Virus record (IMG/VR): IMGVR_UViG_3300008267_000128 | Span: 1-38,685 of that record | Strand: one strand, 5' to 3' | DNA from: a virus | Length of the DNA: 38,685 bases | Notes under the pieces: model-generated | Database searches by the model: none | The model's input: the letters and a program-made list of their open reading frames with translations, nothing else | Told to the model about the DNA's origin: nothing | In this document: in pieces, positions 1 through 38,685 of the stretch | Numbering within the stretch: the stretch's first letter is position 1 | How the letters are laid out: every line of letters starts with the position of its first letter | Position numbers and translations under genes: made by a program

Positions 1-114
1 AATCATCATCCTGATAGTATTTGGAGCTGCCACATCCTCAATATGGATAATCCCTGCGTTAACTCCAGTAGTATTCCCACTCCCCAAAGCTGAGGCTGAT
101 CCAGTGTTTAATCT
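1..114. repeat. Terminal direct repeat, left copy (circularly closing contig)
   Basis: These 114 bases are identical to 38572-38685. The open reading frame on the minus strand reads in phase through the join. This is either an assembly overlap of a circular or circularly permuted genome, or a short direct terminal repeat. Because the join lies in the middle of a virion gene, overlap of a permuted genome is more likely than a physical phage end. Confidence 0.95.
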
Positions 115-450
115 ATAAAAAGCCTTTATCAGGGGGACAAAAGTAATCCCTTGCAGTACAACAATCTCTTCCATATAGAGTAAATCTGAAGAAAGTCCTC
201 TAATTGTAACAGCTGAGACCCCTGTTCCGCCAACTGCATCTTGCGCACTGGCAGAGTGAATTTGCAATGCTGGTGGGGGATTCGGCATCCAAGGGTACAT
301 ACCACCTTGAGTCCAAGCACTTTCTGGAAGCGAAGCAATATCCACATCTGGATTATTCCCAAAGCCAAAAACAGCTGTAACATTTGGGATTATCCCCAGT
401 GCAGCAGCTATCTCATAGGGGACGGCATCAAAGTTTGGCCAATCTGACAT
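1..450 (-). CDS. Virion structural protein, N-terminal part (gene continues across the contig join)
   Basis: The ATG is at 450-448, six bases after a GAGG ribosome site, and four bases past the end of the holin gene. The frame is open for 150 codons to base 1 and continues at 38571-38245, giving a protein of 258 residues. It begins MSDWPNFDAVPYEIAAALG. The section GFGNNPDVDIASLPESAW followed by a region of alternating beta-type sequence resembles a structural protein family I have seen in marine and freshwater phages, which carry an N-terminal NPDVD-like motif and later a PAG...Y.V..G segment. As the last gene of the virion/lysis operon it is probably a capsid- or tail-associated protein; the exact role is unknown. 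Confidence 0.8.
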   Translation of the reverse strand, partial: MSDWPNFDAVPYEIAAALGIIPNVTAVFGFGNNPDVDIASLPESAWTQGGMYPWMPNPPPALQIHSASAQDAVGGTGVSAVTIRGLSSDLLYMEEIVVLQGITFVPLIKAFYRLNTGSASALGSGNTTGVNAGIIHIEDVAAPNTIRMMI

Positions 451-453
451 AAA

Positions 454-906
454 CTACCTCTTCAAGATTTGTTTCGTGTCAACTTCTTTAAGTTTCTCAA
501 ACGACCGCATTCCACCCATTCCCAGCATTGCTCCGAGCAATCCCAGTAAATCCGTCACCCCAAGATCTGGAAAAGGGGGCAATACCTGTCCACCAGCATG
601 AATCGTAGCATACGCTTGATAAGCCCAAAAACAACTCAGAAACAATGCCTTTGGGATATACACCAATCCCAGACTCACACCACACATCCAGCCAACAAAA
701 GGACGCCATCCCGCGACAAATAGTGAAGAACTCGCAGCTTCTACCTTATTAATCTCCAACTGCCCTGTCATTGCTGACAGCTCTCCCTTTTGCTGCAATT
801 CCAATAACTTCAACTTCGCAGCATCAGCTTCTGCTGCATTTGGGAAAAAGTGATCAATCAGCTTTCCGCCAATATCAAGTACCGCTGTCACTGGATCAAG
901 TGCCAT
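454..906 (-). CDS. Holin, 3TM family (GTA/phage type)
   Basis: This 150-residue protein has an Ala/Leu/Lys-rich helical N-terminal half (residues 1-57), then hydrophobic stretches at about 59-84, 86-103 and 118-134. The first includes VAGWRPFVGWMCG, the hallmark of the 3TM holin family of tailed phages and gene transfer agents. Such proteins form inner-membrane lesions that time lysis. It starts with ATG six bases after GAGGGG, and lies three bases downstream of the endolysin gene, completing a lysis cassette. Length and topology match the family. Confidence 0.85.
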   Translation of the reverse strand: MALDPVTAVLDIGGKLIDHFFPNAAEADAAKLKLLELQQKGELSAMTGQLEINKVEAASSSLFVAGWRPFVGWMCGVSLGLVYIPKALFLSCFWAYQAYATIHAGGQVLPPFPDLGVTDLLGLLGAMLGMGGMRSFEKLKEVDTKQILKR

Positions 907-909
907 ATT

Positions 910-1356
910 CTACCCCTCTGCAATACCAACAGTGTAAAAAGCTTTGCCGCAGCTAAACTTTGCTGTTAGTACTTGATGCCGTGGGGCGTCTAAACTCAGC
1001 CCAACATGCACCCAAGTACCTTCGTAAATCAGTTGATCCAACATCGGTAAATTCAGCTCACTAACCAGTTTTGCCAGTTCTCGCGAATCCATCCCATCGA
1101 CGCTAATGTCTGCTGCCAGGCCATGCACATGGGCACTATTCATCGAGCCTCCAATTGCTTTATTCAGCATGGGCCCGCGATAACCACTACTCACCCGAAT
1201 CGGCATGCCCACGGCCTCACGAATCTGCTCCAATACACTCGCCACACACTTTAGATTCTCAACTTCTTCCTCAGTAGGTTGATTCCGAATCCCTTTTCTC
1301 AGCGCAGTATCACTCTGAATGAATTCTTCCAATGTAAAATGCTTACTCAAATTCAT
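910..1356 (-). CDS. Endolysin, peptidase M15 type (D-Ala-D-Ala carboxypeptidase-like)
   Basis: This 148-residue protein hydrolyses peptidoglycan stem-peptide bonds during lysis. The zinc-site pattern SAHVHGLAADI is present (H76 and D83), and the third ligand is H117 in TWVHVGL. SSGYRG at residues 56-61 is the usual preceding motif, and the whole length fits the M15_3 family. A longer frame to 1461 exists, but the ATG at 1356 overlaps the stop of the previous gene as ATGA and follows GGGGGAG, so I choose it. No signal peptide is seen, so it should depend on the adjacent holin. Confidence 0.9.
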   Translation of the reverse strand: MNLSKHFTLEEFIQSDTALRKGIRNQPTEEEVENLKCVASVLEQIREAVGMPIRVSSGYRGPMLNKAIGGSMNSAHVHGLAADISVDGMDSRELAKLVSELNLPMLDQLIYEGTWVHVGLSLDAPRHQVLTAKFSCGKAFYTVGIAEG

Positions 1357-1562
1357 AACTCCCCCTTTGTTTTCTGCCAAGCCGCAACTCCACCGAGAAC
1401 AAACAAGCCAACTGCAGCTGTCTTCTTTACTAGGTTCACAGTAAACTTCGACCCATTCCAAGCGACTAGTAAATCCTGAGTCGCCTTTGTATTCGCTTCA
1501 AGGTCACTCTTCAGCGCTTGCATTTCAAGCTCTAATTTTTGAAGTCTGAGGGCAATTTCCAT
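1353..1562 (-). CDS. Small coiled-coil plus one-TM protein, XhlA/holin-like
   Basis: This 69-residue protein has a heptad-like charged helix (LRLQKLELEMQALKSDLEAN) followed by a single C-terminal hydrophobic segment (AAVGLFVLGGVAAW) and a Lys-containing tail. That layout matches hemolysin XhlA-like or holin-accessory proteins encoded beside endolysins. The frame is open to an ATG at 1592, but the ATG at 1562 follows AGGGAAG with good spacing and is preferred. It overlaps the endolysin by ATGA. A role as holin partner is inferred from topology and position; a minimal spanin is less likely because there is no signal or lipobox. Confidence 0.6.
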   Translation of the reverse strand: MEIALRLQKLELEMQALKSDLEANTKATQDLLVAWNGSKFTVNLVKKTAAVGLFVLGGVAAWQKTKGEL

Positions 1563-1619
1563 ATCATCTTCCCTGCGATTTTGCGTTAACATTGTAAGAC
1601 TTTCAAAATTTTCAGTTCT

Positions 1620-2105
1620 TTAAGCTATTTTTTCAACTGTCAACGTTGTGCCAACAAGGATGCTAGAGGCTGTGACGTTACTTTGGGCTTGTGCAAATCG
1701 GGGAATAAAAGTACCTCCAGTAAGGCAAGTGATGGTTCCGGTGATTAATTGTACCTTACCTATAATTCCCCCGTTCCCCATTGTTGTGGTTAAGTTTGTC
1801 GTGGAGTAGGAACTAGCTACTCCAGCATTGTTGTGGGTAATAGAAGCTGCCATAAAAGAGGAGGCTGTGACAGTCCCTCCCCCGAAATCAAACAGTGTCC
1901 CCCCAAGGTTAACAGCTGTTGTATAAGCTGCTAAGGTAAAGGCATAAACACCCCCTTTACTTAACGCAGCACTTAAACCTGGAATACTAGCTACCGCAAT
2001 ATCACTTGTTTTGTCAAATTGAGCCGTGGTATAGGAATACTGAACTTCCAAGTTTGAGGCTTGAGCGGGCCCAGGTCCAACTCCAGGCTGCATCCCTAAG
2101 TTCAT
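1620..2105 (-). CDS. Putative tail/virion structural protein (161 aa)
   Basis: It is Ala/Thr/Gly/Ser-rich with alternating beta-type sequence, few charged residues, and no recognised motif. It starts with an ATG that overlaps the upstream structural gene as ATGA, so the two are translationally coupled. Position between the small tail proteins and the lysis genes suggests a tail-fibre or tail-surface component. The fold resembles beta-sandwich virion proteins only by composition. Confidence 0.65.
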   Translation of the reverse strand: MNLGMQPGVGPGPAQASNLEVQYSYTTAQFDKTSDIAVASIPGLSAALSKGGVYAFTLAAYTTAVNLGGTLFDFGGGTVTASSFMAASITHNNAGVASSYSTTNLTTTMGNGGIIGKVQLITGTITCLTGGTFIPRFAQAQSNVTASSILVGTTLTVEKIA

Positions 2106-2755
2106 GAGAAGTCTCCAGCAAACAGTGGAATGATGTTAAAACTCTCTGCCTTTTCCGTACTCGCTCGTAGCGACCAACCAGGTTGCAATACCAAGGGAAA
2201 ATACACGTTATCCGTTGAGTTTTGTGTCCCCATAATCGCTGCAAAAGCAGCAACTGTTGCACTAGGTGTAATTGCGGAAACCAGTGTTTCCCTAAAGAGC
2301 CTTGTTACAGGCACTGCCAAACTACTAGCGGCATTCCCTATCACCGTAGCATTCGTTGTAGGGGCAACTGTCATAAGGTATGAAAAGGTATTCGCACCAG
2401 TTACAGTTACTGCAACATCTGTTACATTGTACTCATCAGGAGCGCAACCAACCACCCCGATTAACTGAGCTGTAGTTAATCCATGCGGGAGTGTCGTAGT
2501 TGCAGTAGCAGTAGTCCCTGTAAAGGTAATACTTACAATCGCTCCTAGGGGACGCCCCTTTGTCAGGAAAAACCTCAGCATTCCCGCAGTAGTTGCCACA
2601 GTAGCTTGAACTGCTACCCCATCAATTCGCAGACCAGAAGCCCCTGCTTGCGCCACTACTCCAAGTGTACCTGTGCCATCCCTATTAGGGTTCGCTGCCG
2701 ATATCTGAGTCGAGCCATTTTTTGGCAATGTTGCATACTGTGCTGTCGTTGTCAT
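2102..2755 (-). CDS. Putative tail protein with Ig-like/beta insert domain (217 aa)
   Basis: Residues about 72-140 match the style of a widespread phage beta domain: ATATTTLPHGLTTAQLIGVVG, then EYNVTDVAVTVTGANTFSY, i.e. a T-x-HGL-tt-x-x-vtVsG...Y-N-x-T-x-T-x-T-F-x-Y pattern used as a surface adhesion or decoration module. The flanking parts (1-70 and 145-217) look like one beta-sandwich interrupted by this module. It overlaps its upstream neighbour by ATGA. Probably part of the tail tip or fibre; function not proven. Confidence 0.65.
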   Translation of the reverse strand: MTTTAQYATLPKNGSTQISAANPNRDGTGTLGVVAQAGASGLRIDGVAVQATVATTAGMLRFFLTKGRPLGAIVSITFTGTTATATTTLPHGLTTAQLIGVVGCAPDEYNVTDVAVTVTGANTFSYLMTVAPTTNATVIGNAASSLAVPVTRLFRETLVSAITPSATVAAFAAIMGTQNSTDNVYFPLVLQPGWSLRASTEKAESFNIIPLFAGDFS

Positions 2756-3078
2756 ACAATCCCCGCATTAAAATAAACAAAAGGTTCAATTGCATTTCCA
2801 AGTCCAGTTACTTGTGCCTGCAATGCCGAAAATTCCTGATACCGTACAGACTGCCCATTCGCAACAGCTGCTGGAAGGTTCTTCATTCGATACAAATTAT
2901 TTCCATCAATATCCCCAGTCACTGGAGCCTGACCATCTCTGGGAATTGTATTCCCAAACCCAGCGCAAAGCGCTTGAATCACCGTATTGTAGTAGGCACT
3001 ACGAATCAGGTCATCTGGAATAGCTGGAAATTCCGGCGTTCCTGGGGGATCAAACGTCCCTGTACCGTTCCAAGTCAT
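2752..3078 (-). CDS. Small tail protein (108 aa), possible fibre adaptor
   Basis: A 108-residue acidic protein beginning MTWNGTGTFDPPGTPEFPAI. The N-terminal Pro/Gly-rich stretch and the segment GDIDGNNLYRMKNLPAA are typical of small tail-fibre-attachment proteins found upstream of fibre genes in podoviruses. The ATG overlaps the stop of the ejection-type protein gene (ATGA), and copy 1 of the 38-bp element ends 16 bases before this start codon, with a GGGGAAAG ribosome site in between. Confidence 0.6.
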   Translation of the reverse strand: MTWNGTGTFDPPGTPEFPAIPDDLIRSAYYNTVIQALCAGFGNTIPRDGQAPVTGDIDGNNLYRMKNLPAAVANGQSVRYQEFSALQAQVTGLGNAIEPFVYFNAGIV

Positions 3079-5129
3079 CTTCTTTCCCCTTGTAATCCGA
3101 CCGTATTACTTTCTTGTATTCCGGTCGGAATTTGATTTACACCTGTCAAAGCTTCGTTCAAAATACTCTGAGCCTTGACACTCATTAGTGGCACTTTAGC
3201 GAGCTTTTGTAAAACATCCAAGCCCTCAGGAGTAGTGACAAGTTCTGCAAACTTCCGATAGGTATCTGCAGTCACCATGGCTCTCACCCCTTTACCAGCT
3301 TGATTCCCTGCGTTCAAACTTAATAACTGCACCCCACTAGCGAAGCCAGACTTTCCTGCTAACTCCTTCACATCCTCTGGGCTCACGCCATAATTAGCAG
3401 GTCTTTTCGTTGCAGCCTCTATCAACTTCAATCCATTTAAAAACCCAGAATAGGCTGTCCCAGGTTCTTTTCCTTGCTGCTTTGCCATGCCCACAATTGC
3501 ATCCTTAATCCCTTGTTGCTGTGTAGGGGTAGCAAACAATTGCTTCTTAATCTCAGCCGCAATTTGCTCAGTAGGAATACCCTCTACGGAAGTTTCAACT
3601 TTGGCTAGAGCATTTGAGAAGTGTGTCTTAAAGGCGTTCTGCAAAATTTCGGGTGTGTCAGCTGTCTTCTCCGCAAAGTGCAAAATCTCGGAAGTTTTAC
3701 TACTTGGATTCCGCCCTTTTGCCAGCAAAGGAAGTAACTTATTTACCGCCTCAACATCTTCCTGCGCCCCCTGTCTTCCAGCAATTCTGCCAATCTCACT
3801 CTTCTTCAGGGGGTCAACCACTCTCCTAGAAATGTCAGCATATAACTCATTCCCTTGCCTAAAGGCGGAACTACCCGCCCCCAGCTCTTCCCGCACCTTC
3901 GTCATTGCCCCAGACAAAGCCCCAATAGCCTGTGCATCTGCTGGCTTCGATGCAGCATTCGGAATCTTTTTCGTAGCCATTAAGGAACGCATAGACTCAT
4001 TCAACTCTTGAGCTGAAACTGGTTTTGCTGCCCCTATGATAGATTTTCCAGCTGCATCTAGCAAACCAGTAGGTTCCCCTTTAGTCCGTGCAATAGCCTT
4101 TGTAAAGGTATCTTTCAATTCATTCAGCACGTCACCCCGCATTGAGTCTGGAGCTGCTTTCGCCTGTGCCCCAATCTCCGCTTCCATTCTTTGCAGGAAA
4201 GAAACTGGAACATCACCAGCCCTTTCATACAGTGGACGTACTTGATCCGACCTACTACTCTTTGCTGCTGCTAACACATTCGAAGCCGCTTGTTGCGACT
4301 CATTCGCAATCTGCGCTGGCTCTTTCACAGTCCCCTTCAGCGACTGCTCCAACCTCTTTGCAAGGTTCTGCACTTGCTCAGGTTGTTTTCCTAACTGCTC
4401 AATCAGCGGTGCCCCTTGCCGATGTCGCGTTAGTGCCTCCACAACCTTATCCATATTTGAAGGGAAGTTTGCTGCCTGACTGATATTCAAGTCAACTGGT
4501 GCGATTTGATTCTTCGCATTCATCATGTTGCTTCTAGTGGACGCCCATTGAGCTGGCGTCCAAGAACCTCCAGCCAAATTTGCCAGTTCTTTTATATTAC
4601 TTGCTTGTGCCAGAGGAATCGCTGGAACAGAGCCTCCCAGCAAAGCTCCTGTAACTCTTGCATAGGGTTCAATCGGCTTCCCCTCTGTTGCCTGCCCTGC
4701 TGCCTCTCCCCCCAGCCCACCCATCAAACCCGTAAGCCCAGCTCTAACAGGCCCAACAGCGCCCATTGGCGTTGTCAAAGCACTTGTAAGCCCTTTCACC
4801 CCTTCAGAAATATACTTCTCACTTGGAGTTTTCGGTTGATACCCAGAAGCTGCAATTGCCCTTGTAATTGGCATCGACTTGTCAAGTTTTCTTTCAGGTT
4901 GTCCAGAAGCGGCTAACACTGCATCAGCGAAATCTGGAGAACCAGAATACACATCCAATGCAGCCGGTATCGTAAACCCCAAAGCCCCTTTATAGGCTGC
5001 TGTTCCAATGTTTTTCAAACTATCAGGGACATATTCCCCAACTTTCTGCATGAAAGTTTGCTCTGTTTTGGCCTTCTCAAGCTCTTCCAGTCTTCGCAGG
5101 TCTAGTAACTCTTGCATTGTATTTGGCAT
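3075..5129 (-). CDS. Internal virion / DNA ejection-type protein (684 aa)
   Basis: A large Ala/Gln/Lys-rich helical protein with no enzymatic motif. Near residues 37-60 and 110-150 there are Gly/Ala-rich amphipathic or membrane-prone segments (GLTGLMGGLGGEAAGQATEG). These are features of podovirus proteins carried inside the head and ejected with DNA to form a conduit. It starts at an ATG with AGGAG four bases upstream and overlaps the preceding gene by one base (TAATG). Residues about 667-679 (IPTGIQESNTVGL) are encoded by copy 1 of the 38-bp element, so the element makes most of the C-terminus. Function is inferred from composition and position. Confidence 0.65.
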   Translation of the reverse strand: MPNTMQELLDLRRLEELEKAKTEQTFMQKVGEYVPDSLKNIGTAAYKGALGFTIPAALDVYSGSPDFADAVLAASGQPERKLDKSMPITRAIAASGYQPKTPSEKYISEGVKGLTSALTTPMGAVGPVRAGLTGLMGGLGGEAAGQATEGKPIEPYARVTGALLGGSVPAIPLAQASNIKELANLAGGSWTPAQWASTRSNMMNAKNQIAPVDLNISQAANFPSNMDKVVEALTRHRQGAPLIEQLGKQPEQVQNLAKRLEQSLKGTVKEPAQIANESQQAASNVLAAAKSSRSDQVRPLYERAGDVPVSFLQRMEAEIGAQAKAAPDSMRGDVLNELKDTFTKAIARTKGEPTGLLDAAGKSIIGAAKPVSAQELNESMRSLMATKKIPNAASKPADAQAIGALSGAMTKVREELGAGSSAFRQGNELYADISRRVVDPLKKSEIGRIAGRQGAQEDVEAVNKLLPLLAKGRNPSSKTSEILHFAEKTADTPEILQNAFKTHFSNALAKVETSVEGIPTEQIAAEIKKQLFATPTQQQGIKDAIVGMAKQQGKEPGTAYSGFLNGLKLIEAATKRPANYGVSPEDVKELAGKSGFASGVQLLSLNAGNQAGKGVRAMVTADTYRKFAELVTTPEGLDVLQKLAKVPLMSVKAQSILNEALTGVNQIPTGIQESNTVGLQGERR
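3094..3131. repeat. 38-bp bipartite element, copy 1
   Basis: Left arm AATCCGACCGTATTAC, spacer TTTCTT, right arm GTATTCCGGTCGGAAT. It encodes the C-terminal tail of the 684-residue virion protein and lies 16 bases before the next start codon on the minus strand. Confidence 0.9.
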
Positions 5130-6517
5130 TATCTTCTCCTAGCTTTAATTGCAGCAATTTCTTCATCAATCTGTTGCTGCGTCATTTTACTTGGATGAAG
5201 TTGCCCTTGCTCTGGAGTCCCCTTTACGGCTTGGCTCCCCACATTCGGCAGCACGCCAAAGCGATTCGTTCTTTCATCAACTTTGAACGTATCCCCAGTT
5301 ATCCCTTGCAACTCTGGTAAAGGTACTGCAAATAAATCCAACTGCTCTCTGGAAGTTCCCTCTTGCCGACTCAACTTTTGCAAGTAAGCTTCATGATCTC
5401 GCATAGAGTTAATAGAACCAGCAATTCCCAAGTTCAGCACCCGTTCAAGTGTCTTCGCATCGGCTTTAATCGTACCACCAGCAACAGCCTGCAGGAATGG
5501 CATTTCCTTATCAGAAATTGCACCTTTCAACTTCCCTACATTGCTCAGGATATTACTCGCCAAAGTTGAACCCAACTGTTCCGTACTGGAAATCCCTGTA
5601 GGATCTTCCACCCCAAGCAACGAACCCAGTTTCTGAAGCCCAAGCACTGCATCAGCTCCAAATCCAGTAGTAGCTGTACCAAGGAGTTGCTTAGCATTTT
5701 GCAGTGTCCCATACAGATCCCGTGCGCCAAGTGCCTGCTCTCTTCCAGTTTCCAACCCTTTAACTTGCAAGTCAGCCACGCCTTTTGCTAGAGTGGAAGC
5801 CCCCTTCGTATCCACATTAATCGTCTGCCCACTGCCCCCAAGAGACTTAACCTCCCCAGTGGTTTTATTCTTCTGCCCCATGAAAGGCTTTCCATCAGCT
5901 CCTTCAAAGCGCGTAGGAGCTTCCCACTGATCCTTGTCTTTCCCTCGCAACACTCCAGAATCCTGGGAACGATCAAACTCCAATACAGATTCAGGGGAGT
6001 AATTCGCGGCTAAGGCCAAACGTTCTTTCTGCGTCATCCCCTCTGGTTTCGCGGTTCTTGCGGCAAATTCAGCTCTTCCCAAATCTTGCATCGGCTTAAA
6101 TTGACTTGTCATCGCCTCTACCATAGCCTGCCTTGGATTCGGCGCAACCGCAGGATTCATTTGCAAACCTTCTGCCAGCGGCCCTTGACCTTGCTCGACA
6201 CTCTCAGGAGTACCTTCTCGTGTTCGCATGTGTTTCTGCACAGCTTCTGCCAAACCAGCCCCATACCTCTGAGACAAATCTGCCTGTTGGGTATCCAACT
6301 CTTTCAGATTTTTATCAGCAAAGTAAGACCCTGCTAGTTTAGCAATATGTGCAAGTGGGCTGGGGGCAACAAAGTGCCCTGAAACCATTTGACCTTCAGT
6401 TGGCGCCATTTGCTGTGCTTGCAATGCCTCCAACACTTTTCTCTTCCTGGCCAGTGCTTGCCCTTCAACATCAAAGTCGCCAGGAACCAACATACTCGCG
6501 GGGGATTTAGTCGCCAT
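5129..6517 (-). CDS. Internal virion / DNA transfer-type protein (462 aa)
   Basis: Ala/Gln/Leu-rich, mostly helical, with a disordered charged middle part (about residues 95-230) and a helical C-terminal domain containing repeated short hydrophobic helices (FLQAVAGGTIKADAKTLERV). It is the middle of a set of three large virion proteins without tape-measure features, the arrangement seen for ejection proteins in P22/BcepC6B-like phages. The ATG follows AGAGG with six-base spacing and overlaps the previous gene by 11 bases. No catalytic motif such as a lytic transglycosylase is seen. Confidence 0.6.
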   Translation of the reverse strand: MATKSPASMLVPGDFDVEGQALARKRKVLEALQAQQMAPTEGQMVSGHFVAPSPLAHIAKLAGSYFADKNLKELDTQQADLSQRYGAGLAEAVQKHMRTREGTPESVEQGQGPLAEGLQMNPAVAPNPRQAMVEAMTSQFKPMQDLGRAEFAARTAKPEGMTQKERLALAANYSPESVLEFDRSQDSGVLRGKDKDQWEAPTRFEGADGKPFMGQKNKTTGEVKSLGGSGQTINVDTKGASTLAKGVADLQVKGLETGREQALGARDLYGTLQNAKQLLGTATTGFGADAVLGLQKLGSLLGVEDPTGISSTEQLGSTLASNILSNVGKLKGAISDKEMPFLQAVAGGTIKADAKTLERVLNLGIAGSINSMRDHEAYLQKLSRQEGTSREQLDLFAVPLPELQGITGDTFKVDERTNRFGVLPNVGSQAVKGTPEQGQLHPSKMTQQQIDEEIAAIKARRR

Positions 6518-7238
6518 TGCAAACCTCTAAAAATTGTAATTCATTCAGTAATTCATTGCGGATAAACTTCAACCTCTCTTGAACTATCTCAGCCTTTTCT
6601 GGGTGATGCTTTTTCAAATAAGGCAGTTTCCACTGATTATCAGCCATATATGCTGTGCAACTCCAGCAATCCAATGAAGTATTTGCTTCCTCGTAATGCT
6701 TTGGTAACAGTTCACTCTTCCCCACAATTGCCATAACTTCTTCATCCGTCCAGTTTTCAATAGGAAACCAGAACTCAAAGCCATCAACCATATCCCCACT
6801 TTTCACTGGGCTTTTATGCTTATCTGCCAGTTTCTGCCCACGGATGATAAGTGTAGCCCCATACAGCTTCGTCGCTTCATGCAGCGGTAACATCAGATTC
6901 GCCATGCAACATGAAAGGAAACTTTGCAAGGGAATGCTTTGAGTGTTTGTGTAAAACTGCACTTCCCTCTCATTTTTCATCGGCAGTACATCAACCGGAA
7001 AGCCCCAATCAGCTGTATGCTGCTTTGCATTCGTCTGCACCTCTGTGAAATTAGGACACATCTTTTTCACCAGCTCCATCTGTTCCAGTGTCTCCGGAAA
7101 GGCTTCCCCTGTATTCACCCACATAACCATTATTTTATGTAAGTAGGGTTTCAACAAGTAAAGACACGCGAGGCTATCCTTCCCCCCCGAAAAGTGGAAG
7201 GCTATTTTTTCATGCCTGGCAAGTGGTGAAGTTTCCAT
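6507..7238 (-). CDS. PAPS reductase-like / adenine nucleotide alpha-hydrolase family protein
   Basis: This 243-residue protein carries the PP-loop SGGKDS at residues 17-22, which binds ATP or PAPS pyrophosphate in the PAPS reductase/DndC/QueC superfamily. It continues with VNTGEAFPET, as in PAPS-reductase-like phage proteins, an SCC pair near residue 132, and a C-terminal DCWSCTAY motif that may bind metal or a cluster. The start is the ATG at 7238, which overlaps the previous stop as TGATG; the frame also has an in-phase TTG one codon earlier. It sits inside the virion operon between structural genes. The reaction is uncertain: sulfur assimilation, nucleic-acid thiolation or nucleotide modification are all possible. 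Confidence 0.85.
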   Translation of the reverse strand: METSPLARHEKIAFHFSGGKDSLACLYLLKPYLHKIMVMWVNTGEAFPETLEQMELVKKMCPNFTEVQTNAKQHTADWGFPVDVLPMKNEREVQFYTNTQSIPLQSFLSCCMANLMLPLHEATKLYGATLIIRGQKLADKHKSPVKSGDMVDGFEFWFPIENWTDEEVMAIVGKSELLPKHYEEANTSLDCWSCTAYMADNQWKLPYLKKHHPEKAEIVQERLKFIRNELLNELQFLEVCNGD

Positions 7239-8743
7239 CAAAAGAAGGTTGCTGCTAAACCAATACCAGCCCCAACTGTAGAGGCCTTGTTTGCATTTGC
7301 AGCATTCACTGTTGCAAGGTTCTGCCCATATTGAGTATTAACCCCACCTTGCAAATCAGCTGCCCCTACAGACCCCCCACCACCATAACCCTGGAAGTTC
7401 ATCTGCCCAACTTGATTTCCTGTGCGTAAAGCATTAGCTTCATTCAGACCCAAACTTCTCTGCATCAAGGCCTCTTGCACCGCGTTAGTTCGCAGATTAT
7501 TATTCGCAGCTGTCATTGCCTCAGCTTCCCCAAACTGCTGCCCCCGAACACCAGTGTTAAACCCAGCTCGTTGCATTTCTTGTGCATCCCTAAAGCCAGC
7601 TCTTTCCATTTCTGTGGCATTGGTAAATCCAGCTCTTTCCATTTCTGTGGCATTAGCAAAACCTGCCCCTGAAAGTGCATTTTGATAATCCTGTTGTTGC
7701 TGCCCCGCATTAAAAGTGGCACCTGCCAAGCTATTCCGAAAGGCATCTTGCGCATTCCTATTCTGCATTTCAGCTTTTGACATGCCTTGAGCAAAAGTCG
7801 TGTCCAGGTTTGCATTGTTAAACCCTGCAACACTGCCACGTTCCCCAAACTCTTGCCCTCTTGTAGCATTAGCAAAATTCGCCACATTCAAGTTCTGGGT
7901 TCCAATGCGAGTATCCTCAGCACCACCTGCCAGAATTGCGGAAGTTCTTGCCTCATCATAAGCAGCCGATTGTTGTCGTGCCTGATTATTTACAGCCCTG
8001 TCATAGGCTTCTGAACCTTCAGTAATACCTTGAGAAGCAAGTCGTGAAGTTAAGTCAGAAGTCTGTTGTTGTGTCTGAGGATCGAGCATAGCCGTTTGCC
8101 GCTGGTACAAGGCATCGGTAATTCTTTGGCGGGAGGCTTCTGAAGTTGGGTCAATATTTCCAAACCCCCGTAGACCTTCAGTGCTCAATTGCGCCCTATT
8201 AGTTGGAACTTCAGGCCCACCACTAAAATTGGCGGCACCACTGAAAGTGGTTCCAGGAGCTGCAGCGCCAACTTGCTGACCTGCTCCAACTTGTTGCCCT
8301 GCCCCAATTTGCTGTCCTGCCCCAACCGGTTGAAATGCCTGCATTCCCTCAGTTGTAAGAGCTTTTGCTTGTGGAATTCCTGAAAGGTCAAAGCGACTTC
8401 CTAAAGTTCCCGCAACATTCGTCAATGACGTTTTTGCCAGTTCCCCATATTGCCCACTTAAAGCATCCTGTTGATTCTGCAAAGCCTGTTGTGTTTCATT
8501 CAGTTTATTCGTGACAGTCCAATCCCCCGGTTGAGGGTTCTTCGGATCAGCACCTGGTCGCAGTGACCACGTTTGTGAACCACTAGGATCGATTTGGTTT
8601 GGTCGATTTAAGGCCGCTGTATCAGCTGCTGCAGTTTTATTCAACTCCGCTTGTTGTGTAGCAAGCTTAAAGGGATCTGGAGGCGCTGGAGCGTCTTTTT
8701 TCCGTAAGTTACCTGGATCTGCCAAAGTTTTAAACACGCCCAT
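7238..8743 (-). CDS. Internal virion/tail protein with tandem repeats (501 aa)
   Basis: Very rich in Ala, Gln, Asn and Gly, with no Cys-based or enzymatic motif. Two repeat tracts are visible: a six-residue unit of the type GAGQQV near residues 140-158, and an 11-residue unit of the type AGFTNATEMER around residues 360-395. The start has AAGGAAG four bases upstream and overlaps the acetyltransferase gene by 14 bases. Composition, size and position match internal core or tail proteins of podoviruses. The repeats may make a flexible or extended helical region. Exact role unknown. Confidence 0.6.
   Translation of the reverse strand: MGVFKTLADPGNLRKKDAPAPPDPFKLATQQAELNKTAAADTAALNRPNQIDPSGSQTWSLRPGADPKNPQPGDWTVTNKLNETQQALQNQQDALSGQYGELAKTSLTNVAGTLGSRFDLSGIPQAKALTTEGMQAFQPVGAGQQIGAGQQVGAGQQVGAAAPGTTFSGAANFSGGPEVPTNRAQLSTEGLRGFGNIDPTSEASRQRITDALYQRQTAMLDPQTQQQTSDLTSRLASQGITEGSEAYDRAVNNQARQQSAAYDEARTSAILAGGAEDTRIGTQNLNVANFANATRGQEFGERGSVAGFNNANLDTTFAQGMSKAEMQNRNAQDAFRNSLAGATFNAGQQQQDYQNALSGAGFANATEMERAGFTNATEMERAGFRDAQEMQRAGFNTGVRGQQFGEAEAMTAANNNLRTNAVQEALMQRSLGLNEANALRTGNQVGQMNFQGYGGGGSVGAADLQGGVNTQYGQNLATVNAANANKASTVGAGIGLAATFF
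7562..7661 (-). repeat. 33-bp tandem repeat within the 501-aa virion gene
   Basis: Two near-identical 33-bp units (7596-7628 and 7629-7661) and one diverged unit (7562-7595) encode an 11-residue repeat with core FTNATEMERAG. They are in frame, so unit number can vary without disrupting the gene. Confidence 0.8.
8268..8321 (-). repeat. 18-bp tandem repeat within the 501-aa virion gene
   Basis: Three imperfect 18-bp units (8268-8285, 8286-8303, 8304-8321) encode GAGQQV-type hexapeptides; a fourth partial unit follows. Confidence 0.75.
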
Positions 8744-9176
8744 AAGTCTTCCTTTTACGAGTAAGCCATTTGCACTCGTCTTTTGTCATACTGTAAATTA
8801 ATAAATCACCCAGAGGATGGGCATCTTTGAGGGTCGCCTCAAGTTTGAAACCTAGATGTTCATCTAAGCGTTGTGCTGCTGTGTTCGTTGAAGCCACAAA
8901 CCCAGTTATACGCTTACAGCGCAGTTGCTCGAATGGGTAGTAAAAAATGTACCACAGGAAGTCTCGTGTCATCCAGTGGGAACCTGGAACAGCTGCTATA
9001 TGAACATGAACATTTGCATGGTTAAAGTTATCATACATCGCAACTGCTTTTATTTCCCCAGCATCATCTGTAAGCCCAATTGTCTGCCCATCGGAGTCTC
9101 TCCAACAGCCTCCAACACCTTGCCTATCCAATAACCACTGCCCTAACCTTTGATTCTCATCAGTCACAATTCGCAT
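8730..9176 (-). CDS. GNAT-family N-acetyltransferase
   Basis: This 148-residue protein has the GNAT C-terminal half: a beta strand with CKRITGFVASTNTAAQRLDE (acetyl-CoA pyrophosphate-binding loop and helix), then HLGFKLEATL and a final beta strand. These are the motif A/B features of acyl-CoA N-acyltransferases. Such genes are common between the tail and internal protein genes of podoviruses, but their substrate (host protein, virion protein or small molecule) is not known. Its ATG directly abuts copy 2 of the 38-bp element, leaving no room for a normal ribosome site outside the element; GGGCGG in the element arm may serve. Confidence 0.85.
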   Translation of the reverse strand: MRIVTDENQRLGQWLLDRQGVGGCWRDSDGQTIGLTDDAGEIKAVAMYDNFNHANVHVHIAAVPGSHWMTRDFLWYIFYYPFEQLRCKRITGFVASTNTAAQRLDEHLGFKLEATLKDAHPLGDLLIYSMTKDECKWLTRKRKTYGRV

Positions 9177-9214
9177 AATCCGCCCGTATTACTCTGTTGT
9201 ATTCCGACCAGATT
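9177..9214. repeat. 38-bp bipartite element, copy 2
   Basis: Left arm AATCCGCCCGTATTAC, spacer TCTGTT, right arm GTATTCCGACCAGATT. On the minus strand it fills the entire gap between two genes: its right edge contributes to the TAA stop of the tail gene (9213-9215), and its left edge touches the ATG of the acetyltransferase (9176). Confidence 0.9.
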
Positions 9215-10763
9215 ATCCTAGCAAATTCCCAAGTCCTAATAAATAATCTGTAGCAAACCACTGAAAGGAAACATCCTTATCATTAATCTGCAGCAAAAGC
9301 GCAATACAATACCCTGGTTTTTGTGCTACTGTTCTCCACTGGTCGTCTGTAAAACTATCACCAACCCAATAAGACTGATCCCAAGTAGAAACGTCCCAAA
9401 GAGAAACTCCATTGGGGGTAGTAGAGGACTGAGAAATAACATCATAAACTTGAAAATTAGTGCTTAAAGCAAAACTGACGGAAAGTTTTTTCGACACATG
9501 GAAGTTTGGGCGTAGAAGTTTCACATGTTTCTGACGAATTCCATAACCAAAGTAGTTGAAAGCAGTTTTCACTTTCCCTACAATGTTATTTCCAAAATCA
9601 GACTGCCCTGTTAGTGCCTGCACAACAACAGCATTGCCCCCATAGTACAAATTCCCATTGAATTCAGCAAAACAGTTCGCAGGCATTCCAGTAAATTTAC
9701 TCCAAGCTCCTGTCAGGGTATTCATTACCATCTGAACCGTACCTGTTTGTGTACTATTAGGAATATTTAGGATCAGAACATCTTCTGGGGAATACCGCAA
9801 TAATTCCCAACCAAAAACCCCTTTAAAGGCCGTGGCTAAAGTGCTAATTTCCCCTCTGGTTTTATCCGAGAGGCTTGAGGTTCTGTCAATCGCTACTGAC
9901 TGAAGCAACTTAGAAACCGAAACAAGTCCCGATTCTGTAATAACAAGTAATTCCCCGCCTAAGCGGTAAAAACAATTCTTTCCAATTGGCTTTGGTAACT
10001 CGTAAACACCAACCATAGCCCAAGTTGCGGCATTGCTCGGATCAGTCCCCCTGTAAACAGCTAATTCCCCCTCGGAGGTAATAAATACCGCCAGATCATC
10101 AGAACCTGTACCATTATCAACTGTCCAACTGCCAATTGCCTGCAAAGCCCCACCTTTTGTGAAAAGTGCTCCGAGAGGGAATTCTGCAACTACCCCTTGC
10201 ACTGAATTCACAGGCAAATACCAAAAACTTAAAGTACCCTCTTCAGTGAAGAAGAGCCTGAAACTGTGCTGATGGATAGTATTCAGTAACTTTGAATCTG
10301 AAATTCCTGTAATGACTGAAGTTTGCCAGATTGTTCCATTATAGAACAGTGGGAGATCAACCCCATTCACCATCACAAGATAACGAATTCCAGCATTAGC
10401 TGAATTAACGCTAATCCACTTCCCATCAGTGCAAGCAATTTCAAGTGTAGCTACCCCTGCAACAGAGGTATTGTAAATTCCAAAAGAAGTTCCTGCAAAT
10501 AGTTTCCCCGAAGCCCCATTACGATAAGGGAGTAGAGACTCTACTTGAGCATTTGCAACTGGAATAGAACCATAACTCGCTTGTCCTGCCCTCAGTTCCA
10601 CCAAAACAGGTCTGCAAATAAAATTCTCAAGAATCAGTGCATCCTCTGGGCGCATTTTCGCCAAAGGGTCTCTGGAGTTCAACCCGCCAACAGGAGACTG
10701 CACCGTCTTTGGCACACTTAAAGCATTCGCCCTAGCATTCTTGCTGTTCAGTGGGCGTCTCAT
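9213..10763 (-). CDS. Tail hub/nozzle-like protein, probable beta-propeller (516 aa)
   Basis: The N-terminal segment PVGGLNSRDPLAKMRPEDAL followed by ILENFICRP is a motif of the podovirus tail-stabilising or nozzle family related to P22 gp10. The rest shows repeated blade-like beta motifs (GKLFAGTSFGIYNTSV, GELLVITESGLVSVS, NGNLYYGGNAVVVQAL). It would sit below the portal and adaptor and close the tail channel. The start chosen is the ATG at 10763, which overlaps the adaptor stop as ATGA; an in-phase TTG lies four codons upstream. Family assignment rests on motif and gene order. Confidence 0.75.
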   Translation of the reverse strand: MRRPLNSKNARANALSVPKTVQSPVGGLNSRDPLAKMRPEDALILENFICRPVLVELRAGQASYGSIPVANAQVESLLPYRNGASGKLFAGTSFGIYNTSVAGVATLEIACTDGKWISVNSANAGIRYLVMVNGVDLPLFYNGTIWQTSVITGISDSKLLNTIHQHSFRLFFTEEGTLSFWYLPVNSVQGVVAEFPLGALFTKGGALQAIGSWTVDNGTGSDDLAVFITSEGELAVYRGTDPSNAATWAMVGVYELPKPIGKNCFYRLGGELLVITESGLVSVSKLLQSVAIDRTSSLSDKTRGEISTLATAFKGVFGWELLRYSPEDVLILNIPNSTQTGTVQMVMNTLTGAWSKFTGMPANCFAEFNGNLYYGGNAVVVQALTGQSDFGNNIVGKVKTAFNYFGYGIRQKHVKLLRPNFHVSKKLSVSFALSTNFQVYDVISQSSTTPNGVSLWDVSTWDQSYWVGDSFTDDQWRTVAQKPGYCIALLLQINDKDVSFQWFATDYLLGLGNLLG

Positions 10764-11467
10764 CGGCCTGCCCAATTACCAAAAGGCACCACAACTCCAG
10801 GGGTCATACTCGTGCGAGAGGTGGCCATTGAGACCGCCTGTTTCGTCGCGGAACTAACAACCGCTTGCTTACACAAGTTTTCAAAAGTGCGGAAGTTCTC
10901 TGCATAGGCAAGCTCTTTCTCCGCTTTCCAACGCCAACGCAAATCTGCAAGGATAATGCTATCTGGAAGAATAGTAGTATCACTGTCCAATGTGAAGTAC
11001 TGCTTCGTGGAAAGATCCGCTGCGATTACTGCATTGTGACTCTTGTACTCAAAGCTGTAAGTAAGACTTGCTGGTCCAGCCGGAATGAACAGTAAATTTC
11101 CACCCACCTCACGAAACTGTACCAGAGCACTTGGAGTTCCCCAAATCCTTAGAGCCTGCGAATCCTGCGGACTGATTGAACCTGCTCCAATTAGTCTATT
11201 GGTATTGCTCCACAGCGTGTCCCCAATCAGTGAACGAAAACCTGGGGCTATCGTTGCCAATGCGCCTTGATTCTCTACTGAAGTTGAAACAAAAGTCGCC
11301 ACCTTTTCCAGTTGCGACCATGGCATTACTACCAGATTATCCAAACCTTCATTAATCAACGCTAACAGTTGAATCACCTGCGTATCAGTGCTACTGGACA
11401 CAGTCACAGGGACTGACAAACCAGTAGTCTTACAAAAAGTTTGAACAATCTGAAGTAATGTTTTCAT
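10760..11467 (-). CDS. Head-tail adaptor, gp4-like (235 aa)
   Basis: Begins with a helix (MKTLLQIVQTFCKTTGL), then ALINEGLDNLV, and later ADLRWRWKAEKELAYAENF. This pattern of terminal helices around a small beta domain with RIWG-type motif is typical of head-completion adaptors in P22/T7-like phages. The gene lies between capsid-region genes and the propeller-like tail protein, the expected adaptor position. It starts one base after the previous stop and overlaps the next gene by ATGA. No enzymatic residues are visible. Confidence 0.7.
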   Translation of the reverse strand: MKTLLQIVQTFCKTTGLSVPVTVSSSTDTQVIQLLALINEGLDNLVVMPWSQLEKVATFVSTSVENQGALATIAPGFRSLIGDTLWSNTNRLIGAGSISPQDSQALRIWGTPSALVQFREVGGNLLFIPAGPASLTYSFEYKSHNAVIAADLSTKQYFTLDSDTTILPDSIILADLRWRWKAEKELAYAENFRTFENLCKQAVVSSATKQAVSMATSRTSMTPGVVVPFGNWAGR

Positions 11468-11468
11468 A

Positions 11469-12101
11469 TTACAGTCTTTCTTCTAGCCCTGCTTTTACAG
11501 GAATAACTTTCACAGGGGAACTCGGTTGTACGAGTTTTTCCAGTGCAATCACTCGCTCTTCTAAACCCTCACGGCGCACTTCGGAAGCTTTGAACTTCTC
11601 AAGTAATGCCGCATTTTCCGCCATTAACTTACCTGGGCCATCAGAGGCTTGCAGGTACTTCATCGCACGCTGCTTCAACGCCAAGCCGCCCATGCCCAAG
11701 CCTCGAATTGCCTGATCATTTGCTTGGGCTAAATCTTCAATTGTGAGTATATGCAAACCTTTACAGGCCAGCAACTCGCCAGGAGTAATAATTGGCCAAT
11801 TTGCTAAAGCAGAGCCTTCAACTGGCACAGCTTCACCACGTTTCCAATGTTCATATGCTGAATGAAACTTCTCAGCCCAATCTGCAGGAAGTCGCTCTTC
11901 CCGCACTTGCTCATTCGTTTGCGCAAGCCATTCTTTGACAGGTTTTTCAACGCTATCCCTTGACCCTTGCGGAGTCAGCACTACATGGTCAATGTCTTGA
12001 AATACTGGGTGCCCAGCTTCAATACTCGCATTGCGGTCTTCTATTGCTCTGGCAATAAACCTCAGATGTGGCGGTCGCGCCTTCAATACACCGATTTCCA
12101 T
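11469..12101 (-). CDS. Head-region protein with helix-hairpin-helix-like segment and coiled coil (210 aa)
   Basis: The middle contains ITPGELLACKGLHILTIEDL followed by AQANDQAIRGLGMGG, a helix-hairpin-helix-like pattern. The C-terminal 50 residues (LMAENAALLEKFKASEVRRE) form a probable coiled coil. The N-terminal half has conserved-looking FIARAIEDRNASIEAGHPVF. Similar proteins occur just after the capsid genes of many podoviruses and siphoviruses, without known function. AAGGA lies six bases before the ATG. Confidence 0.6.
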   Translation of the reverse strand: MEIGVLKARPPHLRFIARAIEDRNASIEAGHPVFQDIDHVVLTPQGSRDSVEKPVKEWLAQTNEQVREERLPADWAEKFHSAYEHWKRGEAVPVEGSALANWPIITPGELLACKGLHILTIEDLAQANDQAIRGLGMGGLALKQRAMKYLQASDGPGKLMAENAALLEKFKASEVRREGLEERVIALEKLVQPSSPVKVIPVKAGLEERL

Positions 12102-12172
12102 TTTGATTCCTTAAAGATAAAAGTGCAAGGAGAGCGTATCCCCTCCCTGCGATTGTAAGGGAAAACCCCTTA

Positions 12173-12928
12173 TTAGGTAATTGCGCCTTGAGCGTAAGGG
12201 CGATTGAGGTAAGCAGTATTGTAGAAAATTACGCCGTTGTTTGGCGTCATCGTCACGTTACCAGTTACAGTCGCTGTATGCGCTACAGACACAGTAATAA
12301 TTTGCTCATTCGTGTCGATTGCTGTGATTTTATTCGCAGCAGCCAAACCAGTACCTGAGACAAATCCGCCAACAAACAGGCCATCGCAGTTATTCAATGC
12401 AACCTGGAAACCCCCAAGCGCACCAATACCCATTTGTGAGCCTTGAGCAACTTTCACAACTGTCGTGGAAGAGGCTCCCACAATACGACCACCGACTACT
12501 TGCTTTCCTGCTGCAACAGCACCACCTTGCCCAGCAGCTGCAATCCCGAAGGAGGTATCAGCAGCAACTGCGGCATTACAGGCTACAGGTGTTACGCCGG
12601 TAATTTGCAACCAACCATAACTGTTAGCCGCAGCCGAAGGCATAACGGCAACACCGAGGGGTTGAGCTAAGTTAGCCGTATTTGCAACTGCTGTTGCATT
12701 ATAGCGCCAGCGATTGTTAGTGCCATCAAAGGTTGGTGTAATTGCACACAGTGCCTTTTCTGGGGTGATCGCCGGGAAGAAGCAAAAGACAAATTCACCT
12801 CCTGAATAGTAAGGATCAACTGTGGCAAACATGGTGCCCATACCCTCATCAAGTACGGTGTCATTGGCATAGGTTTGGGCGATTGGGCGGCTTCCTACTA
12901 CTGGGATAAGTACTCTGTTTTTAGACAT
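12173..12928 (-). CDS. Capsid-associated (decoration-like) structural protein (251 aa)
   Basis: A Gly/Ala/Val/Thr-rich beta protein directly downstream of the major capsid gene. The part VAAGKQVVGGRIVGASSTTV resembles the repeating beta pattern of phage decoration or head-fibre proteins. A ribosome site AGGAG lies before the ATG, and copy 3 of the 38-bp element lies 29 bases upstream. The role is inferred from position and composition. Confidence 0.65.
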   Translation of the reverse strand: MSKNRVLIPVVGSRPIAQTYANDTVLDEGMGTMFATVDPYYSGGEFVFCFFPAITPEKALCAITPTFDGTNNRWRYNATAVANTANLAQPLGVAVMPSAAANSYGWLQITGVTPVACNAAVAADTSFGIAAAGQGGAVAAGKQVVGGRIVGASSTTVVKVAQGSQMGIGALGGFQVALNNCDGLFVGGFVSGTGLAAANKITAIDTNEQIITVSVAHTATVTGNVTMTPNNGVIFYNTAYLNRPYAQGAIT

Positions 12929-12957
12929 TTTGAAACTCCTGAAAACTTTTTAAAGGA

Positions 12958-12995
12958 AATCCGACCACTTTACCCTAGAGTAATACGATCGGATT
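12958..12995. repeat. 38-bp bipartite element, copy 3
   Basis: Left arm AATCCGACCACTTTAC, spacer CCTAGA, right arm GTAATACGATCGGATT. It occupies most of the gap between the major capsid gene and the decoration-like gene, upstream of the latter's ribosome site. Confidence 0.9.
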
Positions 12996-13009
12996 ACTGC
13001 TATGAAGGT

Positions 13010-13981
13010 TTAAGCCTTCAGGACACCCTGCAATGCCCGATTAGAGCATGTCAAGTTACCCATCCACAGAATTGGCACAACTGCGCCATCCTGGTTGAAC
13101 GGCTTCGCTTCTTCCAGTACCGTCAGATTTGCATCTTTGTGCACAGATAAACCGAGGTAGTCTGTGTTCAAGAAGTACATGTGATTTGCTGGGATGCCAG
13201 AGCCGCCGTCAAAAACGACATCAGCCCCTTTGTACTTCAACGCCATGAAACCGCCGTTAGCTTCTTCGCTTGACGTGTAGCGCTTGATTGAAGTTTGCGA
13301 TTGCTCGTAGAAGGAGAAGTAATTGTTATCAGTGATAATCATCGAAGGCCGATCATCACCGCGTGTCAACGCCAGCCACAGAGGAAGCATTAAAGATTCC
13401 ATTGTTGTTGGCCCTGGAACAATTGCGGCACCACCTTGCAATGGTGCAGCTGCTGATTGCACCTTATTACGCCAGAACGCCCACGCACTGGCGTCAATGC
13501 CGCCGACAGTGCCCAAACCGTTGTCGGCTACCAACGACTGTAGTCCACCAACTTGATTCGCCAAGGTGCCATCGCCATAAGCATCATAGCTAAAGTTATT
13601 CTTGAACGTGCGAATCGCGTTTTTGATCTTCGACTTTGCCAGTTTGATGATTTGGGAATCACCACTGTTAATGCGCAGTTGCAAGCCGGAGGAAACAACC
13701 GACAAAGCAATCTGGCGCCATTGGTATTCCGCCGCAGTGATTACATCGGATTCACTGACATCGAGAATGTCCAGACCAGTATAGCGTTGATACGTGGAGT
13801 TTGTGTTGTAGTCCAGGGACGTGACGATACTCAGGCCGCCATCAAGTTCTTCCGTATTCCCGCCTGAGGCGAGTTTTTTTAGAAAAGCATTGTTGTTACT
13901 GACATTATCTTTTACTTCTTTGTGATGCTTGCGGAAAGTGGTTGAAACCAATTCCGTAAAGGTTGCTGATGGGGTTGCCAT
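13010..13981 (-). CDS. Major capsid protein
   Basis: A 323-residue protein beginning MATPSATFTELVSTTFRKHH. It contains DVSESDVITAAEYQWRQIAL and DRPSMIITDNNYFSFYEQSQ, the style of phage major capsid proteins of the HK97-fold family that lack a long N-terminal delta domain. It follows a scaffold-like gene and has a strong ribosome site (AGGAG). Length and gene order support the call. It assembles the procapsid shell with the scaffold and portal. Confidence 0.85.
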   Translation of the reverse strand: MATPSATFTELVSTTFRKHHKEVKDNVSNNNAFLKKLASGGNTEELDGGLSIVTSLDYNTNSTYQRYTGLDILDVSESDVITAAEYQWRQIALSVVSSGLQLRINSGDSQIIKLAKSKIKNAIRTFKNNFSYDAYGDGTLANQVGGLQSLVADNGLGTVGGIDASAWAFWRNKVQSAAAPLQGGAAIVPGPTTMESLMLPLWLALTRGDDRPSMIITDNNYFSFYEQSQTSIKRYTSSEEANGGFMALKYKGADVVFDGGSGIPANHMYFLNTDYLGLSVHKDANLTVLEEAKPFNQDGAVVPILWMGNLTCSNRALQGVLKA

Positions 13982-13998
13982 GTTGTGTTACTCCTGAT

Positions 13999-15057
13999 TT
14001 AATTGGATCGGTTTTTGATTGCGGCAAGTGTTTCTGCCATTGTATCAGCCATCGTTCCCAGAGGTAAGGTCGCTGCACCCGCCTTCGGTTGGACTCGGAC
14101 ATTTGCTGCCATAGCATGCTTTGTCTCCGCAAGTTTCTTCGCCGCATCCGCACTTGCCTTAGCTTGATCAGCAGTTACCTGCTTCGCAATCTCTTGGGCG
14201 CGTGTTGCCGGATTTGACCAAACTGCAGTTTCATAGGCTTTTGCTAAGGACATTCCCCTGTCAATCATCAGCAACTTTGCCACTTCATCTGCAACTGCAT
14301 CAAAGTGGGGGTGGTTCAGATCTGAGGCGAAAGCATTCACTTCATTTTGCGTTTTCAGTTGAACTTCCTGATAGCGCGTTTGTTGTAGTGAGGACTGTCC
14401 TGCCCGCACCTGTGCTAATTCTTCTTGCAACATTTTGATCTGTGGGTCTATGTAAGCATCAGAAACACTCTCTGCTCCTTGCCCCATCAGATCGATCCCA
14501 AAGTCCCGAGCGAGTTCACGAAATGTCGCAGTTCTCTGCTCAAGGGAACCTGTTGTTAAGGTTTTTTGTACCTGCAGTAAGTTCTGCACGTTTTGCAATG
14601 GCTGAATCCCAGTTCCTTGTAGCAACTGACTGTATGGTGCGAGGATGTTTTGTACCGCAGTTCCAAATTGAGCAGTTTGCTTATATCCTTCAATTCCTTT
14701 GAACATTTCCTCTTCCCGGCGAGCGATTGCAGCTTTCGCACTCGGAGGAATTGCAGCCCAAGCAGCCGCTTCTTCTGGCTTCCAGGTCTTCGGGGCAATT
14801 GCTGTTGGATCACTGGGATCTGGCACCGCTGGAGTACTTGGTTTTGCGGCTGGTGATTCTGCTGCAGCAGGGGGGATTGCTTCTGCTGCTGGCTTTGCGG
14901 GTTCTTCCGATTTCCCAAATCCTAAGGAATTCCCGATAGCCCCAACAGCACTTTCAATGTCAAACTTCTCTGAAACCTGTCCAGTTCCAGTTGCTTGCCC
15001 ATTGCCCACACCACCTGATAAATCAGCCGTTCCGCTGTCCAAGACTGCATCTTCCAT
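13999..15057 (-). CDS. Scaffolding protein (352 aa)
   Basis: The N-terminal 100 residues are Pro/Ala/Glu-rich and disordered (AKPAAEAIPPAAAESPAAKP). The remainder is helical and charged, with EEEMFKGIEGYKQTAQFG and a later coiled-coil region, ending in a Lys/Arg-rich tail. This is the usual makeup of phage internal scaffolds, whose basic C-terminus binds the capsid protein. It lies immediately upstream of the major capsid gene, as expected, with an AAGGGG ribosome site. Confidence 0.75.
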   Translation of the reverse strand: MEDAVLDSGTADLSGGVGNGQATGTGQVSEKFDIESAVGAIGNSLGFGKSEEPAKPAAEAIPPAAAESPAAKPSTPAVPDPSDPTAIAPKTWKPEEAAAWAAIPPSAKAAIARREEEMFKGIEGYKQTAQFGTAVQNILAPYSQLLQGTGIQPLQNVQNLLQVQKTLTTGSLEQRTATFRELARDFGIDLMGQGAESVSDAYIDPQIKMLQEELAQVRAGQSSLQQTRYQEVQLKTQNEVNAFASDLNHPHFDAVADEVAKLLMIDRGMSLAKAYETAVWSNPATRAQEIAKQVTADQAKASADAAKKLAETKHAMAANVRVQPKAGAATLPLGTMADTMAETLAAIKNRSN

Positions 15058-15062
15058 TTCAA

Positions 15063-15410
15063 TTACCCCTTAAGTTCAGCGAAGACCGTTTCCACGCTGT
15101 GATCAATTTGCTTTTCAAACTTCTCATCAATTGCCTTTACCCGCTTTTGCATATCGGCTTGCTCCCCAGGTTCCAAAAGCCTACACCCAGTTCGCTTTAA
15201 GTCTTCTGCGGCTTCTTTTCTCCCTGTAATCCATTTACCACTGGCAGGGGACTCATACGCGGGATAGTCTATAGCAATCATTGGCTTCGAGATTATCTTT
15301 TGCGCCAGTTCCCCGCAAGTGTGGAGCTGAGGTTCGAGGTAATCAGTCATTTTTTTAAAGCTGTCGAACTTTACTTCACACTTTTTACAGTGATATTCAT
15401 AAATTGGCAT
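15063..15410 (-). CDS. FmdB-like zinc-ribbon protein
   Basis: This 115-residue protein starts MPIYEYHCKKC, the N-terminus of FmdB/CxxC_CxxC_SSSS regulatory proteins, with C8 and C11 as one zinc knuckle. The second knuckle is reduced to TCGE (C32), so zinc binding may be incomplete. The C-terminal half is charged and helical. FmdB-like genes occur often between portal and scaffold genes in podoviruses; the role is unknown. AGGAG lies seven bases before the ATG and the gene overlaps the portal end by 14 bases. Confidence 0.8.
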   Translation of the reverse strand: MPIYEYHCKKCEVKFDSFKKMTDYLEPQLHTCGELAQKIISKPMIAIDYPAYESPASGKWITGRKEAAEDLKRTGCRLLEPGEQADMQKRVKAIDEKFEKQIDHSVETVFAELKG

Positions 15411-17691
15411 TTGGAGTCTCCTGAGGAGTCATAGAAGCTGACAAAGTCTTTTGCTGCGCCAGAGCCATCTGCTGTTTAAACTTCTCCCGACTCACCAATG
15501 CTTTTTCCTGCTCTAACTGCATCTTGTTAGTATGTTCTGTCTGTGCGAATTCCATTTCCATCTGAGTTTTCCTCATTTCAGTCTCTGCCTGTGCAATAGC
15601 AAGTTTCCCTTCCTGCTCCGCAATTTGGGCCTCTTGCTGCATCTTCGCCATTTCCGCTTGGATTTTAGCTTGCTCCGCCTTTGCTTTCAACTCAATATTT
15701 GGATCAGGCGGTGGTGGTGCTGGTGGTTGTTCTGTTTCCGGGGGTTTCGGTGCCTGCATCTTTTCCAAATGCTCCTCCACCTCAGGCCCCATAGCCATCT
15801 TCCGCACAATTCCTAGCATCATAGACTTCGCCACTTCAAATGGCATAGTGCCATCAGCAATCATAGGTGCTACACCATTCAGGAACTGGCTCAGAGCATT
15901 AAGAAGCTCACCAATATTCTTTTGATCCTCCGCCATGTCGTCAGCAATTGTAGAATTAGTCTCGATGTCGATTCTAAATTCCATCATGGCATCGCTGCGC
16001 ATCATTTCAACAATAGCCTCCCAGGTAGGGGTAGCGAGGGTGTCTACTAACTCTTGTGGTGGCGGTTGTGGTGGTGGTGGTTGCTGCCCTGACTGCTGCG
16101 CCATCATTGTTTGCTGCTGTTGTTGCTGTTGCATTTGCGTCATCTGCAATTGTGCCTGCTGCTTTTGCGCCTCCGTAGTGTAAGGCAAACCCGTCATCTG
16201 CATGAAAGTCTCTTGAGAGAACTTTTGTCCTGCGATTTCAGCAATGATGCGAAGATTCCCTTTACACCAAGAAGAGACGAGTTTCTGCATGCTTTTCAAG
16301 CGTAGAGTCCCCCATTGATTCTTGATATTTTGTGCTGTTGCTGACTCACTAGCCACACTCGAACCCCGAAGGATGTCACTGATGCCAGTGATTTCATAAA
16401 TCACCTGTTTGATCTGCCCCCGCTGGGTATAGAGTTGTTGCAACACACTTACCAACTCCCCAAGTGGCATTAAAAAGATGGAATCTTTTAGCGTCTTTCC
16501 ATCCCCAAGGGAGAGTATGTTCTCAACCGGCACAAGAACACAATCATCAGATTTTACAATCGTAGCAATCTCAGTTAACTGAGAGTCATAGGCCCCCCGA
16601 ACCTTCAAAGCACTCATTACTGCTGTAATCCGTCTCGTAATGAGGTTCAATTCTTCCGCTTGCTCACGATACAAATTATAGATTGGCTGAGGGATTTGCG
16701 ATGAGAGCTTCTGTAAAAAGCGTAAGGGCTCTTCACAAGGAAAGAAACCTGTCAAGCCTAAAGGATCTGGCACGCGCTTCAATTCCCGTTCCTTCAACCC
16801 AGGACTAATAAAAGTTACTGTTTTCGAAGTCTTATCCCAGAGTTCATAGACAATTGCAACTTTACGAGTGTCTTTCGCCTTCTGCTGTTCAATTCCGCTA
16901 TCCTCTTGCAACTCAGCAGTTGTAACTGCTTTACTGATTTCTTCTCCGAAGTTCTCTTCCAACTCTTCAGTCGTCATGTGGTGCTCAAATGTCACCCAAG
17001 GAACTTGTTTCCAGCGTTGCGCATACCCACACAAGAACCTATCATAAGCAACAACCTCACCACAAATGCGCTCATTCTGCACACTTGGGAGGTTTGGGGC
17101 ATTCCCGATCGTATTACTATCGAGTACTCCGACCGGATTATCTTCGTCAGAATCCTCAGGTTCAAGGTCATTCTGGAGTGTGCCCCCTTCTGCTGGGGTA
17201 TTCCGAATCTCCTCAGGAGTCTCTGCGGTCTCTGTCTCAACTTCTGTATAATCTGCTGAATACTTCCAACGAACCACACCTTGCCCAGGTACCAGTGCAC
17301 TCAGAATCGCTGTATCTACCAGAGCGTCGAAGTTCTCTTCTGCCCCGCTATTTGAATCCATGCAGAACACAAGCGTCCGATTCATTGTCAACGCAACTGC
17401 TCCTGCCAGCGGATCTTTATCCTTAAACCTCTTCCCTACGGCAGGTCGTGGTGTATTATTATATAAAGCAGGCGCCAGTGTATCTGTATTGCTATATAGG
17501 ATGTTAAACGGACTGGCTTCCCGACGATAGCCTTCATACAGGTCAACGATTTTACTAGCATCAATCCTCCATTCTTTTTCTTTTGATTTTCTGGAATTGA
17601 TTTCCTGGAGCCAAGCTGTAACTTGTACCTCCGACAATTGCCCCTTTGAGGTTGAAGGCTTCATCATAGCTTCTAATTGGTTATTTTTCAT
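15397..17691 (-). CDS. Portal protein (764 aa)
   Basis: The large size, position just after the large terminase, and segments such as RREASPFNILYSNTDTLAPA, LVPGQGVVRWKY and QVIYEITGISDILRG match podovirus P22-type portal proteins, which form the dodecameric DNA entry ring. The C-terminal third is a long Gln/Pro-rich and Ala/Glu helical region (QMQQQQQQQT near residue 530; EMAKMQQEAQIAEQEGKLAI later), like the P22 barrel extension. Residues about 185-197, in an acidic loop, are encoded by copy 4 of the 38-bp element (NPVGVLDSNTIG). The start overlaps the terminase stop by ATGA. Confidence 0.9.
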   Translation of the reverse strand: MKNNQLEAMMKPSTSKGQLSEVQVTAWLQEINSRKSKEKEWRIDASKIVDLYEGYRREASPFNILYSNTDTLAPALYNNTPRPAVGKRFKDKDPLAGAVALTMNRTLVFCMDSNSGAEENFDALVDTAILSALVPGQGVVRWKYSADYTEVETETAETPEEIRNTPAEGGTLQNDLEPEDSDEDNPVGVLDSNTIGNAPNLPSVQNERICGEVVAYDRFLCGYAQRWKQVPWVTFEHHMTTEELEENFGEEISKAVTTAELQEDSGIEQQKAKDTRKVAIVYELWDKTSKTVTFISPGLKERELKRVPDPLGLTGFFPCEEPLRFLQKLSSQIPQPIYNLYREQAEELNLITRRITAVMSALKVRGAYDSQLTEIATIVKSDDCVLVPVENILSLGDGKTLKDSIFLMPLGELVSVLQQLYTQRGQIKQVIYEITGISDILRGSSVASESATAQNIKNQWGTLRLKSMQKLVSSWCKGNLRIIAEIAGQKFSQETFMQMTGLPYTTEAQKQQAQLQMTQMQQQQQQQTMMAQQSGQQPPPPQPPPQELVDTLATPTWEAIVEMMRSDAMMEFRIDIETNSTIADDMAEDQKNIGELLNALSQFLNGVAPMIADGTMPFEVAKSMMLGIVRKMAMGPEVEEHLEKMQAPKPPETEQPPAPPPPDPNIELKAKAEQAKIQAEMAKMQQEAQIAEQEGKLAIAQAETEMRKTQMEMEFAQTEHTNKMQLEQEKALVSREKFKQQMALAQQKTLSASMTPQETPNANL
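17102..17139. repeat. 38-bp bipartite element, copy 4 (inside portal gene)
   Basis: Left arm TTCCCGATCGTATTAC, spacer TATCGA, right arm GTACTCCGACCGGATT. It is read in frame on the minus strand as part of a portal loop, in the same frame as copy 1. Confidence 0.9.
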
Positions 17692-19142
17692 AGTCTTTCG
17701 GCTCTCTTCTTCAGATTGGACTTAGTCCTGGCAAGTAACTCATTAATCGTAGGGACATGACGACCTGCCTGCAAGTTTTGCACTGGAGTTGCATGGTTTT
17801 TTGGAAGCCAAGGTCTTGACATTACTGCATAACGAATCTCATCCAGTGCGTGTTCCTCTGAGTCAGTGTCAATGTCTTCAGGGTCATTATCATCATGCTG
17901 GATCGTGCTGATTTGCTCAATAGAGGCATCGCAGGAGGTAAGAAAGTAGAGCATAGGCTCCCCATTTTCCCCGACTAAGCGCTGTCTGAACTGTTGCCAA
18001 CCTGGGATTCGTTTATTATCACCTTTCCTCCACATGCACTTATGAATCGCCATGGTTTCAGCAATACTTGGCCCACCGTTTCTGATGAAAATAGCTGGAT
18101 CTGCTACACCATACTTCACAAGTTCTCCGCGTTCCCGCTCAACAACCCCCTGTGCTACGAGGTCTGCTGTCATTTTCAATCCCTTATTTGGCCCAATTGC
18201 CCCATACCACTCCCGATACTTCAGCAATGCCCCTTCTGGCAGGCCCCAAGAACCATCAGAAACGGCATACCATCCAACACTGAAAGGCTTCGCGCTTCCC
18301 CAGTCAAAGGAACGGAAGCGAAGGGTGCTGGGAGGAATTCTGAAAAGCCAATCCCCAGACAGGACATGCTGCGGGCTGAATTCTGTGAAGAAGGCACCGT
18401 CGACGATGTCCCAGTCACCCTCTAACCAAGCCTTGACCAGAGCTTCTGAACCTGCTTGACGCAACCGCAGGACATAGGTCGGGTCATTCCTAAGTAACAG
18501 CACGTTATCTTTGAGTTTTGATGGGATGAACACACGGTCAAGTTCAATATGCTGCATGACACCATCGATCTCCATCTCACATGATTCCTTGATGAGAGTG
18601 TACCCAGCAGGGTTCGGTGTGATGTACCGAAGCTTCACCCAATTATGTCCAGGGCCTCCAGGATTACCAGTAAGGCGCATACCAGTGGGAACGCCAGCCC
18701 CAGAGCGTAGAGTAGCACGGAGTTTATCAATCGGGGCAGAGGAAGGAAAATTAGTGACTTCTTCAACGTAGACTCGTGTGTAACTGTGCCCCTGGTACTC
18801 TTCTGCATCATTGTCGTTCTCCAAGTATGCGAATTTTAGCCGTCCACCCCCTGGCATGAGCCATTCGCGGCGCTGTTCATTGTACTTTGCCCCCAACTTC
18901 GGGAAGATCTGCTTGGTACGGGCGATGACTTCAGCTAACTGTACATACTTCCGACGGAAGAAGATACCGATTGCGCCTTCACCATATGTACCGCTGTGCT
19001 GGAGCCAGTCGCCTATGCTGGACTCTGTCTTCCCACCACCTCGCGCTCCTCCGTAGAATACTTCGAATACTGGGCACTGCAAGAGGGCTGTCTGAGGGCC
19101 TTCTTGAGGCGCCCAGAGGACTGTTTGAGCTGCTTTTGCCAC
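17688..19142 (-). CDS. Terminase large subunit
   Basis: A 484-residue protein with Walker A GGARGGGKT (residues 31-39), the Walker B-like YTRVYVEEV, and a nuclease domain beginning FRSFDWGSAKPFSVGW and ending with acidic residues near HALDEIRY. It is the ATP-driven packaging motor and headful/cos nuclease. The frame is open upstream to 19457, but that extension is low-complexity, covers repeats and copy 5 of the 38-bp element, and lacks terminase motifs. Two adjacent GTG codons at 19145 and 19142 follow TAAGGAG; the second has seven-base spacing and is chosen. No ATG start is possible near the domain start. Confidence 0.9.
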   Translation of the reverse strand: MAKAAQTVLWAPQEGPQTALLQCPVFEVFYGGARGGGKTESSIGDWLQHSGTYGEGAIGIFFRRKYVQLAEVIARTKQIFPKLGAKYNEQRREWLMPGGGRLKFAYLENDNDAEEYQGHSYTRVYVEEVTNFPSSAPIDKLRATLRSGAGVPTGMRLTGNPGGPGHNWVKLRYITPNPAGYTLIKESCEMEIDGVMQHIELDRVFIPSKLKDNVLLLRNDPTYVLRLRQAGSEALVKAWLEGDWDIVDGAFFTEFSPQHVLSGDWLFRIPPSTLRFRSFDWGSAKPFSVGWYAVSDGSWGLPEGALLKYREWYGAIGPNKGLKMTADLVAQGVVERERGELVKYGVADPAIFIRNGGPSIAETMAIHKCMWRKGDNKRIPGWQQFRQRLVGENGEPMLYFLTSCDASIEQISTIQHDDNDPEDIDTDSEEHALDEIRYAVMSRPWLPKNHATPVQNLQAGRHVPTINELLARTKSNLKKRAERL

Positions 19143-19330
19143 CACGATTCTCCTTAAGGAACAACAAAGCACCTGCTTTGCTGGATAAAACAACTCACCA
19201 AGACTGCCACAGCCACCAATACTCCCTACTAAAGCTGCTGCAACGCCTGCTTTGCTGGATAGAGCAACGCTACAGCTCACACACAGCAGCAGAGAGCAGC
19301 AACGAGGATGCTGCACACGCGCAAAACTCA

Positions 19331-19368
19331 ATTCCGACCGCGTTACTCTTGAGTACTCCGACCGGATT
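19331..19368. repeat. 38-bp bipartite element, copy 5
   Basis: Left arm ATTCCGACCGCGTTAC, spacer TCTTGA, right arm GTACTCCGACCGGATT. It lies about 190 bases upstream of the large terminase start. Confidence 0.9.
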
Positions 19369-19658
19369 ACTACTACAACTGTACCATCTGACCCACTGTG
19401 CTGCTCATCCCCTCCCCCACACCACTGCACCCACTTCTGAACAGCTAGCCCATCCACTGCTTAAGTAAGCTGCAGCAGAAGCTGCAGAAGCACCAACAGA
19501 AGTGGTGAGCAGCTATGCCAGCAAAGCAGGTATCCTCTGAAGTACTGGATGCAGAGCCATGCGGCGACTGAGCGCCTCTGATCTTGACCTTAAGAGTGCT
19601 CAGCGCGATACCAATCTGATAACAATGTTGTCAATGTGCCACGTTGCGAAAATACAAC

Positions 19659-19700
19659 TTGACAGAAGTGGAAAAAAACACTATAATAAGTCATGGACTT
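19659..19700 (+). promoter_or_regulatory. Sigma-70 promoter with palindromic operator, antisense to the terminase region
   Basis: TTGACA (19659-19664), 17-base spacer, TATAAT (19682-19687): a perfect consensus match. It is followed directly by AAGTCATGGACTT (19688-19700), a dyad overlapping the expected start site. The same arrangement occurs at 29006-29047. It points rightward, against the 158-aa and small terminase genes. Confidence 0.8.
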
Positions 19701-19741
19701 ACCCCCACCTCCCCCGCTCAATAGTGGTCGGATTATAATTA

Positions 19742-20218
19742 TTAATTACTGCTGCTGGAGTTGTTGTGCAGATCATGCGCCTGCTTGCTGGCAGAGCAGC
19801 ACACAGGGCAATCTGTGCAGTCCGTTGCAGTACCTTCAGCAGTAGTTGCAGCTGTAGCAGTACTAAGTTCACCGCGCTCACTTGACAACCCCAACACCCG
19901 CTCAGACGCCGCGAGGCTCCCAACCCCAAAACCTGGAAAATCAAGAGGAGGGTACGTCAACTCAGCCTCGTGTGGCCGGTGCATCTGCTCCAATGTGTTG
20001 CCTCTGCGACGATTGTGGGAAATTCCGACCGGAGTACACAGGAGTAATGAGTGCGGATTTGAAGAAATTGCCTCCGCAGTCACCTGTTGGGGAGTAGTTT
20101 GAGCCGATTGCCCACCTTGCAGTAGCCCCTCAGCCAGTCCAATCACCCTTCCCGTACTGTAACCATCCGCGTAATACTGCGCACACAGTGCTTTCAACTC
20201 TTCCTGCAGTTTACTCAC
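19742..20218 (-). CDS. Hypothetical protein (158 aa) between terminase subunits
   Basis: The N-terminal 38 residues look like a true protein (MSKLQEELKALCAQYYADGY, then a Gly/Leu helix), and the start overlaps the small terminase gene by eight bases. The remainder is low-complexity, with Cys-rich (TDCTDCPVCC) and Ser/Asn-rich ends; residues about 54-66 come from copy 6 of the 38-bp element. The opposite strand also has an open frame here with a CCLCDDCGKF motif, so the true coding strand of the distal half is uncertain. No function assigned. Confidence 0.5.
   Translation of the reverse strand: MSKLQEELKALCAQYYADGYSTGRVIGLAEGLLQGGQSAQTTPQQVTAEAISSNPHSLLLCTPVGISHNRRRGNTLEQMHRPHEAELTYPPLDFPGFGVGSLAASERVLGLSSERGELSTATAATTAEGTATDCTDCPVCCSASKQAHDLHNNSSSSN
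20022..20059. repeat. 38-bp bipartite element, copy 6 (diverged right arm)
   Basis: Left arm ATTCCGACCGGAGTAC, spacer ACAGGA, right arm GTAATGAGTGCGGATT. The left arm is intact, the right arm has lost the CGRYCG core. It lies inside the 158-aa gene. Confidence 0.75.
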
Positions 20219-21032
20219 CTTGCACCTCCCGAATCACTGCTCCAGAAGTGGAAAGATCACCGAATTCTTCCGAACTCGCAGCGGTAATTGTTTGAGCCGA
20301 TTCCCCAGTAGCCCCTAAGCCCTCACCAACAGCTCCTCCTGTTGCATACTGCGCGGCCCAGTCCTTCGCACCAAGCCCAGGAGCAGGCATGTGAACGATG
20401 AATTGCTGTGCCACAGGTGCCTTTGCCACTCCCATGCCCATCGCTTTGCTGCCTGCACTGAACACTGCAAGAGCCGCGTCAATCGACACTTTGTCACTCT
20501 CCAGCCGCTCCTCCAGAATCTCCAGTGAACGAGAAACCATCCCCTTCAAGCGATCAGTAATCGCCTCCATCACAATTGGGGAAATCAACGCGGCCTGCTT
20601 CTCCGCGAGTTTCGCCTGAAAAGCATCTGAACTCATGATCTTGTGCAACCACTGGCGATGATACCCAGTTGCAGCAGCAAGAGCCGTTGTAGTCATTCCA
20701 GGATTCATAAGAAGCTGCTCAATTATGACCATGTGGGCTTGCAGAAACCCTCTGCTCTTGTCAGAGGTAAGTTGACGATTCATCTCTGAGCGCTTTGCCT
20801 TTATATTCACCTGCTCATCTTCCCAGTACTTTCTCTCTGGTTCGGAAATCCCAAAAGCAGCCTCCAGATCAACCACTGCATCTGCAACAGTTGGGTGGTC
20901 AATTGGGAGAATCTTCCGAATTGGGGACAATTGCTCCCTCCCTGTCAAGTTCTCATTAAGCAGCGTAATCGTAGCCGCCCCAAGCCCTTCCGTCCCTACT
21001 ATCTGCACCCCTTCGTGTTTCCCGCTGTCCAT
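20211..21032 (-). CDS. Terminase small subunit (putative)
   Basis: A 273-residue protein with a helix-turn-helix-like segment at about residues 112-135 (GMTTTALAAATGYHRQWLHK), followed by a helical oligomerisation region (LKGMVSRSLEILEERLESD). That layout of N-terminal DNA-binding and central helical domain is typical of phage small terminases, which recognise pac/cos and regulate the motor. It is the first gene of the virion operon and lies upstream of the large terminase. GAGGGA lies a few bases before the ATG. The family identity is inferred from layout rather than a signature. Confidence 0.7.
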   Translation of the reverse strand: MDSGKHEGVQIVGTEGLGAATITLLNENLTGREQLSPIRKILPIDHPTVADAVVDLEAAFGISEPERKYWEDEQVNIKAKRSEMNRQLTSDKSRGFLQAHMVIIEQLLMNPGMTTTALAAATGYHRQWLHKIMSSDAFQAKLAEKQAALISPIVMEAITDRLKGMVSRSLEILEERLESDKVSIDAALAVFSAGSKAMGMGVAKAPVAQQFIVHMPAPGLGAKDWAAQYATGGAVGEGLGATGESAQTITAASSEEFGDLSTSGAVIREVQGE

Positions 21033-21123
21033 AATTCCCTCTCTGTTGAAGTAAGTTGATGGGTAGAAGGTACAAAAGTTACCAGATCAAGTCAATGAGG
21101 TGCCTGATAAGTTAGGGATTTGA

Positions 21124-21161
21124 AATCCGGGCGGAATACTCTGGAGTAATAGGGGCGGAAT
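21124..21161. repeat. 38-bp bipartite element, copy 7
   Basis: Left arm AATCCGGGCGGAATAC, spacer TCTGGA, right arm GTAATAGGGGCGGAAT. It lies about 90 bases upstream of the small terminase start. Confidence 0.85.
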
Positions 21162-21312
21162 TGAGAAACACCCCCCCCGTCAGGGAGTTATAGTGTGGAA
21201 TAGTGAGTCGCTGCGGAGGTGGAAATTTGGGACGATGCGTGAGAGGCTGTAATACGAGTATACCCGCCAATCAGCGACCCCCCCATCGAACTAAGCCACC
21301 CCCCATCATCCC

Positions 21313-21422
21313 TGGCATGCTTCTTGCTATAGCTGGAGGTGGCACGATTCTTGCCCAGGGCATGGAGTAGTGGTGGCTGGCACGATCCTTGCATGTTCTC
21401 GTGAGCTGGCATGGTTTTTGCT
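21313..21422 (+). promoter_or_regulatory. Array of four sigma-54-type (-24/-12) motifs, or iterons
   Basis: Four plus-strand 16-mers fit TGGCAYG-N4-TTGC: TGGCATGCTTCTTGCT (21313-21328), TGGCACGATTCTTGCC (21340-21355), TGGCACGATCCTTGCA (21378-21393) and TGGCATGGTTTTTGCT (21407-21422). Each keeps GG and GC exactly 10 bases apart, as RpoN promoters require, and the third is a perfect consensus. Start-to-start spacing is 27, 38 and 29 bases. They could instead be binding iterons of a phage initiator or repressor. Confidence 0.55.
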
Positions 21423-21668
21423 ACGTGCGCGCGCCTGAATATCTATATAGTTAGGTACAAATGATGGGGAATTGTGGTGCATGTGCAGGAACGGTGTAAC
21501 TTTTCCCCCATACAGCCTACTCCAGAGCATGTCTCAAATTATTAATTGTGGCCGCTGGGGTTTTGAGCAGGGCATGCGGCGGTATGGAGAGGCGCGGAGG
21601 TGGGGTAGGGGATTGTGTTGCGGGGAAGCGGCGGGTGAAAATAAATGAAAAATAATTGAAAAAGGGGG

Positions 21669-21697
21669 TTGTAATCCGGTCGGAATTGGATTATAGT
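21669..21697 (+). promoter_or_regulatory. Early rightward promoter with half-element in its spacer
   Basis: TTGTAA (21669-21674), 17-base spacer, TATAGT (21692-21697). The -35 box and spacer contain GTAATCCGGTCGGAATT (21671-21687), a single arm of the 38-bp element with its CGGTCG core. It is well placed to drive the early plus-strand genes. Confidence 0.65.
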
Positions 21698-21743
21698 AGA
21701 GTCATTGGTAGGGCAGCGTAGGTTAATTACTAGGGGATTGAAA

Positions 21744-21812
21744 ATGATTGCATGCTTGGTTATTACGGTAGGGATTGAGATAGTTCTGTACTTTCGTTTG
21801 AAGTTGGCGTAA
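21744..21812 (+). CDS. Possible 22-residue hydrophobic micropeptide
   Basis: An ATG seven bases after AGGGG opens a 22-codon frame ending TAA. The peptide starts MIACLVITVGIEIVLYF and ends in RLKLA: one transmembrane-length hydrophobic stretch with a positive C-terminus. It lies just downstream of the early promoter and just before a leader hairpin, so it could be a small membrane peptide or a leader peptide. Too short to be certain. Confidence 0.35.
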   Translation: MIACLVITVGIEIVLYFRLKLA

Positions 21813-21822
21813 AATCTCACGT

Positions 21823-21848
21823 ATAGCCAATTCTCATCAGTTGGCTAT
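21823..21848 (+). other. 5'-leader hairpin before the first early gene
   Basis: ATAGCCAA (21823-21830), 10-base loop, TTGGCTAT (21841-21848): a perfect 8-bp stem. A second small hairpin, GAGCAA..TTGCTC, follows at 21851-21864. Both lie between the early promoter and the ribosome site of the gene at 21889. Confidence 0.6.
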
Positions 21849-21888
21849 GCGAGCAATTTTGCTCATCACACTTAAAAGAGGCTCTAAA

Positions 21889-22407
21889 ATGATCGCAACA
21901 TCTACACGTATCGCAGCTGTAACAACAGACGTATTCACAACTACGCTTACACTTAATTTTTCCAATGGGAAAGAGTTGGTAATTGATACTACAAAATTGT
22001 CACCGGAAATTCTGTTACAGGCCACAATGCATGGGCTCAAACAGAAATTAGTCGATGCTGCCGCAATTGGTCGGGATATGGTAACGGGCAAAACCGCAAC
22101 GATTGAGGATAAATTTAACGCCGTGCATGCCGTCTATACGCGTATCACGGCGGCTGATGGCACGTGGAATGCTAATCGCGAGGGGGTAGAGAAAACCCAA
22201 GGGGGAATGTTTGTCCGTGCAATGATGGAGTTGACGAAAAAGGATAAGGCTACAATCGACGCGCAAATTGCTACACTGAGCAAAGAACAGATTGCCGCAT
22301 TGAAGAAGAATCCACGCATTGTGGACATCATGCAGAGGTTAGAGCGTGAAAAGTTAGCCGCGAGCGATACAAGTGATGCATTGCTTGACTCATTGTTAAA
22401 CGGTTAA
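21889..22407 (+). CDS. Early phage protein (172 aa), paralogue of the 23468 gene
   Basis: A helical protein with a small N-terminal beta part (TTLTLNFSNGKELVIDTTKL), a central DGTWNANREG motif and a C-terminal region KNPRIVDIMQRLEREK. These match, in the same order, VRLDFVNGQTRTFYI, NGDWTAKRE and NNPKIAPIVAELEA in the protein at 23468-24073, so the two are paralogues. The C-terminus SDALLDSLLNG is also shared with two other early proteins. The frame extends upstream to 21841, but the ATG at 21889 follows the AAAAGAGGCTC ribosome site and is chosen. Function unknown; possibly a host- or replication-interacting early protein. Confidence 0.8.
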   Translation: MIATSTRIAAVTTDVFTTTLTLNFSNGKELVIDTTKLSPEILLQATMHGLKQKLVDAAAIGRDMVTGKTATIEDKFNAVHAVYTRITAADGTWNANREGVEKTQGGMFVRAMMELTKKDKATIDAQIATLSKEQIAALKKNPRIVDIMQRLEREKLAASDTSDALLDSLLNG

Positions 22408-22414
22408 ACCTATG

Positions 22415-22440
22415 CAGGGCATGAAATATCGCCCTGTTTT
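22415..22440 (+). terminator. Rho-independent terminator
   Basis: CAGGGC stem (22415-22420), 10-base loop, GCCCTG (22431-22436), then TTTT. It follows the 172-aa gene and may only partly terminate, since the next gene starts 24 bases later. Confidence 0.65.
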
Positions 22441-22463
22441 CACACTCACAAAAGAGGCTCATA

Positions 22464-22586
22464 ATGTCAAACGTAACAAGAGCGCGTCACATCGCTCGAA
22501 CCCTAGGCACGTACAAGGCTGCACGATATCTCAAAAAGAGAGGCTGGAGTATTGAGGCGGCGTTGTACATCCTACTGAATAAGTAG
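22464..22586 (+). CDS. Small basic phage protein (40 aa)
   Basis: A 40-codon gene with the AAAGAGGCTC ribosome site. It begins MSNVTRARHIARTLG, contains KAARYLKKRGWSIEAA and ends LYILLNK. The AARYLRNRGWSxExAxxxLL pattern is one I have seen in many small phage and prophage proteins of Proteobacteria; function unknown. It has a basic N-terminal helix and a hydrophobic C-terminal helix. It is followed by a terminator, so it forms its own unit. Confidence 0.8.
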   Translation: MSNVTRARHIARTLGTYKAARYLKKRGWSIEAALYILLNK

Positions 22587-22604
22587 AAGCTCATCACCCA
22601 AACC

Positions 22605-22629
22605 AAGCCCGCTAACCATGCGGGTTTTT
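22605..22629 (+). terminator. Rho-independent terminator
   Basis: AAGCCCGC (22605-22612), 7-base loop, GCGGGTTT continuing into TTTTT. It lies after the 40-aa gene and immediately before copy 9 of the 38-bp element. Confidence 0.8.
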
Positions 22630-22631
22630 CA

Positions 22632-22669
22632 TTTCCGACCGGGATACTCGATTGTAATACGGTCGGATT
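22632..22669. repeat. 38-bp bipartite element, copy 9
   Basis: Left arm TTTCCGACCGGGATAC, spacer TCGATT, right arm GTAATACGGTCGGATT. It lies between a terminator and the secreted-protein gene. (The half-site at 21671-21687 is counted as number 8.). Confidence 0.9.
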
Positions 22670-22802
22670 ATAGAATGCAATACTACTGGAAGAATAGAGC
22701 TTGCTATCCTGTGAGTTCACCCCATACACTCAAATCTCACAAATTTTTGTGTATGTTGTTTATTTTTGTGTACGTTGTTTAACTCTCTTAAAGGTTCCTA
22801 CC

Positions 22803-23210
22803 ATGAAAAAAGTATTACTAATCCTATCCTTAGCCTTTTGCACTATCGCCGCACAAGCCGCGACTCTCAACAGCAATTACGTTGCGAGTGATGGTAAGGT
22901 ATTTCAAACGGCAAACATCCTCGCGGTTGAGCAGGGCACTGGCACAATCCTAATTACACAGGCAACTGGTACGGTGCAGCCATTTGCGGATACTACTGGC
23001 AGTATCTACACAAAAGTGGTGAGTGCCTATGGGTTCAGCCATCGATTTGTGAAAGTGTCCGCAACGTCCACAAAGTTTATTAATGTGGCACTAGCAACTG
23101 AAGTAAGTTGCATGAGCAATCAATCGGCAATTGGTTTTCCAGCGGCTCAGCCTATATGGTTGCAAGATGCATGTGTATTTCAAAACGCGGTAAAAGCACT
23201 AAGTAATTAA
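22803..23210 (+). CDS. Exported protein with signal peptide (135 aa)
   Basis: The N-terminus MKKVLLILSLAFCTIAAQA is a classical Sec signal peptide with an AQA-A cleavage site at about residue 19. The mature part is a 116-residue Ser/Thr/Ala/Val-rich, probably beta protein with two cysteines (SCMSNQ and DACVF) that could form a disulfide in the periplasm. The frame is open upstream to 22701, but the ATG at 22803 gives the signal peptide and is chosen. It is flanked by terminators, so it is expressed separately. A role at the host envelope, such as superinfection exclusion, is only a guess. Confidence 0.8.
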   Translation: MKKVLLILSLAFCTIAAQAATLNSNYVASDGKVFQTANILAVEQGTGTILITQATGTVQPFADTTGSIYTKVVSAYGFSHRFVKVSATSTKFINVALATEVSCMSNQSAIGFPAAQPIWLQDACVFQNAVKALSN

Positions 23211-23237
23211 TCACCACTAATCCCACGTTACATCGAG

Positions 23238-23260
23238 AGCCACAGCAATGTGGCTTTTTT
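23238..23260 (+). terminator. Rho-independent terminator
   Basis: AGCCACA (23238-23244), GCAA loop, TGTGGCT (23249-23255), then TTTTT. It ends the secreted-protein transcript. Confidence 0.85.
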
Positions 23261-23371
23261 CATTTGCACCATGCTATTCGGGGCAATACCACGTTTTCTC
23301 TCTAGTCCTATATGTTAGTACCTCAAATACACCGAACCCCGTGTCGAGGCTTCACTACTGGCCAGAATCCC

Positions 23372-23399
23372 ATTGCACTACTGCCACATACCCTATAAT
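23372..23399 (+). promoter_or_regulatory. Putative promoter for the 23468 gene
   Basis: A perfect TATAAT at 23394-23399 with a weak -35 (ATTGCA, 23372-23377) 16 bases upstream. The gene starts 69 bases downstream, directly after a terminator-bounded gap. Confidence 0.5.
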
Positions 23400-23467
23400 G
23401 TCCATACATCGACACCGCAATCATGCGAGTCGAAACCCCCTTAATCAAATGAAAGTGAGTCACTAAA

Positions 23468-24073
23468 ATGGCAACTGCACCGAAAAAAGAAGTCGAACTG
23501 AACATGGTAACAATGACAGATGGCCGTGTGGTCGAATTCGCAGGTAAGCGTAAACTGTTGAAGTGTTCCTTCACAGATGACAAAGGCGTTGGTGTTCGTT
23601 TGGATTTCGTAAATGGCCAGACACGTACGTTTTACATCCCTGAACCACTGTTGCACAAATTCGCGGCACACGGCGCCGAGCAGAAGTTAGGCGATGAAAC
23701 AGCTGGTGTGGAAGATCCAGATGACATGGTTATGGCAATTGATGACCTGATTGACCGCCTCTACAACGGCGATTGGACAGCAAAGCGTGAAGCCAGTGCG
23801 ATGGCAGGTGCGAGTATCCTGGCAAAAGCACTGTGCCAATCCAGCGGTAAGACATTGGATGCAGTACGCGCGTTCCTAGCTACGAAGTCACAAGCTGAGA
23901 AAGTCGCAATGCGCAACAATCCGAAGATCGCGCCGATCGTCGCCGAATTGGAAGCCATCAAGAACAAGAACAAGAAGCCAGCGAAAGAAGTTGACACTGA
24001 TTCCTTGTTGGATGCCTTGGCAAATGGTGACAATACCATCACATCTACTGGCCCTGTCGACACGGCAGAATAA
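23468..24073 (+). CDS. Early phage protein (201 aa), paralogue of the 21889 gene
   Basis: It has the same layout as the 172-aa protein: beta N-terminus with VRLDFVNG, HGAEQKL near residue 75, YNGDWTAKRE, then a helical region ending MRNNPKIAPIVAELEA, and a C-terminal SLLDALANG. The Lys-rich stretch KNKNKKPAKE precedes the tail. It has its own promoter and a terminator array, suggesting strong separate expression. The W-x-x-(K/N)RE and NP(K/R)I motifs recur in related phage proteins of unknown function. It may bind DNA or a host factor; not proven. Confidence 0.8.
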   Translation: MATAPKKEVELNMVTMTDGRVVEFAGKRKLLKCSFTDDKGVGVRLDFVNGQTRTFYIPEPLLHKFAAHGAEQKLGDETAGVEDPDDMVMAIDDLIDRLYNGDWTAKREASAMAGASILAKALCQSSGKTLDAVRAFLATKSQAEKVAMRNNPKIAPIVAELEAIKNKNKKPAKEVDTDSLLDALANGDNTITSTGPVDTAE

Positions 24074-24084
24074 GCACCAAACAA

Positions 24085-24144
24085 CCAGACAAGGTCTGGG
24101 ATTAGTTGTAAAGGTTTCGGAGAATTGAGCCTCATCGAAACCTT
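24085..24144 (+). other. Two tandem hairpins before a terminator
   Basis: CCAGAC-AAG-GTCTGG (24085-24099), then AAGGTTTCG (24111-24119) pairing with CGAAACCTT (24136-24144) across a 16-base loop. Both stems are perfect. With the terminator just after, three consecutive hairpins form the 3' end of the 201-aa gene transcript. Confidence 0.7.
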
Positions 24145-24145
24145 G

Positions 24146-24188
24146 AAAAAAGCCCCTCAGTCATTAGAATTGTGGGGCTTTTTCTTTT
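24146..24188 (+). terminator. Rho-independent terminator, possibly bidirectional
   Basis: AAAAAAGCCCC (24146-24156) pairs with GGGGCTTTTT (24174-24183), followed by CTTTT. The A-tract on the left lets it act in both directions. Confidence 0.85.
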
Positions 24189-24197
24189 AGTACTGCG

Positions 24198-24226
24198 TTG
24201 ACAATAGAGTGCGGATTTGGTATTAT
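24198..24226 (+). promoter_or_regulatory. Sigma-70 promoter for the 24276 operon
   Basis: TTGACA (24198-24203), 17-base spacer, TATTAT (24221-24226). It lies directly after the terminator and shares TTGACAATAG with the promoter at 29006. A small hairpin (GGTGGC-AATCTC-GCTACC, 24235-24252) follows in the leader. Confidence 0.8.
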
Positions 24227-24275
24227 AGTTGCATGGTGGCAATCTCGCTACCTGACTATAAAAAGAGGCTCAAAA

Positions 24276-24953
24276 ATGAATGCAGCATTGCGCGATGATA
24301 GTGATTTGGACTGGGATTTGGGTATACCTCAGGAAGAGCAGGCAGAATTGGAGGCACTCGAAGCAGATCTTGATCCGCTTGAAGGGCTCTTGCAGGAATC
24401 AACCCGCATGGCGTCAGATGCTTTTTCCCTTGATGACTTGCTCTCTGAAAGCATGGAACTCAAAGGAATGCAAGAGCAGGAAAAGGAACTGCGAAAGAAA
24501 CAAGCTCGCGGGAACCTTCCAAAAGCTGAGTATGATGCAAATGCAGCCCTACTGCGTAAGTGGGAACTCCAGCGGGAATGGGAAGCTACTGCTAACGTCC
24601 TTGTGTTCCAGCGTCAACGCTGCCGTTCATGTGGATCTTACCACAATTTCTTTGAGGGCAAGTTTGAACTCCACACTCATCGCAGACTTCACAACACTAC
24701 CCGCACTATTGCAGTAAAATTCCATGATAAAATCCTCCCGAAAGAAGTAAGGTACACGGATTCAGATACTGACATTTGCCACGCTTGTGCAGATGCTCAG
24801 GATGATTGGGAACTGGAAGATGATTCCCAAGATGAAGTAGTGCGGGTTTTCAAGTCGCAAGAAGAGCTGAACCAAGAAAACCAAGAACGAATTGAAATTC
24901 TGCAATCCTCCCTTCAAGCAGATCTGTTCGAGGTTGAAAATGAAGAGAACTGA
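24276..24953 (+). CDS. Four-cysteine zinc-binding early protein (225 aa)
   Basis: An acidic N-terminal third (EADLDPLEGLL) leads to a helical middle, then CRSCG (C116, C119) and CHAC (C168, C171), a likely zinc ribbon split by about 48 residues, then an acidic C-terminus. The segment CRSCGSYHNFFEGKFELH resembles small phage zinc-finger proteins of unknown function. The start at 24276 follows the AAAGAGGCT ribosome site; the frame is open to 24198 but that part overlaps the promoter. It opens an operon with the next two small genes. Confidence 0.75.
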   Translation: MNAALRDDSDLDWDLGIPQEEQAELEALEADLDPLEGLLQESTRMASDAFSLDDLLSESMELKGMQEQEKELRKKQARGNLPKAEYDANAALLRKWELQREWEATANVLVFQRQRCRSCGSYHNFFEGKFELHTHRRLHNTTRTIAVKFHDKILPKEVRYTDSDTDICHACADAQDDWELEDDSQDEVVRVFKSQEELNQENQERIEILQSSLQADLFEVENEEN

Positions 24954-25098
24954 CATCTACGGGGTTCTAATCATCACTCTGCTCTTGGCAATCCTCTTTG
25001 CAATGGGGCATCAAGAGCGGATTGAAAACCTACGCGCTGCTTGCTGGTATGAGCAGAGTCAACCAGAGTGTAAAGAACTTGAAGAGGTGAAAGCATGA
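24940..25098 (+). CDS. Small single-TM protein (52 aa)
   Basis: One hydrophobic helix (YGVLIITLLLAILFAMG) followed by a polar tail with two cysteines (AACWYEQSQPEC). The ATG lies six bases after GAGG, inside the previous gene's end. The tail pattern ER-x-E-x-L-x-x-AC-x6-8-EC is shared with the small protein at 31769, so the two are related. This family of one-TM, two-Cys peptides is common in phages; function unknown. Confidence 0.7.
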   Translation: MKRTDIYGVLIITLLLAILFAMGHQERIENLRAACWYEQSQPECKELEEVKA

Positions 25099-25361
25099 CC
25101 AAGCAATACGATCCTGTGTATGAAGACAAAACCTTTCCACAACTCTGCTCAATGATTGCAGCTGACTGGTCAGGCATGGCAATGACAGCGAGACCCTACT
25201 TTCAGGCAATGGGCAGGATGCAAAATCTCTCTGATACTTATGGGACTGAGTCAGGAAAATCAATTGTTCTTTACTTCCTCTCCAATGCTCAGTCCTGGAG
25301 AGGGGAAGTGGCAAGGAATGTCAAGGGGGAGTTGAAATACCGTCTTGGCGTGAAGCAGTAA
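25095..25361 (+). CDS. Conserved small phage protein (88 aa)
   Basis: It begins MTKQYDPVYEDKTFPQL and ends with FLSNAQSWRGEVARNVKGEL, then KYRLG. The YFL-x-NA-x-x-W-x-G-x-x-A-R pattern recurs in small phage proteins I have seen near replication genes. It overlaps the preceding gene by ATGA. No catalytic motif. Confidence 0.7.
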   Translation: MTKQYDPVYEDKTFPQLCSMIAADWSGMAMTARPYFQAMGRMQNLSDTYGTESGKSIVLYFLSNAQSWRGEVARNVKGELKYRLGVKQ

Positions 25362-25441
25362 GTAGTAGCACCACAATATCAAGTGTCTTTACTGAGTTTA
25401 AATTGGGCACAATAAACTGATAAACTCTAAATCCTGCAGCA

Positions 25442-25479
25442 AACCCGATCTGAATACTCCATAGTAATCTGGTCGGGAT
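25442..25479. repeat. 38-bp bipartite element, copy 10
   Basis: Left arm AACCCGATCTGAATAC, spacer TCCATA, right arm GTAATCTGGTCGGGAT. It ends 24 bases before the next ATG. Confidence 0.85.
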
Positions 25480-25503
25480 TCCCCAACTAACTGAAAGTTC
25501 AAG

Positions 25504-25698
25504 ATGGCTAAGCCTAAAAATGTAATCCCAACTGTAGAGAAGAAATTCTCTATCCCCTCAGACCTATGTGCTCGCCTAGAACTGGAGCTCTTCAGCGACT
25601 TAGAAGGGAAAATCCCTCACGGCGCGCAGTCAATCCTCGTAGCAAAGCTTTTGCGTGAACACTTCGAGGAACTCGATACCAACACTCAGCAGTTCTAA
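25504..25698 (+). CDS. Small protein, possible ribbon-helix-helix type (64 aa)
   Basis: A beta-like start (VEKKFSIPSDLCARLE) followed by two helices (LELELFSDLEGK and AQSILVAKLLREHFEEL) resembles ribbon-helix-helix DNA-binding proteins in which a short strand precedes two helices. It is preceded by copy 10 of the 38-bp element, whose end is 24 bases before the ATG. If it is a DNA-binding protein it is a candidate to bind the scattered elements. Function is inferred from shape only. Confidence 0.6.
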   Translation: MAKPKNVIPTVEKKFSIPSDLCARLELELFSDLEGKIPHGAQSILVAKLLREHFEELDTNTQQF

Positions 25699-25735
25699 CA
25701 CTCTCCCCAATAACTCATAAGACAAGGTCTACCAA

Positions 25736-27001
25736 ATGAGCAAGTTAATCGTAGCAAACCCTGAACAGGTAGCAGCAATCAATGATATTACAGCTTTTCT
25801 CTCAGCCCCTTATGTGGCAGATCCTTTTTACGTGCTCGAAGGCGCTGCTGGTACGGGTAAAACGTTCTGTCTTAAAGAGATAGCAGCACTGTACAAACAG
25901 AGCAGTGGCAGACTCGCATACACCGCACCAACGAACAAGGCGGCAAAGGTCATTCGGAACCTCACAGGAGTAGCCTCAACCATCTATTCCCTTCTTGGTC
26001 TGCGAATCCAAGCCAACGGGGAAGTAAAAGAACTCTCTTCCAAGGTAGGAGAACACGTTGACCTCTCAAACTTCGATGGCGTGGCAATTGATGAAGGGGG
26101 TATGGTCTCTGCAAAGCTCCTCACCATCATCCGACAGGAGGCAGCGCGTCACAATCTCCGCTTCCTCTTTCTGGGCGATCGTTACCAACTCCCCCCTGTC
26201 AGTGAAAAAGAATCCCAAATCTGGAAATTCCCACAAAAATCCATCCTCACCAAGGTCGAACGTCACGACAATGAAATCCTGAATCTCGTGACTGAAATCC
26301 GCAATGCCATGGACTTACCTATCATGAACATCAACATCAAATCAGCAAACAATGGTGATGAAGGTGTGTGGAAAGTTGGCAAGGATCTGTTCAAGGCACG
26401 CATTTTCGCTGATGCAGAAGCTGGCCACTTCTCCGATACAAACAAAACCAAGGTTATTGCATGGCGTAACGTAAAAACAGCTGAGTATAATCAAATCATA
26501 CGCCGTGCCATTTTCGGTGCAACTGCTTCGTTCTACGAGATAGGGGAACGGGTTATCGCCGCTTCACCTTGCATTGTAGGAGGGGAACCCGCTTTGGCCA
26601 CTGATGATGAAGCAATTGTAGAAAGCATTCATGTTGGGCGGCATCCACTGAACCCAGAGTTTCAATCTATCGAACTTAAGTGCCGCACCGAAGACAATCG
26701 CCTTATTCGTCTAACCGTTTTGCATCCGGCGTCAGCAACGGCATACGACAATGCCTGTCAATCCCTTGCCCATGCAGCAAAAGCGGAACCGAGGAAGTGG
26801 AAAACTTACTGGGGTATGAAAGAACTCTTCCATGATGTGAAGTATGCTTATGCGATTACAGCTCATCGGGCGCAAGGAAGTACCTATGAGAATGTCTATG
26901 TTGACTATCAGGATATTCTGATGAATAGAGAACGTAGAGAAGCTTTTCAGTGTTTGTACGTGGCTACGAGTAGAGCAACTAAACGATTAATTTTAGCTTA
27001 A
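25736..27001 (+). CDS. DNA helicase, SF1 RecD2/Dda-like
   Basis: A 421-residue protein with all the main SF1 motifs: Walker A GAAGTGKT (residues 36-43), APTNKAAKVI (motif Ia), IDEGGMVS (motif II), LGDRYQLPPV (motif III), and the C-terminal ITAHRAQGSTYENVYVD and LYVATSRAT (motifs V/VI of UvrD_C_2). It would unwind DNA 5'-3' at the phage replication fork. Size is close to T4 Dda. It is preceded by AAGG-type ribosome site. Confidence 0.93.
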   Translation: MSKLIVANPEQVAAINDITAFLSAPYVADPFYVLEGAAGTGKTFCLKEIAALYKQSSGRLAYTAPTNKAAKVIRNLTGVASTIYSLLGLRIQANGEVKELSSKVGEHVDLSNFDGVAIDEGGMVSAKLLTIIRQEAARHNLRFLFLGDRYQLPPVSEKESQIWKFPQKSILTKVERHDNEILNLVTEIRNAMDLPIMNINIKSANNGDEGVWKVGKDLFKARIFADAEAGHFSDTNKTKVIAWRNVKTAEYNQIIRRAIFGATASFYEIGERVIAASPCIVGGEPALATDDEAIVESIHVGRHPLNPEFQSIELKCRTEDNRLIRLTVLHPASATAYDNACQSLAHAAKAEPRKWKTYWGMKELFHDVKYAYAITAHRAQGSTYENVYVDYQDILMNRERREAFQCLYVATSRATKRLILA

Positions 27002-27011
27002 GGGGAATGAA

Positions 27012-27491
27012 ATGACCAGACATAAACACGCCGACCTAATGCACAGAGTCGCAGAAGATACGAGTTTGAAAGTGCTGCACAGATATGGCGACAATTGGCG
27101 ATACGCAAATGAGCCCTATGAGTGGACCCCTTGGGAAGAATACAAAATCGAAGAACCAGTCAAGCCACACGTTCACCAAAAGCTGATGGATGAAGCTAAG
27201 GCTGATCCCAGCCTTGAGTGGGTTGGAAGACCCCTCAACTCTGATGGTAAGTGGCTGGACTGTAAAAATGACCCAATGTGGTTGCCTGAAAATGAGTACC
27301 GTAAGAAGCCAAAAACAGTGAATATGTGGCAGTGGGCTTATGTAACCGGTGGAAGCCCAAGACCAATGCAAACTGTTAGCTTCTACCCTAATGCTGAGGA
27401 AGCGCTTTTTGAGTTGGCCGATACATATAATTGGGTCAAAGTTTTAGGTGCTTTACCTTGGACTAAATACTCTGTGGAGATTGAATCATGA
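27012..27491 (+). CDS. Hypothetical early phage protein (159 aa)
   Basis: Aromatic- and charge-rich with three Trp-containing segments. The C-terminal half has RKKPKTVNMWQWAY, a motif typical of a family of small proteins in enterobacterial phages and prophages. It starts 10 bases after the helicase stop. With the next three genes it forms a chain of ATGA overlaps whose sequence looks more AT-rich than the helicase gene. No function known. Confidence 0.7.
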   Translation: MTRHKHADLMHRVAEDTSLKVLHRYGDNWRYANEPYEWTPWEEYKIEEPVKPHVHQKLMDEAKADPSLEWVGRPLNSDGKWLDCKNDPMWLPENEYRKKPKTVNMWQWAYVTGGSPRPMQTVSFYPNAEEALFELADTYNWVKVLGALPWTKYSVEIES

Positions 27492-27979
27492 AACCAGAAC
27501 ACACAAAACCGTTCAACTTAAAACATGCCAAAGCTGGTGCTCCTTATTGCCAGAGATCTGATTTTCCGGCAAGGGTAGGTATATGGGATAGTAAAGACAG
27601 AAATGGTTATGTGCTTAACGGCTCTGTTGATTCGGGCGATGGTTCTGAACTTCATATGCAGTGGACGGAGGAAGGAATCTGCTCAACAGGCTTTGCTTCT
27701 AGCGATCTAGTCATGCTCCCGCTAGGAATGTGCGAAGGCAGGCCTGTGTTTGTTGGTGATGAGCTTCAAAAATCATACAGTCATCAAAAGGATATTGTCA
27801 ATATTGGTGATTCTAATTTTGCCAATCATATATGGCCTCGCACAGCACCAGTGATGCCAATAATGTTCCCTTCAAACTCAGCAATACAGAGCACTTTTGA
27901 ACACATTGCTCTGTATTCAAGAGTGCAACTAGAACATTACTGGAAACAGTTGGATGAATTTAATGGGGTGAAAGTATGA
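27488..27979 (+). CDS. Hypothetical early phage protein (163 aa)
   Basis: Begins MKPEHTKPFNLKHAKAGAPY and has a beta-rich first half that resembles small enterophage proteins starting F-[DN]-L-x-x-A-K-A-G-x-P. It overlaps the previous gene by ATGA, so the two are translationally coupled. Two Cys (YCQRS and GICSTG) lie far apart. No catalytic motif. Confidence 0.65.
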   Translation: MKPEHTKPFNLKHAKAGAPYCQRSDFPARVGIWDSKDRNGYVLNGSVDSGDGSELHMQWTEEGICSTGFASSDLVMLPLGMCEGRPVFVGDELQKSYSHQKDIVNIGDSNFANHIWPRTAPVMPIMFPSNSAIQSTFEHIALYSRVQLEHYWKQLDEFNGVKV

Positions 27980-28194
27980 GTGAAAATCAAATAACCTTAG
28001 TTGTAATAATTACCTACTTAGTGACGGTATGGATTGCTTATGTTAGGCTTACTTATGAGGGTGATTGTGATGAGGATTTCCGATGGTTTGTAGCTCTGTT
28101 CTGTCCTGTATTGCTTGCATTTGTCCCTATTTTTTATTTTTTTAAATCGGCCAGTTCATTCGCGCGCTGGTTAAAAAAAAAGGAACCAAAATGA
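27976..28194 (+). CDS. Small two-TM membrane protein (72 aa)
   Basis: Two hydrophobic segments (ITLVVIITYLVTVWIAYV and WFVALFCPVLLAFVPIFYFF) flank an acidic loop (YEGDCDED), with a basic C-terminus. It overlaps genes on both sides by ATGA. The run of T in the second helix codons gives it a different base use from neighbours. Likely inner-membrane; function unknown. Confidence 0.7.
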   Translation: MSENQITLVVIITYLVTVWIAYVRLTYEGDCDEDFRWFVALFCPVLLAFVPIFYFFKSASSFARWLKKKEPK

Positions 28195-28529
28195 GCAACG
28201 ATAAAATGAGAGAGGCTTTGATGGCAGTTATTGATCTGTGCCCGGCCACGTGCGAGATGACACCAGCTCACTTGATGGCACAAGTAGCACAAGCAGCGCT
28301 ATCCCAGGGTGAGCCAGTACAAGCAAGCCAGCCTGTGGGTGAATTCCATGTAAGTCACTTTAGAAATTCATCTGCAATGAGAAATACTGAATATGTTGAA
28401 TTAGTTGATTTGCCAGAAGGACAGCATAAACTATTTTCATCGCCACCAGACTACGAAGCACTGAAAGCTGAAAACGAAGCGCTGCGTCAATGTGTAACTG
28501 AGTTAGAATCTCAATTACTGCAAAAATAA
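28191..28529 (+). CDS. Hypothetical early protein with C-terminal coiled coil (112 aa)
   Basis: The N-terminal part is Ala-rich and helical (AHLMAQVAQAALSQG), the middle is a beta-like linker, and the end YEALKAENEALRQCVTELES is a clear coiled coil. This modular makeup is common among variable early proteins of enterophages. It is the last gene before copy 11 of the 38-bp element. Confidence 0.65.
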   Translation: MSNDKMREALMAVIDLCPATCEMTPAHLMAQVAQAALSQGEPVQASQPVGEFHVSHFRNSSAMRNTEYVELVDLPEGQHKLFSSPPDYEALKAENEALRQCVTELESQLLQK

Positions 28530-28537
28530 CAATTTCA

Positions 28538-28575
28538 ATCTCGACCGGAATACTCCATAGTAACACGGTCGGATA
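28538..28575. repeat. 38-bp bipartite element, copy 11
   Basis: Left arm ATCTCGACCGGAATAC, spacer TCCATA, right arm GTAACACGGTCGGATA. It ends 34 bases before the next ATG and shares its spacer with copy 10. Confidence 0.9.
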
Positions 28576-28609
28576 ACGACTAACTAACAACACCACTTGA
28601 AAGCTTACC

Positions 28610-28996
28610 ATGGCACAATTCACCAAAACCTTCTACATCTATGCAACTTCCCCAGCAGAACTTCTGGCGCTCAAAGCTAATGACCCAGATAACCCACCTA
28701 ACCTGTACTGCAGTGATAACTCAGACATGCTGCAATGCGGCTGGATTCTCCTGCAAGAGTACAAAGTATCTGCTGAAGTCACATTCCGTGATAGCCTAAT
28801 AGCAGATGCAGTCTCTGCAGTGAACTCCGCAAAAGCCAAGCTTATGTCAGACACAACCGACAAGCTCCGTGTCCTGGATGAAGCAATCAACAAGCTCCTG
28901 TGTCTGGAAGCTCCTGTACCAAAATCCTACTCTGAGGATAAATACTTCCCAATGTCTGAGATAACTGGCGAAGACCCAGATGACATACCTTTCTGA
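28610..28996 (+). CDS. Early protein with SSB-like C-terminal tip (128 aa)
   Basis: The last residues are EDPDDIPF, matching the acidic tip DDDIPF with which bacterial SSB recruits partner enzymes. The rest has a short beta start (FTKTFYIYATSPAELLALKA) and a helical middle (VNSAKAKLMSDTTDKLRVLD), not an obvious OB fold. It may be a divergent ssDNA-binding protein, or a mimic of the SSB tip that captures host repair or replication proteins. It is placed between copy 11 of the element and a promoter. Confidence 0.7.
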   Translation: MAQFTKTFYIYATSPAELLALKANDPDNPPNLYCSDNSDMLQCGWILLQEYKVSAEVTFRDSLIADAVSAVNSAKAKLMSDTTDKLRVLDEAINKLLCLEAPVPKSYSEDKYFPMSEITGEDPDDIPF

Positions 28997-29005
28997 ACAA
29001 CTGTA

Positions 29006-29047
29006 TTGACAATAGCCCAAAAGTATGATAGAATAAGTCATTGACTT
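29006..29047 (+). promoter_or_regulatory. Sigma-70 promoter with palindromic operator
   Basis: TTGACA (29006-29011), 17-base spacer, TAGAAT (29029-29034), then AAGTCATTGACTT (29035-29047), a 6-1-6 perfect dyad over the start site. It drives the following zinc-finger gene. The same -10, dyad and C-tract occur at 19682-19705. Confidence 0.85.
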
Positions 29048-29133
29048 ACCCCCCTCCTGCAGCGTGTCGTCGGCTGGATTAAATTGATTCCCAGTTGATG
29101 GCAGCTGCAGCAATCCCAGATGAAAGGTGCGCT

Positions 29134-29460
29134 ATGTTCCCTGCTAACCAATTCCACAGTAAGCATCCAGTCATAGAGGAGCTGGAAGCAGTAATCCCAG
29201 GTTTGATAATGTTCACACTTCCCCCAAGCCCCTTCAAAAGGGTTCCCACACTCACAGAGCTAATCACAGATGAAGAAGCTCTTTTCATAGAGGTACAAGA
29301 TGAAACCACCGAGCACAAAGATGAAGATGATTCCAGCAGCAGTGAAATTTGCCCTGCGTGTAATGGCTCAGGAGAGGGCGCATACGATGGCACGTCCTGC
29401 GGTACCTGCCATCCACGCAGAGGTTCCCGCAATAACAGAGGGCACTTTGAAGAAGAGTAA
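29134..29460 (+). CDS. Small DnaJ-type zinc-finger protein (108 aa)
   Basis: An acidic protein with ICPACNGSGEGAYDGTSC followed by GTCHPRRG: cysteines 73, 76, 89 and 92 form a single DnaJ-like zinc knuckle pair seen in small phage proteins. A Ser/Asp-rich linker precedes it. The ATG at 29134 has GAAAGG six bases upstream and is preferred over in-phase ATG/TTG codons at 29098 and 29095, which have no ribosome site. It is expressed from the operator-bearing promoter at 29006. Confidence 0.75.
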   Translation: MFPANQFHSKHPVIEELEAVIPGLIMFTLPPSPFKRVPTLTELITDEEALFIEVQDETTEHKDEDDSSSSEICPACNGSGEGAYDGTSCGTCHPRRGSRNNRGHFEEE

Positions 29461-29506
29461 TGCAGTTTTACAAGAATAGTTTGCACACTGAACCCCTTCA
29501 TGTCAT

Positions 29507-29544
29507 AATTCGATCGTATTACAAATTAGTATTCCGGTCGAATT
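29507..29544. repeat. 38-bp bipartite element, copy 12
   Basis: Left arm AATTCGATCGTATTAC, spacer AAATTA, right arm GTATTCCGGTCGAATT. It ends 27 bases before the next ATG. Confidence 0.9.
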
Positions 29545-29571
29545 ATCCTTCTCACTTAACTGAAAGCCTAT

Positions 29572-29802
29572 ATGCCTACAGCAGTTCCAAAAGTCCGTCT
29601 AATGATCGACGGTGCAGTAATCATAGTCCAGATAAAGAACGACAAAGCAGAGCTTGTACGTGTTTATCCTTCACCAACTGTCACAACTGAAGCTGGTTTC
29701 ATCGCCTTTGCCAAAGAACTTGCGCGTATCCTCGAACTTCCCCTTAAGGCTACCCGCAAGGTTATCACAACAACTTCTTCCGTCGAGGTCATCAATGTCT
29801 GA
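29572..29802 (+). CDS. Small early protein (76 aa)
   Basis: A beta-rich start (VRLMIDGAVIIVQIKNDKAE) then a helix (FIAFAKELARILEL). The leader GAAAGCCTATATGC is identical to that of the ParB-methyltransferase gene. It overlaps the next gene by eight bases. No recognised function. Confidence 0.7.
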   Translation: MPTAVPKVRLMIDGAVIIVQIKNDKAELVRVYPSPTVTTEAGFIAFAKELARILELPLKATRKVITTTSSVEVINV

Positions 29803-30013
29803 AGTCATCACTTTCTCCGTGCAGGAATGGCGCCGCAGGGCACGTGAGGGCACTCTCTCTGTGCCTGAAATGAAAGCTGCTCTCGCTGCAATCCGAGCAG
29901 AGCGCCAACTAGCTGGCACAATCTCCGCCACCAGCACCCGTACCAAAGCCGCAGCTAAAGCAAAAGCTGCACCGATCGACAGTGATTCACTCCTTGATGA
30001 TTTGATGGGATAG
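29795..30013 (+). CDS. Small early protein with SLLDxL tail (72 aa)
   Basis: It starts MSEVITFSVQEWRRRAREG, continues TLSVPEMKAALAAIRAER, then a Lys/Ala linker and the C-terminus DSDSLLDDLMG. The (E)WR-x-x-AR-x-GTL...M-x-x-A-x-x-x-(I/L)R pattern is a common small phage protein family. The tail matches those of the 172- and 201-aa early proteins. The ATG at 29795 follows GAGG; the frame is open further upstream but overlaps the previous gene. Confidence 0.75.
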   Translation: MSEVITFSVQEWRRRAREGTLSVPEMKAALAAIRAERQLAGTISATSTRTKAAAKAKAAPIDSDSLLDDLMG

Positions 30014-30016
30014 GCC

Positions 30017-30328
30017 ATGAACTCTACTAATGCTTTAAATCCTGATGAACCACCCTTCACCACAATTGGCGTGAAGTTGCAGAACGGCGACAAACTCTAC
30101 ACGTACAAATGCGCCCTCCCCGTGGCCATAGGTGACCGTGTGAATGTCAAACTTCCTGCAGGCCTAGTGGTAACGGTAGCCGTGCAAACCGTCCACGACG
30201 CGCCAATACTTAGTGATAAATGGGAAACCAAGTGGTCTGTTGTAGTGCAAACTGTAGCTGAGGCAATGGCCGAAGCAGAAGCAGCGCGCAATGCCCAATC
30301 CGACCTTGGAAGGAGCTTAGGGCTATGA
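30017..30328 (+). CDS. Conserved small phage protein (103 aa)
   Basis: A beta protein with YTYKCALPVAIGDRVNVKL, VVTVAVQTVH and a final Ala/Glu helix. The Y-x-YK...x-VGD-x-V-x-V pattern recurs in small phage proteins of unknown function near recombination genes. It begins four bases after the previous stop and overlaps the HNH gene by four bases. Confidence 0.7.
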   Translation: MNSTNALNPDEPPFTTIGVKLQNGDKLYTYKCALPVAIGDRVNVKLPAGLVVTVAVQTVHDAPILSDKWETKWSVVVQTVAEAMAEAEAARNAQSDLGRSLGL

Positions 30329-30720
30329 AGTATGCTTCTCAGAAATACGCCTATACAAGAGGCTACAATCTGGGAAGAGGGGTAGCAGCTCATATTGCTG
30401 TAGCTGAAAAAGCTTTTGGTGGTAGGCTACCTCTAGGCTCAGTAGTACATCACTGGGATGGTGATGGAAAAAATAATACTCCAAGTAATCTTTTAGTGTG
30501 TCCAAGTGAATCCTACCATAAATTAATTCATTTAAGGATGAGAGCTTTAGAAGCCTGTGGAAATGCTAATTGGCTTTGCTGTTCTTATTGTCAAGCATTT
30601 GCACAAAAAGAGGACTTAGTTGAAAGCAGGAAAGCTGGAAGAATAGCTGCTCAGTACTATCATGCAGTCTGTCGAAGTGCAAGAAGAAAAGTGATTTATC
30701 ACAGAAAGAAGGAGCTATGA
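30325..30720 (+). CDS. HNH homing-type endonuclease (131 aa)
   Basis: HHWDGDGKNNTPSNLLVCP followed by SYHKLIH is the core of HNH_3 endonucleases (first HH, the central N, and the final H). The protein also has a CCSYC zinc-like knuckle. It sits as a free-standing gene tightly between two early genes, overlapping both (ATGA with the next). Its base use looks more AT-rich than its neighbours, which fits recent acquisition. Confidence 0.85.
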   Translation: MKYASQKYAYTRGYNLGRGVAAHIAVAEKAFGGRLPLGSVVHHWDGDGKNNTPSNLLVCPSESYHKLIHLRMRALEACGNANWLCCSYCQAFAQKEDLVESRKAGRIAAQYYHAVCRSARRKVIYHRKKEL

Positions 30721-31772
30721 CACCTTTATACCCTGATGGAAAAGAACGACCTATGTTTCCGCATACTGTAGATTCTACTATGGTGAGCAGTTTTAGGTCA
30801 TGCCCACAAAAAATGCTGAGGACATACATTGAACACTATAAGCCCAAGTCTACATCTGTCCACCTTATCGCAGGTGGAGCGTTCGCTGCAGGAATTGAAG
30901 CAGCGCGCATTGCCTTCTACTGCAACGGGGCAAGCTCTGAAGACGCGGAAGCTGCAGGACTTATCGCACTTATTGCTCATTATGGAGATTTTGTCCCCCC
31001 AGACGGATCAGCCAAGACTCTGGAACGAATGTGTGGAGCTTTTGAGTTCTATCTCTGCCACTATCCGCTGGGAGCTGATGGAGCCAATCCGATCACACTC
31101 GCAAGTGGAAAGCGAGGGATTGAATTCTCCTTCGCAGAACCTCTCAGCGTCAGCCATCCAGTCACTGGCGACCCTATTCTATACACAGGTCGATCCGACA
31201 TGCTGGCAGAGCGGGCTGGCGGAGTTTATGTTTATGACGAAAAAACCACCAGCTCTCTTGGCCAGCAGTGGGCGAATCAGTGGGAAATGCGGTCACAGTT
31301 CACTGGATACGAGTGGGCAGCAGACCGTCAGGGAATCAAAACTGCAGGCAGTATTATCCGTGGCGTTAGCATCCTTAAAACCAAGTACGACACCCTTGAG
31401 GTCGCCACTTACCGAACAGGGTATGAACGAAATCGATTTGAAGATCAGCTCAATCGGGACGTTGAAAGAATGCTCAGATGTTGGGAAGAAGGATACTGGG
31501 ACTATTCTTTAGATGGCGGGTGTACTGAATATGGTGGTTGCTCACTGATCAAAGTATGCAAGAGCAGTGACCCTGAATCTTGGCTCCCAACTTTCTTTAC
31601 TCAGCGCGTATGGGATCCCCTTGCCCGTAAGGAACTCACAGTGGAAGAACACGAAGCTTCTTGGGGGCACGTTCGTTCAGTCCCAAGGGTTATCCCACCA
31701 GAGCCTTTGCGTGATTCCCCTTCATTGCAGGATTCATTTGCGGAACTTCTGGCGGCAGGGGTATGCAAATGA
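30717..31772 (+). CDS. PD-(D/E)XK nuclease, RecB/Cas4-like (351 aa)
   Basis: It carries VDSTMVSSFRSCPQKML near the N-terminus, the entry helix of the family, then GRSD (158-161) and DEKT (174-177), the catalytic D...(D/E)xK, and QFTGYEWAA as the following QxxxY motif. Such nucleases act as 5'-3' exonucleases partnering phage recombinases such as the Sak4-like ATPase downstream. The C-terminus has C-x5-C clusters (GGCTEYGGC, KVC) that may hold an iron-sulfur cluster, as in AddB/Cas4; not certain. It overlaps the HNH gene by ATGA. Confidence 0.85.
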   Translation: MTPLYPDGKERPMFPHTVDSTMVSSFRSCPQKMLRTYIEHYKPKSTSVHLIAGGAFAAGIEAARIAFYCNGASSEDAEAAGLIALIAHYGDFVPPDGSAKTLERMCGAFEFYLCHYPLGADGANPITLASGKRGIEFSFAEPLSVSHPVTGDPILYTGRSDMLAERAGGVYVYDEKTTSSLGQQWANQWEMRSQFTGYEWAADRQGIKTAGSIIRGVSILKTKYDTLEVATYRTGYERNRFEDQLNRDVERMLRCWEEGYWDYSLDGGCTEYGGCSLIKVCKSSDPESWLPTFFTQRVWDPLARKELTVEEHEASWGHVRSVPRVIPPEPLRDSPSLQDSFAELLAAGVCK

Positions 31773-31954
31773 AGCACCTTATGATACTCGTTGAAGTCTG
31801 TGTCGTGTGCCTTGCAATCGCACTAATCATTGCCATCAGCTCAGCAGTAGTGTCTTCCGCTGATGAGCGCAAGGAATTCCTCGAAGCATGTTCTGCTGAT
31901 CACAAAGTTTACGAATGTGCCCTCGCTTGGAAAACTGGAACTTTCAAAAAATGA
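31769..31954 (+). CDS. Small single-TM protein (61 aa), related to the 24940 gene
   Basis: One hydrophobic helix (LMILVEVCVVCLAIALIIAI) then ADERKEFLEACSADHKVYEC, repeating the two-Cys tail seen in the 24940 protein. The second ATG (31769) has AGGGG seven bases upstream and is preferred over the ATG two codons earlier. It overlaps the next gene by ATGA. Confidence 0.7.
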   Translation: MKHLMILVEVCVVCLAIALIIAISSAVVSSADERKEFLEACSADHKVYECALAWKTGTFKK

Positions 31955-32298
31955 GGTACACACAACAGTTCATAGTTCATGGTAAGTTCTTAGGCACATC
32001 ACCACGTACTCTTGTGCCAGTCCATGAAACCCTCGCACCCCCTAGCAGCTACGCATACTTCTGCCCCGTATGTGCTGACCTCTGGGCGCGTTGTCCTGTA
32101 ACAGATACCATCACGAACTCGATAGAGAAGTTCCAAGTATGGACTGTACCTTGTGAGAAGCATCAGCACCACTCGCATCATCACATCCCAGGTTCTCTCT
32201 TCCTAGTCTGGGATAAACCTTTCAACGAGTCGTTCCCTGAAGATGTTCTCAGATATGAACTCAACCAAGCACTAAAACTTTATAAGGATTTACCATGA
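31951..32298 (+). CDS. Cys/His-rich protein, possible zinc binder (115 aa)
   Basis: C38 and C41 (FCPVC), C48 (ARC) and C68 (PCEKH) plus a His-rich stretch (HQHHSHHH) suggest metal binding. The N-terminus MRYTQQFIVHGKFLGTSP is beta-like and the end is an amphipathic helix. It overlaps genes on both sides by ATGA and lies before the Sak4-like ATPase. No closer family recognised. Confidence 0.65.
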   Translation: MRYTQQFIVHGKFLGTSPRTLVPVHETLAPPSSYAYFCPVCADLWARCPVTDTITNSIEKFQVWTVPCEKHQHHSHHHIPGSLFLVWDKPFNESFPEDVLRYELNQALKLYKDLP

Positions 32299-33236
32299 CA
32301 GAACTTACAATTGGGCAAAAAGTTATTATAACTGCCCTATCCGACTCCCAAGAGGAGGCAGAGCTTCTTATACAAAAGGCACAAGAATCCGCACTCCCAG
32401 GTGCCAACATCCTCATCATGGGGCCAGGGGGCACAGGCAAAACCCACTCCCTTGGAACCCTAGCTGAATCCGGAGTCGAGGTGTTCTACCTCGGACTCGA
32501 ACCTGGACTCGAATCCCTACTCGGCTACTTCACTGACAAAGGGAAAGAAGTACCCCCAAATGTTCACTGGCACATCGTTGACGCCCCAAAAGCCTCATTC
32601 ACCGACATGATCGACAGCGCGAACAAGATCAACACAATGGCACTCGATACCCTTGCCAAAATGACTGACCCAAAGCGCATGAACCACAACCAGTTTATTA
32701 AAATCTTGGAGGCACTGAATAACTATGTTGACCAACGAACAGGAAAATCCTTCGGCCCAGTCGATGAATGGAAGGAAGGAAGTGCGCTCTGCCTTGATTC
32801 TCTTACTGGACTCGGTCGTGCGGCAATGTCCCTTGTTGTTGGGGGAAAGCCTGTCAGAAATATCTCTGACTGGGGGATTGCACAAGACCAAGTTGAAAAG
32901 ATCCTTCGAATGCTTACAGATAATTGCCGCTGCTGGTTCATCCTCATCGCGCACGTCGAACGTGAAACTGATCAAGTCCTTGGTGGAATTAAACTCATGG
33001 TGGCAACTCTGGGAGCGAAACTTGCACCTAAGCTCGCACCAATGTTCTCTGATGTTATCCTCTGCGTCAGAGAAGGTAGTAAATTCTCTTGGAATACAGG
33101 GAGTGCGAGTGCAGATGTCAAGACAAGAAATCTGCCAATTAGTGAGGGATTGGCTCCTTCGTTCGCGGCTATTGTCACAAAGTGGAAGTCTCGGGGCGGA
33201 GTCCTAACCCCCAATCCCGACCGTATTACAAAATAG
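32295..33236 (+). CDS. RecA-fold ATPase, Sak4-like recombinase (313 aa)
   Basis: Walker A GPGGTGKT (residues 43-50) after a short N-terminal region, a Walker B-like SALCLDSLTGLG, and WFILIAHVERE. These are typical of the phage AAA_24/Sak4 family of single-strand annealing or recombination ATPases. The PD-(D/E)XK nuclease upstream and a DUF669-like protein downstream form its usual neighbourhood. The last residues (PNPDRITK) and the TAG stop are supplied by copy 13 of the 38-bp element. Confidence 0.85.
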   Translation: MTELTIGQKVIITALSDSQEEAELLIQKAQESALPGANILIMGPGGTGKTHSLGTLAESGVEVFYLGLEPGLESLLGYFTDKGKEVPPNVHWHIVDAPKASFTDMIDSANKINTMALDTLAKMTDPKRMNHNQFIKILEALNNYVDQRTGKSFGPVDEWKEGSALCLDSLTGLGRAAMSLVVGGKPVRNISDWGIAQDQVEKILRMLTDNCRCWFILIAHVERETDQVLGGIKLMVATLGAKLAPKLAPMFSDVILCVREGSKFSWNTGSASADVKTRNLPISEGLAPSFAAIVTKWKSRGGVLTPNPDRITK

Positions 33237-33251
33237 TATTCCGACCGCATT
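33214..33251. repeat. 38-bp bipartite element, copy 13
   Basis: Left arm ATCCCGACCGTATTAC, spacer AAAATA, right arm GTATTCCGACCGCATT. It provides the stop codon of the Sak4-like gene and lies 16 bases upstream of a -35 box. Confidence 0.9.
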
Positions 33252-33267
33252 ACTGTAGTAAAAAACA

Positions 33268-33296
33268 TTGACAGCTGAACGTCCATGTGTAATAGT
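33268..33296 (+). promoter_or_regulatory. Putative promoter before the DUF669-like gene
   Basis: TTGACA (33268-33273), 17-base spacer, AATAGT (33291-33296). Good -35, weak -10. It lies between copy 13 of the element and the gene at 33365. Confidence 0.5.
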
Positions 33297-33364
33297 AACA
33301 ACACTCGCAGTTCAAAATCCTTTGGCTGCGAGACATAAACCTTAGCCCTTAAAGAAAGCTCCTC

Positions 33365-33820
33365 ATGTCAAACGCATTCGACCCACAATCATTCCTTGAT
33401 GCCTCAATCACAGAAGCTAATGACACCAAAGTCATCCCAGTCCCTGTTGGCGAATACCTCGGTGTAATTGAAAAAGTAACTCCTCGTCAGTGGCAGTCCA
33501 AAGACGGAACACAGTCTGGAATCGCTATCGACATCATCTGGCTAATCGAAGACCAAGATGTAAAAACCTTCCTAGGTCGTGACGAAGTCAAGTGCAAACA
33601 AGGCATCATGTTCGATATGCTCCCAAGCGGCGCACTCGATATGTCCAAAGGCAAGAACATCGGCCTTGGTCGCCTACGTGAAGCAGTTGGTATGAACAAA
33701 CCTGGACAAGCATTCTCCTTCCAATCCTTACCAGGTCTCAGTGCAAAAGTCAGTGTCAAACATCGCCTCGTTGAAGATGACACTTTCGCGGAAGTAAAAG
33801 GTGTGACAGCTTGGGGTTAA
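33365..33820 (+). CDS. DUF669-like protein, probable ssDNA-binding partner (151 aa)
   Basis: The region VPVGEYLGVIEKVTPRQWQS, a central acidic beta part and GRLREAVGMNKPGQAFSF match the DUF669-type OB-like proteins found directly after Sak4-like ATPases. They act as the phage single-strand binding protein in recombination and replication. A strong terminator follows, ending this operon. Called on motif style and neighbourhood. Confidence 0.75.
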   Translation: MSNAFDPQSFLDASITEANDTKVIPVPVGEYLGVIEKVTPRQWQSKDGTQSGIAIDIIWLIEDQDVKTFLGRDEVKCKQGIMFDMLPSGALDMSKGKNIGLGRLREAVGMNKPGQAFSFQSLPGLSAKVSVKHRLVEDDTFAEVKGVTAWG

Positions 33821-33842
33821 CCCCTAAGTTGTAGTTCAAGGT

Positions 33843-33876
33843 AAGCCAGCAACCTTTCCCAAATGCTGGCTTTTTT
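33843..33876 (+). terminator. Rho-independent terminator
   Basis: AAGCCAGCA (33843-33851), 12-base loop, TGCTGGCTT (33864-33872), then TTTT. The 9-bp stem is perfect. Confidence 0.9.
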
Positions 33877-33890
33877 ACTGGAGCAATGGA

Positions 33891-33919
33891 TTAGCAATAA
33901 GCAATTGAGGGCGTAGAAT
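33891..33919 (+). promoter_or_regulatory. Promoter for the ParB-methyltransferase/polymerase operon
   Basis: TTAGCA (33891-33896), 17-base spacer, TAGAAT (33914-33919), just after a strong terminator and 89 bases before the next start codon. Confidence 0.6.
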
Positions 33920-34007
33920 CAACGTTGGTTTTGCCCCTCACATTGCCTCATCTACGTCAGAAAAACCCCGTACCGCACCAACCAACGAACCCAAAACGAA
34001 AGCCTAT

Positions 34008-35396
34008 ATGCAGCAACTCATTCTCCTAACAGACATCACAATTCCCGCTGACCGCCAACGTAAAGAATTCGATGCTGATTTCATTGCGGAACTCTCCGAA
34101 GGGATCAATCGGCAAGGCCTTCTCCATGCGCCAGTAGTGCGTGAAACGGAAATCGCCCCAGGTGTATTTGGCTTATCCCTAGTAGCAGGGGAAACTCGCC
34201 TCAAGGCAATCGAAATGCTCTGGATGACAGGGGGCACTCTGCGATACAACAACGTTGACATTGCTGATGGTTTCGTCCCTTACGTCACTCTCGGGCAGCT
34301 CACCCCTCTCGAAGCAGAGGAAGCTGAACTCGAAGAAAACATGAAGCGGAAAGACCTTACATGGCAGGAATCAGCTTCTGCAATGCAACGCCTTCACTCC
34401 CTACGTCAGAAGCAAGCCATTGCACAAGGACGTATCCACACAGTAGCTGACACCGCACTCGAAACGAAAGGACGCTCAGATGGCTCATTTCAAAACAACG
34501 TTCGCAAGGAACTCATTGTCGCTGCCCACCTCCATAACCCAGAAGTGGCTAAAGCAAAGAATACTGAAGAGGCGTTTAAAATCCTCAAGCGGCAGGAAAC
34601 AACGCAGCAAAACATTGCGTTGGCTGCGACTGTTGGACTTACGTACAATTCATCAGTACATACAGCCCTCAATGTCAACTGCCTGTCGTGGATGGCGGAG
34701 CAGATCGGTTTGCAGTTTGACGTTATCCTTACAGACCCGCCGTATGGAATGGGAGCACAGGATTTTGGAGATGGCGGAGGTAAGCAGTCTAATTCCGAAC
34801 ATCACTACGATGACTCTATTGAAGCCTGGCGCGAACTCATGGCCCATTGGTGCCAAGAAGCCTACCGCCTCGCAAAGCCCCAAGCCCACGCCTACGTTTT
34901 CTGCGACCAAGCCAACTTCCTGGAACTCAAAACCATGATGCAGTCCGCTGGTTGGTACGTCTTCCGCACCATGCTTATCGCCCACAAGCCAAACTCAGGC
35001 CGAGTCCCTCTCCCAACAATGGGGCCACGTCGCTGCTATGAAACAATCCTCTATGCGATCAAAGGAAACAAAACTGTCAACACCATCGCCCCTGATGTCA
35101 TCTCAACAACAGCTGACTCTAATCTCACACATGGCGCGCAGAAACCTGTTGCCCTCTACGTCGATTTGCTCAAGCGCTCAACTCGCGCCGGAGATTCAGT
35201 ACTTGACTGTTTTAGCGGTTCTGGCACTATCTTCCCCGCTTGCCAAGAACTCAAGCTCAAGGCTACCGGATTAGAACTTAACCCTGAATACTTCTCAATG
35301 GGATACAAACGCCTCAAAGACTTGGAAAATGCACCTGCACCTCTCGATGGCGATGCCCTTGGCGCGGAAGTCATCAACATGTTCAAAAAGGCATAA
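34008..35396 (+). CDS. ParB-like nuclease/CTPase domain fused to DNA adenine methyltransferase
   Basis: Residues about 1-170 are ParB/Srx-like: ITIPADRQRKEFDADFIAEL, INRQGLLHAPVV, the LVAGETRLKAIEML motif (GERR-box analogue) and ELEENMKRKDLTW. The second half is a beta-class amino-methyltransferase: DPPY (D243-Y246) first, then FSGSG (from F402) near the end, the order of beta-class N6-adenine or N4-cytosine enzymes. Such fusions modify phage DNA against host restriction and may bind specific sites through the ParB part. It has its own promoter, and the leader GAAAGCCTATATGC is shared with the 29572 gene. The methylated sequence is unknown. Confidence 0.92.
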   Translation: MQQLILLTDITIPADRQRKEFDADFIAELSEGINRQGLLHAPVVRETEIAPGVFGLSLVAGETRLKAIEMLWMTGGTLRYNNVDIADGFVPYVTLGQLTPLEAEEAELEENMKRKDLTWQESASAMQRLHSLRQKQAIAQGRIHTVADTALETKGRSDGSFQNNVRKELIVAAHLHNPEVAKAKNTEEAFKILKRQETTQQNIALAATVGLTYNSSVHTALNVNCLSWMAEQIGLQFDVILTDPPYGMGAQDFGDGGGKQSNSEHHYDDSIEAWRELMAHWCQEAYRLAKPQAHAYVFCDQANFLELKTMMQSAGWYVFRTMLIAHKPNSGRVPLPTMGPRRCYETILYAIKGNKTVNTIAPDVISTTADSNLTHGAQKPVALYVDLLKRSTRAGDSVLDCFSGSGTIFPACQELKLKATGLELNPEYFSMGYKRLKDLENAPAPLDGDALGAEVINMFKKA

Positions 35397-35397
35397 A

Positions 35398-35814
35398 ATG
35401 GCTACCAAAAGACACGAATTATACCAAACTTGGCTAAACCTAAAACAAAGATGCACTAACCCAAACAATCCAGGTTTTTCTAATTATGGTGCTAGAGGTA
35501 TTTGCATTTCTAAAGAGTGGATGAACAGCTTTGCCCAATTTATTTCAGATATGGGTGAAAGGCCAAAAGGATTTACCCTTGAACGCATAGATGGTGATGG
35601 AAATTACTGTAAAGAAAATTGTAAATGGGCTAGCCGCTCTGAGCAAAATAGTAATAGAAGGTTTAAGGGGACAGGGGTAACTGTAAGAACTGATAATTAT
35701 CATTACAGAGTAAGAGTTACCAAAGAGGGAAAAAGACTTACAATTTATGATGGAACTTCCTTCGAAGCAGCTTCTGTCGCTAGAAGCAATTGGCAGAAAG
35801 GTCAGGGTATTTAG
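35398..35814 (+). CDS. HNH-type homing endonuclease (138 aa)
   Basis: It starts MATKRHELYQTWLNLKQRC, then NYGARGICISKEWM, and has LERIDGDGNYCKENCKWAS, the DNA-binding/HNH core of a phage homing nuclease family; the C-terminus is an AP2-like or NUMOD-like basic beta region. It lies between the methyltransferase and polymerase genes, starting one base after the former's stop and ending directly before the latter's start. AT-rich relative to both neighbours. It probably targets the polymerase or methyltransferase locus of related phages. Confidence 0.85.
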   Translation: MATKRHELYQTWLNLKQRCTNPNNPGFSNYGARGICISKEWMNSFAQFISDMGERPKGFTLERIDGDGNYCKENCKWASRSEQNSNRRFKGTGVTVRTDNYHYRVRVTKEGKRLTIYDGTSFEAASVARSNWQKGQGI

Positions 35815-38184
35815 ATGAGTTTGTACTCGATCGGCCCAGAGCATGCGAAGGTAATGATTGTTGGGGAGTTTCCAGGTGAAGGTGACATCATCAAGAATCG
35901 TCCATTCTCAAGCGCATCAGGGTATGAGCTTAAAAAAATGCTATCCGAAGCCAACCTATTTTTCGAAAGTTGCTATGTTACGTATGCCTACCCTGACAGA
36001 TTACCTTCAGGCATTGACAGCCTCATTGCCAAAAACAAGTCCTCGATCACGCCGCAGCACATACCATTTCAAGGGAAGTACATCACACCAGTATTTTACG
36101 AGTATATCTTACAGCTACAACGTGAAATCGAGCTGGTGCGGCCGAACTGTATCGTGGCAATGGGTAACTTGGCGTTATTGGCACTCTGCGGTCAGTGGGG
36201 TGTCAACTCCTGGCGCTCCTCAATTATGGAATCCACCCTATGCCCTGGGGTTAAAGTCATCCCTACAATATCCCCGAATCAAGTTTACGCTCAGTGGAAA
36301 TGGCGCCCCCTCATTGTTCACGACCTCAAGCGTGTTCGGAAGGAAATGCAGTTCCGTGAGATAATCCGACCAGAATACAACTTTGTAATACGACCGGATT
36401 TTGAAACCGCACGGTACACACTGCAGCAACTCGCGGATCAAGCCCAGCTCAACAGTGGAAAGTTCCGCCTTGCCTGCGACATTGAAACCCGTGCAGGTCA
36501 CACTTCTTGCATAGGCTTCGCATGGTCTAACCTCGATGCAATCTGCATCCCACTTATGTGCCTAGAACGACCTGAAGGCTATTGGCCACTGGAAGAAGAG
36601 TCCGAACTCATCTACCTCATCCAGTTAATCTTCCAGCACGCTCTCATAGTTGGTCAGAACTTCAACTACGACGGCCAGTACATCTACCGCCACTGGCACT
36701 TCATCGCCCGTTACCCTGTGCGCGACACCATGCTCAAACAGCATTCCTGTTTCTCAAACATGGACAAGAATCTCGCCTTCCTCTCTTCTATGTATTGTGA
36801 AGATCACCTTTACTGGAAGGATGATCGTACCTTATGGCAAAAAGGTGATGATGGTGAAGGCGAAGATTCCTACTGGATCTACAACTGCACAGATTGCGTA
36901 CGCACCTTCAAAATAGACAGCGTCCTAGACAACGTCATCGAATCCCTCGGTATGCAATCTGTCGCTGCTTTCCAGCAAGCCCTAGCCCTTCCAGTTCTCC
37001 ACACCATGAACCGTGGCATCCGAGTAGACAACGAAGCCCGCGCTGCCTTTGCCCTAGAACTCATGGAAGGGGTCTCCCAGCGTGAAGCCTACCTCTATGA
37101 CCTCCTCGGCCATGAAGTCAACATTAAATCCCCTAAACAAATGCAGGAACTTTTCTACAATGAATTCAACCAACCAGTCATCCTTGGAAAAAAGACCCAA
37201 TCCCCTACAACTGACGATGAAGCTCTCCATCGAATTGCACAGCGAGAGCCCATCCTTAAGCCCATTACCCAATGCATTTCCGAGCTCCGCTCTTTGGGAG
37301 TATTCCACTCAACGTTTGTATCAGCTCCACTCGATACGGACGGACGCATCAGAACTTCTTTCAATATTGCGGGTACGGATACATACCGCTTTGCCTCATC
37401 TAAAAACGCCTTTGGCACAGGTCTTAACTGCCAAAATATTCCCAATGGCGGCGATACTGAAGATGCTGGGCTTACCCTCCCGAACGTGCGAAAACTTTTC
37501 ATTCCAGATGAAGGTAACACTTTCTTCGACATTGACCTTGACTCTGCAGATCTCCGCATCGTAGCATATGAATCAGATTGTAAGTGGCTCAAAGAGCAGT
37601 TAAACCTCGGAAGGAAACCTTATGTTGAAGTTGCGAAAGAATACTACCACGACCCCAGTATTACCAAGAACCATAAATCGTACCCTGTTTTTAAGGCGCT
37701 CTGTCACGGCACGCATTACCTTGGCACTCCTTCTGGCCTTGCCCCGCGTATTGGTCTACTGGTTCACGAAGTGGAACGTATCCAAAAATGGTACTATGGT
37801 CTCTGCCCAGAGATCAAGGTCTGGCAGGATCGCATCAAGAAGGAAGTGGAGGGGCGCAGGTATATCACGAACGTCCTCGGCTATCGACGATACTTCTTCG
37901 ACAAAATTGAAGGGACAGTCTTCAATCAAGCAGTTGCATGGATACCGCAATCTACCGTTGCCTGCGTCATCAATCGAGGATACGTCAATATCTTTAATAA
38001 CCTGAAAGAAGCTGAAATCCTTCTTCAAGTTCACGACTCCTTAGCTGGTCAATACCCATCCCACCTCGGCTGGGTAAAAGACCGCATCATTGAGGAATCC
38101 CGTATCACCCTCCCCTACAGTGATCCCCTCGTCATTCCTGTAGGAATCAAAACTTCTACCCGTAGTTGGGGTGATTGCAAGTGA
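35815..38184 (+). CDS. Family A DNA polymerase with N-terminal uracil-DNA-glycosylase-like domain
   Basis: A 789-residue fusion. Residues about 1-180 are UDG superfamily (family 4/5 style): GEFPGEGDIIKNRPFSSASG near residue 18, then CIVAMGNLALLAL. The usual HP-A motif is PTISPNQVY, so its histidine is absent. The 3'-5' exonuclease has DIET (D222, E224), NFNYD (N282, D286) and YNCTD (Y356, D360). The polymerase has motif A DLDSADLR (D574), motif B K627...Y635-x-G637 and motif C VHDS (H740, D741). Copy 14 of the 38-bp element encodes the linker between UDG-like and exonuclease domains (IIRPEYNFVIRPD). It replicates the phage genome. Confidence 0.95.
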   Translation: MSLYSIGPEHAKVMIVGEFPGEGDIIKNRPFSSASGYELKKMLSEANLFFESCYVTYAYPDRLPSGIDSLIAKNKSSITPQHIPFQGKYITPVFYEYILQLQREIELVRPNCIVAMGNLALLALCGQWGVNSWRSSIMESTLCPGVKVIPTISPNQVYAQWKWRPLIVHDLKRVRKEMQFREIIRPEYNFVIRPDFETARYTLQQLADQAQLNSGKFRLACDIETRAGHTSCIGFAWSNLDAICIPLMCLERPEGYWPLEEESELIYLIQLIFQHALIVGQNFNYDGQYIYRHWHFIARYPVRDTMLKQHSCFSNMDKNLAFLSSMYCEDHLYWKDDRTLWQKGDDGEGEDSYWIYNCTDCVRTFKIDSVLDNVIESLGMQSVAAFQQALALPVLHTMNRGIRVDNEARAAFALELMEGVSQREAYLYDLLGHEVNIKSPKQMQELFYNEFNQPVILGKKTQSPTTDDEALHRIAQREPILKPITQCISELRSLGVFHSTFVSAPLDTDGRIRTSFNIAGTDTYRFASSKNAFGTGLNCQNIPNGGDTEDAGLTLPNVRKLFIPDEGNTFFDIDLDSADLRIVAYESDCKWLKEQLNLGRKPYVEVAKEYYHDPSITKNHKSYPVFKALCHGTHYLGTPSGLAPRIGLLVHEVERIQKWYYGLCPEIKVWQDRIKKEVEGRRYITNVLGYRRYFFDKIEGTVFNQAVAWIPQSTVACVINRGYVNIFNNLKEAEILLQVHDSLAGQYPSHLGWVKDRIIEESRITLPYSDPLVIPVGIKTSTRSWGDCK
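36363..36400. repeat. 38-bp bipartite element, copy 14 (inside polymerase gene)
   Basis: Left arm AATCCGACCAGAATAC, spacer AACTTT, right arm GTAATACGACCGGATT. It is read in frame at residues about 183-196 of the polymerase fusion, between two domains. Confidence 0.9.
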
Positions 38185-38187
38185 CGT

Positions 38188-38221
38188 AAAAAAGCAGCTA
38201 GGAACTTGCACCCCTAGCTGC
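38188..38221 (-). terminator. Leftward rho-independent terminator of the virion operon
   Basis: GCAGCTAGG (38194-38202) pairs perfectly with CCTAGCTGC (38213-38221); on the minus strand the stem is followed by TTTTTT (38193-38188). It ends the long virion/lysis transcript where it meets the early block. Confidence 0.85.
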
Positions 38222-38244
38222 CTCCGACCGAGAACCCCCAGTCC

Positions 38245-38685
38245 TTACGTATGGATCAAATACCCATTCCAAGCCGCTGTCACATTCTCATTATTATCTG
38301 AAACATTAAGCAGTATCAAATCAAAATCAGTGCCTTCCTGCAGATTAAATGGGGGACTCCCAGGAAACAATATAGGCTGTCCACTCGTGTTCCCAAGTTG
38401 TAATGGAATATTCACTACACCATCCAAAGGTCTTATCCAAGGAGCCATTTGAGCATATTGGTTCGATAACCCAGTGGGGCTTAGTACATCCAAAAGCAAG
38501 TCAGTCAGAACAAACGTATGCCCTTTTTCCACGGTGTAAGCAGCTTGTTGGGAATTTCCCTTTCCTGCAGGAATCATCATCCTGATAGTATTTGGAGCTG
38601 CCACATCCTCAATATGGATAATCCCTGCGTTAACTCCAGTAGTATTCCCACTCCCCAAAGCTGAGGCTGATCCAGTGTTTAATCT
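38245..38685 (-). CDS. Virion structural protein, C-terminal part (same gene as 1-450)
   Basis: Reading leftward, this is the distal part of the 258-residue protein that begins at 450. The first 38 codons (38685-38572) repeat bases 114-1. The unique part has PAGKGNSQQAAYTVEKGHTF, a segment typical of its family, then VLTDLLLDVLSPTG and a C-terminal LLNVSDNNENVTAAWNGYL. An ATG-like start at 38658 is internal and not the true start. It is followed by the operon terminator. Confidence 0.8.
   Translation of the reverse strand, partial: RLNTGSASALGSGNTTGVNAGIIHIEDVAAPNTIRMMIPAGKGNSQQAAYTVEKGHTFVLTDLLLDVLSPTGLSNQYAQMAPWIRPLDGVVNIPLQLGNTSGQPILFPGSPPFNLQEGTDFDLILLNVSDNNENVTAAWNGYLIHT
38572..38685. 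repeat. Terminal direct repeat, right copy
   Basis: Identical to 1-114; see the left copy. Confidence 0.95.

Follow-up and report, generated by a model that had tools for sequence, protein, structure and literature searches.

The window, by which we mean the whole 38,685-bp virus record analyzed here, has a 114-bp direct terminal repeat and contains 13 copies of a 38-bp element with a 16-6-16 layout, distributed among genes that include those for the capsid, portal, terS and terL, a helicase, a Sak4-like protein, and polA (Table 1). The copies had been listed in an original prediction, and every coordinate proved correct when checked against the window sequence; all 13 copies have TAC before and GTA after the central N6, and the CGRYCG cores lie 24 bp apart from center to center, as claimed. 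When each of the 13 copies was left out of the matrix in turn, the held-out copies scored 38.5 to 47.7 bits, whereas 30 first-order Markov simulations of the window reached 9.6 bits at most. Nothing else in the rest of the window scored above 0.4 bits with this matrix. A half-copy reported alongside the full copies is also real, being a single arm and the top-scoring half-site outside the full copies in the window. The symmetric core reaches one base more on each side, with A/T at both flanks, giving 40 bp in all. The proposal that the element is directional and has two types of arm did not hold: there is no consistent direction, and the supposed arm types represent variation at the degenerate positions of a degenerate palindrome.

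Table 1. Copies of the element and other features of the window
Feature	Position	Strand	Context
Copy 1	3094..3131		3' end of gene 3075-5129(-); slot kept in 9/15 genomes
Copy 2	9177..9214		Occupies gap between genes 8730-9176 and 9213-10775
Copy 3	12958..12995		Directly downstream of capsid gene; slot kept in 25/28 genomes
Copy 4	17102..17139		Within portal gene
Copy 5	19331..19368		Upstream of likely terL start
Promoter with shared block	19659..19706	+	48-bp block, first occurrence
Copy 6	20022..20059		Between terS and terL
Copy 7	21124..21161		Upstream of terS; slot filled in 25/36 genomes
Single half-site	21671..21687		In -35/-10 spacer of promoter-like TTGTAA-N17-TATAGT
p2	21841..22407		Related to p1
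Copy 8	22632..22669		5 bp past terminator-like hairpin (22605-22627)
p1	23468..24073		Related to p2
Copy 9	25442..25479		25 bp upstream of candidate binder gene
Candidate binder, 64-aa ribbon-helix-helix-like protein	25504..25698	+	Predicted DNA-contact residues E12, K14, S16
Copy 10	28538..28575		Intergenic
Promoter with shared block	29006..29053	+	48-bp block, second occurrence
Copy 11	29507..29544		Intergenic
Copy 12	33214..33251		Sak4-like gene 3' end; 16 bp before promoter-like site at 33268
ParB_N-methyltransferase	34008..35396		ParB_N domain fused to DNA methylase
Copy 13	36363..36400		Within polA (codons ~183-196); 22/35 genomes have a copy at this codon position (~190)

The likely terL start near copy 5 is placed by homology, which begins at about codon 100 of the open reading frame. 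Copy 13 encodes the linker IIRPEYNFVIRPDF ahead of the exonuclease-polymerase part of polA, and the N-terminal region before this linker is one that we take, from reading its sequence, to be uracil-DNA-glycosylase-like; the site may be older than a gene fusion.

The original prediction had read the element as double-stranded DNA bound by a protein rather than as an RNA stem, and this was supported by an arm-permutation test in which arms were re-paired among the sites within one genome. Across 23 genomes, the two arms of one site had 2,479 complementary positions compared with 2,562 expected (z = -3.5). We therefore read the element as duplex DNA, as the arms of one site fit each other no better than do arms from different sites. 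RNA hairpins at gene ends, serving as processing or termination signals, would find some support in the many copies after capsid genes that resemble good stems; however, many copies are poorly paired, same-site arms show no excess pairing, and terminator scans found no T-run enrichment at the sites, in agreement with the earlier statement that no terminator T-run is present. RNA hairpins and intrinsic terminators were rejected on the basis of the arm permutation and the terminator scans, and the residual likelihood that we assign to such a signal is minimal. Each arm has a dyad of its own at about position 7.5, which was the highest or near-highest center in most of 26 genomes. Since the arms are self-symmetric, the element is best read from its sequence as two half-sites for two dimers with centers 24 bp apart, a layout that accounts for both arms reading CGACCG on one strand in some copies.

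Relatives were collected with an exact pattern search and with homology searches using the capsid protein and DNA polymerase I, which yielded about 165 related loci. An iterated symmetric matrix identified 293 elements in 96 of the related loci, compared with 0 matches in reversed, non-complemented DNA, a result at odds with hits at chance frequency. The element was present at corresponding gene borders of related phages, and the absence that would have counted against it did not occur. A free symmetric search was also performed de novo on 37 whole or near-whole genomes and later extended to more distant relatives; order-3 Markov shuffles served as the null for this search because a palindromic motif is again palindromic when reversed, which makes reversed DNA an unsuitable control. 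A first set of seemingly element-less relatives was mostly an artifact of motif drift, since the free search revealed that most had another core. Across the family there are 5 to 14 copies per genome. The core is uniform inside one genome and different from genome to genome (for example, TTTCACACCCGYATTAT-TATATA in G015, TTTTTCACCGGGATTAC in G018, and AATCCGRYCGGATTAC in the window); the 16-6-16 layout nevertheless persists between genomes, and the inner TA steps usually do too. No earlier description of the element was found in the literature searched, and a search for direct DNA similarity to one element in named phages gave chance matches only. No Phage_integrase or Resolvase match was found in the window or other family records (35 genomes). 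A prophage or host link was sought in four metagenome-assembled genome (MAG) contigs with capsid relatives, two of which are about whole-phage length, and the stretches examined contained no element. The genomes G013 to G020 share with the window its replication genes, elements, and candidate binder, and they have no detectable relatives of the window's capsid, terL, or tail module. As they share the replication half only, the element system appears to travel with that half.

The candidate binder gene lies directly before the helicase gene (Table 1), and the protein, of about 64 residues, was found in 43 of 49 records. No convincing element was found in the cultured or distant controls, namely the Bradyrhizobium phage ppBjS10J-1, the Microcystis phage Mel-JY34, G043, G046, and G050, all of which are without a strong homolog of this protein; the best motifs in genomes such as G050, G037, G043, Mel-JY34, and ppBjS10J-1 were poorly palindromic coding repeats and were scored as no element. 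There are exceptions in both directions: G044 has an element-like repeat and no detected homolog, and G034 has a homolog and no detected element. G052 has elements, and its record is a fragment that does not include the early region.

Covariation between site and protein points to this candidate. The distance between motif cores correlated with identity at residues 12, 14, and 16 when core proteins were controlled for (r = 0.33, p = 0.0016, n = 25) and likewise in 34 non-redundant genomes (r = 0.33, p = 0.0002), in a test that is not fully independent because these positions were first spotted in a subset of the same genomes. The ranking among all windows of the protein is a fairer measure than the p value, and 12/14/16 ranks best of 53 i,i+2,i+4 windows; 18 of 18,424 residue triplets are as good. 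The neighboring residues 13, 15, and 17 also carry signal (r = 0.28), so it is the whole strand that stands out and not three residues alone, and the helical part of the protein showed no covariation with the motif (r = 0.04). That the site sequence changes between phages together with the predicted DNA-reading residues suggests a genome-wide repressor or organizer, and we consider it probable that the candidate protein binds the element.

Its membership in the ribbon-helix-helix fold is plausible. Profile alignment places E12, K14, and S16 on Q9, N11, and R13, the residues with which Arc contacts DNA. Pfam RHH_1 matched 1 of 35 members of the candidate family (E = 0.04), with 0 of 22 phages passing the cutoff, and hhalign against six known ribbon-helix-helix sequences gave E = 0.013 at a low probability of 3%. 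The AlphaFold2 monomer (pLDDT 84) has an extended N terminus and the helices expected of the fold, at residues 19 to 29 and 41 to 63, and a Foldseek search with this model returned no PDB match; judging from the model, the N terminus would become a strand only in the dimer.

Two other phage-encoded sources of binding were weighed, together with a host factor. The ParB_N-methyltransferase, in which a ParB_N domain (E = 3.5e-5, narrowly missing the Pfam cutoff) is fused to a DNA methylase, might load at the elements, as at parS, and spread or methylate from there. It is present in 36 of 37 genomes, its ParB_N domain presumably carries CTPase-like motifs, and the elements resemble parS or the KorB operators of plasmid RK2, which are palindromic sites dispersed over a small replicon. 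However, KorB and ParB are larger CTPase/HTH proteins, and the sequence distances of the ParB-like protein do not follow the motif after correction for relatedness (p = 0.10 and p = 0.20). In the absence of covariation beyond relatedness, which is an indirect test, this protein was rejected as the binder, and we now consider it a very unlikely one. A binder of another kind, such as a conserved phage protein like the paralogous p1 or p2 or a factor of the host, is improbable, if less so. The p1 protein is present in 37 of 37 genomes and retains a modest correlation with the motif after relatedness is accounted for (r = 0.19, p = 0.01), but this is weaker than the three-residue signal of the candidate, and the AlphaFold2 model of p1/p2 had no significant structural match. 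A host factor would not explain a phage-specific core that tracks a phage protein. The p1 and p2 proteins are themselves related, sharing the conserved motif HGxxQKLxD, and are predicted to form a five-strand N-terminal barrel together with helices, a combination without a known match.

The elements occupy recurring slots. An element lies 20 to 64 bp downstream of the capsid gene in 25 of 28 genomes, just before terS in 25 of 36, after p1 in 15 of 35, and after the helicase gene in 13 of 32, and within polA it falls at codons ~188 to 196, between the N-terminal domain and the exonuclease-polymerase part, in 22 of 35. Intergenic sites number 234 of 291, compared with 69 expected. Spacing is evener than random in nearly all genomes, with a coefficient of variation (CV) of ~0.5 compared with 0.85 to 0.9; for the window P = 0.0175, and the per-genome P values are not to be multiplied since related genomes are not independent. 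Half-sites without a partner were found at promoter-like sequence in 6 of 22 cases, compared with 7.5% of AT-matched positions (p = 0.0045), and in the relative L021, as in the window, a half-site lies upstream of the p2 gene, between the -35 and -10 boxes. Full sites overlap promoter-like sequence in 24% of cases at 9/12 or better, a figure that is not used as evidence because intergenic position and the sequence of the element itself both confound it.

The element, its conservation, double-stranded nature, spacing, and positions, and its covariation with the candidate are established here by computation. We hypothesize, with close to even confidence, that they reflect a phage repressor that has a promoter operator and dispersed roadblock sites and whose binder is the candidate protein. 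Each 38-bp element would be a double operator of two roughly palindromic 16-bp half-sites, each bound by one dimer of the ribbon-helix-helix-like protein. Strand residues 12, 14, and 16 would enter the major groove and there recognize the variable GC core, and a basic N-terminal arm (M-x-R/K-P-K/R) may, more speculatively, contact the conserved A/T flanks. A lone half-site within an early promoter would serve as a conventional operator, and the evenly spread double sites, mostly in gene gaps, would be roadblocks that stop or attenuate transcription genome-wide. As protein and sites drifted jointly, each lineage would acquire a specificity of its own. If the protein does bind, the chances that its main effect is on transcription are even or slightly better.

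The same binder might instead have an architectural function, with dimers at evenly spaced sites bridging the phage DNA or compacting it, whether for packaging, segregation, or replication foci. We regard this as rather unlikely, although several observations suit it. Sites are retained inside long genes where no gap is available (portal and polA at codon ~190), and these sites and the even spacing fit architecture as well as they fit a roadblock; the spacing, however, may partly result from the conserved slots. The absence of integrases from 35 genomes also suits it, as there is then no obvious need for lysogenic silencing. MatP, which has a ribbon-helix-helix domain, acts at sites dispersed over a domain of the replicon (PMC12756933), there being 23 matS sites in the 800-kb Ter domain of Escherichia coli (PMC3330122). 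The likeness lies in dispersed sites combined with a ribbon-helix-helix(-like) protein; matS, in contrast, is a 13-bp single site in a host chromosome domain rather than a 38-bp double site in a phage, and MatP has additional helical-bundle and coiled-coil domains, whereas the 64-residue candidate has no extra domain for bridging. We know of no drift in matS like that of the phage element. The promoter half-sites point to transcription, and these half-sites together with the gene-end positions place the transcriptional roadblock slightly ahead of the architectural role. The specific proposal that a minimal ribbon-helix-helix protein bridges the double sites as a phage chromosome organizer, co-diversifying with its site, seems rather doubtful; if it were true, each phage would organize or silence its own kind only.

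The candidate also resembles the Arc/Mnt-type repressors of phage P22 in being a small phage protein whose strand residues align with those of Arc. Arc binds one operator as two dimers and acts at a single operator of ~21 bp, not at a genome-wide set; the inter-helix loop is longer in the candidate than in Arc, and the family-level sequence match is not significant. The L5-type stoperators suggested in the original prediction are the closest functional match to the element system. Genome-wide dispersed operators are well described in the L5-like temperate mycobacteriophages: in L5/Cluster A phages many stoperators lie in short intergenic gaps across the whole genome in addition to a promoter operator, with both motif and repressor having diverged among related phages (PMC9283540, PMC6550527). 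The phages studied here are similar in the number of dispersed sites (13 in the window and 5 to 14 in relatives) and in combining sites in gene gaps with an operator-type half-site in an early promoter-like spacer (window and L021). However, the L5 sites are 13 bp, asymmetric, and oriented with transcription, whereas those here are symmetric 38-bp double sites with dyad-symmetric arms; the L5 binder is a monomeric repressor with HTH and stoperator domains, whereas here a small ribbon-helix-helix-like protein would bind as dimers; and the L5 phages are temperate, whereas these phages have no integrases.

The system described here is palindromic, independent of the L5-like one, and found in a large environmental family that lacks integrases. 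The question that follows is what use a lytic phage has for 5 to 14 evenly spaced putative protein-bound sites. Beyond the element as originally predicted, the analysis adds self-symmetric half-sites, positions conserved across the family, the evolution of the site, and a candidate binder identified through covariation. Dozens of naturally diverged protein-site pairs provide a data set on how the specificity of a protein and that of its many targets change jointly, and all key steps can be tested with a single small protein and a single DNA of 38 bp. A separate feature of the window is a pair of promoters that share a 48-bp block, 75% identical (Table 1). In this block, TTGACA-N17-TATAAT/TAGAAT precedes AAGTCATNGACTTACCCCC, and a small dyad that covers the likely start site is possibly a second type of operator.

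Follow-up and report, generated by a model that had tools for sequence, protein, structure and literature searches.

Early transcription of phages is usually ascribed to the housekeeping sigma factor. For example, A1, A2, and A3 of phage T7 are tandem early sigma-70 promoters. The promoters glnAp1 and glnAp2 are dual sigma-70/sigma-54 promoters of one operon, and iterons are short direct repeats in the control region of replication origins. In this study, we believed, with a probability of about one half as judged from the sequence, that four sites in the divergent control region of a viral genome are recognition sites of the host RpoN polymerase, which would give the early genes a second, conditional start.

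The window is the whole stretch of DNA that was analysed, a viral record of 38,685 bases with leftward structural genes and rightward replication genes. Its 114-base ends are identical (Table 1), which makes it likely that the record is a full genome with overlapping termini; the database lists no completeness for it. An 808-base gap separates the leftward ORF from the rightward ORF, and the array of four sites sits inside it. The first leftward gene has a homologue (36%) in the relative L201. Two early genes of the window, one of them the first rightward gene, encode related proteins (31% in alignment) with no PHROG match at E 0.001, and their family has 46 loci in viral contigs. The control region is flanked by the repeat TTG(A/T)AATCCGG(G/T)CGGAAT, which may be an operator because its right copy overlaps the -35 box and the spacer of the sigma-70-like promoter. 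The window also encodes a DNA methyltransferase. Rfam gave no match between positions 20900 and 22000. Upstream of the array no dyad was recognised, only C-runs, which likewise precede the arrays of the relatives L201, L173, and L489.

Table 1. Positions of the features in the window
Feature	Position	Strand	Remarks
Identical ends	1-114 and 38572-38685
First leftward gene	20211-21032	-	Upstream of the large terminase operon, in the place of a small terminase; no family match
Control region	21033-21840
Repeat, left copy	21114-21137
Two C-runs	21274-21308	+	Just 5' of the array; compared by eye, aligned with L489
Sigma-54-type site 1	21313-21327	+	TGGCATG-cttc-TTGC; exact; matrix score 20.7; predicted +1 at about 21339 if a promoter
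Sigma-54-type site 2	21340-21354	+	TGGCACG-attc-TTGC; exact; matrix score 16.4; weakest flanks
Sigma-54-type site 3	21378-21392	+	CTGGCACGATCCTTGCA; perfect YTGGCACG-N4-TTGCW; matrix score 20.5
Sigma-54-type site 4 (last copy)	21407-21421	+	TGGCATG-gttt-TTGC; matrix score 16.8; predicted +1 at about 21433
Alternating pyrimidine-purine tract	21422-21434	+	TACGTGCGCGCGC; 13-base run, joined to site 4 as the composite element
Repeat, right copy	21663-21686
Sigma-70-like promoter	21669-21697	+	TTGTAA-N17-TATAGT; 9/12; between the array and the first rightward gene
First rightward (early-side) gene	21889-22407	+	ORF start possible at 21841
Gene of the related early protein	23468-24073
DNA methyltransferase gene	34008-35396		ParB N-terminal-like part

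The pattern TGGCAYGNNNNTTGC has exactly four matches in the window, all on the + strand, which agrees with the four tandem TGGCAYG-N4-TTGC motifs claimed by the initial annotation. The distance between GG and GC is 10 bases in all four, and the third copy is the perfect RpoN consensus that had been reported among them. The copies start 27, 38, and 29 bases apart. The Y before TGG and the W after TTGC are present in three copies, and site 2 has G and C at these positions, respectively. Such an array had also been called very unlikely by chance, and the simulations bore this out: shuffled windows held 0.05 exact sites on average with a maximum of 1 among 100 shuffles, and two sites within 60 bases on one strand occurred in none of 400 first-order Markov windows. 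Between 21033 and 21900, no further copy with one or two mismatches was found on the + strand, and the - strand held only two echoes with three mismatches, of copies 1 and 2; there are no inverted copies in the window.

The published sigma-54 consensus is mrNrYTGGCACG-N4-TTGCWNNw, as quoted in the available part of PMC2725144. The RpoN matrix scan proposed by the initial annotation was carried out with 29 ChIP-supported intergenic sigma-54 sites of Salmonella (available part of PMC3844500). On both strands of the whole window, the four sites were the four best matches, followed by a match scoring 14.7. All four scores lie within the range of the 29 training sites (15.9 to 23.0), and simulated windows held 0.27 sites scoring at least 16.4. 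Among the matches listed, which gave 305 distinct viral array copies in 120 contigs, the base preceding TGG was Y in 90% and the base following TTGC was W in 91%; m, r, and r at -5, -4, and -2 were present in 64%, 66%, and 67%, respectively. Because positions that the search pattern did not force follow the published consensus, they were counted for the sigma-54 reading. Copies with one mismatch near arrays deviate mostly at a position that is also variable in sigma-54 sites: among 49 such copies, 30 had a changed last G of TGGCAYG (to A in 28), whereas GG was altered in 3 and GC in 2.

A comparison of GG/GC with N4 in relatives had been set beforehand, and it showed that the core was kept and that N4 and spacing were free. 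The closest relative, L489 (64% across the early protein), has five copies spaced by 27, 28, 38, and 28 bases, and in the four copies aligned with the window, counted by eye, 9 of 16 N4 positions and 1 of 40 positions of the fixed core were changed. L201 (TerL 69%, portal 43%) and L173 carry arrays at the corresponding position, in front of homologues of the window's first rightward gene; the spacings of L201 are 54, 41, and 25, and those of L173 are likewise unlike the window's. The location in front of this early gene is thus retained among the relatives with sites, and N4, the Y position, and the spacings differ, which is the behaviour of sigma-54 sites and not of iterons. The iterons that the initial annotation had offered as an alternative are disfavoured, because the whole unit is not conserved when N4 and spacing are free in L489, L201, and L173.

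The 46 loci of the early-gene family were used for two scans. Of the 43 loci with at least 500 nt upstream, 13 had a copy with no more than one mismatch within 1,200 bases, and 6 of these had two or more. The composite (site plus TACGYG, up to three mismatches) was sought in 45 family loci, L506 and L522 being left out because they have almost no upstream DNA; it was present in nine, the window included, all with no more than one mismatch, and on the opposite strand in none. The distinct relatives with the composite are seven, namely L489, L490, L201, L497, L173, L524, and L526 (L495 is the L201 contig, L502 is the L173 contig, and L498 bears the L502 array). Most of the family is without the composite. 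Site 4 with TACGYG behind it is conserved in relatives, and tracts of like kind occur both in relatives and in unrelated phages. Among named phages, the nearest relative, MW202489.1 (portal 42%), had no site in a full scan, and a DNA search with the window gave no match. The leftward neighbour gene and the portal, searched against viral contigs, led to no useful relative.

Tandem arrays are frequent in contigs of uncultured phages and almost absent from bacterial chromosomes. The two-copy pattern (gap 9 to 39) occurred in at least 120 viral contig stretches and the reversed pattern in 3 of the full collection. The three-copy pattern was found in at least 119 viral contig stretches. Among 84,980 bacterial and archaeal species, the contigs yielded 12 such stretches; inspection by eye showed near-identical tandem units in 9 of them, and free spacers and flanks in the other 3. 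RpoN (PF04552) was present in all three bins with real three-copy arrays versus 4 of 14 control genomes, a comparison in which contamination of the bins by phage contigs is possible. Phage use of such sites had been described as rare. This stands for the cultured relatives first tested, 17 named phages picked through proteins of the array contigs or the window, among which there were no arrays and one phage with a single site; it does not stand for viral contigs. Helical phasing of the spacings was considered and rejected: spacings peak at 24 to 29 bases (62 of 187 after thinning), none fall at 20 to 23, and there is no clean period.

The TACG behind a copy depends on its position in the array: it follows 18 of 270 copies in last position, compared with 3 of 415 in the middle and 3 of 269 in first position. 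The pattern of a site plus TACGYG occurs in at least 119 viral stretches, and in 107 thinned composites among the matches listed about ten following bases alternate between pyrimidine and purine, which the pattern does not force. In the reverse test, the search was made with TTGCTACGCGYGCGC only, the -24 half being omitted. TGGCAY[GA] then stood exactly four bases upstream in 22 of 78 new non-redundant stretches and with one mismatch in 10 more, and shifted registers gave 0 or 1 of 89. This indicates that both halves form one unit with the spacing of a sigma-54 site. When TACG was not required, few last copies were followed by a pyrimidine-purine run of at least 10 bases (3 of 227, versus 0 of 591 other copies), and the composite was therefore treated as an element of its own that ends some arrays. 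Among the loci found with the composite pattern, single sites are commoner than arrays: 75 of 112 have no other exact copy within 250 bases. The composite was absent from 398 Pseudomonadota genomes, in which about one was expected by chance according to our estimate; the result therefore says no more than that the element is not in use in chromosomes. A LexA-like CTGT-N8-ACAG lies 30 to 37 bases 5' of the composite in 5 of 151 cases (L297, L315, L358, L436, and L451), and 0.7 such dyads were expected within the 120 bases searched on each side of the 151 composites. No report of sigma-54 arrays in phages or of the composite was found in the literature searched, which leaves out most subscription papers.

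The composite is also present in cultured phages. The Vibrio phages River4 (L300) and Thalassa (Demerecviridae, V. harveyi) carry it at two places each, near both record ends, and in River4 it lies upstream of the A2, A1, and dmp genes. It was found in the Pseudomonas phages PollyC and SeaP2, where it is directed against the flanking genes, and in NCVTCBPA170, PAK_P3, and GP100. In PAK_P3 (NC_022970.1), the composite, whose site TGGCATGctcaTTGC is at 50946-50960, lies 69 bases before the annotated putative promoter_06 and falls inside gp74-gp112, which are early transcribed according to the available part of PMC4933390, where the RNA dataset GSE76513 is named. A nearby - strand site differs between PAK_P3 and NCVTCBPA170 only at Y, G/A, and N4, and the T5-like copy of IW18 has decayed to TGGCATGatttATGC. 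The composite was not found in phiR2-01, Salva, PAK_P4, and PaP1, in which up to three mismatches gave scattered matches only. A 38-base query matched 62 of 50,697 phage records (Vibrio 51, Pseudomonas 7, Shewanella 2, and others 2), matches that are partly short and partly a single homologous family. In the T5-like early region of River4 (L464, 2284-2950), a DnaA-box-like TTATCCACA (as TGTGGATAA) and a CTGT/ACAG-like dyad adjoin two sites. In PAK_P3 50571-50645 (L485, 3126-3200) and also in NCVTCBPA170, short direct repeats surround GGTACTCGACAG at the start of the composite's intergenic region. We give even odds to the view that the composite is a cis-element specific to phages and widespread among them, in which a sigma-54-type -24/-12 site stands at a fixed distance from TACGYG and an alternating tract, and that it belongs to the early control regions of virulent phages that are not related to one another. 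These would include the T5-like Vibrio phages (in their terminal repeats), the Nankokuvirus PAK_P3, the lineage of the window, and many uncultured phages. It would use the host RpoN polymerase in a way unlike chromosomes, and its multiplication into arrays would be lineage-specific.

A doubtful alternative is that the sites serve another host or phage protein with an RpoN-like motif, for example, a replication initiator or a DNA-entry or packaging factor, the tract and the nearby AT-rich DNA being part of an origin. Palindromic site pairs would suit such a factor. Copies with one mismatch around arrays numbered 49 on the same strand and 59 on the opposite strand, compared with 1 to 6 in four displaced same-strand controls, so inverted copies are common around arrays, and exact inverted copies facing each other 3 to 7 bases apart recur. 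In three contigs (L145, L151, and L171, from G032, G034, and G043), + and - sites alternate with a period of about 43 to 50 bases, TTGC and GCAA facing each other 3 to 5 bases apart with N4 not complementary. The coupling to a tract that chromosomes do not use, the mild excess of DnaA boxes near arrays (0.25 versus 0.08 per kb), and the composite within terminal repeats of the Vibrio T5-like phages also favour another factor; however, the variation is that of sigma-54 sites, the irregular spacing and free N4 are unlike iterons, and the phages keep one motif and share no obvious initiator, which fits a conserved host factor. No initiator family was matched among the flanking genes of the window. 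Beside the arrays, no notable shared protein family was found beyond terminase families, and none of 50 array contigs encodes RpoN, which fits a host-encoded binder.

Gene calls for the study of orientation were home-made with codon scores, and the coding share was 65%. A first home-made caller had placed 48 of 88 arrays inside ORFs; because it takes any long ORF, the codon-score caller was preferred, and 5 of 88 arrays then lay in genes. With it, 83 of the 88 array clusters were intergenic, and the downstream gene was co-oriented in 47 and opposed in 19. For composites, 92 of 102 were intergenic, with the downstream gene co-oriented in 66 and opposed in 8. Within 200 nt of composites, sigma-70 matches of at least 10/12 occurred downstream in 19 of 123, upstream in none, and on the opposite strand in 2; for arrays without the composite condition, the downstream count was 8 of 66 versus 3, 5, and 4, a slight excess. 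The match in the window is no rarer in shuffles, since shuffles of the region average 1.7, and L201 has a perfect 12/12 sigma-70 promoter downstream of its array. With a sigma-70-like promoter nearer the gene and the perfect one in L201, exclusive dependence of early transcription on RpoN is unlikely.

We propose that the four sites work as follows. In the divergent control region, they face the early operon. A closed complex of RpoN polymerase would form on them and would fire once an enhancer-binding protein of the host becomes active, so that a conditional RpoN start would supplement the sigma-70 promoter nearer the gene. With several copies, occupancy may be higher. Conservation is greatest for the last copy and its pyrimidine-purine tract, which are also the likeliest functional part, and the other copies may be lineage-specific additions. 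The benefit would be expected in stressed or starved hosts. The activator domain PF00158 was absent from the window and from the nine named phages searched, and gave one weak match in the 50 array contigs; no NtrC sites were found near the 88 arrays. As the array phages lack RpoN and, with this one weak exception, the activator, host proteins must supply both.

Several features speak against a promoter. Counted against it were the missing activator and enhancer site, the composite in only 9 of 45 family loci, the weak sigma-70 excess for arrays alone, and the lack of a site in MW202489.1. Moreover, two polymerases would not fit simultaneously on copies 24 to 29 bases apart, and the alternating C-G tract sits where a sigma-54 promoter should melt. 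Together with the inverted copies and the orientation in PollyC, this makes another role with the same factor possible. The sites might bind host sigma-54 or its holoenzyme without firing, either as an RpoN decoy or as parked closed complexes, acting as an insulator or a roadblock 5' of the sigma-70 early promoter. Tight tandem packing and inverted copies are irrelevant to binding yet matter for promoters, and the missing activator gene in the window and the nine named phages also suits binding alone. Sigma-54 can bind without core polymerase (available part of PMC2725144), and most E. coli sites looked transcriptionally inactive (available part of PMC4591121). We nevertheless judged this unlikely: a decoy needs no orientation bias, and composites point toward the downstream gene; moreover, single sites prevail among composite loci, and titration of a sigma factor is beyond a lone site. 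It is very improbable that the array is a functionless product of neutral tandem duplication. In 42 of 220 distinct arrays, every copy has the same N4, which plain repeats would show too; however, the window copies share the core only, L489 keeps the core and changes the rest, and reversed arrays are scarce.

Sigma-54 promoters are already known, and the phage arrays and the composite are apparently new to the literature searched. Should phages regularly use host RpoN as a second point of entry, infection could be linked to signals of nitrogen, membrane stress, or quorum, a link relevant to phages of slow-growing aquatic bacteria and to therapy candidates such as PAK_P3. The composite is a simple sequence tag, and the cultured phages with laboratory hosts (Vibrio harveyi and Pseudomonas) allow tests.

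The locus resembles glnAp1/glnAp2 in having a sigma-54 site upstream of a sigma-70 promoter, but on the phage side no NtrC-type enhancer was found and the function is putative. Similar to T7 A1-A2-A3, several starts for the host polymerase would precede the early genes of a virulent phage; the boxes of the window are of the sigma-54 type instead. Iterons are likewise short direct repeats in a control region, whereas N4 and the spacings of the window are not conserved. The early region of PAK_P3 (NC_022970.1; available part of PMC4933390) also has the composite in an early control region, upstream of a sigma-70-type promoter; it has one + site and one inverted degenerate site, in contrast to four tandem sites in the window, and neither the part of the record covered nor that part of the paper annotates the site as sigma-54. 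The bacterial RpoN -24/-12 promoters (Salmonella, available part of PMC3844500) have the same core and the same mrNrY and W flanks, and are also intergenic and gene-directed. The phage elements differ from them in their tandem arrays, in their inverted copies, and in the TACGYG with alternating tract that none of the 398 Pseudomonadota genomes carries.
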